From a virus, in the IMG/VR virus record IMGVR_UViG_3300042520_002584, positions 1 through 59,868 of that record: DNA of 59,868 nucleotides; one strand, 5' to 3'. Made by a program: the position numbers and the translations under genes. Shown here in pieces: positions 1-59,868 of this stretch. Numbering within the stretch: position 1 is the stretch's first letter; every line of letters begins with the position of its first letter. Below the pieces are notes generated by a model that worked only from the letters and a program-made list of their open reading frames with translations, was not told the DNA's origin and did no database searches.

Positions 1-3000
1 GTAGTATCAGCTGATTTATTAATAACGTTTTCTGGATTAAAACCAATAGACGAATTTAATAAATCTGGATCTGATAACTTAATGAAAGTAGCTCCAATTC
101 CAGTAGACGTTGCTTTATATAATGCCCAATGACCATCACCATCATCAGAAACGAATAAATTAGTCGGTAAAGTTTTAACATCAAATGCATCTCTAGCTGC
201 AGTATCAGCTACTGTAATCTCTTTAAAACTAGCAACGATTAAATCGTATAATTTTTTAAGTGTATCACCTTCAGCCGCAACATTATCTTTCAATGCATCA
301 ATTGCGGTATTTAATAAATCGGCAGTTGCCCCACCAGATAATGCATCTTGTAATCCAGTAATTTGACTGATGTTTAAATCTGGTATGTCGGATGCGATTA
401 ATGATGTACCGGCAGTTACTAATCCTTTTTCATCATATGTTATTTTAGCTGCAGTGCCTGATGTAATAGGAACATTAGCATACATAACGGAATCTAATAT
501 ATTTTGCAACCCACTAATTTTAGTTGACGGCAAAGTCGGAATATCAGTCGATGTTAATATTGAACTACCAGTTACTAAACCTTTAGCATCATATGTAATT
601 TTAACGCCAGTACCAGCAATAACATTTACATTTTTAGTTAATTTATTATCTAATGCTGATTGCAATCCAGTAATTTTTGAAATGGCTAGATTCGGTAAAT
701 CGGCATCAGTCATCGCAGTACCTGAGGTTACTAAACCGTCGGCATTAAATGTAATTTTAGTACCGGAACCAGCAGTAATTTGACTAGGTTTTGTTAATTT
801 AGTATCTAAACTAGCTTGTAAACCATCAACCTGATTAATGCTTAATAGTGGTATATCCAATGATGTTAAATTAGAACTACCAGTTACTAAACCTTTAGCA
901 TCATATGTAATTTTAAACCCGGATCCCGCAGGTATATTTGCATTTTTAGTAACTTTATCATCGAACGCTAATTGCAGACCAGAAATTTTATTAATCGGTA
1001 ACGTTGGAATATCGGTTGCGGTTAAATTAGAACTACCAGTTACCAAACCTTTAATATCATATGATATTTTAGTGCCGACTCCAGCTACGATATCTGCATT
1101 TTTAGCTAAGCCAGTACTAGATGAAGTTTGTAATAAAGTTAATGTATCTTGTAATCCGGTAATTTTACTAATATCTAAATTAGGAATATCAGCCGCCGCT
1201 AATGATTCACTACCAGTTATCAAACCTTTATTATCATATGTTACTTTAGTTGCAGTATTCGGTGTAATATCAATATTTTTAGATAATACATTATCTAAGG
1301 TATCTTGCAATCCAAGAATATTACTAATCGTATGCGTATGAGCTAATGGTTCTCTTGCATTATTTAATCTAACATCAGTCGTTAAAACGACATCACCGAC
1401 ACCAAATTCAGCCAACGTAGTCGGTTTATTAATAATTTTATCCCAGGATAAATCTGGAATATCTGATGCTGATAATTGAGATGCATTAGTTACCAACCCT
1501 TTATTATTGATAGTTACTTTACTATACGTACCTGCGATTAAACCACCAATCGTTTTTAATTCTAATTCTTTTGTTGTTGAATTAGTAATTACATCTCCAG
1601 TTGTAAATGCAGGCAATTTATCAATTGATAAAGTTCCCGATAAATTAGATAAATCTAAAACAACAGCTCCAGTATTACCATTAACTGAAGCAACACCACC
1701 AACTGGATTTAACATTTCAATCCAAGTTTTTGGTGATGTATCTGCTAAGATAAAGGTCTTATTAACTGAACCAGCAACTATAGCAACATCACCAACTCGA
1801 ACTGATAATAAATCTCGTTCTGCAATTGTAGTAACTGCTTTAATTGAATTTAATGTAATTGCTGGTAAATACGCTGGATCTATTTTTAATGATGAATTTA
1901 ATCCTACGAAACCACCAGCTGCATTTTTATCACCAGAAACCGATTTTAATAAGAATTTGCTATCTATTTCATCCTTAGTATAATTTTCACCGACTATACC
2001 ACCAATTACTATACCTTTACTATTTACTTTAACTGATGCATAATTAATATTTTCAATTAAACCAGGAACTTCTTTTAAGGTTAAAACATTTTTATGAGAA
2101 GCTGATGATATTACATCTCCTTCAAATGCTGGTAATTGATCTGCATCTATAGTATTAGATGGATTTAATCCTGCGTATCCGCCAGCTATATTGCGTTCAC
2201 CTAATGCAGTTTTTGGAATAAATTTACTATCAATTTCCGTTTTAGTATAATTATCGCCGACTATACCGCTGATAACTAAACCTTTGCTATTTACTCGAAC
2301 GGATGAATAACTAACATTTTCAGATAAACCAGGAATTTCTTTTAATAATAAAGTATTTTTAGATGAAGTAGAAGAAATCACATCGCCATCAAAATCAGGT
2401 AATTTAGATGGTAATATTGTTTTATTTGCATCATCGGCAAACACACCCGATATATCATCTGGAGTAATTTTACCAATATGGCCAAATTTACTATTAATTG
2501 ATAAAACCGTATTAGTTGGAGTAACTAAAGTACGCCAGATATTACCGGCAGCTTTAATATATGTTCCGTTTTTAGATGGATCTGGGTCCGATGTTACTAT
2601 AGCTGCAGTTCCTACCGCAGATGATGTACTACCTATCATCGCAGCATAAGAAGCAACAGTAATGGTTCCAGTTAATGAAACCGTAGGAATTAAATTAGAT
2701 GGTAAATTACCATTAGAATCCATCAAAACTACATTAGTCGGTAATCGATTAACATCAATTAATCCAGATGTAATTTTATCTGCAGATAACTCAGGAATAT
2801 CAGCTAATGTGAGTTCTGAACTACTTGTTACTAAACCTTTTGCATCATATGATATTTTAAATCCGGTTTTTGCAATAATAGTCGGGTTACCGATCATTTT
2901 ACTGTCTAATTCGGATCTTAAATCGATAATATCTGCAATAGCATGAGTATGAGCTAATGGTGTTCTAGAATCAGTTAATCTAACATCACTCGCAGATACA

Positions 3001-6000
3001 ACATCAGTAATACCAAATTCTGCTAAGGTAGTGGGTTTATTTAATTTAATTTTATCCCAAGATAAATCTGGAATATCAGCTAATGTCAATTGAGTTGCTG
3101 CTATTACTAAACCTTTATTATTAACCGTAACTTTACTATAAGTCCCGGCCGCTAATCCATCAATTGTATTTAATGATAATTCATGGGTATCAACATTAGT
3201 TATTACATCGCCAGTTGTATAAACTGGCGCATTTTCCATTGCTAAATTACCAGGTAAATTAGATAAATCTAAAGTAACAGCCCCGATATTACCATTAACT
3301 GACGTAACACCACCAGTTGGACTTAACATTTCGTTCCAAATTTTTGGTGTTAATGACGATAATATATAGGTTTTATTGATATTACCGGATACGATAGCAA
3401 TATCACCAATTTTTGCTACTAATGCATCTCTCGCAGCAATTGTAGTAACTGATTTGATATTGTTTAATGTAATAGATGGTAAATAAGCCGAATCGATTTT
3501 ACCGTCTGAATTTAATCCGGCAAAACCATCTGGTGCATTACGATCGCCAGCAATTGATTTCGATAAAAATTTAGTATCGATTTCTTCTTTGGAGTAGTTA
3601 GTTCCGATTGAACCACCAATTACTAAACCTTTTTTGTTTACAGTAATAGAAGAATAAGAAGCGCCTTCTACTAAACCAGGCATATCTTTTAATGTTAATG
3701 TATTTCTCGCAAATGATGTAGAAACAACATCGCCGTCAAATATCGGTAAATGTTCTGCTGGAATTGCATTCGATAGATTTAAACTAACATAACCACCAAT
3801 TGCATTTTTCTCACCTAAAGATAATTTAGTAACAAATTTATCATCGATATCAGCTTTATTATAATTATCGCCAATTATACCGCCAATTACTATACCTTTA
3901 CTATTTACTTTAACTGAAGTATAACTAATATTTTCGGTTATAGTCGGAATATCTTTTAAAGTTAATATATTTCTATTATTTGCAGTTGAAACTATATCAC
4001 CATCAAATAACGGTAATTTTGAAGTTAATAATGTTTTATTTAAATCATCTGCAAATAAACCGGCTATATCTTCTGGTAATATTTTTTCAATATTACCTGA
4101 TTTGCCGTTAATCGAAGCAACTGTTCCAGTCGGTACTGATAATTGTTTCCATGAACCATCATCCGCTTTAATATAAGATCCATTTTTAGTCGGATCTGGG
4201 TCGTTCGTAATAATAGCTAAAGTACCAGTAGATGCAGTAGACGAAGTCATATCCGCAGTGGTAGCTGGAGTTACTGTACTAGTTAATGAAACTGATGGAA
4301 TTAACGATGATGGAATACTACCAGATTCATCTTTAAATACTAAATTAGCTGGTAATCTATTAATATCAATGATGCCAGATGTAATTTTATCTGCCGGTAA
4401 TGCTGGGATATCAGCTAATAATAAATCTGAACTGCCAGTAATTAAACCTTTTGTGTCATAAGTAATTTTAAAACCTGAACCAGCAACAATATCCGCATTT
4501 TTTTCTAATTTATTAGTTATTAAGGTATCTATTTGTGCTTTAGTATATAAATCACCAATACCGAAATCGGCTAATGATGCAGGCATCCCAATAATATCAG
4601 TAAAATGTGGTTTGATAGTAACTGGAGATCCAACACTAACAATTCGACCTTTAGTATCGACAGTAAATGGAGTTATTGCACTAGCGTCATTATTATAAGT
4701 ACCGGCAATTGCATTAGTATTAGATAATGTTAATATATTAGTCCCAGCAACTGAAGTAACATCACCAGTAAATGCTGGTAATGCTTCCGCTGATAAATTA
4801 CCTTTAATATCAGCTAAAACAAAACTATCTGGGTTAAAACCAGATCCTGCACTTAATGGATTTGATAATAAAGTCCAAGTCTTTGGTGACGCATTCGATA
4901 AAATATAAGTCGCATTTATATCACCAGTTACAATAGCGATATCGCCAATATTAGTGGTTGTTAATGCATCTCTTTCTTCTAATGTAGTAACACTATATGA
5001 CGTATTTAATGTAATTGCTGGTAAGAAAGAAGGGTCGATTTTTTTCGCATTATTTAAACCGACATATCCACCCGCTTCATCTCTATTACCTAGAGCTGTT
5101 TTTAGTAAGTATTTTGCATCGGCTTCTGTTTTTGAATAGGTTTCAAATGATGATCCAGCAGTAACACGACCTTTTGCATCCACCGTTACTGAATTATACG
5201 TTCCAGCAACGACTCCAGTATTCGATAAGGTTAAAGTATTGGTTCCTAAAGTAGACGTTACATCTCCAGTAAACGCTGGTAACCTACCGATTCCTAACGT
5301 TCCAGTTACCATTATACTTGCATCAAATGCTTTCCATGCTATTTTAGAAGTAGATGACGAATAAGTTAAAATGGAACCATCAATTGGTAAGTTATCTTTA
5401 TTAAATTCAGTATCTAATGCAATACCGTTAATTTTAGATATAACTAATTCGTTTGTTCCAGCAACTGATGAAACATCGCCAGCGAATGCTGGTAAAATAT
5501 TAATTGATAATGTTCCGGTAGTAAAGCTACTCGCATTTAATGGTTTCCAAGTTGCTTTAGCGCCGGTCGCAGAGAAAGTAAATACATCACCATCGTCAGG
5601 TAAAACTGAATCACTAAATGCTGGATCTAAATTAATACCGTTTAATTTATTAATTGCTAAATTATTAGTTCCAGCGATAGAAGTAACATCACCGATCAAT
5701 GCAGGTAATGCAGTCGGGCTTAATGTTCCAGATAAATTATTGATTGTTAATGGGCGCCAAGTTGCTTTACCGCCAGCTACCGAATAAGTAAAAACTGCAC
5801 CGTCTGATGGCAATGTTGTTCCATTAAACGATGAATCTAATACGATACCGTTTAATTTAGCAATAGTCAGTTCAGCTGAGCCATTTGCTCGTAAAATATC
5901 ACCAGTAAACGTCGGTAAAGCAGTCGCAGGTAAGGTTCCCGATATATTCGCTAATGTTAAACTAATAACCCCCGTATTACCGTTTATTGAGGTTACACCT

Positions 6001-9000
6001 CCGGTCGGATTAGCTAATTCAGTCCAAACATTAGGCTCGGTTGCAGATAAGATATAATTCTTATTTACAGACCCCATCACTATAGCCATATCACCAATAG
6101 ATGCAACTAATGCATCACGTTCTGCTATAGTAGTAACAGTTGCGATATTATTAGTTGTAATCGCAGGTAAATAAGCAGAATCTATTTTATTATCTAAATT
6201 TAAACCTAAATAACCACCAGCTGTATTTCGATCACCTAATAATGTTTTATCTGCATATTTAGCATCTGATTCTACTTTAGTATACGCAAAAGCTGGGATT
6301 TGAGTTAAATCTAATTTACCCGATGCATCTAAACCAGCATAACCATCGATTTTATTTTTATTCGCTGCAAATTCAACACCCTCTAAATTAGCAAACAATT
6401 CAACCCAATTAGCTAAAACGGATGAATTAGGGCTATTTAAATAATAGGTTTTTTTCTCGGATAAAATATGAACTAAATCACCTTTAGTTGCTAATAATGC
6501 TTTCGATCCTGGTTTAATGATGTGTGATTTATCGGCCCCTAATGTACTTATAATATAATTATGGGCTGCATATAAGTTATCTACTAGAACATATTTACTT
6601 CCATCCCAAGTATAAACTAATTTTGTATCCGCTATTGAATATCTAATATCTGGATCAAAAGTATCATCACTCAATTCTGGTAATTGATTGATATCTGATA
6701 TAGTAACTAATCTATTTTTAACGTCGGTAATTAAACCTTGTCTATTAACTTTCGTATAACCATAAAACTCATCAGTATACGATTCATTATAAAATGGTGC
6801 ATCTTTAATCGTAATATCAGTTCCATCAGAAGTAACATCACCAGTAAAGGTCGGTAATTGAGCTGCTAATATTTTTTTATTGCGATCTAATTCAGCAAAT
6901 CGATCCGGAACCGCATAACCAGCTACAATCCAAGATGAGGCATCATCAATATCCTTATTAACTAATATCGCAGTAACTGCTTGGTTTGGAGCTAATGTAT
7001 ATAATGTAGTATTAGCTGAATTTTTAATATCTATTGATTTTTCAGTAACGAAACCTGTATTTTTAATAATAAATTTAACGCCGACCGCAGACATTGACGA
7101 TACAGCTGGTAATTTAATATTTAAATTATCGGTTTGTGTACTAAACAACTGAATATTTTCAGAATCCTTGGTTAGTACTAACGATTCGGTGATAGGACCA
7201 TGATTTCTAACTGAGCTAATAGATGTAACGTTCGGTATTAAACTAGGGTCAAATACACCAGTAGAAACATCACTTGCATCTATAGTAACGGCACCAATTC
7301 GACCATTAACAGAAGTAACACCAACCGGTAAATCAAGGAAATGAACTGGCCCAACAGATTGAACAATAAAAGTCTTTTTAAGACTATCGATAACTAAAGT
7401 ATCACCGATATTGTATTCAATATTATTGGTCGATGCATAAGCATATAATGCATCCAAATAATTTATCGTAGAAGTTGTATACGTTTGACCATCTTTATCA
7501 TACGTCGCAGGTAAACTATAAACTTTAGCAATAGCTTGAGGCGGTAATTGCTCAATTGTTAATAAATTATTTTTATCTAATGTGGCTAAACCAGCATTAA
7601 TTAATTCTGGGGCATTACCGCCAGTTGTAATAGAGGTTCCTTTTATACTGGTAATATTGTCAGATATTTTATTATCGACGTAAGTTTTAACTGCTTTTTG
7701 AGTCGGATATAAAGTATCACTAGAAACATTATTAGTTCCAACTAATGATGTATTGGCTGATTTATTACTTGATAATTCGCGACCTTTTAAGCTATGATCG
7801 ACGAACATCCAATCTAAGTCAGTTGATCCGGCTAGATAAACACTAACAGTAGAATCACTATTCACATCAAATAAGAAATTACCAGTCGATGTAAATAATT
7901 TAAATCCATTAGTAATATCTTTATTTTTAAAGATGAATAATGGTCCGCCAGTTTGAACTGTAGATGGAGCAGGTAATGAAAATCTACGACCCGGATTAGC
8001 TGAATTAATAATCTGCAATCCAGCTGAAGTATTAGTTAATCTAAGATCAAGGGTTAATCTAGATGTAATATCGACGCCACTTAATCCATTATCGCGCTGA
8101 GGTAATTCAATCCAATCAGATAAAATATCTTCAGTTATTTGTTTTCTAACGTAAGTAGTATTAACTGCAGTAACGACAGCAATATCACCCTTTTTTGCAC
8201 TAGCTGCAGCGGTATTATTTAATATAGCATATTTTGAATTTTTATAATTAATTGGAGTTTGAGTTCCAGCTATATTAACTAATTGAGTATCGAGTTGATA
8301 AACATTACTACCAATTAAAAAATCAACTTCCGATTTTGTATATAAATCTAATTTAGTACCACCAATTACTAAACCTTTATTATTAACGATAACTGAATTA
8401 TAAGTTCCGGTAATTGAAACTAATGGGTTAGATGCATTATTTAATGATTTTAAGGTTAATATATTAGTACCGGGAACTGAAACTACGTCTCCAGTAAATC
8501 CCGGAAAATTTTCAGCTAACAAATATGCATCGGAATCTAAACCGGCGTAACCATCCGGCATACCTTTATTATCAATTATTTCTTTGTTTAATAATAATTC
8601 ATCCGCATCAGATATACCCATATCGGTTAATGTGGTATAGTAATACCCATCAATAATCTGACCTTTACTATTAACTACGACTGAATTATAAGTAGCTTCA
8701 TCACCAATTAAGTCTGGTAAAATATCATTTAATAATAATGTTGCAGATCCGGCTACCGAACGAACATCACCTGTAAATGCTGGAAGTGTATTTGATGAAA
8801 TAATTTTTGATGGGTCGCCGTCTGGAACTGGGACTACGTCCATCCATGTGGTTCCATTATATATGTAAATACCAGGATTAACACCTGTATTATAAACGAT
8901 TGACCCGCGTTCTGGTGTAATGGATGCTAAATTGTTGGTAAACGGTAAGATAAGATTGGAACTTACTGCTCCACCAATAAATTGTAAGCCGGCAGATAAC

Positions 9001-9002
9001 AT
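1..9002 (-). CDS. Giant tail-fibre protein, family A anchor (3' end outside window)
   Basis: The reading frame is open from an ATG at 9002 to the left edge, at least 3,000 codons; I spot-checked it near 1-47, 2050, 3670, 5000 and 7150 without finding a stop. The N-terminus (MLSAGLQFIGG...) matches the two other family A proteins of this locus and is probably the virion-attachment end. The rest is a chain of fibre modules: GDV-x-S-x-AG...L repeats, SVNGNTGAV segments, YTKTE(V/I)D segments, VRL-x-x-(S/A)R-x-PLAHTH segments, and a final tandem array of KI-x-YD-x-KGLVTG repeats. HTH sites resemble the HxH metal-binding sites of the T4 gp37 fibre tip. Receptor binding or shaft formation is inferred from composition and repeats; the C-terminal tip is not visible. 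A late-type promoter motif lies 43 bp upstream. Confidence 0.88.
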   Translation of the reverse strand, partial: MLSAGLQFIGGAVSSNLILPFTNNLASITPERGSIVYNTGVNPGIYIYNGTTWMDVVPVPDGDPSKIISSNTLPAFTGDVRSVAGSATLLLNDILPDLIGDEATYNSVVVNSKGQIIDGYYYTTLTDMGISDADELLLNKEIIDNKGMPDGYAGLDSDAYLLAENFPGFTGDVVSVPGTNILTLKSLNNASNPLVSITGTYNSVIVNNKGLVIGGTKLDLYTKSEVDFLIGSNVYQLDTQLVNIAGTQTPINYKNSKYAILNNTAAASAKKGDIAVVTAVNTTYVRKQITEDILSDWIELPQRDNGLSGVDITSRLTLDLRLTNTSAGLQIINSANPGRRFSLPAPSTVQTGGPLFIFKNKDITNGFKLFTSTGNFLFDVNSDSTVSVYLAGSTDLDWMFVDHSLKGRELSSNKSANTSLVGTNNVSSDTLYPTQKAVKTYVDNKISDNITSIKGTSITTGGNAPELINAGLATLDKNNLLTIEQLPPQAIAKVYSLPATYDKDGQTYTTSTINYLDALYAYASTNNIEYNIGDTLVIDSLKKTFIVQSVGPVHFLDLPVGVTSVNGRIGAVTIDASDVSTGVFDPSLIPNVTSISSVRNHGPITESLVLTKDSENIQLFSTQTDNLNIKLPAVSSMSAVGVKFIIKNTGFVTEKSIDIKNSANTTLYTLAPNQAVTAILVNKDIDDASSWIVAGYAVPDRFAELDRNKKILAAQLPTFTGDVTSDGTDITIKDAPFYNESYTDEFYGYTKVNRQGLITDVKNRLVTISDINQLPELSDDTFDPDIRYSIADTKLVYTWDGSKYVLVDNLYAAHNYIISTLGADKSHIIKPGSKALLATKGDLVHILSEKKTYYLNSPNSSVLANWVELFANLEGVEFAANKNKIDGYAGLDASGKLDLTQIPAFAYTKVESDAKYADKTLLGDRNTAGGYLGLNLDNKIDSAYLPAITTNNIATVTTIAERDALVASIGDMAIVMGSVNKNYILSATEPNVWTELANPTGGVTSINGNTGVISLTLANISGTLPATALPTFTGDILRANGSAELTIAKLNGIVLDSSFNGTTLPSDGAVFTYSVAGGKATWRPLTINNLSGTLSPTALPALIGDVTSIAGTNNLAINKLNGINLDPAFSDSVLPDDGDVFTFSATGAKATWKPLNASSFTTGTLSINILPAFAGDVSSVAGTNELVISKINGIALDTEFNKDNLPIDGSILTYSSSTSKIAWKAFDASIMVTGTLGIGRLPAFTGDVTSTLGTNTLTLSNTGVVAGTYNSVTVDAKGRVTAGSSFETYSKTEADAKYLLKTALGNRDEAGGYVGLNNAKKIDPSFLPAITLNTSYSVTTLEERDALTTTNIGDIAIVTGDINATYILSNASPKTWTLLSNPLSAGSGFNPDSFVLADIKGNLSAEALPAFTGDVTSVAGTNILTLSNTNAIAGTYNNDASAITPFTVDTKGRIVSVGSPVTIKPHFTDIIGMPASLADFGIGDLYTKAQIDTLITNKLEKNADIVAGSGFKITYDTKGLITGSSDLLLADIPALPADKITSGIIDINRLPANLVFKDESGSIPSSLIPSVSLTSTVTPATTADMTSSTASTGTLAIITNDPDPTKNGSYIKADDGSWKQLSVPTGTVASINGKSGNIEKILPEDIAGLFADDLNKTLLTSKLPLFDGDIVSTANNRNILTLKDIPTITENISYTSVKVNSKGIVIGGIIGDNYNKADIDDKFVTKLSLGEKNAIGGYVSLNLSNAIPAEHLPIFDGDVVSTSFARNTLTLKDMPGLVEGASYSSITVNKKGLVIGGSIGTNYSKEEIDTKFLSKSIAGDRNAPDGFAGLNSDGKIDSAYLPSITLNNIKSVTTIAARDALVAKIGDIAIVSGNINKTYILSSLTPKIWNEMLSPTGGVTSVNGNIGAVTLDLSNLPGNLAMENAPVYTTGDVITNVDTHELSLNTIDGLAAGTYSKVTVNNKGLVIAATQLTLADIPDLSWDKIKLNKPTTLAEFGITDVVSASDVRLTDSRTPLAHTHAIADIIDLRSELDSKMIGNPTIIAKTGFKISYDAKGLVTSSSELTLADIPELSADKITSGLIDVNRLPTNVVLMDSNGNLPSNLIPTVSLTGTITVASYAAMIGSTSSAVGTAAIVTSDPDPSKNGTYIKAAGNIWRTLVTPTNTVLSINSKFGHIGKITPDDISGVFADDANKTILPSKLPDFDGDVISSTSSKNTLLLKEIPGLSENVSYSSVRVNSKGLVISGIVGDNYTKTEIDSKFIPKTALGERNIAGGYAGLNPSNTIDADQLPAFEGDVISSASHKNVLTLKEVPGLIENINYASVKVNSKGIVIGGIVGENYTKDEIDSKFLLKSVSGDKNAAGGFVGLNSSLKIDPAYLPAITLNSIKAVTTIAERDLLSVRVGDVAIVAGSVNKTFILADTSPKTWIEMLNPVGGVASVNGNTGAVVLDLSNLSGTLSIDKLPAFTTGDVITNSTTKELELKTIGGLIAGTYSKVTINNKGLVTNASQLSASDIPDLSWDKIINKPTTLAEFGVGDVVLTTDVRLNNAREPLAHTHTISNILGLQDTLDNVLSKNIDITPNTATKVTYDNKGLITGSESLAAADIPNLDISKITGLQDTLTLLQTSSSTGLAKNADIVAGVGTKISYDIKGLVTGSSNLTATDIPTLPINKISGLQLAFDDKVTKNANIPAGSGFKITYDAKGLVTGSSNLTSLDIPLLSINQVDGLQASLDTKLTKPSQITAGSGTKITFNADGLVTSGTAMTDADLPNLAISKITGLQSALDNKLTKNVNVIAGTGVKITYDAKGLVTGSSILTSTDIPTLPSTKISGLQNILDSVMYANVPITSGTAAKITYDEKGLVTAGTSLIASDIPDLNISQITGLQDALSGGATADLLNTAIDALKDNVAAEGDTLKKLYDLIVASFKEITVADTAARDAFDVKTLPTNLFVSDDGDGHWALYKATSTGIGATFIKLSDPDLLNSSIGFNPENVINKSADT
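366..1345 (-). repeat. Tandem fibre repeats of about 50-60 residues
   Basis: Within the giant fibre gene, the coding sequence for a KI-x-YD-x-KGLVT-G(S/T) motif recurs at about 418, 577, 729, 886, 1040 and 1218 on the plus-strand coordinate, a spacing of about 150-178 bp. Each unit also carries a DIP-x-L step and a KI-x-GLQ step. The units are diverged at DNA level but keep near-identical 15-20 bp cores. Confidence 0.75.
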
Positions 9003-9045
9003 ATAATATTAACTCCAAATGATGTAAATTTGTATTGTAATATTT

Positions 9046-9053
9046 TATTTATT
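9046..9053 (-). promoter_or_regulatory. Late-type promoter motif AATAAATA
   Basis: The minus strand reads AATAAATA, one base from the T4 late consensus TATAAATA, 43 bp before the ATG at 9002. The same arrangement precedes the next two genes of the locus at almost the same distance. Confidence 0.55.
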
Positions 9054-9099
9054 CTACCGGCTAGAACTACCACGAACTACTTAATTTTAAACGATTTTA

Positions 9100-10614
9100 T
9101 TAGGTTAATGATGCAGTATCAAAAACACCATCTACAATAATTTGATTAACTGCTGATGTTGGTCCAGTTGATGTTCCATCTTCCGACGTAAATAATAAAG
9201 TAACTTTACAGAATGGGGCGATGACAATTTTACCACCATTAGCACCATTAATTTTTATAGTTGCATCCCCACTTTGACGAACTGTATAACCAACCGGAAT
9301 TACTACGTTTGTTATATAATTAGGTGATTGATTATAAACGGTAAAGTTTTTACCTATAGTTAAAACACCAACCGCAGGAACTATAATTGATCTATTAACT
9401 TCATCGTTTACTTGTAAAAATTTACCATTATCAGCAACTGTTATATTATAATTATCGCCATTTACTCGAACTATTTTAATAGTTGGATCTGCTGTAATAG
9501 CAGATGATCCACCATTAACACCAGTAATCAAATCAGTAATAGCCGTTAATATAGTATCAGTTGCAATTATACCATAACCAGCTAATGTAGTTGGATGATT
9601 GGTAATTCTATCCCAATTTAAATCTGACGTCGTAGTTAATGAACCGGCAGGTAAATCAGAAACGGTTAATGGACTAGATGCAGTTATTAAACCACTAGCA
9701 TTAAAAGTAACTTTAGTTGCAGTTCCGGCTGTCAACATAGCACCCGATTTTTGAACTTTGGCATTATATAATGCCATTAATAATGGATCAGCTTCACTAA
9801 TACCATAATTAGTTAATAAAGTCGGAGTATTATTTAATTTAGACCAAGGTATAATAGGAATATCATTAGCTGATAATGAACCAGAACTAGTAACTAAACC
9901 ATTTTCATTAAATGAAATTTTGGTGGCTGTAGTTGGCGTTAAAGCGGTACTTGGTTTATTTATTTTAGAGTTAGATATCGCCATTAATAATGGATCAGCT
10001 TCAGTGATACCATAACCAGTTAATGCAGTCGGTTTACCAGTTGTAATTTTATTCCAAGGTAAATCCGGAATATCAGATAATGCTAATGAACCAGCAGCTG
10101 TGATTAAACCATTTGAATTAAAGGTAACTTTAATTGCCGTGCCTGCGGCTAATGCAACACCAGATTTTGAAACTTTACTATTCATTAAACCAACTAATAA
10201 ATCATCAGTTTCGATAATACCGTAATTTGATAATGTGGTTGGTTTACCTGATAGTTTACTCCAAGGAATTGCATTTAATGATAGAGTATTAGAACCGGCA
10301 TTTGAAGTAACATCTCCAGTAAATGCTGGTAAGTTAGCTGTTAATAATAAACTATTAGTATCTAATGCAGCATATCCACCAGCAATGCCTTTATTTGTAG
10401 TTACTTCAGCATCGGGTGTAGCGGTTTGTGGTCCTAAATCTAAGCCTAAAACCCATTTAGCTCCATCATGAATATAAAGACCTGGGTTAATCCCAGTATT
10501 GTAAACTAAATCCCCTCGGGTCGCGTTAACGACAGTGGATAAATTATTAGTAAACGGAAGTGAAAAATTTGTATTTACTGCTCCCGCGAGAAATTGTAAG
10601 CCGTCGGATAACAT
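9100..10614 (-). CDS. Tail-fibre protein, family A anchor (504 aa)
   Basis: Short paralogue of the giant fibre downstream. Residues 1-60 match its anchor (MLSDGLQFLAGAV..., LPFTNNL, then a GLYIHDGAKW segment). Residues about 85-380 hold three or four copies of a YGI-x-E-(A/T)D-(P/D)LL...K(V/I)-x-F(N)-x-(N/S)GL(I/V)T module. The C-terminal 120 residues look like a compact beta domain with no repeat and may be the tip. No catalytic motif is visible. It probably trimerises as a fibre or decorates the baseplate; function is inferred from repeat type and paralogy. A late-type promoter motif lies 43 bp upstream of the ATG. Confidence 0.85.
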   Translation of the reverse strand: MLSDGLQFLAGAVNTNFSLPFTNNLSTVVNATRGDLVYNTGINPGLYIHDGAKWVLGLDLGPQTATPDAEVTTNKGIAGGYAALDTNSLLLTANLPAFTGDVTSNAGSNTLSLNAIPWSKLSGKPTTLSNYGIIETDDLLVGLMNSKVSKSGVALAAGTAIKVTFNSNGLITAAGSLALSDIPDLPWNKITTGKPTALTGYGITEADPLLMAISNSKINKPSTALTPTTATKISFNENGLVTSSGSLSANDIPIIPWSKLNNTPTLLTNYGISEADPLLMALYNAKVQKSGAMLTAGTATKVTFNASGLITASSPLTVSDLPAGSLTTTSDLNWDRITNHPTTLAGYGIIATDTILTAITDLITGVNGGSSAITADPTIKIVRVNGDNYNITVADNGKFLQVNDEVNRSIIVPAVGVLTIGKNFTVYNQSPNYITNVVIPVGYTVRQSGDATIKINGANGGKIVIAPFCKVTLLFTSEDGTSTGPTSAVNQIIVDGVFDTASLT

Positions 10615-10657
10615 ATTAAATTAACTCCAAAAATAGGGAAATATGATTATAATATTG

Positions 10658-10665
10658 TATTTATC
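10658..10665 (-). promoter_or_regulatory. Late-type promoter motif GATAAATA
   Basis: Minus strand GATAAATA, 43 bp before the ATG at 10614, the same spacing as for the gene at 9002. Confidence 0.55.
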
Positions 10666-10683
10666 CGACGGTTAATTTACCAT

Positions 10684-13600
10684 TTACGCCGCAGCAACTA
10701 TAATATCATTACTTTCAGCCCACCCACTCGCTACACCCAATGCGTCGGTTACCCAAACACGGACATAAACCGCATTGCCCACTACTAGTGGAGCTTGAAC
10801 TGGATACGTAGAACTATTATAATACGACCCCGAATTTGGTGCGTTGAAACCATTTCGCAATTGATTATTCGAGCTATAACTCCACATGTACTGATATGCG
10901 TTTGAATCTAATCCTTCCGCATCCGATGCATTAGTTATAGTAGCGGTTAAATTCTCGCCTATTTTACCGGTTCCCGTTAGAGTAACCGTAAGAGTTGCTG
11001 GATGATTTTGTGTAATGGTAATTGAATTTGAACTTGTAATAGTCTCTAAATTTCCAATACCGTCAGTATACTTCATTTCGCAAGTCATAACTTTACCGTT
11101 ATCCGAAGCTACTGTTTTATAAGTAGCCGCTGTTGCGTTCGCAATTGCAGTTCCGTCGGCTTTCCATTGATATGAGAAAGTCCCTAATCCATCAGCATCA
11201 GCTACGGTATTAGTTAATGATAATGTACAACCGGCGGCATTAGCTGCATTATTACTAGTTATAGTAATTGAACCAGTCGGTGCATGATTAGGAGGAACTA
11301 CTACTTTCGGTGCATCTAAATGTAATCCGGATATATTCGGGTCGCTATCACCAGAACCAGGTAAATAAACCATTTTCGGCGTATAAACCCAAACCGATTC
11401 GTATCTAGTAAAATATCCTAAAACGACTGCAGATGCTGCACTACCATCATACGCCATATTGGTTTTAAATATATAACCATTACCTGGTTCCTGCATTGCC
11501 GTACTATCTAAAATAACACTAGGATTCTCGAAATCATATAACTTATAGGTTAATTGTGAACCGACAGTCCGCAAAACTGATGCTAAGTCATGAACTACGA
11601 ATGCAAAATATTTAATATTTTTAAATGTGGGGTCTGTTAATATAGTTTTTAATTCGAATTTAAATGCTTCGTAAATATTAGTTTTTTGAACGTCGATATA
11701 CCCACTAGACGAATAACTAGCTGCTGTTAAATCCGCAGCAGTATTCGCGGATGGATGACCTGATATATTAGTTACGTAACAAACACTCGCCCCACCTTGA
11801 GCGCTAAAACCGCCGCCGCCAATTCTAGGCGCATTAGTTATCGTCCCTTGACCATAAACCGCAAAATAACCATCCATATCAGCCTGACCAAAATTATTTA
11901 CATTTGTTTTACTCCATTTATATGCAAATACTGGATACGAGAATGAAATTGGTGTTTCATCTGCTGCTAAAACAGTAACCGAGTTTAATGAACTAACCGA
12001 ATATTTAAAACCGTCGGATACGTAATTTACTACGACTGCTATACTTTTATGGGTTTCGGTTGCAGCAGGCGTAAATGTAGTCCCAGTAGATCCAGATAAT
12101 ATAGACGCTACACCATTATCAACAGTATACCATTGATATGTCATACCTGAGGCGCCAGACGGTAATCCACTGACTGAAAGAGAACTTCCAATTTGAGGAG
12201 CTAAACCAGAAAAAGTAATAGTTAATCCAAATAAGGTAATCGTTGCAATTGCTGGTTTAACTACAGTAGGTGAATCATTATCAGCTACTTTAACATATAG
12301 AATTGTTTTTGCCATATCGAATGGTAAACCATTACCAGTATATGTAATTTTACCAGTTGAGTCGATGGTATAATAATCTTTGGTTGCGACGCCAGAATCA
12401 GTATCAGACGCCGACGTAACAAAACTATATTTAAATACGGGAACGCCAGATAATTTAGATGTTATTGTATTATTCGAAGAAACATCAGTAAATGGAGAAA
12501 ATCCATTAACTTCATTTAATGGATAAGTAAAGGTTAATGGATTGATTGAAACTTTAGCTGGTTTGGTATTAATCTGAACTTCGCCCGTTATTACGACATG
12601 AGTAACTATATCCGTTATCATAACTGTAAAATTAGTAACTGCGGCGTCATCCATTACTATAGTAGCAGTTGATATGGCGCCAGTATCCTCATTCATTGAA
12701 TAACGACTAGCATATGTTCCGCTAGATGCAGTTATCGCATACTTATAAGTTCCAGAACCAGCAGTCGTTATTTCGAATGGTTTAAAATTAGATAAATTAG
12801 TTTCTGCAAAATATATTTTTGTTTTTTTATTATTTACTAACGGTAAGGTAGAATCAATAACTGCAATTAATTTTGGCCAAACTTTATAATTATGTCTTAC
12901 CCACCATGTATACGATTTCGAATCAGTGACTGTATAATCATTAGTATATGATCCGACCGTAGCAAATGATTGATTATTTACCAATCCGGTAGTTGCGTTG
13001 ATAGTCGTTGAATTATTTGATGCAGTAAATGCATAAACCGGATAACCGCCAGTCAAGTTAGGAAATGGTGATTTTACAAATTTATTATAATATGATTTTG
13101 TATTATCGTCATATATCGTCAATAATCCATCACCGACAGCAATATCAAAATTTCTAGTACCAGTGTTCCCATCATCCCACCAAATATTATCTCGAATCTC
13201 AATAAATGCAGTTATTGATTTTTGTTGGCCTACTTTATCTGTTATATTAATAACTGCAGTTGTTCCGTTATTTGCAGCTAATATTTGATTTGTTGCACCT
13301 AAAGGTCGGGTTAAATTAACAGACCCATCAGCTTGTTGGGCTAATGCTAAACCATTATCCGGAAAAACTGTTGATGCGAAAGTATATGTATATGGTTTAA
13401 TACCTAATGTTACATTATTAATTAATTTTATTGGAGATGGATTTTGTGGATTAAACCAACTTTTTAAATAAAATAAATTAGCCGCGGTTGCTGGCGCATC
13501 GACCGTTAATTCAGTTAGAGTTAACGCTAAATTAATACTAATTCGGTTATTAATATTCCCATCTCTATCCACACCATATTTGTTATCGAATTTATCTTTA

Positions 13601-14349
13601 ACTATAAAATATAATGCTTTATTTTTAGTAGCAGGAACATGATCTGAAAAAAATGTTAAAAATTTATCATTTAATTTCCCAGTTATTAAACCAGTATCGT
13701 TATTAATAGATAGATCACCAAAAGTAGTCGCCGATATATCATTAAGGAATGGAACTGATGGATAAACTTCTTTTAATTTATCAATATCAAATTCATATTT
13801 AAATCCGGCATCCGCATAAGTTCCGCCCGCCATTGCCCCACCAGAAACCACATAATTATTATTCGCATCAATAAATGGATTAAAACTAACAGTATCATCC
13901 ATATTTTGAGCAAATGATAATTTATTTTGGGGTATTGAAACGACGATAGCCGGCCAAACAACTTTAAATAAAACTTCACAATATCGATTTTTTTTGAAAT
14001 TATCTAATCTATCCGCAAAATTAGCTCGATATTTTTGAAAATCAACAACTTCTATTTTCATTGCATCTGAAGTTATCGATTTTGCATTAATTCTTGGAAT
14101 AGTTCCACTAACTAATCCGGTTTGGTTATTGATAGTTAAATTTAATGTATTAGTTCCGATAAATTGATATCTATACGGGAATGCGTAGTTATTTGCTCTA
14201 TATTTAGTACCACCTCTTATAGTAAGAGAATTAACTGGTGAGAATGATACTAATGAATTTACTTCGACTTCTACTGTATTATTCGCCGGTAAACTAGCAG
14301 TAGCTGCAGTAAATAATCTAGTATTTAATAATGGTTTTGATATAAACAT
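10684..14349 (-). CDS. Adhesin with Ig/cadherin-like modules, family B anchor (1221 aa)
   Basis: The N-terminus MFISKPLLNTRLFTAAT is shared with the 1820-residue gene upstream and, more loosely, with the 371-residue one. Residues about 1-330 form a family B module containing an IRGGTKYRA segment and repeated INN-x-TG-x-(V/I)-(S/T)G steps typical of putative-Ig/cadherin-like domains, which recur to about residue 730. Then come a segment of about 250 residues without recognised repeats and two copies of an Ig-like unit (DADGL...YQWK...G...D-x-GK...YTDG, about residues 1050-1150). The same unit occurs in the plus-strand proteins beginning at 56919 and 58518. Expected on the virion surface as a carbohydrate or protein binder; this is inference. 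No enzyme motif seen. A late-type promoter motif precedes it. Confidence 0.82.
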   Translation of the reverse strand: MFISKPLLNTRLFTAATASLPANNTVEVEVNSLVSFSPVNSLTIRGGTKYRANNYAFPYRYQFIGTNTLNLTINNQTGLVSGTIPRINAKSITSDAMKIEVVDFQKYRANFADRLDNFKKNRYCEVLFKVVWPAIVVSIPQNKLSFAQNMDDTVSFNPFIDANNNYVVSGGAMAGGTYADAGFKYEFDIDKLKEVYPSVPFLNDISATTFGDLSINNDTGLITGKLNDKFLTFFSDHVPATKNKALYFIVKDKFDNKYGVDRDGNINNRISINLALTLTELTVDAPATAANLFYLKSWFNPQNPSPIKLINNVTLGIKPYTYTFASTVFPDNGLALAQQADGSVNLTRPLGATNQILAANNGTTAVINITDKVGQQKSITAFIEIRDNIWWDDGNTGTRNFDIAVGDGLLTIYDDNTKSYYNKFVKSPFPNLTGGYPVYAFTASNNSTTINATTGLVNNQSFATVGSYTNDYTVTDSKSYTWWVRHNYKVWPKLIAVIDSTLPLVNNKKTKIYFAETNLSNFKPFEITTAGSGTYKYAITASSGTYASRYSMNEDTGAISTATIVMDDAAVTNFTVMITDIVTHVVITGEVQINTKPAKVSINPLTFTYPLNEVNGFSPFTDVSSNNTITSKLSGVPVFKYSFVTSASDTDSGVATKDYYTIDSTGKITYTGNGLPFDMAKTILYVKVADNDSPTVVKPAIATITLFGLTITFSGLAPQIGSSLSVSGLPSGASGMTYQWYTVDNGVASILSGSTGTTFTPAATETHKSIAVVVNYVSDGFKYSVSSLNSVTVLAADETPISFSYPVFAYKWSKTNVNNFGQADMDGYFAVYGQGTITNAPRIGGGGFSAQGGASVCYVTNISGHPSANTAADLTAASYSSSGYIDVQKTNIYEAFKFELKTILTDPTFKNIKYFAFVVHDLASVLRTVGSQLTYKLYDFENPSVILDSTAMQEPGNGYIFKTNMAYDGSAASAVVLGYFTRYESVWVYTPKMVYLPGSGDSDPNISGLHLDAPKVVVPPNHAPTGSITITSNNAANAAGCTLSLTNTVADADGLGTFSYQWKADGTAIANATAATYKTVASDNGKVMTCEMKYTDGIGNLETITSSNSITITQNHPATLTVTLTGTGKIGENLTATITNASDAEGLDSNAYQYMWSYSSNNQLRNGFNAPNSGSYYNSSTYPVQAPLVVGNAVYVRVWVTDALGVASGWAESNDIIVAAA

Positions 14350-14393
14350 AATTACTCACGGTATGGTTAAAATGGTATAAATGGATAATATGA

Positions 14394-14401
14394 TATTTAT
14401 C
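14394..14401 (-). promoter_or_regulatory. Late-type promoter motif GATAAATA
   Basis: Minus strand GATAAATA, 44 bp before the ATG at 14349. Confidence 0.55.
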
Positions 14402-14434
14402 TTTATCAACGGTAATTTTACCTGTTCTATCATA

Positions 14435-15550
14435 TTAATGAACTTCTATAAACGCAGTAATATAGGCGAATTGCCCCATAGAATCAATAACGTTAACTTT
14501 TGCCGACGATTGATTGTTAATGCGGGGTATTTCCGGCAAATTGACCGTTTTAGGTTTGATAATAACCGAATCATCTGACTGAATTATCAATTGAAAATGT
14601 TTATCGAAAGTTTTAGATTCGAAGGAAACTGTATACGGTTTTAATCCCCCGCCAATTTTAGATATAACAGTAAATGATTGGTTAGTATTATCAACCGCTT
14701 TGGCTAAGGTTAAATTAATTGGATTTGGAGGAGTTAAAATATATAATTCATCTACAGTTAATGATAAATCAATCTTAATTCTACTGTAAATTTTACCGTC
14801 ATTATCAACACCACTAATATTATTTAATCTATCTTTAATGATAAAATATAATGGAATTATTTTAGTTCCGAATTTATTGTTATTAAAAAATTCTAAGAAC
14901 TCTGTTGATATAGTCCCAGTAATTTTTCCGGTATTATTATTAAGTGATAAACTACCGAATGTTTTTTTTGTAATATTAGGTCCGAATGAAATATGCGGAT
15001 ATAATAATTTTAAATAGTCGACATCGAATTCATATTTAAAACTTTTACCAGTTCCGCCAGTAACAACAGAAACCCCATTATTAACAAATGGATTAAAGTC
15101 TATAGTATCGTTAATATTAATAATTAATGATGTTTTAGTTATAGCTGCACTAATAGGCGGCCATCTAACGTCAAAATAAATAGTACAAAATTTTATTCTA
15201 GTGAAATTATTTAGCGGGTCGGAAAAATTACATTTTTTATTAATACTATCAAATATCGCTATTTTTACCGGAACTATTTTTGTTTTAGTTGATATTGGAT
15301 TTACAGTTCCGGATATCTTACCGTTTTTAGAATTAATAACTAAACCAAGAGCATTAGGACCGACTAACTTGTAGCGATATGGACTAGTCCATGGATTAGT
15401 TTTAAATCTAGTTCCACCTTGTACGGTATACGCATCGATTGGATAGTAAATAATAGTATCACGAACTAAAATAACTTTACCATTTTCGGGCATCAGTATA
15501 TTAGTTGCTGCAAAAATTCTATCTTCGGAATTTGGTTTTGATATATGCAT
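14435..15550 (-). CDS. Short family B adhesin paralogue (371 aa)
   Basis: Starts MHISKPNSEDRIFAATN and follows the family B N-terminal module of its two neighbours almost step for step: a VQGGTRFK segment, then INSKNGKISGT, then a FEVD/FDVD segment, then LNNNTGKITGT, and a VIDSMGQ segment at the end. It stops after that module, so it is either an anchor-only protein or a paralogue that lost its distal part. Codons and frame look intact. It begins 10 bp after the end of the 1820-residue gene, so the two are probably co-transcribed; no good late motif lies in the gap (best is AATAAATT). Confidence 0.78.
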   Translation of the reverse strand: MHISKPNSEDRIFAATNILMPENGKVILVRDTIIYYPIDAYTVQGGTRFKTNPWTSPYRYKLVGPNALGLVINSKNGKISGTVNPISTKTKIVPVKIAIFDSINKKCNFSDPLNNFTRIKFCTIYFDVRWPPISAAITKTSLIININDTIDFNPFVNNGVSVVTGGTGKSFKYEFDVDYLKLLYPHISFGPNITKKTFGSLSLNNNTGKITGTISTEFLEFFNNNKFGTKIIPLYFIIKDRLNNISGVDNDGKIYSRIKIDLSLTVDELYILTPPNPINLTLAKAVDNTNQSFTVISKIGGGLKPYTVSFESKTFDKHFQLIIQSDDSVIIKPKTVNLPEIPRINNQSSAKVNVIDSMGQFAYITAFIEVH

Positions 15551-15559
15551 ATTACTAAA

Positions 15560-18500
15560 TTAATTTATTGGTATATAATAAACTGCGCCAGCATTTCCAA
15601 TTGCTTGGCGATTTTTGTTTTTAGCTCCCACTACTACTTGTGTTCCGGCATTATTTAAAGAAACCGAACATCCAAAATTATCTCCCGCCGCTTTATCATT
15701 CGCCATTAATTTAGTATACTGAGTCCATACCTTACCGACTCGCTTGTAAATATAAACTGCACCACAAGCAACTAATCCAATCGCATTTGCTTTCATTTCA
15801 CCTACCGCGATAACATCACCCGCCCCATTAATCGAAACGGCCGAACCAAAATTAGTATTGGCTTCCTTATCCGATGCTGTTAATTTACCTTCATAAATCC
15901 AAGTTGAATTGGCTCGTCTATAAACATAAGCTGCGCCAGCTTTAACTAAACCAGATTGCGTTTCATCCGGAGCCCCAATAACAACACGATCACCGTTACC
16001 ATCCATATCGACACTAGCACCAAAATGACCATCTTTTATTGGGAACGGGGCATCGATCCATAATTCTCTAGTCCATTCAGAATCAACTAAATTTAAGGTA
16101 GTCCATACTTCACTATTATCTTCGTATGTCGTAATTCTAACTGCAACACCTGCCGGATTACCACCTGATCCACTACCATTACGAATAGTTAATGTTAAAT
16201 CTTGAGTAAGTTGATTATGAATGTTAATAAACCAAGTTTGCGAGCCCGTAAATCCCGAATAATTATTTGACCCCATATCGAGCATATAATACTCTACATT
16301 ATTATCCGCAGCCATTTGTACCCAATACAAGCCGAAAGCTGGAAAAGTTATGGGTGTGGTTATAGTAACCGTTCTATTTGCAGTAAATGGACCGGACCAG
16401 ATCGCATACTTATTCATAAATGAACCCCAACTACCATAACTAACATGTTTCCAGCCAGGAATGCCTTTATTTTTATGATGAATAGTTACGGTTCCGCAAT
16501 TAGTTACATTTTTTACGTTATTATTATCAGTTGGTGAACCTTCAATAGCCCGATCGCCAGCTAAATTACATGCCGTTGCAGAACCATGCATCGCTCCAGC
16601 TTCAGAACCATGGGCTGGTATTATTTCTGCATCAGTTTTCCAATCTAAATTAGCCCAAACACTACCGGCTCGATAATACGCATAAACATAACCGACTTGC
16701 GCTAATTCCCCAGTATCATCACCACTGGCACCAATAATTACAATAGACCCATCACTATTAATAGAAACTGCACTACCAAAATAATCGTTGGCTCCGCCAT
16801 TACCACCAGTAATATAAAACTCTTCGGTCCATGAGGTTCCATTACGTTTGAATATATAAGCACCACCGGAATCATTTTGATTATAAGGCAATGCATTAGC
16901 ATTAGGGGCTCCGACTATAATGCGATCGCCATTATAAGTTATATCGACAGCAGAACCAAAATGATCACCATCTACTATATTAGACGAAACTAATTTAGCT
17001 TCTTGAGTCCATGTATTACCATTACCCACAAATATATACACAGCCCCAGTATCCGTCGGTCCCGCTAATGGTGATCCAATAACAACTCTGGTACCATCTC
17101 CACTATAAGCAATAACCGTTCCGAAGTTAGCTCCGGCTTGATTAGCAACATCATCAGGAAGCATTTTTGTCATTGGTGGTTTTGGTATTGTAGTAATCCA
17201 TACGCCCCCATTTCCGGCATCACCGGTAATAGTTTTGGTACTAAGTAAACCTTTATTGCCAGCTGGGTTTATAGCCCAATCTTCAATTATTGGGTTAATA
17301 TAAGATCTACCTTTACTACCTGCCTCACCACCTTTATCGCCAGTATTAACTAAACCACCAGTACCATGACCAATTAAAATACTACCGTACCCGGCTGGCG
17401 CTCCACCACCCCCAGCACCGCCACCGCCACCATCACCAGTTCCTTTATTACCGCCATCTATTGCCCCACCGATATTAATCACATTCCAATCTGCTGATTT
17501 ACCTTTGGCTTGATTACCACCACCACCACCACCGGCTCCACCAGCCGCAACAACCATAACTGTTCCATCCGCTCGTAAAATAGCTGAAGAACCGCCACCC
17601 CAACCACCAGAACCAGAATCACCAGCTTTCCCAGCTCTACCACCAACACCACCAGCTGTATAACCAGAACCAGAATCGACTATATCTAAAGCAAATCCAG
17701 CGTGGCCGGAAATAGCATCACCGCCGGCGTTTTTAGCTTCAATAGTTATAACATGATCACCTTTCGTTAAATATTGATGGCCCCAATTGGTATTAGTAAA
17801 ATTAGGATTAGTCGAAGTCATAATTGATATATCAACGACAATATTTGAATCGACTGATACAGTTCCGATATTATCTGCGCAGAACGTAAATACGTAATTT
17901 GAATCGCGTGGGAAATTAATAGTTCTAGTCCAAACTCGCGGAGTACTACCCCAATCAGTAGTGCTATCCCATATTGCATTATCATTATACCATTTACAAC
18001 CACCATTTACAAATGATGATACATTTACTAGCGGTTGGGTTGGAGTTGATAATGCAACTAATTTAGCTGGATTTATAATATTTGGTAATTTATCATTCGG
18101 TATTCTATTGATTTGATCCCAATGGAATTGGTCGTATACAACTGTACCGCCAGCACCACCAGCACCAATATAAATTTGTAGATTTTCACCGACATTAACA
18201 TCGAAAGTGGCAGTGATAGAATCACCATCGCAACCATCACCTCCGGTTAATAAATCCCAGCCACCGCCACCACCACCGCCACCATTTACGATGACATCAA
18301 TCGATATAATACCCGGCGGAACTGGATAATCTATGAACGGACCGTCAGTCGGTAAATCTGTTATTTTGGTTGAACTTTGTCTTATATTAAATGTTGTTTG
18401 AGCTCTTTGATTAGAAGCTAAGGTATCGGTATATGTCGCGGTTACTGTAACGTCAGTCCCGACACTAGAATTGTAAGTAACGCTTGATGCATTATCTAAT

Positions 18501-21022
18501 GTTTGATTTATAGTCGGTGCCGCATTATTAGATGGAATTAAAGACCAAATAACATTACCAACAACATCATCGAAATCAGATAGTGATGCAGTAATTGCAG
18601 TATCTGAATAATATGCACCCGAAATAGCTCCAGTTAATATAATAGTTCCTGGAGTATTTGCCGGTAATGCTAATGGTCTGGTAAATGTATATGTATGTGT
18701 TCCGGACGGTAAATCACTTAATGCGACATCAGTAACTGTAACTGTTATATTAACCGATGGATTAGTTCTTATATCCGACGGTAACGTTATTGGTGGAGTA
18801 TAAGTAACAATACCACTAGCATCGATAGAAACATTACCATAATCTGTCGTATTATGAGAATTCGTTGATTCGACCGATACGGTCCAAGTATAAGAACCAT
18901 TACCACTAGTTATAGTATTCGGAGTATAAGTAGACGCACTTCCTCGAATAGTTTCGGTCGCCGGTATCGTGACCGGGTTATCAACAACAATAAATGGTTT
19001 ATAATCGACGGATAGTTGAACAAATAATCCATTAACTACCCGTTTAGTGATAGTATCGGTAACTTCAATTTCAATTAATTTTTGACCGACGCCAGTAACT
19101 TGCGTAATTGATGATAATTCGCCAGTTCTAATATCTAATTGATATTTGTCGGTTGTATCGGTTGTAGTTCCGTTTATAATAGCACCGTCAGTCGTACTTT
19201 TTATATGATAAACATATGAACCAGAACCGGCTGTTACTGTAATTGGTTCGAATATAGCTAATGATGATTCATTATAAAATGATTTAGTTCTATACTGCGT
19301 ATTATTACCCTTTAATGGTAAACTAGTAACGACCGAAGCGGCTAATGCTGGATAAATTAAATATGTATGGGTGATAGTTTTAGTAAACCCATAATTATCA
19401 GTTAATGTAAAAATACTTTTAGTCGAACCATCGGTGCTAGGATTTGCAAACGATGATGTTCTAGTTACTATACCAGTGGTTAAACCGATCGGGACAGAAA
19501 CATTCGAACTAGTATATGATTTATAAACACTAACTCCGCCGGCGGTACTTACTGGATACCCACCCGTCGTGCCATTAAACGGATCTAAAACATATTTGTT
19601 ATAATATGATTTAGAATTATCATCATAATAACTTAATGGATCATTTACTACTAATATAATAGTTTGATTAGTTGCTGTTAATACGATATCAGGTACGACT
19701 TCAACCCAAATCGTTATAGTTGTGGTTTGACCAGCTCCGTCGGTAACAGTTATAGTCGAACTAGTTCCGCCAGTTCCACCAGTTCCGCCAGTACCTCCTG
19801 ATCCACCAGTTCCTCCAGATCCACCAGTTCCTCCAGTACCACCTGATCCACCTGATCCACCAGTTCCTCCAGTACCACCTGATCCACCTGATCCACCAGT
19901 ACCTCCTGATCCACCAGTACCTCCTGATCCACCAGTACCTCCCGATCCACCAGTACCTCCTGATCCACCAGTACCTCCTGATCCGCCAGTACCTCCAGAA
20001 CTAGCATCATCTCTTACTAATCGAGTAACACCATCATCTCCGGTTACAATTCTAAAACCTTCATCAGTTAATCTATTATCATTAAATGTATAATCAAAAG
20101 GCCCAACACCACCATTACCGTTACCATTAGTTATCGGTATAGATATATCAGTTGGGTTACCATCCGTAACATGAATATCAATAGGTGGTGCAGGTATAAT
20201 CGCAATCGGCTCTAAAGTTAAATTAAATTGAACGTTAATAACATTACTGCTATTTCTAAATTTATCTCGAACGAATACCGGTAACGTCATATTCTTCGTT
20301 CCGGCTGTATGATTAAACATAGGATTAAAATAATGATTTAATCGCCCAGTAATTTCACCAGTATCTGGATTTAAAATTAAATCACCGAACGAAGTTTCGG
20401 TTATAGTATTAAAAAAAGCTGAACCGTGGACTGCTTCGGGAAACGCTAATTGTAAACTTTCCGAGTCGAAATAATATTTAAAATCGGCATCAGCAAAAGT
20501 CCCACCCGCACTTGCACCACCGACTATATCATAATGACCGTCAGCATAAGTAAATGGATTGAAACTAACAGTATCATCCATATTTTTATTTAATGTTGCT
20601 TTATTTGCTGGTGTAGTAACGACTATGGCAGGCCATGAAACTTTAATATCGATAGTGCAATATTTTTTTGTTCCTAAATTAACAATAGGATCATTAAAAT
20701 TAGCTCGAATATTATGGAAATCCGCGACTTCTAATCTTAATGTTATATTTAAAAATTTAGCATTAATTCGAGATATAGTTCCTGTTATTGCACCAGTAAA
20801 CTCATCGATAGTAATACCAACATCATTAGATCCAACTAATTTATATCGATATGGATGTATTCCATTATCTGCCCGATATTTAGTTCCGCCTCTAACCGTT
20901 AATGTATCTATAGGCGAATACGAAAAAACAGAAGCTACAACCGCCGGTAACGGATCTGATGGTAATAATATAGTGGCGGCAGTAAATAATCTAGTATTTA
21001 ATAGGGGTTTAGATATAAACAT
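15560..21022 (-). CDS. Large adhesin: family B anchor, glycine repeat, Gly-rich domain and FG-GAP propeller (1820 aa)
   Basis: Residues 1-330 are the family B anchor module. Residues about 342-418 are a low-complexity GGTGGSGG repeat, probably a flexible linker. Residues about 420-890 hold further Ig/cadherin-like segments. Residues about 900-1285 look like the glycine-rich domain of phage fibres (IDVIV followed by poly-G), split by an insert of about 130 residues with an ADN...D...H...L-x-x-G-x-H-x-(V/I)TI pattern. Residues about 1290-1820 contain FG(S/C)(A/S)V and IGAP/VVGA repeats, each followed by a Y(I/V)(F/Y)(K/R)R segment: FG-GAP repeats of an integrin-alpha-like beta-propeller. A second ADN-type module interrupts the propeller near residues 1500-1640. 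Probable receptor-binding adhesin. A CATAAATA motif lies 53 bp upstream. Confidence 0.85.
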   Translation of the reverse strand: MFISKPLLNTRLFTAATILLPSDPLPAVVASVFSYSPIDTLTVRGGTKYRADNGIHPYRYKLVGSNDVGITIDEFTGAITGTISRINAKFLNITLRLEVADFHNIRANFNDPIVNLGTKKYCTIDIKVSWPAIVVTTPANKATLNKNMDDTVSFNPFTYADGHYDIVGGASAGGTFADADFKYYFDSESLQLAFPEAVHGSAFFNTITETSFGDLILNPDTGEITGRLNHYFNPMFNHTAGTKNMTLPVFVRDKFRNSSNVINVQFNLTLEPIAIIPAPPIDIHVTDGNPTDISIPITNGNGNGGVGPFDYTFNDNRLTDEGFRIVTGDDGVTRLVRDDASSGGTGGSGGTGGSGGTGGSGGTGGSGGTGGSGGTGGSGGSGGTGGTGGSGGSGGTGGTGGSGGTGGSGGTGGTGGTGGTSSTITVTDGAGQTTTITIWVEVVPDIVLTATNQTIILVVNDPLSYYDDNSKSYYNKYVLDPFNGTTGGYPVSTAGGVSVYKSYTSSNVSVPIGLTTGIVTRTSSFANPSTDGSTKSIFTLTDNYGFTKTITHTYLIYPALAASVVTSLPLKGNNTQYRTKSFYNESSLAIFEPITVTAGSGSYVYHIKSTTDGAIINGTTTDTTDKYQLDIRTGELSSITQVTGVGQKLIEIEVTDTITKRVVNGLFVQLSVDYKPFIVVDNPVTIPATETIRGSASTYTPNTITSGNGSYTWTVSVESTNSHNTTDYGNVSIDASGIVTYTPPITLPSDIRTNPSVNITVTVTDVALSDLPSGTHTYTFTRPLALPANTPGTIILTGAISGAYYSDTAITASLSDFDDVVGNVIWSLIPSNNAAPTINQTLDNASSVTYNSSVGTDVTVTATYTDTLASNQRAQTTFNIRQSSTKITDLPTDGPFIDYPVPPGIISIDVIVNGGGGGGGGWDLLTGGDGCDGDSITATFDVNVGENLQIYIGAGGAGGTVVYDQFHWDQINRIPNDKLPNIINPAKLVALSTPTQPLVNVSSFVNGGCKWYNDNAIWDSTTDWGSTPRVWTRTINFPRDSNYVFTFCADNIGTVSVDSNIVVDISIMTSTNPNFTNTNWGHQYLTKGDHVITIEAKNAGGDAISGHAGFALDIVDSGSGYTAGGVGGRAGKAGDSGSGGWGGGSSAILRADGTVMVVAAGGAGGGGGGNQAKGKSADWNVINIGGAIDGGNKGTGDGGGGGAGGGGAPAGYGSILIGHGTGGLVNTGDKGGEAGSKGRSYINPIIEDWAINPAGNKGLLSTKTITGDAGNGGVWITTIPKPPMTKMLPDDVANQAGANFGTVIAYSGDGTRVVIGSPLAGPTDTGAVYIFVGNGNTWTQEAKLVSSNIVDGDHFGSAVDITYNGDRIIVGAPNANALPYNQNDSGGAYIFKRNGTSWTEEFYITGGNGGANDYFGSAVSINSDGSIVIIGASGDDTGELAQVGYVYAYYRAGSVWANLDWKTDAEIIPAHGSEAGAMHGSATACNLAGDRAIEGSPTDNNNVKNVTNCGTVTIHHKNKGIPGWKHVSYGSWGSFMNKYAIWSGPFTANRTVTITTPITFPAFGLYWVQMAADNNVEYYMLDMGSNNYSGFTGSQTWFINIHNQLTQDLTLTIRNGSGSGGNPAGVAVRITTYEDNSEVWTTLNLVDSEWTRELWIDAPFPIKDGHFGASVDMDGNGDRVVIGAPDETQSGLVKAGAAYVYRRANSTWIYEGKLTASDKEANTNFGSAVSINGAGDVIAVGEMKANAIGLVACGAVYIYKRVGKVWTQYTKLMANDKAAGDNFGCSVSLNNAGTQVVVGAKNKNRQAIGNAGAVYYIPIN
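19763..19997 (-). repeat. 9/18-bp tandem repeat encoding GGTGGS
   Basis: About 235 bp of tandem units; the plus strand repeats ccaccagtacctcctgat with variants, an 18-bp unit made of two related 9-mers. On the minus strand it encodes Gly-Gly-Thr/Gly-Gly-Ser. Because the unit is a multiple of three, expansion or contraction would change linker length but keep frame. Confidence 0.9.
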
Positions 21023-21075
21023 AATTACTCATAATGAATGGGACTTAAGGTAAGTACTAATTAGTCATAATATGT

Positions 21076-21083
21076 TATTTATG
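21076..21083 (-). promoter_or_regulatory. Late-type promoter motif CATAAATA
   Basis: Minus strand CATAAATA, 53 bp before the ATG at 21022, just past the terminator of the upstream fibre gene. Confidence 0.5.
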
Positions 21084-21111
21084 GGTAAAATTGATTTATC
21101 GAGGGCATAAA

Positions 21112-21140
21112 AAATGGGGTTAATATAATTAACCCCATTT
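21112..21140 (-). terminator. Intrinsic terminator after the 1511-aa fibre gene
   Basis: Perfect 13-bp stem (aaatggggttaat / attaaccccattt) with a 3-nt loop. Read on the minus strand it is followed by TTTATG after a T run, 22 bp downstream of the stop at 21162. Confidence 0.8.
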
Positions 21141-21161
21141 AATAGAATACGAAACTATTAA

Positions 21162-24100
21162 TTAGTTTGCATTATACAACTGACCTGAAATACTACCGTA
21201 AACATAATCACCATCACAAATAAAATTAAAAATATCAGTTGCGTTAGCGCCAGACGGTGTTGGTCTGGTATTATTTTCAGTCCAAATAACTTGAGATGGC
21301 CAAGTTATTGTATTACCGTTTGGATAGTTACCATATTTAAGAATAATAGTAAATGATCTACCGGCCGCCATTGTCATTGTAAAATTAGAATGGAATGCGA
21401 TAGTAATATTATCGGAATTCGCATTTAATTTAAATACCGTAGCTGCAGTTAAATCAATTGTTAAAGTATTAGCCGCGGTTTTAATAACAGTTTCACTATA
21501 ACCTTTAAACTTAGTATAAGTCAATTCTGATTTTGCGATAGTTAATACATCATCAGTTGAATTATATGTAACGCCAGTCATAGAATTCATAGTATATGCA
21601 GCACTAACATAAGGAACATGATTTACTGTTCCTGATGTAAAATTCTCACCGCCATTAATATGAGCTTTCCATTCTGAAGTAATAGTTTGACCAGCAACTG
21701 GAGCTTTAGTTACTAACACTAAATTTTCAGCAGTTGGGGTTGGTCCGACTTGAACACCGTTAATTAAATCAGTATTAAAATTATCGACTTTTACTTTAGA
21801 TGCAACTTTAAGTGGTGCTTCACCAGCAACGGTTGTAGTTGATTCAAAATAAGGTGCTTTAGCCCAATCTTCAAATACTGGACGTTTTTTGGCTGATAAT
21901 GTACTAATATACCATTTATAATATTCACCATCTGTAATCGCAATATTCGCATCACCGGCCATTGCAGTTACTTCGATACGTTTATGATTACTATCAGTAT
22001 TCCAACCTGTTAAAGTATTATATTTTTCTTTAAATGTTTGATCTGATAATGCGGTATATAAACTATTATCAGTTACTTTAGTTATATCATTTAAACTTTC
22101 GATAGTACTAATAGAGCCGACGGTTTTAATTTTAAAAACTCTATATAACGCCCAATTGTTTTGATCTGGATCATTATCATCATGTTTGACGAATAATGTA
22201 AATGGTGCTTTTACTGATAAATCAAGTTGAGTAGTTAAAATATCGCTATTATTATCAATAACAACTTCTTTTACTTTACCCATAATCCAACCGTACAATC
22301 TAGCTAAAGTATCATAATTACCCAAAGCTGGAACTGTTGAAGTTGAACCGTCTGCTGCATTTTCATCTATATAGGTATAGACACCAGTAATATTTTCAAT
22401 AGCATCTCGCAATTCTGACTTATCTGCTTTACCGCCAGTTAAAACACCATTAATTAATTTACCATCCATTAATTCAGGTAAAGTTCTATATGCAGCATCA
22501 GTATTTACTATACCATTATTAATATCATCCCATGCATGTTTATGTGCGGTTGGATAACGATCGTCAGTTAAACGATAATCATTACCTAAAACAACTTCTG
22601 GTTTAATAGCTAAATTAGTAACTGGATCGATGGTAGTTCCGTCTAATGCAAATACGCCTTTAGATGATGATTGTGAACCGACATTATAATCAACCGAAGT
22701 TCCGCGAGGGCGATCTGGAATATCACTCCAAACAACATGAGCACCAACTGAGAATGGAATTTGATCTAACATAATGTAGTTATTTGCATCTAATTCCGCA
22801 ATACCTTTTAATGGAGTTGATCCATTAGTTAATATAACCGCTTTATGCAAATCACCAGTTGCTATTTTACCATTTGCATCAGTTGGAATAATAACATTAT
22901 TCACATCTAATGGATTACCAGCAATATTACGTTTAATGGTTGTATTATGAATTTGTGATTGCCAAATAGCATCGGTAATATCATAACCATTTAATGTTGT
23001 TGGGTTTGATGCATCGACGATTAAACCTTTTTTATTAAATTTAACTTTAGTATACGTTTTTGATGCGTCTATATTATTCAATGAAGAAACATCATTTAAT
23101 ATTAATAAATTTGGATATTTACTAGAATAAGATGAAACATCGCTATGAACGAAATCAGGCGACATTGCTACATTATTTCTATTAAATGCGACAGTTTCGC
23201 TATCAAAAACTGGTAATCTTTCAAATGCTAAAGTTCCAGTTGTGATATTAGTAGCGTTTGTTGTATTAATAGTAGCAGATGGAGCTAAACCATCAATATT
23301 AGCAACTTTAATTTTATTAATATAACCTTTTTGTAAATCAGCCCCAGCCCCAATAGTAAATACCCCATCCATAGGAGATAACATTTCTTTCCAAGCGCCG
23401 TCATATAATGAATTATCAGCTAAGATGAAAGTTCTTGATGCGGCTTGAGCAATAACAACGTCACCTTTATTTGGAATGGTAGTTCCGTAATTATGACCAG
23501 TTAAATTAGATGGTGAAAAGCCATTTAATTTTTTTAGAACTGATTGTAAACTAAGATCGCTTGCTGTATTACCGACGACATATCCATCATAAGTTGAAAT
23601 ATCATCACTAATAACAAAAGTATCAGTTAATGCTAAATCAGGTAATAAATGAATATCAATTTTACCGTCATTGCCTAATCGAGCGTAAGTTCCTGGTAAA
23701 TTATAATCTTTTGCTAAAACATAATTTTGCAATTGATTTGATAATTCGGTTGTTGATACGGCATCAGCACAAGCTTCACTAATAGTATTGTACGCACCGC
23801 CGTCATAAACACGACCATCTTTACCGACTCGAACCCAATTAAATTTAACAGCTGGATCAACTAAAAATTTATCAGTTAATTTTAAAACGGTACCGTTAGA
23901 TGAAATAACATCGCCAGTAAAATCAGGTAACACTGCAGGAATTAATTTTCCAGATGTAATATTAGATGCATTTGTCGTATCAACTATTGCTGATCGAGAT
24001 AAACCATTAATATCAGCAGCTTCCAAATAGCGCAAACTACCTTTTTTACCATTAATTGAAATAACTCCAGTTTCTGGGGTTAATAATGGTTGCCAATTAT

Positions 24101-25697
24101 ATTGATTTGCATAATCACTATCAATCAAAATATATGATTTTTTATCAGTATTTGCAATAGCAACATCACCTTTTTTAGCATTAGTTAAATTAACTGCATC
24201 TAATTTAACATCAATTAAATGAACATTAGTAATTGATAAAGGTGGTAATTGATTTGTATTAATTAAGCCGTCTGCATTTAACCCAGCATAACCATTTGCT
24301 CTATTTTTATTATATAAACGTTCGAATGCTAATGATTGTGAGTCAATTTCGGTTTTATTATAAACGTCTTTAATACCAAGATCGGCGATAGTTGATTTAA
24401 GTTCACCTTCATAAACTAAACCTTTATTATCGACATGAACTGAATTATACCAGCCTGGAAGTAAACTTTTTTGTTTTAATGTCAATTCATTACTACCGGC
24501 GACTGATTCAACATCACCCCAAAATAGAGGTAATCTACCAACAGATAACGTTCCTTTAGAAATTAAACTAGCATTTGTTGTATCAACTCGAGCTGATTCT
24601 GCTAAATTATTGATATCATCATAATCTAAACGCGATATAGTTCCGGCTTTATTATTAATTGAGCTAACTTGGCTAACCGGTTGCAATAATTCAACCCAAT
24701 CACCTATCGCAACTGGAGATGAAACATGTCGTCTAATATAAGTTTTACGTTGATCTAAAGTAAGAACAACATCACCAACCTGACTTACTACATTAATAAG
24801 ATCCGCGTCTAATGCAATAACTTGAATATTATTAGTCGTAATACTCGGTAAAAATGATGCATTAATTTTACCATTTGGCTCTAATGAAACGTAACCATTT
24901 GGTTGATTTTTTTGTGTCGTTTTAATTGCACTATTAGATAAAACATTAAACTCAGCCGCAGTAACTGCATCTGGTGCAACTTCAGAAATAGAGTGATATT
25001 GTTCTGCGCTAACTACGACCCCAGCATCATTTAAAATAACACGATCGTATTTTTTAGATGCATCAATACCTCTAGAAATTAATCGTAAAGTTCCACCGAC
25101 TGAAATAATATCACCACCAGATGAATAAACTGGTAACATGGTTGGATCAATTTTACCATTAACGCAAGCTACATAACCACCATCAACATTTTTTTGGCTT
25201 GTTGATAAGTAACCGGCAAGTTTAGTATTAATTTCATCTGCAGTGTAAACATTCGTAATACCAGTTCGTCTAATATCCGTATATTTTGCACCACTAACAA
25301 CTAAACCTTTAGTATTTACTTTAACGAAATTATATTCAGCTAAGCCATCCGCTTGTAAATCACCATCTGGGATAGTATGCGATTTTAACTCTAATTTTAA
25401 ATTAGTTCCATCTACCGAAGATTCCATATCACCAGAAATTGGTGAATTAAAGCTAGGTAGCAATCTACCGGTTTGCATTTTAGATATATCTAAAGTTCCT
25501 GAACCAAATCGTTCCCAACCTGCAGTGGTAGACCATAAGTATAACCCACTTTCAGCAGTAGCATCACCATCATATTGGTAAACAATTTCACCCATATCTA
25601 ACGAGGTCATAGCTAAACGGTCGAGTTTAGACATTACCGGTAATACAAAATTAACCGAAGTGGAACCATCAATGAATTTAAACCCATCTACTAACAT
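21162..25697 (-). CDS. Tail-fibre protein, family A anchor (1511 aa)
   Basis: The N-terminus MLVDGFKFIDGSTSVNF, LPVMSKL and GLYLWSTTAGW segment is the third family A anchor. The body repeats modules seen in the giant fibre: SINNKAG/SINGKKG segments, NTTNAS/NATNI-(T/S)-(S/T)G steps with L-x-x-LP, VYNKTEID, KGLV and a TAHKHAW histidine site near residue 1055. The last 150 residues have the TGVTYN...TIAKS then NTLTIDL...F-x-(I/M)T(M/I)-x-x-G-x-(S/T)F-x-(I/L) pattern common at the ends of phage fibres. It follows the 240-residue gene by 57 bp and ends at a strong terminator. Structural role inferred; no enzyme motif. No late motif in the 57-bp gap, so it is probably transcribed from the promoter at 26497. 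Confidence 0.87.
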   Translation of the reverse strand: MLVDGFKFIDGSTSVNFVLPVMSKLDRLAMTSLDMGEIVYQYDGDATAESGLYLWSTTAGWERFGSGTLDISKMQTGRLLPSFNSPISGDMESSVDGTNLKLELKSHTIPDGDLQADGLAEYNFVKVNTKGLVVSGAKYTDIRRTGITNVYTADEINTKLAGYLSTSQKNVDGGYVACVNGKIDPTMLPVYSSGGDIISVGGTLRLISRGIDASKKYDRVILNDAGVVVSAEQYHSISEVAPDAVTAAEFNVLSNSAIKTTQKNQPNGYVSLEPNGKINASFLPSITTNNIQVIALDADLINVVSQVGDVVLTLDQRKTYIRRHVSSPVAIGDWVELLQPVSQVSSINNKAGTISRLDYDDINNLAESARVDTTNASLISKGTLSVGRLPLFWGDVESVAGSNELTLKQKSLLPGWYNSVHVDNKGLVYEGELKSTIADLGIKDVYNKTEIDSQSLAFERLYNKNRANGYAGLNADGLINTNQLPPLSITNVHLIDVKLDAVNLTNAKKGDVAIANTDKKSYILIDSDYANQYNWQPLLTPETGVISINGKKGSLRYLEAADINGLSRSAIVDTTNASNITSGKLIPAVLPDFTGDVISSNGTVLKLTDKFLVDPAVKFNWVRVGKDGRVYDGGAYNTISEACADAVSTTELSNQLQNYVLAKDYNLPGTYARLGNDGKIDIHLLPDLALTDTFVISDDISTYDGYVVGNTASDLSLQSVLKKLNGFSPSNLTGHNYGTTIPNKGDVVIAQAASRTFILADNSLYDGAWKEMLSPMDGVFTIGAGADLQKGYINKIKVANIDGLAPSATINTTNATNITTGTLAFERLPVFDSETVAFNRNNVAMSPDFVHSDVSSYSSKYPNLLILNDVSSLNNIDASKTYTKVKFNKKGLIVDASNPTTLNGYDITDAIWQSQIHNTTIKRNIAGNPLDVNNVIIPTDANGKIATGDLHKAVILTNGSTPLKGIAELDANNYIMLDQIPFSVGAHVVWSDIPDRPRGTSVDYNVGSQSSSKGVFALDGTTIDPVTNLAIKPEVVLGNDYRLTDDRYPTAHKHAWDDINNGIVNTDAAYRTLPELMDGKLINGVLTGGKADKSELRDAIENITGVYTYIDENAADGSTSTVPALGNYDTLARLYGWIMGKVKEVVIDNNSDILTTQLDLSVKAPFTLFVKHDDNDPDQNNWALYRVFKIKTVGSISTIESLNDITKVTDNSLYTALSDQTFKEKYNTLTGWNTDSNHKRIEVTAMAGDANIAITDGEYYKWYISTLSAKKRPVFEDWAKAPYFESTTTVAGEAPLKVASKVKVDNFNTDLINGVQVGPTPTAENLVLVTKAPVAGQTITSEWKAHINGGENFTSGTVNHVPYVSAAYTMNSMTGVTYNSTDDVLTIAKSELTYTKFKGYSETVIKTAANTLTIDLTAATVFKLNANSDNITIAFHSNFTMTMAAGRSFTIILKYGNYPNGNTITWPSQVIWTENNTRPTPSGANATDIFNFICDGDYVYGSISGQLYNAN

Positions 25698-25754
25698 ATT
25701 AATTATATCCTTGTATGTTAAATACCCAAACGAGTATTAATTGCTAAAATTTTA

Positions 25755-26477
25755 TTATTGCAATGCAGCTACCGCTGTTTGCAATGCCGTTATTTGTGTT
25801 TGTTTTGCTGCCAATAATGAATCGACTTCGGTTTTTGTATATGTTGTTGATTTATCTGATTTTAATCCTAAAGCAGTCGCCATTGCTGTTTGATCTGCTT
25901 TTAACCCTAAAGCCGTTTGGGTCGCCGTGCTAATAGGTTTATTCAAATCTGAAGTATTATCTGCGTTTGGCAAACCAACATTATCTTTAGTGAATCCTGA
26001 AATTAAAGTAAAATCAGTTATTCTGGATTTTAATTGGATCCAATCTGCAGTATTTCGATAATTAAACGTTATTAACAAATACGTATAATCACCGATTATG
26101 GCAATTTCACCTTTTTTAATACCAGTTAATCCAAATAATGTTGTAAATGAATTACAAACATACGTTCTACTATTTGGGATTTTCGGTGGCCACGTAGGAT
26201 CTATTATATCATCGATAGTTACGCCTATATAACCATCAGGCTGCATCATATTAACGGTTGCATTAACTACGTCAGTATTAGTTGGTTCAGCTACTGCAGT
26301 TTTAGTTCCGCCAGTTTTTTTATATAACTTATATGGATTATCGGTTAGTAAAATTAACCCATCAGTAAACGTTGCGGTGGCATATAAAGCATTAGTAGTA
26401 TTTTGAATTATATGGGATGTACTAGTACCCATTAATGTATTTAATTTATCGATAATCATATGAGTGTTATTATCCAT
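25755..26477 (-). CDS. Small fibre-like protein with C-terminal coiled coil (240 aa)
   Basis: No full-length family recognised. The protein contains a QPDGYIGV segment and a KKGEIAIIGDYTYLL segment that match linker modules of the neighbouring fibres, then a DFTLISG...VGL-x-NADNTSDLNKPIS stretch typical of phage fibre ends, then TYTKTEVDSLLAAK and a heptad-like tail ending in LQ. The DNTSD-x-NKPIS and TKTEVD motifs are widespread in tail fibres. Start: an ATG at 26477 was chosen; a second in-frame ATG at 26459 is possible, since neither has a clear Shine-Dalgarno. Likely a short fibre or adaptor co-transcribed with the 1511-residue gene. Confidence 0.72.
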   Translation of the reverse strand: MDNNTHMIIDKLNTLMGTSTSHIIQNTTNALYATATFTDGLILLTDNPYKLYKKTGGTKTAVAEPTNTDVVNATVNMMQPDGYIGVTIDDIIDPTWPPKIPNSRTYVCNSFTTLFGLTGIKKGEIAIIGDYTYLLITFNYRNTADWIQLKSRITDFTLISGFTKDNVGLPNADNTSDLNKPISTATQTALGLKADQTAMATALGLKSDKSTTYTKTEVDSLLAAKQTQITALQTAVAALQ

Positions 26478-26496
26478 TATTACTTAATATAAGTTA

Positions 26497-26504
26497 TATT
26501 TATT
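26497..26504 (-). promoter_or_regulatory. Late-type promoter motif AATAAATA
   Basis: Minus strand AATAAATA, 19 bp before the ATG at 26477 and 37 bp before the alternative ATG at 26459. Confidence 0.5.
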
Positions 26505-26539
26505 ACCCGTTATAAATTAACCAACTAATTAGGCAATAA

Positions 26540-26571
26540 AAAACCCGCTTGATTTTCATCAAGCGGGTTTT
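26540..26571 (-). terminator. Intrinsic terminator after the capsid gene
   Basis: Perfect 14-bp stem (aaaacccgcttgat / atcaagcgggtttt) with loop tttc. On the minus strand the stem runs into a TTTTTT tract, 27 bp after the stop of the major capsid gene. This isolates capsid transcription from the fibre locus. Confidence 0.92.
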
Positions 26572-26598
26572 GATTAAGCTAATTTATAAAATTAGATT

Positions 26599-27999
26599 TT
26601 ATTGTAAGCTTAAGTTAGTAACAGTCAATTTACCATAGTAGTCAGAGCTGTTAGCTAATGAACTACGACGATCAGTAAATGATGCTTTACCATAACGTGT
26701 CATCAATGAAATCATTGGTTGAGTTGTTGATGGATTCATAATGATACCAGAAGACATCAATGGAATATATGGACAGTAGAAATAACCTGTATCAGTTTCG
26801 CCATTACCACCTTTATAACCAACTAAGATAGCATCATCGCCTGTACCTTGTGAATATAAACCAGATGCTAATGCATCAGTTGAACGAACGTTGTTCCACA
26901 AGTAGCTGTAAACTTTGATTTGACCATTTAAAGTACCAACCAATTTTGTATTGTTTGGACCTTGGAATGAACCTTCAACTGCAGGTGCAAAAACTGATTT
27001 AGAAGCTGTTTGCAATACAGAAACGATCATTGGAGAAACAACGATCCAGTTTGCTGAATTACGACGTGTTCTACGACCAATCTCATTCGCTACATAGTTG
27101 ATTTGAACGCCTAAGTTAGCTAAACGATCACCGACGAATGTTGGTTTGTAGTAACCAGCTGCTGCAGGAACTGAACCATCAAATGTTGAAATAGTACCAG
27201 CTAATGACAATAAGTCAGTGATGATTTCATTATCAATCTCTTGAACGATTTCAGCTGACATAGCTTGTGTCATTTCGTTTTCGATATCTAAACCGTGTTG
27301 CGAAGACAAATCTTGCATTGCTTCAACAGTCCAGCTAGCTTGTAATTTACGTGAGTTAGCTTCAACCGCTTGTGATACGATTTCCATACCAAAACGACGA
27401 CCACCTGAACCTTCTAAGTAAGTACCACCACCGCCGTATAACGGACCAGTTGCGCCTAAACCAGTGATAGTAGCACCGGCAGTTGCATCTAAAGCTGAAC
27501 CCCAACCTGTACCAGATGGTGCAGTAGCGCTTGAGAAAGTACCACCACCAAAACCACCAGTACCAGCAGTTTGAGCACCGCCAATTTGACCAGAATAAAA
27601 ACGACGGATCAAATTAACGTTACCGAACGCTTCTGAGTCAGTTGCTGTATCAATTGCACCAATACCACCATCGATATCACTAAATGCACTAGGTGCCGCA
27701 ATTGAATCTTGATATTTTAAACGCATAGAATAAACTAATCCAACTGGACCGGTCATTGGTTGAACACCAACTAACTCAGTTGCAATCGCATTAGGAATAA
27801 CCCGGCGAATCATTGGAATCATAATTTTACGTAAGCCTGCAATTGCAGAAGCACTTGTAGAACCATCAGCAGCTGTTTCCGTCAGCATTTGTTTTTGGTT
27901 TTCTAATAAAGGTGCAACCATTTTGCGTTTGTTTTCTGGTAAACCTTCAAGCAATTTGCTTTTAAGATCACCCCAGTTTTCGTTTAATTCTGTAATCAT
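26599..27999 (-). CDS. gp23: Major capsid protein, T4 gp23-like (466 aa)
   Basis: Forms the hexamers of the head shell. The segment at about residues 65-90 (MIRRVIPNAIA, then GVQPM) aligns with the same region of T4 gp23 (MVRRAIPNLIA, GVQPM), and the C-terminal SLMTRYGKASFTDRR segment also fits the family. The length is slightly below the roughly 520 of T4. The N-terminal 41 residues end in LTE before TAAD, a good (L/I)-x-E site for the gp21 protease, as in T4 where gp23 loses its first 65 residues. A glycine-rich loop lies near residues 145-210. Shine-Dalgarno AGGAG precedes the ATG, a late-type motif lies 37 bp upstream, and a strong terminator follows. Scaffold gene 22 is immediately upstream. 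Confidence 0.96.
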   Translation of the reverse strand: MITELNENWGDLKSKLLEGLPENKRKMVAPLLENQKQMLTETAADGSTSASAIAGLRKIMIPMIRRVIPNAIATELVGVQPMTGPVGLVYSMRLKYQDSIAAPSAFSDIDGGIGAIDTATDSEAFGNVNLIRRFYSGQIGGAQTAGTGGFGGGTFSSATAPSGTGWGSALDATAGATITGLGATGPLYGGGGTYLEGSGGRRFGMEIVSQAVEANSRKLQASWTVEAMQDLSSQHGLDIENEMTQAMSAEIVQEIDNEIITDLLSLAGTISTFDGSVPAAAGYYKPTFVGDRLANLGVQINYVANEIGRRTRRNSANWIVVSPMIVSVLQTASKSVFAPAVEGSFQGPNNTKLVGTLNGQIKVYSYLWNNVRSTDALASGLYSQGTGDDAILVGYKGGNGETDTGYFYCPYIPLMSSGIIMNPSTTQPMISLMTRYGKASFTDRRSSLANSSDYYGKLTVTNLSLQ

Positions 28000-28036
28000 T
28001 GTGTAAATACTCCTAGTTTCTTTAAAAAATTAAATA

Positions 28037-28044
28037 TATTTATT
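28037..28044 (-). promoter_or_regulatory. Late-type promoter motif AATAAATA (capsid gene)
   Basis: Minus strand AATAAATA, 37 bp before the capsid ATG, in the 59-bp gap after the scaffold gene. Confidence 0.6.
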
Positions 28045-28058
28045 GAATCGTACTAAAA

Positions 28059-28994
28059 TCAACCGAGTCCGGCTAATCTAAGAATTTGTGCTTTAATATC
28101 GACGGCTTCGCTTACAACAGTAGTTGCAGCAGGTTGTTCTTGGCCTTGCGTATCACCATCAATAATAATAGTTTCAGTAGTTGTTACATCTACTGGAGCA
28201 GCTGATTCGTCAAGTTGAGCCGATTTTGACCCAGTCGATTGATCAATGGATTCTTTAATTACTTTTTTAACATATAATTTATATGCTTCTTCTAATTTAT
28301 CAGTGGCTACACTAGAAAGAATAGATTCCATCAAATCTTTTTGATAGCCAGAAAGAGGAGCAAGAACTGATTCTAATTTAACTTTACGATACAATTCTTC
28401 TTTTTCTTTCTTAACGTTTTTATAATTTTTAAACAATTTATCCAATTTTGTTTTAGCTTCAACTAATTGAGCTTCAGTTTCGCTTGGATTAACATAATGT
28501 TTATTGTATTCGTGAGCAAAAGCTTCAAATACTTTACGACCGAAGTCTAATTTTTTCGCTTCATGAATATCAGCTTTTAATGATTTAAATTCTTCATGTA
28601 AACGAGTTTCTAAGAAAATGTCAAGCTGTTTTACTAACTGAACCATTTCTTCTTTCAATTGTTTGCCTAATGCTTTCTTTTCTTTAGCAATTTCAACAAT
28701 TTTTTCTGCTTCTAGATCGCGAAATGCTTTAATGTCATTGCGCAACACTTTCATTTCCGCCAATAAGAAATCATTAACTTTACTATCAATTGCTTCAATT
28801 AACATCTCACGTTGAGTTGTATATTGTTCATGCAATTCGATTTTTGTTTGAGCAATAGTTTCAGCTTTAGCTTCTGCTACTGCAGCGTCGACCGCAGCAG
28901 TTAATGAAGCAGAAAATGCTTCTTCTAATTCTTGTTTACTTTCATCTGTCAGGATACCTGATTCTGCAAGTAATTTTTTAAGAATTTCATTCAT
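28059..28994 (-). CDS. gp22: Prohead scaffold core protein, T4 gp22-like (311 aa)
   Basis: Predicted major scaffold of the prohead, degraded by the gp21 protease during maturation. The protein is highly charged and almost entirely helical or coiled coil. A segment near residues 210-250 (SGYQKDLMESIL...KLEEAYKLYVKKV) fits the conserved C-terminal region of gp22 proteins. Start: an ATG at 28994 (MNEILKK) is preferred over the in-frame ATG at 29033, because GGGAG sits 9 nt before it and the late-type motif at 29042 would then lie at the usual distance. LLAE at residues 8-11 is a possible gp21 site. Its position just before gene 23 matches the T4 order. Confidence 0.87.
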   Translation of the reverse strand: MNEILKKLLAESGILTDESKQELEEAFSASLTAAVDAAVAEAKAETIAQTKIELHEQYTTQREMLIEAIDSKVNDFLLAEMKVLRNDIKAFRDLEAEKIVEIAKEKKALGKQLKEEMVQLVKQLDIFLETRLHEEFKSLKADIHEAKKLDFGRKVFEAFAHEYNKHYVNPSETEAQLVEAKTKLDKLFKNYKNVKKEKEELYRKVKLESVLAPLSGYQKDLMESILSSVATDKLEEAYKLYVKKVIKESIDQSTGSKSAQLDESAAPVDVTTTETIIIDGDTQGQEQPAATTVVSEAVDIKAQILRLAGLG

Positions 28995-29041
28995 ATAAAA
29001 AATCTCCCGGGAATATAATTTAGATGTTGCCATATTTGGTT

Positions 29042-29049
29042 TATTTATG
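29042..29049 (-). promoter_or_regulatory. Late-type promoter motif CATAAATA (scaffold gene)
   Basis: Minus strand CATAAATA, 47 bp before the preferred ATG at 28994. A perfect minus-strand TATAAATA also lies farther upstream at 29115-29122. Confidence 0.5.
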
Positions 29050-29233
29050 AGCTATAACCTGATGCAGGAATTTTCAATTGTTTACAAATATGTCTTTAAA
29101 AATTGTAATTTAAATATTTATACTAATGGAAAATAAATATTTGTATTAAATGGGGGAAATCATATGGTTTTTTACTAATTAAACCGATCTAAACCTAAAT
29201 TTTTATCAAAGTAATGGATTTGGATAAGAAGCT

Positions 29234-29428
29234 ATGGATAACACTAAATTAGAGGATGATTTCGAGAAGCAGACGTTAATTGCCCAACATGAATTAGAGC
29301 TTAGTAGATGTAATAAAACGATTAATTGTATGCAGACGACGATAGCTGAATTAGCTCAAAAATTACAAGCTTATCAGCAGATAGATAAAAAACAAAAGAA
29401 GAAAAAAAAGAAAAAAGGCAAAGATTAA
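29234..29428 (+). CDS. Small coiled-coil protein with lysine tail (64 aa)
   Basis: No family recognised. Residues 1-50 are acidic then helical with heptad-like leucines; the last 15 residues are almost all lysine (KKQKKKKKKKGKD). It is the only plus-strand gene in a minus-strand region and ends inside its own terminator, an arrangement common for short phage genes. The Shine-Dalgarno is weak (AGAAG). A plus-strand AATAAATA at 29132-29139 is rather far upstream (94 bp) to be its promoter. The lysine tail could bind nucleic acid; this is inference. Confidence 0.6.
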   Translation: MDNTKLEDDFEKQTLIAQHELELSRCNKTINCMQTTIAELAQKLQAYQQIDKKQKKKKKKKGKD

Positions 29429-29446
29429 TAAAATCTTTGCCTTTTT
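29412..29446. terminator. Bidirectional intrinsic terminator
   Basis: Perfect 15-bp stem (aaaaaggcaaagatt / aatctttgccttttt) with a 5-nt loop, flanked by T runs in both directions. It serves the small plus-strand gene, whose stop lies in the stem, and the convergent sirtuin gene ending at 29466. Confidence 0.9.
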
Positions 29447-29465
29447 GTTGTATTATGATTTAAAT

Positions 29466-30131
29466 TTAGATAATACTATTTACAAACTGAGGTACTTTTT
29501 CGCAAGCCGATCCTTCTAATGAATCAACTTTAATTGCTGTTTCAGGTATTGATTTATCAATAATAGTAATCTTACAATCGGGAGGTGTAAAAAATAAAAG
29601 ACTCGCCGCCGGGTAAACAACCAAACTAGTTCCAATAACAACTAAATGATCTGCATTACGAACTTCGTCAACTGCTTTATCTAATAACGGAACCGGCTCA
29701 TAAAACCAAACGATATGGGGTCTTAATTGATGACCATTCGGACTAAAATCACCTAAATTAATATCACCCGGATTATCATAAACATCATCAGTTACTTCAT
29801 CTCTAGCTTTTAATAATTCGCCGTGCAAATGAATAATATTAGTCGAACCAGCACGTTCATGCAAATCATCAACATTCTGAGTTATAACAACGACATCATG
29901 ATGTTTTTCTAATTCTGCTAATGCATAATGCGCTAAATTAGGAGTTACTTCATGTAATTGTCTTCGTCTTTGATTATAAAACTCTAAGACTAAATCTGGA
30001 TTCATTTCCCAACCCCAAGGAGTTGCGATTTCTTCAATATTATGATTTTCCCATAATCCATTCGAATCACGAAATGTAGAAATTCCAGATTCCGCACTAA
30101 TACCAGCTCCAGTTAAAACAACAATTTTCAA
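29466..30131 (-). CDS. Zinc-free sirtuin, NAD-dependent protein deacylase (221 aa)
   Basis: Sir2-family enzyme that would use NAD+ to remove lysine acyl groups. Seen: the NAD-binding GAGISAESG at 8-16, FRD at 20-22, TQNVDDLHERAG at 84-95, catalytic His103 in HLHG and GTSL near 178. Tyr52-x-x-Arg55 matches the pair that selects succinyl/malonyl groups in SIRT5-type enzymes, so desuccinylase activity is plausible. The four zinc-binding cysteines between HG and LRPHIVWF are absent; that region is short and acidic, as in a known subgroup of bacterial sirtuins. The start is TTG at 30131 with GGAG 7 nt upstream; the nearby ATG is out of frame. It is the last gene of the minus-strand small-gene cluster. 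Confidence 0.93.
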   Translation of the reverse strand: MKIVVLTGAGISAESGISTFRDSNGLWENHNIEEIATPWGWEMNPDLVLEFYNQRRRQLHEVTPNLAHYALAELEKHHDVVVITQNVDDLHERAGSTNIIHLHGELLKARDEVTDDVYDNPGDINLGDFSPNGHQLRPHIVWFYEPVPLLDKAVDEVRNADHLVVIGTSLVVYPAASLLFFTPPDCKITIIDKSIPETAIKVDSLEGSACEKVPQFVNSII

Positions 30132-30198
30132 AGTAAGTCTCCATTAAAAGTATATAATTTACCTATTAAAATAATAAGTAAATGATATAATTTCATAA

Positions 30199-30381
30199 TT
30201 AAACCCCATTATCTCTATTAAACGATTGAACATACATCAATCGACCTTCTGGCGTATCAAAATCCCATTTTCGAATTTCATCATCAATCCATCGTTTAAC
30301 ATCTTCTTGTTTCTCAGTATGAACATGACTTTTTCTAAGTAATGGATTCTGAGCAACATAATTTCTATATTTCAAATTCAT
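30199..30381 (-). CDS. Small hypothetical protein (60 aa)
   Basis: No family recognised; a charged, probably helical protein with an EDVKRWIDDEIRKW segment and no membrane span. Its ATG lies inside the end of the preceding gene (17-bp overlap) with GGAG 7 nt upstream, the pattern of translationally coupled phage genes. The coupling and good ribosome-binding site are the main support for it being real. Confidence 0.6.
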   Translation of the reverse strand: MNLKYRNYVAQNPLLRKSHVHTEKQEDVKRWIDDEIRKWDFDTPEGRLMYVQSFNRDNGV

Positions 30382-30616
30382 CTTCCCACTCCGCGTTTAT
30401 ATCGCATGCTTTAACTTGATCCCATAATAACCAAGTTCCATTTTCCATCCAATCACCTTTTTTTAAAAACTCACAATACCCGCTTTCTTGTTCAGATTTC
30501 GTTTCATCTCTACTCCAATACGGGCAAAGTTTAATCGGCATTTTCCCATCAACAAAATCACCTAATGATGTATAACAATACATTCCTTTTGGTATAATTG
30601 AGGTATCTAAACTCAT
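30365..30616 (-). CDS. Small hypothetical protein (83 aa)
   Basis: No family recognised. The sequence has four cysteines, including C-x-Y...C patterns, and several tryptophans (WSRDE, WLLWDQ), so a small metal-binding or compact beta fold is possible. The start at 30616 is chosen because its ATG overlaps the stop of the zinc-finger gene as ATGA and GGAG/GGA precede it; an upstream in-frame start would sit inside that gene. Co-transcribed with its neighbours. Confidence 0.65.
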   Translation of the reverse strand: MSLDTSIIPKGMYCYTSLGDFVDGKMPIKLCPYWSRDETKSEQESGYCEFLKKGDWMENGTWLLWDQVKACDINAEWEDEFEI

Positions 30617-31284
30617 AATCCTAACTCCCCACAACACAATCTCGCTAATTTTAAATTCTTTGCATCTTTATTAAACGTATTTAACCAAGTTGGACTATCT
30701 ATAATTAAATCGATAATATCTTGCTCTTCGTCCGATAAATGACGAACCCATTTAATAAATTTTTTACTATTTAATAAAACCCAAGGTGATAATTTATGTA
30801 ATTTAATAAAATCAATTAAAACATGAAATTCTAAATGATCAAAAAATTCCGATGTTTCGCAATCATAACCGTCACAAATTTTAATAATATAATCACAAGT
30901 AACTTGAATTTTTTTATACGGTGGATTTTGATCTATAAAATCTAAATAAAAACTTAAAACTTTTTCATTTAACCAATTACTTGGTTGTATATTTTTACCA
31001 ATCATTATTCTAAGAAATTCATCAACATCAGATAAACCTTTTATCTTTTTATAATAATTAGCAAATTTAATAAACGCATTAAAAAATCTAGATGCTTTAA
31101 AATCTTCAAAATCAACTTTTCGTGTATGTCTTATATGAACCCATTTTTCATATAATGAAAATGCAATTTGTCCATTAATTGATGATAAATCTTCATGCTT
31201 CTTACGTTCATTGCAATAATGAGAAACGAAAGCAGATTCGCGTTTAAATCCTTTTCCACAAAATCGACATTGTAAAAACATCAT
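30613..31284 (-). CDS. Zinc-finger protein of unknown function (223 aa)
   Basis: The N-terminus carries a C-x2-C...H-x3-C zinc-finger-like motif (CRFCGKGF...SHYC, residues 6-24), followed by about 190 residues of predicted helices rich in aromatic and charged residues (WVHIRH, FFNAFIKFANYY, SPWVLLNSKKF). From memory, proteins of this layout (zinc finger, then a SPW-(V/L)-LLN-type segment) occur in marine T4-like phages as conserved hypotheticals; I cannot verify that here. Nucleic-acid binding is an inference from the finger. It starts in an ATGA overlap with the upstream 54-residue gene and ends in an ATGA overlap with the next, so it is tightly coupled on both sides. Confidence 0.7.
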   Translation of the reverse strand: MMFLQCRFCGKGFKRESAFVSHYCNERKKHEDLSSINGQIAFSLYEKWVHIRHTRKVDFEDFKASRFFNAFIKFANYYKKIKGLSDVDEFLRIMIGKNIQPSNWLNEKVLSFYLDFIDQNPPYKKIQVTCDYIIKICDGYDCETSEFFDHLEFHVLIDFIKLHKLSPWVLLNSKKFIKWVRHLSDEEQDIIDLIIDSPTWLNTFNKDAKNLKLARLCCGELGL

Positions 31285-31445
31285 AGTTTACGGCATTCCA
31301 CTGATCTATGCATTTGTTCGCTTATCGGTAATGAATGTTCTTGATCTAAAAAAATCATTTTTTTATGCATACACTCACTAAAAGTCATCGGTTCAGATAT
31401 AGTTAAAAACCCATGAATAATTGTAGCTAAAACATAATACGTCAT
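31281..31445 (-). CDS. Small protein with hydrophobic N-terminus (54 aa)
   Basis: The ATG at 31445 has a strong AGGGGG Shine-Dalgarno 5 nt upstream, and the stop TGA overlaps the next ATG as ATGA. The product begins MTYYVLATIIHGFLTI, which could be a short membrane segment or signal sequence, and continues with a polar, cysteine-containing tail (SECMHKK, VECRKL). Many phages carry small secreted proteins of this size; no function is assigned. Confidence 0.7.
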   Translation of the reverse strand: MTYYVLATIIHGFLTISEPMTFSECMHKKMIFLDQEHSLPISEQMHRSVECRKL

Positions 31446-31468
31446 AATTCCCCCTAAAAATAATATTA

Positions 31469-31506
31469 TAGTACCAAAGTATCAAAAAATCAATACTTTG
31501 GTACTA
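31469..31506 (-). terminator. Long hairpin after the SPFH gene
   Basis: Perfect 14-bp stem (tagtaccaaagtat / atactttggtacta) with a 10-nt loop, starting 11 bp after the stop of the SPFH gene. The minus-strand tail (TAATATTATTTTT) is only loosely T-rich, so it may be a terminator, an RNA-stability element or an attenuator for the next gene. Confidence 0.55.
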
Positions 31507-31517
31507 CTAATTTAATA

Positions 31518-32369
31518 TTACTTAACGCCAATCAATGGTAAAGTTGAATTTGGTAACATAGTTACCGGCAAAACACCATTCCATTTTTCGATAGCATTTA
31601 ATTCTGCAACACCTGGATTATTACGAACCGCTTCACCTTTTAATCGAATAGCTTTTGCTTCAGCTTCAGCAACTAATAATCTAGCATTAGCTTCGCCTTC
31701 TGCAACGGCAATTGCTTTTTGAGCTTCGGCTTTAGCAGTTTCGATTTCATTTTGTCTTGTTATTGCAATTTGTGATGCTGAAATTTTCGCATCAATTGCA
31801 TCAGTAACTGTTTCTGGCAATCTAATATTACCAACCCAAGATAAATGATCTAAATGAATACCGTAGGGTTCAATCTCAACTCGAACACGACCTTCGGCAG
31901 CTTTAATTAATTCTGCTTTACCTTCGCCGTAAACTGATTCAATTGGTTTAGTTGATGATTCCGTATTAATAGCATCACGAACTAAATTACGTAAGTAGAT
32001 ATGCGTAATTTCATCAATACCTTTACGATATTTTTGAAATAGAACTGGAATTTTATCAGGTTGTAAGGTATAAGTAATACCAATATCCGCATTTACTGAT
32101 AAACCTTCTTTTGTCTGAAATGTAATTGATTCATCTTCATCTCGTCCTTCACTTCTAGATTTAGTCCAGGTATAATTCTGCATAAAGGTTGGGAAAGTAT
32201 ATAATTGTTCATTCACACCAATCCAATATCTACCGGGTCCTAATTGTTCCGAATCAACACCTTTATCACCACCCAATAAATGAACTTTAATGCCGACTTC
32301 CCCGACATTAACATTCGAACACCCAGTTAAAACTAATAAAATAGCCGATACTAATAATACCTTTTTCAT
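31518..32369 (-). CDS. SPFH/band-7 (prohibitin-like) lipoprotein (283 aa)
   Basis: The N-terminus MKKVLLVSAILLVLTGCS is a lipoprotein signal with lipobox LTGC, so the mature protein should be lipid-anchored at Cys17. Residues about 20-215 are an SPFH/band-7 domain: VGEVGIKVHLLGG, then GRYWIGVNE, a QTKEGLSVNADIGITYTL core, and YGIHLDHLSW. Residues about 200-250 form the usual alanine/glutamate-rich coiled coil (AEAQKAIAVAEGEA) used for oligomerisation. Host SPFH proteins form rings that modulate membrane proteases or organise membranes; here it may protect or reshape the envelope during infection (inference). The start is ATG at 32369 with GGAA upstream; a TTG at 32384 in frame is less likely. 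Confidence 0.93.
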   Translation of the reverse strand: MKKVLLVSAILLVLTGCSNVNVGEVGIKVHLLGGDKGVDSEQLGPGRYWIGVNEQLYTFPTFMQNYTWTKSRSEGRDEDESITFQTKEGLSVNADIGITYTLQPDKIPVLFQKYRKGIDEITHIYLRNLVRDAINTESSTKPIESVYGEGKAELIKAAEGRVRVEIEPYGIHLDHLSWVGNIRLPETVTDAIDAKISASQIAITRQNEIETAKAEAQKAIAVAEGEANARLLVAEAEAKAIRLKGEAVRNNPGVAELNAIEKWNGVLPVTMLPNSTLPLIGVK

Positions 32370-32401
32370 AAAATATTTTTCCAATATAATTTTAATTAAA
32401 A

Positions 32402-32545
32402 CTACTCATCCCAATCAATTACCATATTAAACAATTTGCAAATGAATATAATAAATGCAAAACAAGTTAATATACTAACCGCAATAACTACAACAATAAA
32501 CGAGGCGATACCCAATGCAATCAATAAACTAACGACATAAATCAC
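32402..32545 (-). CDS. Small membrane protein, GTG start (47 aa)
   Basis: A GTG at 32545 overlaps the stop of the upstream gene as GTGA and is preceded by AGGAGG. The translation is almost entirely one hydrophobic stretch (VIYVVSLLIALGIASFIVVV, then AVSILTCFAFIIFI), enough for one long or two short membrane spans, with an acidic end (VIDWDE). It is immediately upstream of the lipoprotein gene. It may be a partner of the SPFH protein or a lysis-control peptide; nothing in the sequence decides. Confidence 0.62.
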   Translation of the reverse strand: MIYVVSLLIALGIASFIVVVIAVSILTCFAFIIFICKLFNMVIDWDE

Positions 32546-32733
32546 TCAACCTCCTTTTTAATCCGATAATTTTCCGTTAATTTCCAAATAATAATTGGGT
32601 CTATAACTAATAAAATAAACCAACCTAATAAAAATTCCCACCAATTATCAGATGAAAAATAATACGGCAATACAAAAATATACTGCAAACTAAATAATAA
32701 CGTAATACCTAATATTTTAAAATATGTTTTCAT
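32542..32733 (-). CDS. Small two-span membrane protein (63 aa)
   Basis: Two hydrophobic segments (residues about 6-27 and 33-50) separated by a polar YFSSDNWWE loop, ending in a charged KLTENYRIKKEVE tail. No family recognised. It begins 2 bp after the stop of the gp62-like gene and overlaps the GTG-start membrane protein by 4 bp, so the three are translated as a block. Confidence 0.68.
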   Translation of the reverse strand: MKTYFKILGITLLFSLQYIFVLPYYFSSDNWWEFLLGWFILLVIDPIIIWKLTENYRIKKEVE

Positions 32734-32735
32734 TT

Positions 32736-33176
32736 TTAAACCTTTAATTTCTTAATTTCAGATGGTTGATATCCTAATATCTTAATCATTTCTTTTATAT
32801 CATCCTGACTAAAAGAATCTTTATATCTACTAGCGTCGCGTCTAGAACAATTTAGATATTTTGCAATAATATCTATCGCATCACTTTTCTCGGCTTTTTT
32901 AAATAGCCAATTATATCTAGCATTTTTATCAACTGCCGTAATACAGAATAATTTATAAATTAAATTTGGATGTCTTGATAATTTAAAGAATCGTCGATTT
33001 ACTAACTTGTCCATTAATACTATTTGTAATGGGCTATTTGAACAACACAACCATTGATTTACGACGAACGGAGAAAATTGTTTTCTCTGGTCATCTTCCA
33101 AATCTTGGACGTAATTATAATTCTTTTTATTAATATTTCGAAGAACTTCAAATATATCTAATCGTTCAGTTGCCAT
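32736..33176 (-). CDS. gp62: Clamp-loader small subunit, T4 gp62-like (146 aa)
   Basis: Predicted partner of the gp44 ATPase in loading the sliding clamp for phage DNA replication. Recognised by its layout: FEVLRNIN at 9-16, then a (Y/F)-x-PF-x-(V/I)N-x-W...S segment at about 35-46, a middle stretch ending ARYNWLFKK (R..W.K), and an AKYLNCSRRDASRYKDSFS helix. These match the N-terminal pattern of gp62 proteins in marine T4-like phages; it is shorter than T4 gp62 (187). Identification is by remembered pattern, so moderate confidence. The gp44-like large subunit is not in the window, unlike in T4 where 44 and 62 adjoin. Confidence 0.65.
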   Translation of the reverse strand: MATERLDIFEVLRNINKKNYNYVQDLEDDQRKQFSPFVVNQWLCCSNSPLQIVLMDKLVNRRFFKLSRHPNLIYKLFCITAVDKNARYNWLFKKAEKSDAIDIIAKYLNCSRRDASRYKDSFSQDDIKEMIKILGYQPSEIKKLKV

Positions 33177-33195
33177 AATATATTCTCGTTAAAAG

Positions 33196-33211
33196 ATATA
33201 GTATACTATAT
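33196..33211. promoter_or_regulatory. 16-bp perfect palindrome
   Basis: atatagtatactatat is a perfect palindrome 20 bp before the gp62-like start. It could be an operator or overlap a -10 element (TATACT on the minus strand). Palindromes of A/T arise easily in this composition, so the case is weak. Confidence 0.3.
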
Positions 33212-33224
33212 TAGTATAATAAAA

Positions 33225-33542
33225 TCAAGATAATAATTCTTTCCGAATTGCTCTTACTTTGCATTTATCTAATATATGTCTAACTTTAATATTTTTAGAA
33301 TTTTCAGATATTGTCCAAATTCGTTTTTGACTAACTGCATTAGATCCGGACCAATATGAACTATCTTGCGATAATATATTTTTATTTTCTTGTAAAATAA
33401 ACTGCCATTCTTTTAATGACGGAATATACCAATCAAAATAATCATCTATATTAAGAAAGGCGCAATACATAAGAGCTTCGGGATATGTTAAATCGATTGA
33501 TTCGATCGGCGCTATAAAATACTTATAATTGTTAAGTATCAT
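33225..33542 (-). CDS. DUF1566-like small protein (105 aa)
   Basis: The pattern YPEALMYCAFL...DWYIPSLKEWQFIL...SYWSGS...IWTI...K-x-KVRAIRK matches the Lcl-C/DUF1566 type of domain, usually A-x-x-YC...dWRLP(T/S)-x-x-E(L/W)...YW(S/T)S...VR-x-(V/I)R, a C-type-lectin-like fold found in bacterial surface and phage proteins. Here the domain stands alone without a signal peptide. Its role is unknown. The gene is followed by the small palindrome and the gp62-like gene, and preceded by a hairpin separating it from the 621-residue gene. Confidence 0.65.
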   Translation of the reverse strand: MILNNYKYFIAPIESIDLTYPEALMYCAFLNIDDYFDWYIPSLKEWQFILQENKNILSQDSSYWSGSNAVSQKRIWTISENSKNIKVRHILDKCKVRAIRKELLS

Positions 33543-33558
33543 AATTTATAAAACAATA

Positions 33559-33595
33559 AAGTTAAGAAGTATTAAAGTATAACACTTCTTAACTT
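33559..33595 (-). terminator. Hairpin after the 621-aa gene
   Basis: A 12-bp stem (aagttaagaagt / acttcttaactt) with a 13-nt loop, 19 bp after the stop of the phosphoribosyltransferase-like gene. The minus-strand tail TATTGTTTTAT is only partly T-rich. Probable late-operon terminator; the loop contains TATACT, which could also act as a -10 for the next gene. Confidence 0.5.
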
Positions 33596-33614
33596 AAAAA
33601 TCAACTATTTTTTA

Positions 33615-35480
33615 TTAATACAGACCATGTCCTGGTAATTTACCAGTTCTTGCCACATGCTGACCGAATGTTTCTTTCTTTTCATTATAATCAGGTGCTG
33701 TTTTTTTCGCTTGTAATTTCTCGTTTTTATACTGTCTCGCATTAGAAGCTAATTGACTACGTATATTAGCTAATTCTTCACGTCTAGCTGCAGGTAAAGC
33801 CGCAGTTTTCTTAGTATTTTCAGCTGAAGTATTAAATTTATGAGGCGTCATTGCTATAATACGTTCTGGTATAACTCCAACCGCTGCCATAGATTTAACT
33901 GCATCAATAATAGATTTACCAGTATCAACATTATCATCAACTAATATAATACTTTTTCCGTTTAATTTATCTGCATAATCTTCATGTAATATTTGAAATC
34001 TATAATATCCTTTACCACGATCCCCACCAGATCTAGCATACGCATTATGAATTTTAAATGGGTTTGATAATACCGCATCGTATAATGTTTCCAATGATTT
34101 ATTATATTCATTCGATAATGATTTAAGTTGAGCTTCTAAATCCTCAGCTGCTTTTAATTTAGCTGCATTATCCGGATCATCTTCCCAATTAATTAATGCA
34201 TATTCATATGCTTGTTGTAAACTATCATAATGTTTAGCAAATCTTTGAATATTAACGATATGAACTTGTTTTTGATATTGGATAGTTTCTTTACCTGATG
34301 GTCTAGTTATAGCAATATCCGCTTTAGGTAGTGAATCTCGTTTTTTACGTAAAACGTCAATATCTTTAATAATCTTTGTATATTGTGGTGTATGTCTATG
34401 TTGTTTAATAGCTAAATCGCTATCTAACTTATGAGTTCTATTATAAGTCGCTAATTCATTTAACTTCGCATTAATTTGATCTTTTAAATCAATATATTCA
34501 TCAGTTATTGCATGACGCAACGCGATTAACAATTCTTTTAATTTATCGGTTGGTGTCGCCGCATTAACAACTTCTTCACCATCATCCGCAACATTTCTCG
34601 CCGCATCACCTAAAATTCTCATTAAATCTTTAATTTGACGCAATAATTTAGTAATATTTGGCGAATAAGTATGATTATCCATCTCATCAACCATTTTAAT
34701 ATGGAAATTAGATGGTAATCTAAGTAAATCCCCATGTTTGATAGTTGTTGTCCATTTGGATAATCGGGGCCATGAATTTTTTAATAATGCACCTGATTCA
34801 ATTTGAGCTCCACCTAACCTTTCACTAAGCGTATGGGCGAACGAACTAACTAATTTAGAACTAGATGATAATGGGACAATAATGATATTATTTCTTTTTT
34901 TATCTGCTTGTTTGCCCGTTTCCATAAATGGTTGGATAAAATCGGTATACGCCTTACTAAAATCTGCTCTATCGAATCCTTTTAAAACTGGTGGTTCTTT
35001 CATAGCATTAATTAATCTAGTCACGCTATGATCAACGATAGATTGAATATCTTTCTTATCCATTAAATGTCTCGGATCGCGTTCTTTTACTGCAGACATA
35101 AACCCGTGAGTTTTTAACATTTCTTCTCTAGTTAATGGATTTTTAAATAATTGATAAGCATGAAATACTTTAATTATTTGTTGCGGTGATTTCATTTTAT
35201 AATTAATTTTTTTAGCTTCGTCGAATTTACCATCAGCTTCTAATGATTGACGTTGCTTTCTTAAATTATCCTCTAAATTCTTAAAGAAATCGCGTTCTTC
35301 TTTTGTATAATTAACTTCTAGTTTTTCACATCCCATAGTTGATAAATCGGAATTACTACCAGCTACAAACTTACCATTATCTTCCATATCATGCATAATC
35401 GGTTCATGCTTATAAACACCATCACCTTCAGGCGTTTCGCCGATCTTACTCATTTTAGTTACAACTTCACTTAATAACAT
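33615..35480 (-). CDS. Phosphoribosyltransferase-like protein with a large insert; candidate internal head protein (621 aa)
   Basis: A PRPP-binding-type loop, ILVDDNVDTGKSI, lies near residues 515-530, preceded by a hydrophobic strand as in type I phosphoribosyltransferases. An earlier strand-loop-helix, NIIIVPLSSSSKLVSSFAHTL near residue 195, looks like the start of the same fold. About 290 mostly helical residues separate the two halves. Residues 1-15 (MLLSEVVTKMSKIGE) end in I-G-E, a possible gp21 site. The C-terminus is basic and ends FGQHVARTGKLPGHGLY. Substrate unknown; transferring or splitting PRPP or nucleotides is the family's usual chemistry. It lies 26 bp after the GNAT-like gene, under the same late-type promoter. 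Confidence 0.72.
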   Translation of the reverse strand: MLLSEVVTKMSKIGETPEGDGVYKHEPIMHDMEDNGKFVAGSNSDLSTMGCEKLEVNYTKEERDFFKNLEDNLRKQRQSLEADGKFDEAKKINYKMKSPQQIIKVFHAYQLFKNPLTREEMLKTHGFMSAVKERDPRHLMDKKDIQSIVDHSVTRLINAMKEPPVLKGFDRADFSKAYTDFIQPFMETGKQADKKRNNIIIVPLSSSSKLVSSFAHTLSERLGGAQIESGALLKNSWPRLSKWTTTIKHGDLLRLPSNFHIKMVDEMDNHTYSPNITKLLRQIKDLMRILGDAARNVADDGEEVVNAATPTDKLKELLIALRHAITDEYIDLKDQINAKLNELATYNRTHKLDSDLAIKQHRHTPQYTKIIKDIDVLRKKRDSLPKADIAITRPSGKETIQYQKQVHIVNIQRFAKHYDSLQQAYEYALINWEDDPDNAAKLKAAEDLEAQLKSLSNEYNKSLETLYDAVLSNPFKIHNAYARSGGDRGKGYYRFQILHEDYADKLNGKSIILVDDNVDTGKSIIDAVKSMAAVGVIPERIIAMTPHKFNTSAENTKKTAALPAARREELANIRSQLASNARQYKNEKLQAKKTAPDYNEKKETFGQHVARTGKLPGHGLY

Positions 35481-35506
35481 ATTAAAATCTCGCTTATAAA
35501 TTAGTG

Positions 35507-36154
35507 TTAACCACTGTGTTTTTTCTGATGTAATTTTTTAGTAGATATAACTACTAATTGATGAGCTCCGCTTGGACCGTGATCCCAAATCTTATGTTCT
35601 TTTTGTAATTCAATTAAATGATGAACTGTTTTTACCAAATGAATTTGTTCTTGTTTTTTATTAAAATGATAAACATAAAATGCACCATCATGTTCGGTAT
35701 GAGTTTGTTTAACTAATTTCGCCCAATAATTCATACCCTTCGGTGTATGAAATTCATCAGTGGTAATAGTTCCGTATTTAGGTAATAACTGCTCGAATAC
35801 TAATTTACTAGGCCAACCATGGAATTCTTTTTTATGTTGTGGGCTAACCCATAAAAAATTTTGGAAAACATATCTACCTAAAATTTTATCGGTTTTAACC
35901 ACACATCTAGATAAAAAACAGACTTGTTCGTTTTTATTATCTAATCCAACATATTGGAAGTTAAAATCTTTACCTCGTTTCGCATCGATTCGAACTAATA
36001 TAATATGATCATTGATCTGCTTAATTAATTGATGCGATTGCATAATCAAAGTATCGTATAATTTATGATTATGGTCGTGATCATTAACAAATTTTTTCGA
36101 ATCAATGGGGTCAATCAATTGCGGGTTTTCAAATAATAATTCATTAAGTTTCAT
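35507..36154 (-). CDS. GNAT-like protein; candidate internal head protein (215 aa)
   Basis: Residues 1-9 (MKLNELLFE) resemble a short capsid-targeting peptide ending in L-F-E. The middle has the GNAT-like pattern seen in some phage proteins: a strand with LVRIDAKR, a strand FLWVSP, the helix WPSKLVFEQLLPKYG, then ITTDEFHTPKGMNYWAKLV, equivalent to (S/T)D...T-x-x-G-x-x-(F/Y)W-x-(K/R)L in that group. A clear acetyl-CoA P-loop (Q/R-x-x-G-x-G/A) is not visible, so acetyltransferase activity is doubtful. The C-terminus is basic and His/Lys-rich. A perfect TATAAATA lies 26 bp upstream. Confidence 0.62.
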   Translation of the reverse strand: MKLNELLFENPQLIDPIDSKKFVNDHDHNHKLYDTLIMQSHQLIKQINDHIILVRIDAKRGKDFNFQYVGLDNKNEQVCFLSRCVVKTDKILGRYVFQNFLWVSPQHKKEFHGWPSKLVFEQLLPKYGTITTDEFHTPKGMNYWAKLVKQTHTEHDGAFYVYHFNKKQEQIHLVKTVHHLIELQKEHKIWDHGPSGAHQLVVISTKKLHQKKHSG

Positions 36155-36180
36155 ACCGACCTACACCCTACAAATTTAAA

Positions 36181-36188
36181 TATTTATA
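36181..36188 (-). promoter_or_regulatory. Perfect late promoter TATAAATA
   Basis: Minus strand TATAAATA, identical to the T4 late consensus, 26 bp before the ATG at 36154. It would drive the GNAT-like and phosphoribosyltransferase-like pair late in infection. Confidence 0.65.
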
Positions 36189-36286
36189 CCAACATCGGAA
36201 TATCCTTAAAAATAAATTGAATTTTATATAAAACAATAGGTTAACCCAAAATAAACCAGACCATTACTATAATATAATATATAGGC

Positions 36287-36372
36287 TTGATGCTTGGCTT
36301 TCTCCCGAAATTTTATAAAATAATACCATAATACAATTAATGCTTGTTTTTACTACAAAATTGCTATATCAT
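36287..36372 (+). promoter_or_regulatory. Two tentative early/middle promoters for the topoisomerase genes
   Basis: The 263-bp divergent gap has two copies of TGCTTG (36291-36296 and 36341-36346), each followed 17-18 bp later by an A/T-rich -10-like hexamer (TATAAA at 36314, TATATC at 36365). TGCTT is the core of the T4 MotA box, but the spacing is longer than in T4. No late motif points toward the topoisomerase gene. Confidence 0.3.
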
Positions 36373-36417
36373 ATATACAACTAATTATGAAATAACTTGG
36401 AATTATAAAAATATCGT

Positions 36418-38304
36418 ATGACAGCACATATTAGTCAAAAATTTAAAAAGTTAGATGAGATATCTCACGTCTTATTAAGACCGGGTAGATATATTGGTAG
36501 TATCAATCCGCATACGGCTGTATCTTATACTATAGCCGATGATAAACATAAGATGATATCAGATGAACTTACTTGGTGCCCAGCATTATTAAAAATATTC
36601 GATGAGATTATTAGTAATAGTGTTGATTATTCAAAAACTGATTCAGGGACTCATTTAGATACGATTAAAGTTAATGTTGATAAAACAACCGGAGCTATAT
36701 CGGTTTATGATAATGGCGGTATTGTCGTAGTTAAACATCCGGAGCATGATCAATATATTCCGGAGATGATTTTTGAATTGCGAGCTGGTAGTAATTTTAA
36801 TGATGATGAGGATTCGACTTTAACTGGTCAAAATGGTGAAGGTGCTGCATTAACCTCTATTTTCTCGACCTCATTTATAGTCGATACGGCTGATGGTAAG
36901 AATAAATTTTTACAGACTCATACAAATAATAGTCGGGATAAGACTACTCCGATTATAAAGAAAAGTAAAGAGCATTATACTAAAATTACTTTTATTCCAG
37001 ATTATCCTAAATTAAATTTAGAAAATTTATCCGACGGCGATTTTCGTAAAATAGAAAAACGGGTTTATGATGTTGCTGGATGTAATCCTCAATTAAAGAT
37101 TTATTTTAATGATAAAAAAATAGATATTAAAAATTTCGAAGATTATATTAAGATGTACGTAGATGAATATATCTACGATCAAAATGATAATTGGAAAGTA
37201 GGTATTAGCAAATCAGATGGTGGATTTTCTCATGTTTCATTTGTAAATAGTACAGAAACTACTATCGGTGGGTTACATGTTAGTTATATAGCGGATCAAA
37301 TTATAGTTAAGTTGCGTGAGTTTATTGAAAAGAAGCATAAGATTCAGATAAAACCGAGTGAGATTAAAAATCATTTAAATTTGTTTATTAATTGTAATAT
37401 TATTAAACCTAGATATTCAAGTCAGACTAAAGAAGATATGATAACTGAAATTAAAAATTTCGGAACATCATTTGAAGTTTCTGATAAGTTTATTAAAAAT
37501 ATTATTAAGTCATCTATTGTTCAAAGTATATTAGATTGGGCCGAAGCGAAAGCAAATGCTAATTTATTAGCAGAAATGCGAAAATTAAATAAAAATACGG
37601 ATAAAGTTGATCCTAGTAAGATTATTAAATTAAATGATGCATTAGAAAAGAAAGATAGATCTAAATGTATTTTATTTTTAACTGAGGGAGATTCTGCAGC
37701 CAAGGCTGTTAGTAGTGCTAGAGACCCACAATTGCACGGTATTTTTCCATTAAAAGGTAAGCCAGTTAATGTAAGTACCGTTAAACCTAGAAATTTAATG
37801 GATAATGAAGAATTTCAGAATATATTAACAATAACTGGATTAAAAATCGGAGAAAAGATAACTGATGTAAAGCAATTGCGTTACGGTAAAATATGTTTTT
37901 TAACCGATCAAGATTTAGATGGATTGCATATTAACGGTTTATTAATTAATATGATCCATACATTTTGGCCTGAGTTATTTGATTTAGGTGTTATCCATAG
38001 ATTTAAAACGCCGTTAATTAAAGTAACTTGCGGTAAGGAGTTAATTGAATTTTATGAAGAACAAGATTTTATTAAATGGAAAAATAAAACTACTAAAAAA
38101 TATACATCGAAATATTTTAAGGGGTTAGGTACTAGTACAGCAGCGGATTTTAAAACTTACTTAGCTAATTTCGATAAGAATTTAATTAAGTATGAGATTG
38201 ACGATGTAACGGATGCGGACGCGATTAAATTAGCATTTAGTAAAGATAATGGTAAAACTGGCGAACGTAAAAATTGGTTAAACATTTTAGGCACTGACGA
38301 ATAG
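36418..38304 (+). CDS. gp39: Type II DNA topoisomerase large subunit, T4 gp39-like (628 aa)
   Basis: ATPase and TOPRIM subunit of the phage topoisomerase, which relaxes DNA and supports replication. The GHKL ATPase is visible: DEIISNSVD at 62-70, DNGG near 98, and TGQNGEGAAL near 138. The TOPRIM part has TEGDSAAKAV near 421 and LTDQDLDG near 495, with PLKGKPVNV between, so metal-binding acidic residues are present. It is a single uninterrupted gene covering regions that T4 splits between genes 39 and 60. The medium subunit follows 430 bp downstream in the same direction. Confidence 0.96.
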   Translation: MTAHISQKFKKLDEISHVLLRPGRYIGSINPHTAVSYTIADDKHKMISDELTWCPALLKIFDEIISNSVDYSKTDSGTHLDTIKVNVDKTTGAISVYDNGGIVVVKHPEHDQYIPEMIFELRAGSNFNDDEDSTLTGQNGEGAALTSIFSTSFIVDTADGKNKFLQTHTNNSRDKTTPIIKKSKEHYTKITFIPDYPKLNLENLSDGDFRKIEKRVYDVAGCNPQLKIYFNDKKIDIKNFEDYIKMYVDEYIYDQNDNWKVGISKSDGGFSHVSFVNSTETTIGGLHVSYIADQIIVKLREFIEKKHKIQIKPSEIKNHLNLFINCNIIKPRYSSQTKEDMITEIKNFGTSFEVSDKFIKNIIKSSIVQSILDWAEAKANANLLAEMRKLNKNTDKVDPSKIIKLNDALEKKDRSKCILFLTEGDSAAKAVSSARDPQLHGIFPLKGKPVNVSTVKPRNLMDNEEFQNILTITGLKIGEKITDVKQLRYGKICFLTDQDLDGLHINGLLINMIHTFWPELFDLGVIHRFKTPLIKVTCGKELIEFYEEQDFIKWKNKTTKKYTSKYFKGLGTSTAADFKTYLANFDKNLIKYEIDDVTDADAIKLAFSKDNGKTGERKNWLNILGTDE

Positions 38305-38312
38305 GTAACATT

Positions 38313-38486
38313 ATGAAAAAAATTATATTATTGTGTGGTTTATTAAGTGGTTGTGCGACATATTATCCACATCCGGGTTATACTGGTTATAATAATTATA
38401 CTGAATATCATCATAATTATTATATACCAACCCCGATACATAGACATGAACATCATTATCAATATTACGGTAATCGTTGGAGATAA
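38313..38486 (+). CDS. Small Tyr/His-rich lipoprotein (57 aa)
   Basis: The product starts MKKIILLCGLLSGCATYY, a short lipoprotein signal with lipobox LSGC, so the mature chain would begin at Cys14 and be only 44 residues. The mature part is strikingly rich in tyrosine and histidine (HHNYYIPTPIHRHEHHYQYY), which suggests metal binding or insertion in the envelope. The gene sits 8 bp after the topoisomerase large subunit and 1 bp before the next gene. Its function is unknown; superinfection exclusion or envelope modification are typical roles for phage lipoproteins, but this is inference. Confidence 0.75.
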   Translation: MKKIILLCGLLSGCATYYPHPGYTGYNNYTEYHHNYYIPTPIHRHEHHYQYYGNRWR

Positions 38487-38487
38487 G

Positions 38488-38745
38488 ATGAATCATTTTA
38501 CATCGAAGCGGTATTCATTATTAATGAATCCGGTTTTATTTAGGACTAATAATATTAGATCGTATTCGGTTAATGATAATGGGACTATATCATTAACCTT
38601 TACATCTGGCGCAATTATGCGTTATAATGTTTTAGGGTGTTTAAATGACGTTGCTAGAGATATGTCATATTTTGAACAAGACGATTATAATAAATTGCTC
38701 GAATTTTTACAGCAAATAGAGGAAAAAAGAGCGGATGAAAGTTAA
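38488..38745 (+). CDS. Small protein, possibly KTSC-like (85 aa)
   Basis: The start at 38488 (MNHFTSKRYS) is chosen because GGAG lies 5 nt upstream; frames extending further upstream overlap the lipoprotein gene. The segment SNNIR-like (TNNIRSYSVNDNGTISLTF, then TSGAIMRYNVL) resembles KTSC domains (S-x-(I/V)-x-x-(I/V)-x-Y...L-x-(V/I)-x-F-x-SG...Y-x-Y), a small beta fold of unknown or RNA-related role. The C-terminus is a charged helix. The end overlaps the gp52 start by 11 bp, so it is coupled to topoisomerase translation. Confidence 0.6.
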   Translation: MNHFTSKRYSLLMNPVLFRTNNIRSYSVNDNGTISLTFTSGAIMRYNVLGCLNDVARDMSYFEQDDYNKLLEFLQQIEEKRADES

Positions 38746-40039
38746 AGATTTTTTTGATAATGAATTCAAGCAATTTTCTATTGCTGATTGTATACGTTCT
38801 ATTCCCTCAGTCGTTGATGGATTTAAACCATCGCAACGAAAATGTATCTTCGGAATGATTAAACGTGGTGAAAATGCGGGCGAAATTAAGGTAGCTCAGG
38901 TTTCTGGGTATATATCCCAAGTAAGTGATTACCATCACGGCGAAGCCAGTTTAAACGAGACTATAGTAGGTTTAGCGCAGAATTATACTGGTAGTAATAA
39001 TATTAATTATTTTAAACCAAATGGCCAATTCGGAAGCCGGTTATCTAGTGAGTCATCGGCTCCTCGTTATATTTTTACTGAATTTACTGATAATTTTAGA
39101 AAAATATTTAAAAAAGAAGATGATATTATTTTAAATCATTTAGATTCTGATGGGCAATCAATCGAACCCGATTATTATTTACCTATATTACCAAATATAT
39201 TAATAAATGGGGCGCGAGGTATGGGAACTGGTTATGCGACTCATATATTAAAATATAATCCAATAGAATTAAAAGAAAATATATTAGCTTTGTTATCGGG
39301 CAAAGAACCGCAGCAATTAATGCCTTGGTATAATGGTTTTAAAGGAACCATTAGTATGAATGGTGATCAAGTTTTAAATATAGGCGTTTATGAAATAGTA
39401 AATTCAACGACCATTAGAGTTACTGAATTACCTATCGGCATTTATCAAGATGATTATAAAGCCCACTGTATTAAATTACAGGAACAAGGTCTTATTAAAG
39501 ACGTAGATGATAGGTCAACTGAATCATCATTCGATTATATTTTTAATGTTCCTAGAACAACGACTCAATTACCGCATGACGCAATATTAACTAAATTTAA
39601 ATTAATAGGTAAGGATACCCAAAATTTAACTGCGTGGACGGAAGATGGCTTTATTAAAGTTTTTAAACAAGTTCAGGATATTATTGATTATTTTGTCGCA
39701 TTTAGATTAGAGAAATACGAAGAACGTAGAATTAAATTATTAGAAATACTAAACGAAGAATTAGTTTGGTTATCGGAAAAGCGTAGATTTATTAATTGGT
39801 ATATTGAAAATAGTAAGTTATTTTCAAGTAAAAGTAAAAAAGAATTAGAACAATTATTAACTGAAAATAATTTTAATCATATTAATGATTTGTTAGATAT
39901 ACGCTTGTATCATTTAACGAAAGATGATATATTTAAGCTAGATAAAAATATAGAAAGAATTGAAAAAGATATACAAGCATTAGAAAAAACTAATTGTATT
40001 AAAATGTATAAAAAAGAACTAGCCGAGCTAGAAATATAA
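38735..40039 (+). CDS. gp52: Type II DNA topoisomerase medium subunit, T4 gp52-like (434 aa)
   Basis: DNA-cleaving subunit that pairs with the gp39-like protein. The winged-helix DNA-breakage domain is clear: IPSVVDGFKPSQRKCIFGM at 23-41, HHGEASL at 67-73, FGSR near 99-102, and SSAPRY with catalytic Tyr112. The downstream tower region GARGMGTGYAT near 165 and the C-terminal coiled coil (residues 330-434) are typical, and length is close to T4 gp52 (442). It lacks the C-terminal beta-pinwheel of bacterial GyrA, as expected for phage topoisomerases. Confidence 0.96.
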   Translation: MKVKDFFDNEFKQFSIADCIRSIPSVVDGFKPSQRKCIFGMIKRGENAGEIKVAQVSGYISQVSDYHHGEASLNETIVGLAQNYTGSNNINYFKPNGQFGSRLSSESSAPRYIFTEFTDNFRKIFKKEDDIILNHLDSDGQSIEPDYYLPILPNILINGARGMGTGYATHILKYNPIELKENILALLSGKEPQQLMPWYNGFKGTISMNGDQVLNIGVYEIVNSTTIRVTELPIGIYQDDYKAHCIKLQEQGLIKDVDDRSTESSFDYIFNVPRTTTQLPHDAILTKFKLIGKDTQNLTAWTEDGFIKVFKQVQDIIDYFVAFRLEKYEERRIKLLEILNEELVWLSEKRRFINWYIENSKLFSSKSKKELEQLLTENNFNHINDLLDIRLYHLTKDDIFKLDKNIERIEKDIQALEKTNCIKMYKKELAELEI

Positions 40040-40111
40040 AATGATTAGTTAAGTTAAATATATGTGTTAGTTGAGGTTTTTTTTATTATTAATGTTATTT
40101 AAGGATAGATA

Positions 40112-40468
40112 ATGAGTATAGATAATAAACTTTGTTTAACCGCCACCAAAACCGGACTTCCCGGAATTATAACGATTTATACTAAAGATTGTAATGGATT
40201 ACCGATTAAATATATACCAGATAAAAACGAACCCGATGTTTATATTACTATGTCACCTAGAGATTATCGGTATGCTTGCAATTCATATCCTATTGATTGG
40301 GAATTATTAGATAAATTTACGATGTGGGTAATAACCCAAACTAAAAATATATTATCTTATCATTATTTTGGGGCTGACATGACAAAATCAGAACTTGATG
40401 ATTTACTTAGTTTGATCCATCCATTAACTGACGATGAAATATCGACATTAAATAAACGCAGAATATAA
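40112..40468 (+). CDS. Hypothetical protein (118 aa)
   Basis: No family recognised. The sequence looks globular and soluble, with beta-rich residues 1-50 (GIITIYTKDC), then a helical part (DWELLDKFTMWVITQTKNI) and a charged end. An AAGGAT Shine-Dalgarno lies before the ATG, and the gene ends directly at a strong terminator, so it is likely the last gene of the topoisomerase transcript. Confidence 0.7.
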   Translation: MSIDNKLCLTATKTGLPGIITIYTKDCNGLPIKYIPDKNEPDVYITMSPRDYRYACNSYPIDWELLDKFTMWVITQTKNILSYHYFGADMTKSELDDLLSLIHPLTDDEISTLNKRRI

Positions 40469-40493
40469 AAAAGGGGCTTTTTAAGCCCCTTTT
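40469..40493. terminator. Bidirectional intrinsic terminator
   Basis: Perfect 11-bp stem (aaaaggggctt / aagccccttttt region) with loop ttt. T runs follow on both strands, so it ends the plus-strand topoisomerase operon and the convergent minus-strand gene ending at 40498. Confidence 0.92.
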
Positions 40494-40497
40494 GTTT

Positions 40498-41742
40498 TTA
40501 TTTTTTAGATTTTTTTTTGGCTTTTTCTTTATTTAAATCTTCCTGCCATTTAGGAACCCATTTTTCTTTTTTGGCTTTTTTGATCGCTTTATCAACTGAA
40601 CCTTTATATTCATCAGTTCCTGATTCAATTTTACCATCGCCGTCATAGTCTTTGCTTGCTTTTTTAGCTTTCGATTTAGCTTTAGATTTTGATTTCCCCA
40701 TACAAGCTTCATTCATAATACGTTCTGCAACTAATTTAAGTTTTTCTTCGTATGATAAATCAGATGATTCATTAATAATTACAGTTGATGTAATTGAATC
40801 ATCGAGTGTTGATAAGAAAGAAAATTCGCCGAATGATTCACGAACACCTTCTTCGCCGTCAACATGATAATGCTTTTTAATTAATATATTTAAAAGATCT
40901 TTATAACCTTCAAATTGACTTAAGTATGTAATATCGCCGGGGACTTTAATAATATTTTCATTCTTTTCGTTTTGGAATTCGTTTTTAGCAACAATGATAC
41001 AAAATTTACGAACTGATGTACTAGTTGGATTCGAACTGGCACTTTTACCGGCCCAAATAACGATAACGTCATTCTCACCACCTGAATTATAACTATCAAA
41101 CAAATTATCACTACTATCGACCGCAGTACACCATTTTACTTTACCTTCAGAATCAAAAGGACGTAAGAATGTTTGGCCGAATTGAATCGATTGTTGTTTA
41201 CTACCTAATTTAACGGCATAAAAGCCTTCGTGATGTGGATCATTAATAATAACTTGACCGTAAGCGCCAAACCCACCTTTATTAACTATACGAGTTAATG
41301 ATGATTTTGCGGTTGAAGTTTTAGCAAATTGATCTAATATGTGAGTAAACTCATGAAAATCATTATATGCTGGGTTATTAATATCATTTTGCGGTAAATT
41401 AGCTGAATGAGTTTCAAAATAAGCTAATTCCTCTTTAACTGCTTTAAATTGATTTAATGAGAAGCTATTAGGCTGAGCATACCATTGGCAAATACGTTTT
41501 AAGTATTTTGCTTTAGTTGCCGGAGTAACCATATGCAAACCAATCCATTTAATAACTTCTAATGAAGTTTGTAAATTTTCTGCACCTAATCCTTCGGGTA
41601 AACGTTTAGCTTCAGATTGGTATTTTTGCCAAACTGGTAAGCTGATACTTTTATCATTATTAATATCATCTTCTTTTGCTTCGAGTAACAATTGACTTTC
41701 GGATAGTAATCCAGCCAATTGTAAAATGCGATCTAATTCCAT
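40498..41742 (-). CDS. WCTA-motif protein with basic tail; candidate internal head protein (414 aa)
   Basis: No named family. Residues 1-21 contain two (L/I)-x-E sites (GLLSE at 11-15, LLLE at 18-21), fitting a removable capsid-targeting peptide. Near residue 204 there is a KWCTAVD motif followed by Y(N)SGG...VIVIW, a pattern I know from phage proteins of unknown role (R/K-WCTA...Y...(L/V)-x-(V/I)). The tail from about residue 350 is very lysine-rich (KSKSKAKSKAKKASK) and includes DYDGDGKIES, a calcium-loop-like D-x-D-x-D motif common in phage head-associated proteins. The tail suggests DNA binding. The late-type motif upstream and the divergent gp21 gene place it with head genes. Confidence 0.7.
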   Translation of the reverse strand: MELDRILQLAGLLSESQLLLEAKEDDINNDKSISLPVWQKYQSEAKRLPEGLGAENLQTSLEVIKWIGLHMVTPATKAKYLKRICQWYAQPNSFSLNQFKAVKEELAYFETHSANLPQNDINNPAYNDFHEFTHILDQFAKTSTAKSSLTRIVNKGGFGAYGQVIINDPHHEGFYAVKLGSKQQSIQFGQTFLRPFDSEGKVKWCTAVDSSDNLFDSYNSGGENDVIVIWAGKSASSNPTSTSVRKFCIIVAKNEFQNEKNENIIKVPGDITYLSQFEGYKDLLNILIKKHYHVDGEEGVRESFGEFSFLSTLDDSITSTVIINESSDLSYEEKLKLVAERIMNEACMGKSKSKAKSKAKKASKDYDGDGKIESGTDEYKGSVDKAIKKAKKEKWVPKWQEDLNKEKAKKKSKK

Positions 41743-41775
41743 TGCGTGATACCTATTAAAATATATGAATTATGA

Positions 41776-41783
41776 TATTTATC
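41776..41783 (-). promoter_or_regulatory. Late-type promoter motif GATAAATA (minus)
   Basis: Minus strand GATAAATA, 33 bp before the ATG at 41742; one half of a divergent pair with 41796. Confidence 0.58.
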
Positions 41784-41795
41784 AGTAGATTCGTT

Positions 41796-41803
41796 GATAA
41801 ATA
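41796..41803 (+). promoter_or_regulatory. Late-type promoter motif GATAAATA (plus)
   Basis: Plus strand GATAAATA, 24 bp before the ATG of gene 21. The two facing copies lie 12 bp apart, an inverted arrangement. Confidence 0.58.
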
Positions 41804-41827
41804 TTTGGATATTCTAATATTTAACGG

Positions 41828-42484
41828 ATGACGTACAAAATGAAAACACAATTTTTAGTTGAGACTTTGACCTACGATCAGGGTAATTTGATCCAAGAAT
41901 CAGTCGTAGATACCGAAGGTAAAAATTTATACTTATCTGGTTGCTTTATGCAAGCAGAAACAAAAAACAGAAACGGTAGAATTTATCCAATTACTGAAAT
42001 GCAAAATGCCGTTGCTAGATTAACTGAACAAATTAAACAAACCGGCGGTGTTTGGGGTGAATTAGATCACCCACCATCATTACAAGTAGCTAGCGATCGA
42101 GTAAGCCATGTAATACAAGAATTACGAGTTGAAGGTAATAATGTTTATGGTAAAGCTAAAATTCTAAATACTCCAATGGGCCAAATCGCTAAAGTTTTAA
42201 TTACTGAAAGTGGTGTTAAACCTGGCGTAAGTAGCCGTGGTGCAGGAGAAGTAAACGAGCAAGGTATAGTAAGTGGATTTAATTTAATTACGGTTGATAT
42301 AGTTGGAACACCAAGCTGCGCAAGCGCATATCCAACATCAATTTATGAATCATTAGATGAATCAGTTAAAGGTCGTCGTATTTTAACACTAGCTGAATCA
42401 GTACAAGAAGATCAATCAGCTCAAAAATATTTAGTGACTGAAATTAAAAAATGGTTGGATAGTAGTTTATTTGTAAAAAAATAA
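41828..42484 (+). CDS. gp21: Prohead core protease, T4 gp21-like (218 aa)
   Basis: Serine protease that matures the prohead by cutting after (L/I)-x-E in capsid, scaffold and internal proteins. Catalytic signatures are visible: GELDHP with His81, and PGVSSRG with Ser135 or Ser136 as nucleophile; TVDIVGTPSC (about 159-168) is the usual following strand. NRNGRIYP at 47-54 is also typical. Length matches T4 gp21 (212). The ATG at 41828 is used; a second ATG at 41840 (MKTQFLVE) is possible, and LVE there could be a self-cleavage site. In T4 it sits next to gene 22; here it is 13 kb away on the other strand. Confidence 0.95.
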   Translation: MTYKMKTQFLVETLTYDQGNLIQESVVDTEGKNLYLSGCFMQAETKNRNGRIYPITEMQNAVARLTEQIKQTGGVWGELDHPPSLQVASDRVSHVIQELRVEGNNVYGKAKILNTPMGQIAKVLITESGVKPGVSSRGAGEVNEQGIVSGFNLITVDIVGTPSCASAYPTSIYESLDESVKGRRILTLAESVQEDQSAQKYLVTEIKKWLDSSLFVKK

Positions 42485-42491
42485 GCAGAAA

Positions 42492-42514
42492 AATGGGGGC
42501 TAAAAGCCCCCATT
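42492..42514. terminator. Bidirectional intrinsic terminator
   Basis: Perfect 10-bp stem (aatgggggct / agcccccatt) with loop aaa between convergent genes gp21 and phoH. T-rich stretches are short on the plus strand (ATTGTT) and better on the minus strand (TTTTTC). Confidence 0.85.
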
Positions 42515-42518
42515 ATTG

Positions 42519-43202
42519 TTACTGAGAATAAGCGATTAAGATATCTTTACAAATACCAGAACGAACAACATCGTCGATTGTAAAATTAACCCATCCGACG
42601 TTATTAACTGATTTTAATCTAGTTAATGCGTCAGCTAAGCCCGATTCACCTTTTATATCAGATTGAACAACATCACCATCAATAATTACTTTGCAATTTT
42701 CCCCAATGCGAGTCAAAAACATTTTCATTTGAGCTGGAGTTGTATTTTGTGCTTCATCTAATATAACAATAGCATCTTCAAATGTAGAACCACGAAGATA
42801 AGCCAATGGTTTAGCTTCGATGATTTTGCGCTTAATAAGATATTCGGTAAATGATTGGCCTAATCGTTTATTTAATATCGATATAATCGGATCAAAATAC
42901 GGTGCAATTTTTTCCTCTAATTCGCCAGGAAGATGCCCTAATTTTTCACCCGCTTCTACTATAGGTCGAGTAATAATAATTTTCGAAATACGTTTTGCTT
43001 TTAACTGCTCGGCCGCATAAGATAATGCGACATAAGATTTACCAGTACCAGCAACACCAACCCCAAAGGTTAAAATGTTGTGTTTAATTGAATTCAAATA
43101 CCGATGTTGAGTATTTGTTAATGTTACAATTTCCTTTGGTTCTAATTCCAACAATTCATTTGGTTGTTGATCTCGTTTAACGCGTTTCGTAGTTTTCGAC
43201 AT
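42519..43202 (-). CDS. phoH: PhoH-like ATPase (227 aa)
   Basis: P-loop ATPase of the PhoH family, common in phages and linked to RNA metabolism or phosphate stress. Walker A GVAGTGKS at 49-56, RPIVEAGEKLGHLPG near 80-94, Walker B VILDEAQN near 145-152, and the downstream TRIGENCKVIIDGD segment give the complete ATPase core. It is a stand-alone ATPase domain without the PIN or KH domains of some bacterial relatives. Its late versus early expression is unclear; no late motif precedes it, and it follows the terminator of the acidic core gene. Exact substrate unknown. Confidence 0.94.
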   Translation of the reverse strand: MSKTTKRVKRDQQPNELLELEPKEIVTLTNTQHRYLNSIKHNILTFGVGVAGTGKSYVALSYAAEQLKAKRISKIIITRPIVEAGEKLGHLPGELEEKIAPYFDPIISILNKRLGQSFTEYLIKRKIIEAKPLAYLRGSTFEDAIVILDEAQNTTPAQMKMFLTRIGENCKVIIDGDVVQSDIKGESGLADALTRLKSVNNVGWVNFTIDDVVRSGICKDILIAYSQ

Positions 43203-43260
43203 TATTTTGATCCCTCAGTTAGTACCGCAACAATATCGAATTATTTATTCCCGTAAAAAG

Positions 43261-43287
43261 AAAAAGCCGATTAAAAATCGGCTTTTT
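43261..43287 (-). terminator. Intrinsic terminator after the acidic core gene
   Basis: Perfect 12-bp stem (aaaaagccgatt / aatcggcttttt) with loop aaa, followed on the minus strand by TTTTTCTTTTT, 30 bp after the stop at 43317. Confidence 0.9.
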
Positions 43288-43316
43288 ATCTAACTAAATA
43301 TTTAAATATTTAGTTA

Positions 43317-43652
43317 TTATCTCATGCATTCTTCGTCTTCGTCTTCGATTGAATCGTCGTCTTCGTTGTCTGCATCAAAATCATCTTCATCTGAATATTC
43401 ACGATCTTCATAATTCTCATCGTCATCTTCATCTTCTTCTTTATCTTCATCTTCATCTGAATATTCAGCATCTTCATCATCTTCTTCTGATGATTCGCCT
43501 TCTTCATCTGAATATTTGTCTTCGTCTTCGTCTTCATCTTCTTCGATGATTTGTTTGAATTTACCAGTCAAATAATCATGGAATGCACTTTCAGCTAATG
43601 CATCATCTTTTTTTAATACTGCATCAAGCATTTCAGCTAATTTTTCAGTCAT
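43317..43652 (-). CDS. Acidic prohead core protein, T4 gp67/gp68-like (111 aa)
   Basis: Residues 1-36 are helical (MTEKLAEMLDAVLKKDDALAE) with (L/I)-x-E sites at 5-7 and 19-21 that the gp21 protease could cut. The remaining 75 residues are almost purely Asp/Glu with recurring YSDE units. T4 gp67, a prohead core protein cut to highly acidic peptides, has the same layout: a short helical N-terminus then a long acidic tail. Similarity of such low-complexity tails is not proof of descent, so the assignment rests on layout and a late-type promoter 49 bp upstream. Confidence 0.72.
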   Translation of the reverse strand: MTEKLAEMLDAVLKKDDALAESAFHDYLTGKFKQIIEEDEDEDEDKYSDEEGESSEEDDEDAEYSDEDEDKEEDEDDDENYEDREYSDEDDFDADNEDDDSIEDEDEECMR

Positions 43653-43701
43653 TTGGTTAACTCCTAATTGGTATTATAGTAGGGTAAAAAATATAATTAT
43701 A

Positions 43702-43709
43702 TATTTATC
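43702..43709 (-). promoter_or_regulatory. Late-type promoter motif GATAAATA (minus)
   Basis: Minus strand GATAAATA, 49 bp before the acidic core gene; divergent partner of 43741. Confidence 0.55.
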
Positions 43710-43740
43710 TTACCCATTATGGAATAGATATATTTAGCCA

Positions 43741-43748
43741 AATAAATA
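43741..43748 (+). promoter_or_regulatory. Late-type promoter motif AATAAATA (plus)
   Basis: Plus strand AATAAATA, 33 bp before the ATG of the tape-measure gene. Confidence 0.55.
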
Positions 43749-43781
43749 TGTAATAAGTTAATTTTGATTAGGTGATATTTA

Positions 43782-46700
43782 ATGGCAGCTCAAGACGCAA
43801 CCTCCCTATTTACGCAATTTTTATATGAAGCCGCTAGACAACAAAGTTCAGTAGCATCAATTACTGCAGATGCAGTGGCAGAAGTTGCCGAGTTTAATAC
43901 TCGCATGAGAGGAGCTAGTAAAAGCGCCAAAGAAACATTTTCTGCATTAGATAATCTTAAAGCTCAGATAAAAGAAGTTAATAAACAGCAACAAATTGCG
44001 GCGAGAAGTACAGATACATTATCAAAATCATTAGATAAAAATTCATCTAAATTTACACAATATTCACTTAATGCTATTAGATCATTAAGAGCTGCATCAG
44101 AAGAATTTCAAAAAGCAGCTGCATCATCAAGTGCTTATTTTAAAAAATCATTAAACCCATTAGAAAATATTATAACATTAAAAAAGTTTACTGATGCTCA
44201 AGCAACATTAGTTAAATCTTTAAATGCTAGTGCCGGTTTAATAACTAACGAAAATTATAATATAGTTAAACGTTTTGTCGATATGGGTAAATCAGCGAAT
44301 ATTATGTCGACTGCATTTAAAGATATCGAAACACAATTTAATAATACGACTAAAGCCACAATGGAAGCAAATGCATCCATACTTGGTAGTATATCAGCAG
44401 CAGATTTTGCAACTAGACAAGCGGCATCAATTTTATTAAGAGATGCAAAAGAAAATCAAACCAAATATAATAAAGTTTTCGATGATGCAACTAATGCATT
44501 AGAAAAAATGGCAAAAGATTTACATAATGTTGATTTAACTCAATCATTATCTAGTCAATATAAAAATATAACTGATTTTTATAATAGTTACAAACGATCA
44601 TTACGCCAATTAAATGATGCTGGGATGGATTCTAATGATGCGATAGCTAAATTAAACAGCGATCAGCGATTTGTTATTTTTGATCAATCGATTGCTAACT
44701 TAATAGACGCATTAAAAGATAATGCCGGCGTTTTAAATAACGTAACAAAAGAAGCCGCTGAAAAATACTTAGCTGCAGGCCAAACAGCCGGAACAATCAA
44801 TGATGTTTCAGCTAATCCGATGACTAACTTTTTAAATACCGGTAATAGAGTAGATCAAACGGTTATACAAGAATTAGAGCGGCAAATTACTCAATCAATG
44901 GTTGAAATGCGTAATACTTTAGCTAATCTATTAGGAACTACTCAATTAGAAATAAGTAAACGATTAATAGATCAAGCCGAATTATCAAATAAATCATTAA
45001 CTAAAATATTAGATGAATTAACTGATACTGCTAAAGGGGTATTTTATAACTGGGATAAGATGAATTCTGAATTTTCATCTGAATTTACTAAACACATGCA
45101 AAGTCTTGGTTTATCATTTAATGGTTTAGATGAGGGTATTGTAAAATTAAGACGATACGGTGATTTGCACGAAGCTACTATGAAAGAATTAATCCTTAGT
45201 GGCGGATATATTAACGAAGCAAATGCGGTTAAATTAGAAAATTATGTAGCGTTTGCTGCTAGTATGAAATTAATTACGCCGGAAATCGAAGAATTATGTG
45301 AAAAATTGCATCAATTTAATAGTGATGGTTCGGCAGGCCCCATTAGTAATGGAGTATTAGAGCGATTAGAAGAAGTTAGTAATCAAATACAACATGGTTT
45401 AATTAAAACATCGGATGCATTTGCGAAGCATAATAAAACATTTAGTTCTATTTTATCTAGAAATTTAAGAGAACAAGGTGGTATATTTAGTAATTTTATT
45501 GCGGATATGGCAGATGTTCGCCGAACTGGTACCACTTCTGACGGTAGAGATCGAGGTGATGTAATAGCCGGATTTAAAGGCCAAATAGCCGCGAATTTAA
45601 TACCAGCGATTAAAAAATTCTTTGAAGAAAATATATCATATATTCAAGGTAGAGCCGTCGGTCAAAGTCGATTTGTTGGTGGAGTTGATCGCGGTTTTAT
45701 GAGTGATATGCAAATTGGTGAACCCGATTACTTTAAACTAATGCAAGAAAACAGATCAACTGCATTAGCAGCTGGTGGAAATGAAGCATTTAAAGCTAAA
45801 TTAGCTAGCCAACGAGACGTTTGGGAACAAATATTAGGACCACTACCGAAAGATATATTAGAAGCATCATTGCAGATGGAGCAGATTAATCAAGCCATCG
45901 GCGGTGCAATGAATGAGCAAGATATAAGAAATTATCAAAGAAGTATTCAAGCGAATAATTATATGTTTGGTGCTGATCCAAAAGCCCAACAAGCCGCTAC
46001 ATCAGCTATTGTTAAAACGACTAATGCACAACGGATGTTAGCTGGATTAGATGATAAATTAGCTAAAAAGAAAGTTGAAGAAATAGCATCACATTTCGCA
46101 TACGCAAAAAGTTTAAAAATGTCTGATGAAGCTGCTCAGCAATTCGCTGAAGCGATGGCTATCGGTTCTAAAATAATGACGCCCCAACAAAGCGCAGAAG
46201 CTACCGGCGGCATGATGAATTTAATCGGTATATTACAACATGCCGGCGAATTACAAGACATAACATCAGCTGATAAACGCCGCGCGGCAGAAATTGCAGG
46301 AAAAGGTCCAGAATTAGCAACCGAAGACGAAATGAATTTTATGCGCGAGTTAATTCGAAAAATTGAATTAGCTAAAGCAGAGTATACTCAATCAAAACGA
46401 GATTCATCAGGATATGTGTCTGGAGTCGATGCTAAACAAATTGGTAATTTAAATAGATTAATGGATGAATTTAAATCTAAATTACCAGAAGCATTTCAAA
46501 TAGCAGGTGAAGCAATCGGTGGTACATTATCGACTGCAAAAAAATCACCAATTGCTTCGCCGGGTATGAATATACCGGAAGAACAAAAAAAATTAATACC
46601 ATTATTAACTGATATGAGTTTGCAGAATCAACAAACTTTTATAGAGCGTATTGCTAGTGCGAATGCAACATTAAAAGCATGGACTGATACATTAGGTGGT

Positions 46701-47279
46701 AGTACGGTTTCTAGTGCAGCGAATACTGCATTAAATATTGGTGGGACTGCATTATTAACTAGAATGATGATGGGCGCAGGTGGGGCTGCTGTTGCTGAAG
46801 GTGTAGTTGGTGCGTTAGCTGTTGGTGGTGTGGTTGCAGCGATTGCCGCTATTTTAGTCGGTGGTGGATATTTAGCATCCGAATACTTATCTGAGGGTAA
46901 AGGTTCTAAGAGTATGTCATTACCCGGGGGTGATGCAGAATCACCAACCAAAACACAACGACATGCGACTGGCGGTTCTGGATATAAACCATATAATAGT
47001 GGTACCACTGAAACAATACCAACTGAAACTGGACGGCAAAATGCGGTTATACCTAGTGAGGTAATAGCAAATGCTGGAGATGATCAAATAGCTAAAATGA
47101 TTGAATTATTGGGTGATATTAAACAAAATGATGCGAATATGGCTATTAAAAAATTCAATAACTCATTTGATGAAGTGGCGAAGATTATAAAAACTTGGTG
47201 GGACGAGAAACAAGCTGAACTCACCCCACCTATTAAACCAACTGATAATAGACAACCACCGGCAGCTAAAACAAATTAA
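43782..47279 (+). CDS. Probable tail tape-measure protein (1165 aa)
   Basis: Recognised by architecture: long alpha-helical, Ala/Lys/Asn-rich sequence, coiled coil in residues 30-130, and a glycine/alanine hydrophobic segment near residues 975-1036 (GGAAVAEGVVGALAVGG, AAIAAILVGGGYLA) of the kind tape measures use to cross the host membrane. The end is polar and proline-rich. It lies upstream of the hub and wedge genes and has its own late-type promoter. T4 gp29 (590 aa) is half as long; if length scales at about 1.5 angstrom per residue the tail would be near 170 nm. No peptidase motif was seen. It could also be another large structural protein. Confidence 0.75.
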   Translation: MAAQDATSLFTQFLYEAARQQSSVASITADAVAEVAEFNTRMRGASKSAKETFSALDNLKAQIKEVNKQQQIAARSTDTLSKSLDKNSSKFTQYSLNAIRSLRAASEEFQKAAASSSAYFKKSLNPLENIITLKKFTDAQATLVKSLNASAGLITNENYNIVKRFVDMGKSANIMSTAFKDIETQFNNTTKATMEANASILGSISAADFATRQAASILLRDAKENQTKYNKVFDDATNALEKMAKDLHNVDLTQSLSSQYKNITDFYNSYKRSLRQLNDAGMDSNDAIAKLNSDQRFVIFDQSIANLIDALKDNAGVLNNVTKEAAEKYLAAGQTAGTINDVSANPMTNFLNTGNRVDQTVIQELERQITQSMVEMRNTLANLLGTTQLEISKRLIDQAELSNKSLTKILDELTDTAKGVFYNWDKMNSEFSSEFTKHMQSLGLSFNGLDEGIVKLRRYGDLHEATMKELILSGGYINEANAVKLENYVAFAASMKLITPEIEELCEKLHQFNSDGSAGPISNGVLERLEEVSNQIQHGLIKTSDAFAKHNKTFSSILSRNLREQGGIFSNFIADMADVRRTGTTSDGRDRGDVIAGFKGQIAANLIPAIKKFFEENISYIQGRAVGQSRFVGGVDRGFMSDMQIGEPDYFKLMQENRSTALAAGGNEAFKAKLASQRDVWEQILGPLPKDILEASLQMEQINQAIGGAMNEQDIRNYQRSIQANNYMFGADPKAQQAATSAIVKTTNAQRMLAGLDDKLAKKKVEEIASHFAYAKSLKMSDEAAQQFAEAMAIGSKIMTPQQSAEATGGMMNLIGILQHAGELQDITSADKRRAAEIAGKGPELATEDEMNFMRELIRKIELAKAEYTQSKRDSSGYVSGVDAKQIGNLNRLMDEFKSKLPEAFQIAGEAIGGTLSTAKKSPIASPGMNIPEEQKKLIPLLTDMSLQNQQTFIERIASANATLKAWTDTLGGSTVSSAANTALNIGGTALLTRMMMGAGGAAVAEGVVGALAVGGVVAAIAAILVGGGYLASEYLSEGKGSKSMSLPGGDAESPTKTQRHATGGSGYKPYNSGTTETIPTETGRQNAVIPSEVIANAGDDQIAKMIELLGDIKQNDANMAIKKFNNSFDEVAKIIKTWWDEKQAELTPPIKPTDNRQPPAAKTN

Positions 47280-48403
47280 CGGGGTGGTTGTCCCTGCGGT
47301 TGTTGTTGTGGTTGACCTTGCTGTTGTTGTGGATTACCTTGTGGTCTTCCGCCAGCTGATTGTTGTTGCTTATTAATATTTAAAAGTTGATTTTGTAATC
47401 TTTTAACTTGATCATCATAAACTTTCATAGCACGATTTTTACGAACATTTAAATCTGCGATTTGAGTTTGAATACGTAATTCATCATCATTAATATCTTC
47501 ATTAATATCTTTTAAATCAGAATGCATAAAATCTAAAATTGACATGGCTCCCTCGTAAGTAGCATTATTGTTTATTTCACTTCTGTATTTTGCTAATTTA
47601 GCAACACGTTCTTGTTCTTTTTTATCATCGTTTTGTTTTTTAAAATGTTCTTCTGCCCGCAACATATCTTCTTCATTCTTAACTTTAATATTAGACATTT
47701 GAATAGATAATTTCGCTTGCTCAGCTTCCGCTTCTTTAGCTTTCGCATTAGACTCCGCCGTTTTAGCATCAGCGTCTGCTTTTAACATATCAATAACTTT
47801 TAATAATAAACTTGAGCTATCTTCTGGTTGACCAATTTCTTGAGGAGTATTATCATCTGGTTTAATATCACCTTCTGTTCCAGGTTCACCCTCGGGAGGC
47901 ATTTCACCTTCGTCACCTTCTGGTGCACCTTCTGGGTTATCTAATTTATTATCAACTTCTTCATCTTCTGGTAATTTAGGCCATTCGACGAATAAGATAT
48001 TAAATGAATTGCGTAAATTAAATAAAATTTCAGCAACATCTAAAGTTTGATCATCATCTAAATACTCACCTAATGCTCTTTTAAAAGCTTCGTCTTGTTC
48101 TTTATCGATATAAACTTTAGTAATATTACCTTCGGCGTCTTCGATACCATAAGCAATAGAGTTATCTTTTAATTTATTTTCTTTTTCCGCGCCATTTAAT
48201 TTTGATAATACATCTTCAGCACTGAACTCATCAGATTTAACAACTGATTCAAAAAATGTTTTTAATCTTCTTTTTTTGCCCTTTTTGGCGGCACTACCAT
48301 CTCGAGTTATCATACCGAATAGCGAACCTCGGGTTCCAGCAACATTACCAGCTGATACACAACCCGCCTCCCCATCTTCTCTTAAAAATTCTGAAAAAAT
48401 CAT
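47276..48403 (-). CDS. Coiled-coil protein; candidate internal head protein (375 aa)
   Basis: No named family. The first nine residues, MIFSEFLRE, closely match the pattern of the T4 internal-protein capsid-targeting peptide MKTYQEFIAE, with cleavage expected after L-R-E. A short basic patch (KKGKKRRLK, about 40-48) follows, then a globular part to residue 140, an acidic Pro/Glu linker (about 140-200), a long coiled coil (about 205-345) and a Gln/Pro-rich end. Its stop codon shares bases with the stop of the tape-measure gene. The late-type motif upstream is paired with one for the next gene. Confidence 0.68.
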   Translation of the reverse strand: MIFSEFLREDGEAGCVSAGNVAGTRGSLFGMITRDGSAAKKGKKRRLKTFFESVVKSDEFSAEDVLSKLNGAEKENKLKDNSIAYGIEDAEGNITKVYIDKEQDEAFKRALGEYLDDDQTLDVAEILFNLRNSFNILFVEWPKLPEDEEVDNKLDNPEGAPEGDEGEMPPEGEPGTEGDIKPDDNTPQEIGQPEDSSSLLLKVIDMLKADADAKTAESNAKAKEAEAEQAKLSIQMSNIKVKNEEDMLRAEEHFKKQNDDKKEQERVAKLAKYRSEINNNATYEGAMSILDFMHSDLKDINEDINDDELRIQTQIADLNVRKNRAMKVYDDQVKRLQNQLLNINKQQQSAGGRPQGNPQQQQGQPQQQPQGQPPR

Positions 48404-48444
48404 CCTATCACCTTAATGTTTTTTGGAATACCCGCAAAAATGCA

Positions 48445-48452
48445 TATAAATA
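48445..48452 (+). promoter_or_regulatory. Perfect late promoter TATAAATA (plus)
   Basis: Plus strand TATAAATA, 28 bp before the ATG at 48481. Probably drives the retropepsin-like, oxygenase-fold, hub and gp25 genes. Confidence 0.65.
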
Positions 48453-48455
48453 TAC

Positions 48456-48463
48456 TATTTATT
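48456..48463 (-). promoter_or_regulatory. Late-type promoter motif AATAAATA (minus)
   Basis: Minus strand AATAAATA, 52 bp before the ATG at 48403 and only 3 bp from the plus-strand motif. Confidence 0.55.
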
Positions 48464-48480
48464 GGCCTATTACAATACCT

Positions 48481-49101
48481 ATGACAAATTTAATATTAGA
48501 ACAAGACCAACCAAAAACTGAACAAGAACAATATATTAAAGATGGCTCTACCTTATTATATACTTACATCCCAACATTAGAAGATTTTGATAATAATATT
48601 CCAGTTTTTTCTATATATGAACATGATAATATCACTTATTGTGTTACTCATGATTATATTGATGGTAAATATCAATCTAGTAATTCGTTTGTATTAGAAT
48701 CAACTATCGGATCATATGTTAATGTTGAACTTATCGGTATTAATAACGGTAAATTAATTAATGGGAAAGTTGATACCGGGGCGGCATGCTGCAGTTTAGA
48801 TGCAAAAAATATTCAAATCGATGATGAGTTTGTTACCTTTGCTTTTAATAATAGATCATATAAATTAAAAATGGTAAGTAAACAACAAATTCAAACAGCT
48901 GATGGTGGAGTTGAAGAAAGACCAGTTGTTCAATTAACGTGTAAAATTAACAATGATACAGTTGATATCCAAGTTAATTTAAATGATCGGTCTAATTTAG
49001 AACCATTTTTAATTGGAATGAACTTAATTGATAAATTAAATTGCAAAATCGATCCTAATCTTAAGGAGTTTATCGACCAATGCAAAAATCACCTATTATA
49101 A
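48481..49101 (+). CDS. Retropepsin-like (RimB/ATP-dependent-Zn-protease-like) protein (206 aa)
   Basis: The core matches the aspartic-protease-like domain of the bacterial putative ATP-dependent zinc protease family: NGKVDTGAACCSLDA (Asp98 in D-T-G-A), then a long segment with ERPVVQLTCKI, and LNDRSNLEPFLIGMNLI, equivalent to L-x-(D/N)R-x-x-(M/L)-x-x-P-(V/M/F)-L-(I/L)G. A 75-residue N-terminal extension is unlike the bacterial members and has no recognisable fold. In bacteria relatives process peptides or polyglutamate tags together with RimK. Here the substrate is unknown. It overlaps the next gene by 22 bp. The start at 48481 is preferred over longer frames, as the late promoter lies just upstream. 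Confidence 0.82.
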   Translation: MTNLILEQDQPKTEQEQYIKDGSTLLYTYIPTLEDFDNNIPVFSIYEHDNITYCVTHDYIDGKYQSSNSFVLESTIGSYVNVELIGINNGKLINGKVDTGAACCSLDAKNIQIDDEFVTFAFNNRSYKLKMVSKQQIQTADGGVEERPVVQLTCKINNDTVDIQVNLNDRSNLEPFLIGMNLIDKLNCKIDPNLKEFIDQCKNHLL

Positions 49102-49589
49102 CGATAGATGGATTTATATCGCCATTAAAATGCAGTAGTGAAACCGTTTTAGATTTCGTCACATCAAAAGCTCAACAATTAATTCCAATAATTAATGATT
49201 ATTATAATGTTACTATTGATAATATAATACCACCTATTATATTATCACCCAGTAATAAAATAATATGCGATAATAGTTATTATCAATATAAATGGATTCG
49301 CAAAAATAATTATGATTTTACTTGTTATATTACATTAAATGATTATAATAATATACCACCATTTGATTTAGAAACCGAAGTTTATGGTGGTGAATTAATA
49401 TTTAAGAATTATAAAACAATAATTAAACCAGGAATTGGTAATTTATTAATATTTCCGAGCTCGCCTAATTTCGCACATCAACATACCCCTATTAAATTAG
49501 GTAAACTTAATTTTATAAAATTATATTTTGTATGTAAAACTCCATTTATATTCGATTATACAAAATATTCAACACAATTAACACTTTAG
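49080..49589 (+). CDS. Prolyl-4-hydroxylase-fold protein, possibly degenerate (169 aa)
   Basis: The pattern (F/Y)-x-CYITLND...YGGEL-x-F...(I/V)-x-P-x-x-G...IFPSS...H-x-(H/V)TPI matches the 2-oxoglutarate/iron dioxygenase core as seen in T4-like phages. The distal iron ligand is His133. The expected HxD motif, about ten residues before YITLND, reads QYKW at 69-72, and the arginine that binds 2-oxoglutarate is replaced in GKLNFIK. It may therefore be an inactive relative or use a different metal site. GGAG lies 12 nt before the ATG, within the preceding gene. Confidence 0.65.
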   Translation: MQKSPIITIDGFISPLKCSSETVLDFVTSKAQQLIPIINDYYNVTIDNIIPPIILSPSNKIICDNSYYQYKWIRKNNYDFTCYITLNDYNNIPPFDLETEVYGGELIFKNYKTIIKPGIGNLLIFPSSPNFAHQHTPIKLGKLNFIKLYFVCKTPFIFDYTKYSTQLTL

Positions 49590-49599
49590 GATAACCCAC

Positions 49600-52500
49600 A
49601 TGTATTCAGGCGCATCTAACCCATATACCACGATTGTAGAAGGTTCTGTAGTTGATACCAATGATCCACAAAATAGAGGCCGTATAAAAGTATATTGCCA
49701 AGATTACGGCGATTTACCGAGTACTGATTATGAAAATTTACCTTGGTGTCGATATATTAGTCCATTTGGTGGTTTAGTTAACTCAGATGAAATGACTAGA
49801 GGTTCTGGAGATCATAAAACGAAAGGTGGTGTCGCTTATGGATTTTGGGCTACTCCTAAAGTAGGCGCCATAGTTGCGGTAATGTGTTTAGGTGGTGATC
49901 CAACCCGACGCGTTTATATTGGGTGTATGCCTCCAGTTAATGCAGAACATACTATGCCCCACGGTAGATTTATCGGCGAAGATGGTAATGATGGGCCCTA
50001 TTCATCAGAAGAACAACCAATTCAACCATTATATGATAATCTTAAAAAGGCGTTTGGTGATGATAAAGGCAAACATGAGTTTAAATCTCGAGCTGCTGAC
50101 GTTAGTGTAACTGGTTTAACTCAGGATCATATAGATAATCAAACAACTCCATCAAAACAAAAAGATTCAACTTCCGGTTATAAAAAATCTAGATTGCAAC
50201 CTAATTTAAAAAATAGTGCGACCGATGCTAATTATGATAGTCAAATATATTCATTGACGACTCCAGGATTTCATGCATTATCATTTGACGATAGTCAAGA
50301 TAATTGTCGCGTTAGATTAAGAACTAGTAGTGGTCATCAAGTTATATTCGATGATACTAATGAACGAATTTATATTAATACTGCGGAAGGTAATAGTTGG
50401 ATAGAATTAGATCAAGACGGAACAATAGATATATTCGGAACGCAAACTATATCAATTAATTCGGATAAAGATATTAATTTGCATGCAGCTAATTCAATTA
50501 GATTAAACGCAAAAGATATTCATTTAAATGCAGAAAATAATTTAAATTTAACCGCAGCAAAAGATATTAATAAAAATGCAACCAATATAACATCATCAGC
50601 TTCGGATAATTATTCAGTCGGGTCAAAAACTTGCGGTATTAGCGCTCAAAAATCTATGGGTATTACCGGCGAATCAACTAGTGTATCCGGTGATCGAACT
50701 GCAAGTGTTTCTAGTTTGATGACTAGTGTTAGTGGTAAAGGCATGATGAGTATGTCTGGCGCTATGACTAGTGTATCTGGTATGGGTATGTTAAGTATGT
50801 CAGGTGGAACCGCTAGCGTATCTAGTAAAAGCGCATTAAACTTAGCCGGTAAAATGACTAATGTAACTGGCGCTTTAGTAACCGTCGCATCACCAGCTAT
50901 ATTAACGGGCGTTGAACCAAACCCGGTAGGTGGGGCATTAAGTGGTGTAGGTGCAGCAATTAGTGGTGCATTAGGTGAAGTCGGATCTGCCGTAGGAGAA
51001 GTAGCTGGAGAAATCGGTGGGGCATTAGGCGAGGCTATGGGTGCATTAGGCGATGCAATGGGTGCAGTTACTGATACTATCGGTGGAGTAATGGGTGAAG
51101 TTAGTGGAGCCTTAGGTGATGTAATGGGCGAACTAGGGACCGCTATTAATGATGTAACGGGCGAATTAAGTTCATTAGCCGGCGAAGTTGGTGGCGCATT
51201 ATCAACTGAATTTACAGCCGCGATGGGTCAATTAAATAGCGTTATGAATTCAATGCCGAATATTATGGATACCGTAATGCATCAATTACCAGATATGAGT
51301 GGAATTATGAATAGCATATCTGATAATATTGGTGATGTTTTAGCTAATATGCCAGATTTAGGTAATGTTTTACCCGATATAGCTCATATGTTACCAGATA
51401 TTCCGGATATTAGTAATATTATGGGTGGGTTACCTGATATTGGTGGTATATTAAATAAAATGCCAGATGTAGGTGGATTATTATCGAAATTACCAGACGT
51501 CGGTAATCTATTAAATAAACTACCTAATATTGATTTAGGTGGTATTATGAATAAGCTACCTAGCTTAGATTTAGGTGGCGTTATGAATAATATATCTAAT
51601 TTGCATATGGATACTATATTAAATAAACTACCTAATATGGGAACTACTATTCATGCATTAGCTAGTGGTAATTTAGGTAATGTTTTAGGTAAAGTTTCTA
51701 ATAATTTATTACCTGAGGTTTTAAATAGCTTACCTAATATTAACGGAACTTTAACTAATTTATCACATAATGTCGTCGGGGATTGTTTAAATCGACTACC
51801 AATTGATAATATTAGCCACGTATTATCGCAAATGCCAGATACTCATATTGGTAGTATGTTATCGACCTTACCAATTAAGCAAATTAATAACGTAATGCAT
51901 CAATTACCATCCGGCGTTATTCCAAATGCGATGTCCGGGTTATCAACTCATATATTAGATACATTACCAGATTTTCCAAATGCTAAAGTATCCGATATTA
52001 AAAGTACAATTCCCAGAGTTGATATTAGTAGTATATCATCTCAATTATCTAAAATAACTAATGCTCCAATACATGATTTTATGTCTGGTGCGGATTTAGG
52101 TCATGTTTTAAATAATATTCCAGGTGTTCATGCAGCGAATGTATTATTAGATGCACCTAAACATATATGCGGAGATATATTAACTAATATACCAGGATTG
52201 CAATCCGGTCAATTACTCAAAGCTATACCAGATGCACATACCTTATTTGATGGTTTAGCCGATCATCATGTCGGTGATTTATTAGGAAAATTACCCGGCG
52301 GCGATTTAACACATATGTTAGATCAATTCCCAAATACAGAAAAATTCTTATCTGATATTAGTGGTGGTAGTTTAGGTAATATGTTTAATAATTTACCCGG
52401 TGGTGATATTAGTAAAGTATTAGACGGTATTCCTGATGTTAATGGTATTTTATCTAAATTAAATGGTGCGGATTTCGGTAATTTAATGTCAAAATTACCA

Positions 52501-52899
52501 ATTAATGATATGAGTGGATTATTATCAAAATTACCATTAAATAATGTAACTGACATGCTTTCTAATGTTCCATTACCTGGTTTAGGCGATGCATTAAATA
52601 ATATTCCCGGATTGGAAATGGGTAATATTATGTCGAATATGTCACCGGAAATGGCGAATACTGCATTATCATGTATGGCTCCAGAAAAAATTTCAGATAT
52701 GGCAAATGCAAATACGATGGATGCTAAACCGACTCCAAAGACTGCTAAAATAGCCGCATTTCCAACTAGAATACCGAAGCATGAACCTTGGGCTAGATCT
52801 GATAATATGAGTGATACTGATAAAACTCAAAAATATAAATACGATGATCCACAAATAGGAAAAGATAATTCACCTCGCAGTAAATATTGGAGAAGATAA
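49600..52899 (+). CDS. gp5: Baseplate hub/spike protein, T4 gp5-like, without visible lysozyme (1099 aa)
   Basis: Residues about 10-125 are a gp5/VgrG OB fold (DPQNRGRIKVYCQDYG, then VGAIVAVMCLGGDPTRRVYIG). Residues about 215-345 match the gp5 C-terminal spike: SFDDS, SGHQVIFDDT, WIELDQDGTIDIFG, then short beta-helix repeats such as INLHAANSIRLNAKDIHLNA. A Ser/Met/Gly region (345-430) and a Gly/Ala region (440-540) follow. Residues about 547-1033 are roughly 35-40 short LP-type repeats. The C-terminus (PTRIPKHEPWARSD) resembles hub ends in marine T4-like phages. The T4 lysozyme domain is missing. The N-terminus acts as the membrane-puncturing hub; the repeat part has no known role. Confidence 0.88.
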   Translation: MYSGASNPYTTIVEGSVVDTNDPQNRGRIKVYCQDYGDLPSTDYENLPWCRYISPFGGLVNSDEMTRGSGDHKTKGGVAYGFWATPKVGAIVAVMCLGGDPTRRVYIGCMPPVNAEHTMPHGRFIGEDGNDGPYSSEEQPIQPLYDNLKKAFGDDKGKHEFKSRAADVSVTGLTQDHIDNQTTPSKQKDSTSGYKKSRLQPNLKNSATDANYDSQIYSLTTPGFHALSFDDSQDNCRVRLRTSSGHQVIFDDTNERIYINTAEGNSWIELDQDGTIDIFGTQTISINSDKDINLHAANSIRLNAKDIHLNAENNLNLTAAKDINKNATNITSSASDNYSVGSKTCGISAQKSMGITGESTSVSGDRTASVSSLMTSVSGKGMMSMSGAMTSVSGMGMLSMSGGTASVSSKSALNLAGKMTNVTGALVTVASPAILTGVEPNPVGGALSGVGAAISGALGEVGSAVGEVAGEIGGALGEAMGALGDAMGAVTDTIGGVMGEVSGALGDVMGELGTAINDVTGELSSLAGEVGGALSTEFTAAMGQLNSVMNSMPNIMDTVMHQLPDMSGIMNSISDNIGDVLANMPDLGNVLPDIAHMLPDIPDISNIMGGLPDIGGILNKMPDVGGLLSKLPDVGNLLNKLPNIDLGGIMNKLPSLDLGGVMNNISNLHMDTILNKLPNMGTTIHALASGNLGNVLGKVSNNLLPEVLNSLPNINGTLTNLSHNVVGDCLNRLPIDNISHVLSQMPDTHIGSMLSTLPIKQINNVMHQLPSGVIPNAMSGLSTHILDTLPDFPNAKVSDIKSTIPRVDISSISSQLSKITNAPIHDFMSGADLGHVLNNIPGVHAANVLLDAPKHICGDILTNIPGLQSGQLLKAIPDAHTLFDGLADHHVGDLLGKLPGGDLTHMLDQFPNTEKFLSDISGGSLGNMFNNLPGGDISKVLDGIPDVNGILSKLNGADFGNLMSKLPINDMSGLLSKLPLNNVTDMLSNVPLPGLGDALNNIPGLEMGNIMSNMSPEMANTALSCMAPEKISDMANANTMDAKPTPKTAKIAAFPTRIPKHEPWARSDNMSDTDKTQKYKYDDPQIGKDNSPRSKYWRR
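51240..52700 (+). repeat. Tandem LP-x-IL repeats in the hub protein
   Basis: About 35-40 copies of a 10-14 residue unit, approximate consensus L-P-(D/N)-(I/V/L/M)-x-(G/N)-(I/V/L)-(L/M)-x-x-(L/M/I), for example LPDVGNLLNKL and MPDVGGLLSKL. Hydrophobic positions recur, suggesting amphipathic helices or a solenoid. Unit length drifts between 10 and 14 residues, so DNA identity between copies is low. Confidence 0.85.
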
Positions 52900-52901
52900 A
52901 G

Positions 52902-53369
52902 ATGGCGTTATATAAAGGATTTTCGTCTATTGATTATAAATTAGGCTTTAAAACTACTGGTTCATTCGCCGCTAAACAATTAGATGGAACTAAAAAAATA
53001 GCTCCGATTATTGATACGTTTATGGCTAAAGAAAACGACGGTAATAATACCTTTGTTTTAACTGATATTAAATTAGTTGAACGTAATATATTAAATCATA
53101 TTTTTACGAGAAAAGGCGAGCGAATAATGATGCCTAAATTTGGAACTAATATTCCGTATTTAGTTTTCGAGCCATTAGATCAAGAAACTATAGACCAATG
53201 CAGAAGCGAATTAGAAGCTGTTGTTGCTTACGACCCCAGAGTATCACTAAATTCTATTGATGTTAACGCGGATTACGATCATAATGCATTAACTGTAACA
53301 TTGAGTTTATTTTATATAGAACTCAATGTTACAAAAAATATGAATTTTAATATTGAATTCGTAAGTTAA
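52902..53369 (+). CDS. gp25: Baseplate wedge protein, T4 gp25-like (155 aa)
   Basis: Small lysozyme-fold-like wedge component that initiates sheath assembly. Family hallmarks: FVLTD-x-x-(L/I)V at 51-60, NILNHIFTRKGERIMMPKFG (about 62-81) and (L/I)VFEPLD, then an amphipathic helix and paired strands. The ATG at 52902 is used because GGAG lies 9 nt upstream; the in-frame ATG at 52887 overlaps the hub gene. The last third includes an unusual perfect inverted repeat. It ends 2 bp from the convergent small gene. Confidence 0.93.
   Translation: MALYKGFSSIDYKLGFKTTGSFAAKQLDGTKKIAPIIDTFMAKENDGNNTFVLTDIKLVERNILNHIFTRKGERIMMPKFGTNIPYLVFEPLDQETIDQCRSELEAVVAYDPRVSLNSIDVNADYDHNALTVTLSLFYIELNVTKNMNFNIEFVS
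53294..53333 (+). other. Perfect 14-bp hairpin inside the gp25 gene
   Basis: Arms tgtaacattgagtt (53294-53307) and aactcaatgttaca (53320-53333) with a 12-nt loop, in the coding sequence for a conserved beta segment. Codons TTG and CTC occur here where the window strongly favours TTA, as if base pairing were selected. It may be a transcript-end or processing structure because the gene ends 36 bp later and no other terminator separates it from the convergent gene. Confidence 0.65.
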
Positions 53370-53371
53370 TA

Positions 53372-53653
53372 TTATATAAGAGTAACCATTTTCCATTCAT
53401 TGCCGGTAGTCCACAATTGTAATCTAGGTGGTGTAATAGCAGTATTATACCACATCAATCCTGGGATTTTAATAGCTGGTTCTGTTGGACCGGCAAAGTT
53501 CTCTAATACATGAACTAAATTATTTTGAAACCCTTCGCCATACTCAACTCCATTTCCTTGTGGATATAAAGTAAATGGTGTACTAGTAGTGTTATTGGCA
53601 GCATCAACAGTAAACGAATTACCGGCCGCATCGATTTTAAGTGTATAAGCCAT
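53372..53653 (-). CDS. Small fibre/wedge domain protein (93 aa)
   Basis: The pattern L-x-P-x-G-x-G-(V/I)-x-YG...Q-x-N-x-(V/L)-x-(V/L)LENFA...P...(I/P)PG-x-(M/L)WYN...W matches the short N-terminal domain found at the head of many phage tail fibres and wedge proteins. Here the domain stands alone as a whole gene. The two plus-strand proteins beginning at 56919 and 58518 carry a variant of it at their N-termini. It could cap or adapt a fibre. A late-type motif lies 30 bp upstream. Confidence 0.78.
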   Translation of the reverse strand: MAYTLKIDAAGNSFTVDAANNTTSTPFTLYPQGNGVEYGEGFQNNLVHVLENFAGPTEPAIKIPGLMWYNTAITPPRLQLWTTGNEWKMVTLI

Positions 53654-53683
53654 AAGTTTAATTACCGAGAAATGTAATAGTTG

Positions 53684-53691
53684 TATTTATT
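53684..53691 (-). promoter_or_regulatory. Late-type promoter motif AATAAATA (minus)
   Basis: Minus strand AATAAATA, 30 bp before the ATG at 53653. Confidence 0.55.
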
Positions 53692-53707
53692 GAGGATAAC
53701 AAACTCC

Positions 53708-53715
53708 CATAAATA
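53708..53715 (+). promoter_or_regulatory. Late-type promoter motif CATAAATA (plus)
   Basis: Plus strand CATAAATA, 41 bp before the ATG of gene 6; divergent partner of 53684. Confidence 0.55.
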
Positions 53716-53756
53716 TCTCTTATTATAAACTTACCCTTATTTCAGAAAAGACATAT

Positions 53757-56700
53757 ATGGCAATTCAGTTATCTAAAGCGGAATCTTGGGATACAATATA
53801 TCAGGCAAGTAAATTTATAAATTTTACCGGCTTTGATTATGCAACCGTAAAACAATCACTTATAGATTACTTTCGTCTAACACATCCTGAATTTAATAAC
53901 TGGATTGAAACCGACGAATTTGTAATGATTTTAGAGGCATTTGCCTACGTCTGCGAATTAAGTGCTTATCGATTAGATATGGTAGCGAATGAAAATTTGT
54001 TATCAACTGCACAGCGTAAAGATTCGGTTCTTAAATTAGCTAAATTTATTTCATATAATCCGTCGAGAAATATTCCAGGTTCTGGTTTAGTAAAAATAAC
54101 ATCAATTTCTACATCAGAACGGGTTTATGATTTAAATGGTAATAATTTAGCAAATAGTAAAATTATATGGAATGATTCTAATAATGTTAATTGGCAATCA
54201 CAATTCTTTGCCGTAATTAACGCTACATTATTACGTTCGTTTGGTGATGTTTTACCTAGCGATCGAGTCCAAGTATTTGATCAAATATTTGAACTATATT
54301 CAATTAATAATATGCCGTTTGAAAATAGTGTAATACAATATAAAACACAAGTTCAAAATAAATCAATTGATATGGAATTAACATCAGTTGAATTAACAAC
54401 GGATGGTCCAATCGAACAAAGACCAAAAATCATAACGACAAATAATAATCAAAATTTTAATATATTATATGGTTCTGATGGATTAGGTAATTCATCTAAT
54501 TATACCGGCTTTTTTATGTTAACTAAACAAGGTATATTAAAAAGAACTAGAACCGATTCATTTGACGGTATAACCCCACATCAATCATTTAATATAAATG
54601 TAAAAAATATTAATAATACTGATGTTTGGGTTAATCAAATTACTTCGACCGATTCAATCGCTTGGGAAGCAGTCGATACGATCAATGAACAAAATATTAT
54701 TTTTAGTAATAATCCAAATAAAAACAAATACGAAATTAATACTTTAGATAATGACCAAATATCGATTTTATTTGGTGATGGTGATTTTGCTAATATACCT
54801 AATGGTATATTCGATATTTGGTATCGAACTTCAGATCCGGATCCAATTCCTATCCCAATGAATGCGATCAGTGAAGTCTCATCTAATTTTGCATATTTAG
54901 ATGGTAAAGGTAATGTTCAAAATGCTATATTTACATTTTCATTAGTTCAACCAATACAAAATGCTGCACCAAGTGAAGATATAGAACATATTAAAATAAA
55001 TGCACCATCGGTTTATTATACTCAAAATCGAATGGTTAATGCTCGCGATTATAATTCATTATTATTACAAGATAATACTATTTTAAAATTAGCGTCTATT
55101 AATAGAACCTATGCTGGCGAAAGTAAATATACCGGATTTAATGATCCGAGTGATACTTACCAAAATATTAATCATTTTGGGACTGATTTATCAATTTATA
55201 CAGAATATGATATTGGTACTATAACTGTCTCGAATAAAATTTCAGCATTATCGGTTTTAATTAATCATATTCAACCATTATTATCGAATAATGATACATT
55301 ATATTATAGAGCATTTAATAATATATCACCTAGACGTTATTTTACTGGTGGTTCGGCAACTAGCGAACAACACGATATAGTATTTAATTTCATGGGCGAA
55401 GTTTATTCATTATCTGATATGAATGCTCCGCCGGCAACATTACCATTCGGTATATATTATAATACTAAATATTATCCTCAGGCAATTACTGGCGATGATT
55501 GGTTATTTCATATTGACGTTATCGGCAATAATTGGGTTATTAAATATAAAATAGCTAGAATATTAGCAAATAGCCCATCGACTAAGTTCTGGAATTATGC
55601 CGCAAATCAAGATAATATAACCATATTAAAATCGAACGCCGCCGACTATAGAACATTAAATAATACTAAATTTTTAACTAATGAAGTTTCGTTATCGATT
55701 TTGAATATTAATACATTTAGAGAACCAACACAATATATTGGTCAAATGGATTATAATACATTGAATGTTTCAATAAGTGATAATAATAACGATGGTGTTC
55801 CTGATATAGCAGAAGTTTTGCAGTTAACTACTAATACAATAACTATTAATCCAGATACTGATAAATTTTTCGAAGATAAAGCTTATTATCAATTATTTGA
55901 TCGAGTTTTTGATATGCCATTTGATTCATTTAATGTCGAAACTCCAACTATTGAATTACCGTATGATGTATTTACTATAGTAGATCCAGTAACTGGTAAA
56001 GCTGATGTTGAATTTATTGGGGATGTTTCAGGTTCATCTAATTCGAATCTAGGTGAAAATAATACTATAGTTTGGAAAGAACGAGATATTAATAAATTAC
56101 AATATACTAATAAGATTACTATAATAGATAACGGTAGTAATAATACAATTACTGTTAAAATTAAAGACTATGTTTATTTTTATAGACCAGATATCGATAC
56201 TCCATATTCTATAATAGATGATTCTAAAAAAATTAATTGGTTTGCGGAAGCTTTTGCATTACTCGATTCATCAAAAGCATTATATACACGCAAACAAGGA
56301 CGCTCAGGATTAAATTTCTTATGGCAACATACACCAACTGATAATATGAAAATTAACCCATCATGTTCTAATATAATAGATTGTTTTATTATAACTAGAG
56401 GATATTATCAAAGTACCATGAATTGGATTAATGGTATCGGTAGTAAACCAGCCAAACCATTACCGCATGAATTAAGAGCATCTTATAATAAATTAATTAC
56501 TAATAAGATGATATCTGATGAAATGATTATTAAATCCGGTGAGTTGAAAGTAATATTCGGTAAATATGCGGCACAGGAATTACAGGCTAAATTTTTAGTT
56601 GTGAAATCACCATTCGCTACATTTACGGATAATCAAATTAAATCCAGTATTGTAACATTAATATATGAATTTTTTAATATTAGAGATTGGGATTTTGGTA

Positions 56701-56909
56701 ATACTTTCAATTTTACTGAATTATCGACCTACGTTCATAATTCATTAAATGGTAATATAAGTTCATTTGTTATAAAACCAAAAAGCGAATTTAATCATTT
56801 TGGTAATTTATTTCAGATATTTACTATGGAGCATGAGATTTTAGTACCGTCAATCGACATGGAAGATATAGAGATGGTTCAATATTTAACATCAACAAAT
56901 ATATTATAG
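53757..56909 (+). CDS. gp6: Baseplate wedge protein, T4 gp6-like (1050 aa)
   Basis: Forms the inner ring of the baseplate. The first 110 residues fit gp6: FDYATVKQSLIDYFRLTHPEFNNWIE is preceded by INFTGF and followed by ILEAFAYVCELSAYRLD, NENLL, and ISYNPSR. The middle contains QISILFGDGDFA-x-IPNG and ARDYNSLL (about residues 435-442), also typical of gp6/gpJ proteins, and the C-terminus has FNFTELSTYVHNSL. The length (1050) is greater than T4 gp6 (660), with the extra residues mainly between about 450 and 850. It follows gp25 as in many T4-like phages. Spacing to the next gene is 9 bp. Confidence 0.93.
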   Translation: MAIQLSKAESWDTIYQASKFINFTGFDYATVKQSLIDYFRLTHPEFNNWIETDEFVMILEAFAYVCELSAYRLDMVANENLLSTAQRKDSVLKLAKFISYNPSRNIPGSGLVKITSISTSERVYDLNGNNLANSKIIWNDSNNVNWQSQFFAVINATLLRSFGDVLPSDRVQVFDQIFELYSINNMPFENSVIQYKTQVQNKSIDMELTSVELTTDGPIEQRPKIITTNNNQNFNILYGSDGLGNSSNYTGFFMLTKQGILKRTRTDSFDGITPHQSFNINVKNINNTDVWVNQITSTDSIAWEAVDTINEQNIIFSNNPNKNKYEINTLDNDQISILFGDGDFANIPNGIFDIWYRTSDPDPIPIPMNAISEVSSNFAYLDGKGNVQNAIFTFSLVQPIQNAAPSEDIEHIKINAPSVYYTQNRMVNARDYNSLLLQDNTILKLASINRTYAGESKYTGFNDPSDTYQNINHFGTDLSIYTEYDIGTITVSNKISALSVLINHIQPLLSNNDTLYYRAFNNISPRRYFTGGSATSEQHDIVFNFMGEVYSLSDMNAPPATLPFGIYYNTKYYPQAITGDDWLFHIDVIGNNWVIKYKIARILANSPSTKFWNYAANQDNITILKSNAADYRTLNNTKFLTNEVSLSILNINTFREPTQYIGQMDYNTLNVSISDNNNDGVPDIAEVLQLTTNTITINPDTDKFFEDKAYYQLFDRVFDMPFDSFNVETPTIELPYDVFTIVDPVTGKADVEFIGDVSGSSNSNLGENNTIVWKERDINKLQYTNKITIIDNGSNNTITVKIKDYVYFYRPDIDTPYSIIDDSKKINWFAEAFALLDSSKALYTRKQGRSGLNFLWQHTPTDNMKINPSCSNIIDCFIITRGYYQSTMNWINGIGSKPAKPLPHELRASYNKLITNKMISDEMIIKSGELKVIFGKYAAQELQAKFLVVKSPFATFTDNQIKSSIVTLIYEFFNIRDWDFGNTFNFTELSTYVHNSLNGNISSFVIKPKSEFNHFGNLFQIFTMEHEILVPSIDMEDIEMVQYLTSTNIL

Positions 56910-56918
56910 GCGAATTAA

Positions 56919-58499
56919 ATGACTGATTATACATTAACTAAATCAGATACCTCATCTACCTATTCTGTTTTAGAAACATCATTAAACAATGACACTCTAT
57001 TAGAGTTTATTGGCCATAATTATTTTAAATATGGTGATGTTTTGCAGCAAAATGAATTACATTTAGGTACTAATTTTTATTCATTATGTGCTGGAAAATC
57101 TCAAACTGAAATTAATGCATTAAAAGCTAAAATGATTCCAGGTCAGATTTTATACGACGGAGTTTACTTATGGCTTAAAAAAAATTCAAGTATAGTTAAA
57201 TTAGATTTGCACTCATTAAATACATTACCTACTGGTAATATTTCTATATCAGGCCCACATAATGCAGATAGTGAAGATACAGTAAATCTTACAGCATTAA
57301 TTGACGCAGATGGTTTACCAAGCACATTTACATATCAATGGAAACTTGATGGCGTTGCTGTTAGTGGAGCGACGTCTGATAAATTTACTCCGGTTTTTGC
57401 GGATGGTGGGAAAAAATTATCTATTACTGTTACATATACTGATTTAGGCGGTTCTACCGAAACAGTTACTAGTCCCGAAGTAACCATAACCGCAGTTAAT
57501 ACTTTACCGACTGGATCAATTATTATTCAGGGTAGTAAAGTTGGCGTAGCGTTAACTAAATCTATTATTAATTTAGTTGATGCTGATGGGTTACCGGCGC
57601 CAGCTACCTATACATACGAATGGAAATTAGACGGTACTGTCGTTTCGACGACTGATAGTTATACACCAGTTTTCGGTGATTTAGGTAAATCATTAGTTGT
57701 TAAATTATCATATACTGATTTACATGGAACCGCTGAATCATTAACTAGTACTCCGACGGTTATAACGAATGATCCATTCTCCGCGACTATGTCTGCAGCC
57801 GCTACACAGACATTCGCAAATATTAATTTAACCTTTAAACCATTTGATGTTAGTGGTGGATCTGGGGTTTACAATTACACTATAACACCGACTAGTAATA
57901 TTCAAGCAGGAACGTTTTCTATCGATCCTGACGGAACATTGCATTATACGTCACAAGGATCGTTACCAGGTGCGAACCCAAATATGAATCCGCCAACTAC
58001 AGCATCTGAATTGACCATAACTGTTACTGATGCTAATAATTCCGCTAGTACCTATTCAATCAAATACACATTCGAAGAATTTTTAGTCTTAAATGCAGGC
58101 GATCCACCACTTCAACCATCAGCATGGGGTGATGCTCAATTTAAATTCGTCATTGCTACCTTATCAACGACCGCTGCTCCAATTTCAATTGCATATAACA
58201 TGTATAGTGCACCGGATCCATTAATATTGTTAGTTGATGGTGTTATGGTCGATCATACTGGAACTGGTAGTAATATACCTAACTATGTTAGTGGTGTTAC
58301 CGCTATACCCAATAGTTTTTTTGTTTCTGGAACATCTGGCGCTAATCCAATTCAAGCTCCAGTGAGCACACCGTTACTCGTAGATTCGGAATTAATTGTT
58401 GATGTCGGGGCGAGTGATCAATCCAAATGGGATATTTTTGTTTCCTATGATAATGGAAAATTATATATGAAACCAAAAAAAGCCACAACTCCGGTTTAA
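56919..58499 (+). CDS. Baseplate-associated fibre protein with Ig-like repeats (526 aa)
   Basis: Residues 1-95 are a wedge/fibre-head domain (YFKYGDVLQQNEL..., KMIPGQILYDGVYLWLKK) related to the 93-residue protein upstream. Residues about 100-285 hold two copies of the Ig-like unit TLPTGSI...DADGLP...YTYEWKLDG...G...L...YTDL...E. A cadherin-like segment (SGGSGVYNYTITPTS) follows, then a C-terminal beta domain with MYSAPDPLILLVDG. The unit is also in the 1221-residue minus-strand adhesin. Probably part of the baseplate periphery. Transcribed with gp6; the next gene is its paralogue. Confidence 0.82.
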   Translation: MTDYTLTKSDTSSTYSVLETSLNNDTLLEFIGHNYFKYGDVLQQNELHLGTNFYSLCAGKSQTEINALKAKMIPGQILYDGVYLWLKKNSSIVKLDLHSLNTLPTGNISISGPHNADSEDTVNLTALIDADGLPSTFTYQWKLDGVAVSGATSDKFTPVFADGGKKLSITVTYTDLGGSTETVTSPEVTITAVNTLPTGSIIIQGSKVGVALTKSIINLVDADGLPAPATYTYEWKLDGTVVSTTDSYTPVFGDLGKSLVVKLSYTDLHGTAESLTSTPTVITNDPFSATMSAAATQTFANINLTFKPFDVSGGSGVYNYTITPTSNIQAGTFSIDPDGTLHYTSQGSLPGANPNMNPPTTASELTITVTDANNSASTYSIKYTFEEFLVLNAGDPPLQPSAWGDAQFKFVIATLSTTAAPISIAYNMYSAPDPLILLVDGVMVDHTGTGSNIPNYVSGVTAIPNSFFVSGTSGANPIQAPVSTPLLVDSELIVDVGASDQSKWDIFVSYDNGKLYMKPKKATTPV

Positions 58500-58517
58500 T
58501 TTTAAGAGTAATTTTAT

Positions 58518-59868
58518 ATGACAGATTATAGTGTAAAAAAATCCGACGATTCATTAACGTACAATGTTTATGTTGAAGATTTAAATAACGAAACTAATTT
58601 AAATTTAATTGGTTTTAATTATTTTAAATACGGTGATGTTTTACAACAAAATGTATTAAATCTATCGACTAATTTTTATACATTATGTGTTAATAAATCG
58701 ACGAATGAAATTACTGAAATTAAAACTAAAATGATCCCCGGTCAGGTTTTATATGATGGTTTTAAATTATGGCTAAAGAAAAATTCAAGTATAGTCGAAT
58801 TAGATTTAAAATCAATTAATATCGCCCCAACTGGAGTTTTAACATTAACTGGAGATACTCATGTCGGTAATACATTAACCTTAAATAAATCCGCATTAGT
58901 TGATTTAGATGGTTTATTACAAGCAGTTTATACTTACGCATGGTATCGCGGATCGACCTTAATTACTGGTGAAACTCAGGACCATTATGCAACAGTGGCT
59001 GGCGATGTTGGGCAATCAATAACCTGTAAAGTAAGTTATACGGACGATAAAGGGACTGCCGAATCAGTAACTAGTTCTGCAATTACCGTAGAAGCTGCAG
59101 TTGTTGGACCACCGGTAATACCAGGCGGTATCCCAGCATCGAATGCGGCGTGGGGTGGTGCTGGGTACGGCGGAACTGCAAATTATACCGGCGGATATAG
59201 TGCAGCCGGCGGTCATAATGGTAATGGCGGGGGCGGATCCGCAAGTCCAGTAGGGGGTAATGGGGGTAATTGGTTATCCGCTACTGGAAGTGATGGGACG
59301 TATGGAACTGGGGGTAGTGGGGGTGGATATAGCTGGGCAGGCGTTGCCGGTACTGGTTTATTACCTGGATATGATGCGGTTGCTATTAATGCAACTGGTA
59401 TTGGTAATGGTGGGGGTGGTATAGAAACTGATAATATGAATCAAACGTTAACTCAAGTTCGGGGCGGTAATGGAACTGGTGGATTGATAAGAATTACCAT
59501 AAACGCTGGATCATATTCATTTACACCTGCAGATTTAACCACATTTTCTGGAACTAGAATAATTACTGGCGATAAAGCAATTGAATGGGATAATAGTTCT
59601 GGTCTAAAAACTGCCGTAGATCCGTATGATCATGCATTAATTGGTCAATTTACGGTTCCGGCCGGAGTAACTAAAATAGATATTGGTGTTATCGGCGGCG
59701 GCGGTGGCGGCGCTATTGGACCTTGTGTTAATGCTGGCGGTGGAGGTGGTGGTGCTACATTATATACTGGTTACGCGGTAATTCCAGGAACGGTTTATAC
59801 TATTAAAGTCGGGGCTGGAGGTCAAGGTGGTTTGCAGGGGGCCCCAAGGGGCCCGAGTGCGGGGGGCG
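58518..59868 (+). CDS. Fibre protein paralogue, 3' end outside window (at least 450 aa)
   Basis: An open frame from ATG 58518 to the right edge, checked by translation. Residues 1-95 match the preceding protein (FNYFKYGDVLQQN, KMIPGQVLYDG, LWLKKNSSIV). One Ig-like unit follows (DLDGLLQ...YTYAWYRG...YTDDKG), then a glycine-rich domain: a GG-x-GYGG segment and, near the edge, IDIGVIGGGGGGA and GGGGGGATLY with VKVGAGGQGG-like spacing, as in phage glycine-rich fibre domains. The last 30 bases are GC-rich and may be unreliable. The function is inferred as receptor binding or decoration. Confidence 0.8.
   Translation, partial: MTDYSVKKSDDSLTYNVYVEDLNNETNLNLIGFNYFKYGDVLQQNVLNLSTNFYTLCVNKSTNEITEIKTKMIPGQVLYDGFKLWLKKNSSIVELDLKSINIAPTGVLTLTGDTHVGNTLTLNKSALVDLDGLLQAVYTYAWYRGSTLITGETQDHYATVAGDVGQSITCKVSYTDDKGTAESVTSSAITVEAAVVGPPVIPGGIPASNAAWGGAGYGGTANYTGGYSAAGGHNGNGGGGSASPVGGNGGNWLSATGSDGTYGTGGSGGGYSWAGVAGTGLLPGYDAVAINATGIGNGGGGIETDNMNQTLTQVRGGNGTGGLIRITINAGSYSFTPADLTTFSGTRIITGDKAIEWDNSSGLKTAVDPYDHALIGQFTVPAGVTKIDIGVIGGGGGGAIGPCVNAGGGGGGATLYTGYAVIPGTVYTIKVGAGGQGGLQGAPRGPSAGG

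What the first reader, a model, noticed from the sequence alone, without database searches (positions are those of the whole stretch)
33615..48403. Candidate capsid-targeted internal (injected) protein set: four proteins behind late promoters with N-terminal (L/I)-x-E peptides
Seen: four proteins of uncertain function begin with short peptides ending in (L/I)-x-E: MIFSEFLRE (375 aa, minus from 48403), MKLNELLFE (215 aa, from 36154), MLLSEVVTKMSKIGE (621 aa, from 35480) and a LLSE site at 12-15 (414 aa, from 41742). Three have a late-type promoter motif directly upstream and the fourth is second in such an operon. A gp21-like protease is encoded here, and the gp22- and gp23-like proteins also carry such sites. 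Known: T4 internal proteins carry a ten-residue capsid-targeting peptide (MKTYQEFIAE in IPIII) cut by gp21 after (L/I)-x-E, and are injected. Inference: this phage packages a phosphoribosyltransferase-like, a GNAT-like, a WCTA-motif and a coiled-coil protein. Their basic regions fit packaging with DNA.
Basis: partly seen in the sequence, partly recalled or inferred. Interest (0 to 1): 0.82.

Follow-up and report, generated by a model that had tools for sequence, protein, structure and literature searches.

The report
Head-targeting tags on jumbo-phage proteins
This T4-like virus appears to mark a set of its own proteins with short removable N-terminal tags that load them into the virus head, probably for injection into the bacterium together with the DNA, and the same kind of tag turns up on related proteins in several other large phages.

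Summary
The four peptides are there as stated, but bare (L/I)-x-E is weak evidence: it does not separate MS-detected from other PA5oct proteins (17/92 vs 56/358, p=0.30). Homologues are strong evidence. The 375-aa family keeps [LIVM]-x-E in 15/15 (other ORFs 33/106); the 414-aa 'WCTA' family keeps hydrophobic-hydrophobic-x-E in 17/19 (17/119). The 215-aa family keeps L-x-E-x-P in 4 of 5 with varying leaders; the fifth is leaderless, on a record with no detected S77 protease. In 621 IGE-15 is not conserved; LSE-5 is. A distant homologue of 414 is annotated as detected in PA5oct virions. Outside the window the same virus has five more such proteins, including a tandem trio related to an 11-gene array in jumbo phage Atu_ph07. 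A fuller N-terminal signature from this virus is in excess in six related records (22/968 vs 3.7 expected) and in Atu_ph07. Best reading: T4-type capsid-targeting leaders on new cargo. Packaging, cutting and injection in this virus are inferred; cargo functions are open.

The parts
47276..48403 (-). 375-aa acidic protein of a family found in several large phages
   Evidence: relatives; [LIVM]xE kept in 15/15
48377..48403 (-). leader MIFSEFLRE with predicted cut LRE-9|D
   Evidence: L7 and E9 invariant in alignment A3 of three; 19 of 31 loci listed
48456..48463 (-). late-promoter-like AATAAATA, 53-60 nt upstream of the 375-aa start
   Evidence: genome-wide excess
40498..41742 (-). 414-aa protein with the WCTA domain and Lys-rich C-terminus
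   Evidence: homologue in PA5oct annotated ESI-MS/MS structural protein
41680..41742 (-). leader MELDRILQLAGLLSESQLLLE with possible cuts LSE-15 and LLE-21; E21 is the Glu invariant among homologues
   Evidence: alignment A4, 17 sequences
41776..41783 (-). late-promoter-like GATAAATA, 34-41 nt upstream of the 414-aa start
35507..36154 (-). 215-aa protein of family phrog_1349 (function unknown)
   Evidence: homologues in G018, G019, G027 and Atu_ph07
36128..36154 (-). leader MKLNELLFE with predicted cut LFE-9|NP
   Evidence: M1 L3 L7 E9 P11 invariant in alignment A6 of four; a fifth homologue is leaderless
36181..36188 (-). late promoter TATAAATA upstream of the 215-621 gene pair
33615..35480 (-). 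621-aa protein with weak C-terminal phosphoribosyltransferase-like match (residues 505-556)
   Evidence: homologues in G018, G019
   Evidence: L3 E5 T8 invariant in alignment A7 of three; the start of the third is uncertain
41828..42484 (+). gp21-like S77 prohead protease (possible start at 41840), the predicted processing enzyme
   Evidence: Peptidase_S77 E=6e-28; phrog_207 E=1e-59
26599..27999 (-). gp23-like major capsid protein
   Evidence: Gp23 E=3e-92
28059..28994 (-). gp22-like scaffold candidate (MNEILKKLLAE start), the predicted docking partner
   Evidence: position next to gp23 and late promoter; only a weak scaffold-family match (phrog_237, E=0.93); assignment is inference
43317..43652 (-). 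very acidic small protein, gp67-like core candidate
   Evidence: composition and late promoter; likeness to gp67 (N-terminus printed) is inference

Best explanation
The N-terminal peptides are T4-type capsid-targeting propeptides. Late in infection the proteins are made from ATAAATA promoters; a short amphipathic leader (5-21 residues, ending in L/I-x-E) docks them on the scaffold core while the prohead forms; the S77 protease (41828-42484) then cuts after the Glu, releasing them inside the head, and at least some are injected with the DNA. SHOWN here: leaders and late promoters; conservation of the cut motif with variable leaders in the 375, 414, 215 and P-loop families; over-representation of the N-terminal signature in S77 phages; virion detection, as annotated, of one homologue in PA5oct. 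INFERRED: docking, cutting, retention and injection in this virus. Most likely cargo: 215, 414 and probably 621. The 375-aa protein is more likely a cleaved core or structural protein. The set continues outside the window: in G001, the same virus (the protease and all four proteins at 100% identity), three tandem 186-199-aa proteins, a P-loop kinase-like protein (235 aa) and a 337-aa protein.
For: (1) Families: 375, [LIVM]xE in 15/15 vs 33/106 other ORFs on the same loci (p=2e-7); WCTA, hhxE in 17/19 vs 17/119 (p=1.2e-10); A4, E21 invariant in 17/17 with leaders of 9-21 residues; 215 family, E9-x-P11 in 4 of 5, leaders of 9-13 residues; P-loop family, L7 E9 G10 invariant in the four aligned, including marine phages HTVC008M and Melnitz-3; 621 family, L3 E5 T8 in three aligned. 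(2) Signature M[KR][LI]x[EQDN][LIVMF], taken from this virus (G001 6/94 vs 0.55 expected, circular): six other S77 records 22/968 vs 3.74, with LxE following 15/968 vs 0.75 (p=0.001); Atu_ph07 9/878 vs 2.8, with LxE 7/878 vs 0.45 (p=0.001). (3) PA5oct: signature in 7/92 MS-detected vs 3/358 other ORFs, p=9e-4. (4) PA5oct EST35_0205, homologue of Paride's WCTA protein, starts MKLFEVFTLYE and is annotated 'structural protein, ESI-MS/MS'. (5) Late promoter on 24/65 ORFs vs 3.1 expected. (6) T4 Alt, IPII, IPIII and gp24 start with comparable peptides; Alt is cut at ITE-6 and the first 10 residues of IPIII suffice for packaging (passages of PMC5694885 and PMC9026906).
Against: No proteomics exists for this virus that I know of. 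The bare motif does not predict virion proteins in PA5oct (17/92 vs 56/358; [LIVMF]xE at 8-13: 15/92 vs 43/358, p=0.18). The six-residue signature was fixed after seeing the PA5oct MS list; restricted to ORFs of 100 aa or more it is 4/86 vs 1/171 (p=0.04); the pattern fixed earlier gives 2/92 vs 0/358, p=0.04, and M[KR] plus LxE 6/92 vs 6/358, p=0.02. Only 215 of the four carries the signature. One 215 homologue (L212) has no leader. In G007 the signature is not significant (1/66 vs 0.13, p=0.13). S77 was found in only 3 of 21 WCTA contigs and 7 of 12 contigs of the 375 family, and gp23 in 3 of 21 and 4 of 12; completeness of these records is not given. 621 and the trio have no conserved LxE later than E5. 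The two non-S77 controls have little power: CcrBL9 0/514 vs 0.36 expected, SPO1 part 1/133 vs 0.22. The family members counted are partly related to each other. The ESI-MS/MS label is the record's note; no mature N-terminus was seen.
Confidence: 0.72

Rival explanations
1. Leaders target and are cut, but the proteins are only prohead core or structural components that stay in the head or are lost; nothing is injected as an effector.
For: 375 is acidic (-25) and lies beside the tape-measure-like gene; by my reading its homologues lie beside head and tail genes. In T4 the core proteins are cut by gp21 as well (passages of PMC9026906).
Against: 215, 621 and 414 carry enzyme-like or unknown domains and are patchily distributed: of 13 related records only G001, the same virus, has 414, 621 or 215; of 18 further records 3 have 215 and 2 have 621.
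Confidence: 0.3
2. The N-terminal similarity is only a common helix-forming start (M-K/R-L-x-E-L-L) with no link to head targeting.
For: The bare motif gives little enrichment, and one 215 homologue does without a leader.
Against: Column-shuffle excess in S77 phages; a Glu conserved across leaders of different length in several families; enrichment among MS-detected proteins (pattern fixed after seeing the list). Two relatives without such a leader lie on records with no S77 match: the WCTA relative of CcrBL9 and L212; with two cases this is only a hint.
Confidence: 0.15
3. The peptide is part of the folded WCTA or 215 domain, conserved for structure.
For: In the WCTA family conservation runs on past the Glu, and the low-confidence model draws helices at 2-12 and 15-29.
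Against: The leader before the Glu varies in sequence and length (9-21 residues). In the model of a tandem-trio protein residues 1-9 have pLDDT under 50 while later blocks lie between 78 and 98. Several unrelated families share the peptide type.
Confidence: 0.12

Closest known systems
T4 internal proteins IPII/IPIII and Alt with their capsid-targeting sequence
   Same: Short N-terminal peptide ending in [LI]xE, S77 protease, late promoter; Alt's site at residue 6 matches the E5-type leaders here
   Different: Cargo domains differ, leaders vary in length (5-21) and sequence; IPII and IPIII start MKTYQEFIAE, here mostly M-K/R-L-x-E or unrelated starts
Cleaved head proteins of giant phages phiKZ, 201phi2-1 and SPN3US
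   Same: Head-packaged proteins with propeptides cut by an S77-type protease (passages of PMC5694885, PMC9026906)
   Different: Many of those propeptides are far longer (over 100 residues) and the sites are S/A/G-x-E (phiKZ) or A-x-E (SPN3US); here leaders are T4-sized and L/I-x-E
Virion proteins of jumbo phages PA5oct (Arenbergviridae) and Atu_ph07
   Same: Homologues of 414 (PA5oct, annotated MS-detected), of 215, of the trio and of the P-loop protein (Atu_ph07), with the same kind of leader where I looked
   Different: In what I read of the Atu_ph07 paper (passages and section 29) they are not described as tagged or injected; which of gp53-gp63 were detected I could not see
Phage-packaged ADP-ribosyltransferases (Alt/VIP2, MuF fusions; PMC9503650, passages and section 27 read)
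   Same: Idea of head-packaged enzymes acting first in infection
   Different: Packaging there is inferred from gene context and MuF fusions; here from a cleavable leader. ADP-ribosyltransferase identity of the trio is only suggested

Membership tests
T4-type capsid-targeted internal proteins | Short N-terminal peptide ending in (L/I)-x-E | tested here: met
   375 LRE-9, 215 LFE-9, 414 LLE-21/LSE-15, 621 LSE-5
T4-type capsid-targeted internal proteins | Cut motif conserved among homologues while the leader varies | tested here: met
   15/15 (375), 17/19 (414), 4 of 5 (215); for 621 only E5, in 2 of 3 with caller's starts, 3 of 3 with an upstream start
T4-type capsid-targeted internal proteins | S77 prohead protease in the same genome | tested here: met
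   14 of 15 related or comparison records; but only 10 of 33 further records of unstated completeness
T4-type capsid-targeted internal proteins | Late expression | tested here: met
   late-promoter motif upstream of three; 621 second in the same-strand pair; expression itself not measured
T4-type capsid-targeted internal proteins | Protein present in the virion | tested here: inconclusive
   Annotated as detected for a homologue of 414 in PA5oct; nothing for this virus or the other three
T4-type capsid-targeted internal proteins | Leader removed by the protease | not testable with these tools
   needs N-terminal proteomics
T4-type capsid-targeted internal proteins | Injected into the host | not testable with these tools
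   needs infection experiments
T4-type capsid-targeted internal proteins | Sequence homology of the mature protein to IPI-III or Alt | not tested
   no direct comparison run; no such family appeared in the Pfam and PHROGs scans
Phosphoribosyltransferase (621 aa) | Pfam Pribosyltran above cut-off | tested here: not met
   22.7 bits, cut-off 26.3; a VDDN...G loop is conserved in three homologues
GNAT acetyltransferase (215 aa) | Match to a GNAT family | tested here: inconclusive
   no GNAT family listed in Pfam or PHROGs scans; no structure predicted
ADP-ribosyltransferase (tandem trio outside the window) | ADP-ribosyltransferase fold | tested here: inconclusive
   good model (pLDDT 87); Foldseek best E 0.78; VIA-align Z 5.5 (rmsd 2.9, 83 aligned) and 4.5 to Arr, 6.5 (rmsd 3.7, 127 aligned) to a protein of unknown function

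The most novel reading that the evidence does not exclude
A cleavable head-targeting leader works as an open loading system across many S77-protease phages, from T4 to marine and jumbo phages, letting unrelated proteins be swapped into the head. In the window virus and its relatives it loads a cocktail: WCTA-domain protein, phosphoribosyltransferase-like protein, P-loop kinase-like protein, and tandem arrays (3 in this virus, 11 in Atu_ph07) of possibly ADP-ribosyltransferase-like proteins. Conserved leaders could then be used to predict injected proteins from sequence alone.
Probability: 0.5. Interest if true: 0.8.

Novelty: new variant of a known kind. Interest (0 to 1): 0.62.

Why it matters
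What large phages inject in the first minutes of infection is mostly unknown, because virion proteomics exists for few of them (my general knowledge). A leader that can be recognised across homologues turns this into a sequence question and gives a list of candidate take-over and anti-defence proteins. It also names an uncharacterised family (WCTA) as probable head cargo and points to the 11-gene Atu_ph07 array, which by my count lies inside a cluster of virion-protein genes, as a testable case of amplified cargo.

Tried and rejected
Bare (L/I)-x-E as a criterion: rejected. Other patterns tried: B (PA5oct 2/92 vs 0/358), C (PA5oct 3/92 vs 6/358, p=0.27), R1 (6/92 vs 6/358, p=0.02).

GNAT for 215: no family match. 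Exact T4 late promoter TATAAATA: only 4 in the window against 26 expected, so the first base had to be left free. tblastn against annotated phages found nothing for 621 and 215.

WCTA structure: model poor (pTM 0.40); no PDB fold match with E under 1; profile search of solved structures gave nine rows, all partial matches to designed or repeat proteins (best E 8e-10). Pfam: one weak YfiO match in 1 of 17 members, none for the window protein; PHROGs: two families of unknown function in 15-16 of 17, none for the window protein, and a 'virion structural protein' family in 1 of 17. Its activity stays open. ADP-ribosyltransferase for the trio: the profile found nothing in the PDB; no such family listed beyond Arr, PARP-type and OspC-type rows at Z 5.5 and below; suggestive only.

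A shared I-L-x-L-A-G peptide (414 N-terminus, scaffold-candidate C-terminus, PA5oct EST35_0203) was looked at: it also occurs in CcrBL9 and is too rare to judge.

Literature: no paper in the held library held all of 'capsid-targeting', 'phage', 'injected' and 'effector' from 2015 on; 'capsid targeting' with 'jumbo phage' gave two SPN3US papers; other searches. I make no wider claim that this is unpublished. Papers seen: passages only of PMC9026906, PMC5694885, PMC7824862, PMC9391042; passages and one section each of PMC9503650 and PMC6102473; all others search listings.

Rows left out: of 29 WCTA loci, 20 were read; one search counted 19 (L148 for the window virus, plus 18 of those 20; L160 and L174 dropped as near-copies; L149, L150, L153, L167, L168, L171, L175, L176 not read, judged near-copies from their match lines). 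One search aligned 16 of the 20 plus the window (L156, L160, L163, L173 left out). Of 31 loci of the 375 family, 19 were read and 15 counted. Of the 11 Atu_ph07 array genes 8 were put into alignment A1. L212 was left out of alignment A6 and is told above. In A6 the L210 start was set four codons downstream of the one my ORF caller chose; in A7 the L209 start was set upstream of the caller's. One of 93 MS-marked PA5oct genes was not called and not counted.

Changes after re-checking: confidence lowered from 0.74 to 0.72 for the leaderless L212 and the uncertain L209 start.
Full report
OBSERVATION. The window is a 59,868-base virus record. The same virus is on a 107,037-base contig, G001 (the protease and all four proteins match at 100%), which by the matched coordinates carries about 15.7 kb beyond the window's end. 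The late promoter here is ATAAATA with a free first base: 24 of 65 ORFs carry it 15-75 nt upstream against 3.1 expected and 6 of 65 on the opposite strand. Among the 24 are the protease, the capsid gene, the scaffold and tape-measure candidates and the 375, 414 and 215 genes. The 621 gene follows 215 on the same strand without a motif of its own.

IS THE MOTIF MORE THAN CHANCE? Taken alone, barely: [LI]xE ending at residues 5-16 occurs in 242 of 1062 ORFs of seven related records against 195.5 expected, and it does not separate MS-detected from other PA5oct ORFs (17/92 vs 56/358, p=0.30). A fuller N-terminal pattern, M[KR][LI]x[EQDN][LIVMF], was taken from this virus (G001 6/94 vs 0.55, so circular there). 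In six other S77 records it gives 22/968 vs 3.74 expected by column shuffling, and with LxE following 15/968 vs 0.75 (p=0.001); G007 alone is not significant (1/66). In Atu_ph07, not used to set it, 9/878 vs 2.8 and with LxE 7/878 vs 0.45 (p=0.001). The two controls without an S77 gene (CcrBL9, tested) or with another protease (first 99 kb of SPO1; protease type from its annotation, S77 not searched) show no significant excess (0/514 vs 0.36; 1/133 vs 0.22), but so little is expected there that they have little power. Among PA5oct proteins marked ESI-MS/MS it occurs in 7/92 vs 3/358 (p=9e-4), for ORFs of 100 aa or more 4/86 vs 1/171 (p=0.04). This pattern was fixed after I had seen that list; the one fixed before gives 2/92 vs 0/358, p=0.04. 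Of the four proteins only 215 carries it.

HOMOLOGUES. 375 family: 15 of 15 members counted have [LIVM]xE with E at 6-16, against 33 of 106 other ORFs on the same loci; leaders range from MIFSEFLRE, MKFIDFLQE and MRLTDYLNE to short ones such as MRKIAE. WCTA family: 17 of 19 have hydrophobic-hydrophobic-x-E with E at 8-16 against 17 of 119 (p=1.2e-10); in a 17-sequence alignment at 17-25% identity to the window protein the Glu aligned to E21 is invariant and is the only invariant residue in the first 100. These members are partly related to each other, so the p-values overstate independence. 215 family: M1 L3 L7 E9 P11 invariant in four, leader 9-13 residues. A fifth, L212, aligns from residue 38 on and has no leader; its record (G027, 70 kb) has no S77 and no gp23 match, and the WCTA relative on the same record (L155) is one of the two that miss the motif. 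621 family: L3 E5 T8 conserved in three, with an uncertain start in the third; IGE-15 is not conserved. P-loop family outside the window: L7 E9 G10 in four. Tandem trio: E5 invariant in nine sequences from three contigs, two of them near-identical.

VIRION EVIDENCE. The 414-aa protein matches a Paride protein at 26% over 177 residues (E=7e-7); that protein's PA5oct homologue (61.8%) starts MKLFEVFTLYE and is annotated as a structural protein detected by ESI-MS/MS. Atu_ph07 has 11 consecutive genes all starting M[KR][WL]x[QD]LxE; one trio member finds 6 places in this record by tblastn, and 8 of the 11 were aligned with the trio. By counting back from gp70 I place them at gp53-gp63 (inference), inside CDS 31-76, where 29 proteins were identified in virions (PMC6102473, section 29). 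Which of the 11 were seen I could not check. The first of the 11 also holds a P-loop region, so the two cargo types are fused there.

MECHANISM. T4 gives the precedent: the first ten residues of IPIII suffice for packaging, targeting and cutting depend on different positions, and Alt is cut at ITE-6 (passages of PMC9026906 and PMC5694885). T4 Alt, IPII, IPIII and gp24 start with peptides of the same make. The leaders here fit two shapes: a long one cut at residues 9-21 (375, 215, 414, P-loop) and a short one with E5 like Alt (621, trio). Docking, cutting and injection in this virus remain inference.

CARGO. 414: WCTA domain, no known family or fold. 621: phosphoribosyltransferase-like loop, sub-threshold, conserved in homologues. 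215: phrog_1349, unknown. Trio: confident model, ADP-ribosyltransferase resemblance only suggestive. P-loop: AAA_33 and Zeta_toxin above their cut-offs; kinase-like, substrate unknown. 375: acidic, near head and tail genes by my reading, probably a core or structural protein.

AGAINST. No data on virions of this virus; S77 found in only 3 of 21 WCTA contigs and 7 of 12 contigs of the 375 family, of unstated completeness; a leaderless 215 relative; several leaders lack a later LxE; the MS label is the record's annotation and shows no mature N-terminus.

VERDICT. A T4-type capsid-targeting system on new cargo, well supported by conservation and by one annotated virion homologue, unproven by experiment. 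The concept is known; its reach, the WCTA family as cargo and the tandem arrays are the part I did not find described in what I searched and read.

Noticed in passing
L062:1724-4150 (G001, about 11.6-14 kb beyond the window's end): Four consecutive ORFs with M[KR]LxE[IL] starts: three tandem paralogues (189, 199, 186 aa) with an invariant R-G and E, then a P-loop kinase-like protein (AAA_33, Zeta_toxin hits).
   Followed up: yes
L142:9485-20593 (Atu_ph07 39484-50592): Eleven consecutive genes with near-identical 8-residue starts (such as MRWEQLTE) and diverged bodies; similar starts at about 304.8 kb (MKWHQLTED) and 290.4 kb (MKWQDLSEGIKVYHGS).
   Followed up: partly
L212:1495-2079 (-), record G027: Leaderless relative of the 215-aa protein on a 70-kb record with no S77 or gp23 match; the WCTA relative on the same record (L155) also misses the motif. 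A possible natural case of lost leaders together with a lost protease.
   Followed up: partly
window 28059-28994 and 40498-41742: The scaffold candidate ends in ILRLAGLG and the 414-aa protein begins MELDRILQLAGL; PA5oct EST35_0203 (MS-marked) begins MFNINDILRLAGV. Possibly a shared docking peptide.
   Followed up: partly
window, whole: TATAAATA occurs 4 times against 26 expected from dinucleotide shuffles: strong avoidance of the perfect late-promoter octamer.
   Followed up: no
window 29466-30131: Stand-alone SIR2-family protein (E=1e-40), a possible NAD-using enzyme near the capsid genes.
   Followed up: no
window 3330-9099: No ORF was called here on the strand of the neighbouring tail-fibre-like genes, unlike the flanks.
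   Followed up: no
L173:1479-3902: 808-aa WCTA relative whose start (MKDFFDYLTEDAPANNVGSGEIAGVG) joins a head-targeting-type leader to a stretch resembling the mature start of the 375-aa family.
   Followed up: no
window 43317-43652: 111-aa protein with a long Asp/Glu run, resembling T4 gp67 in composition.
   Followed up: no
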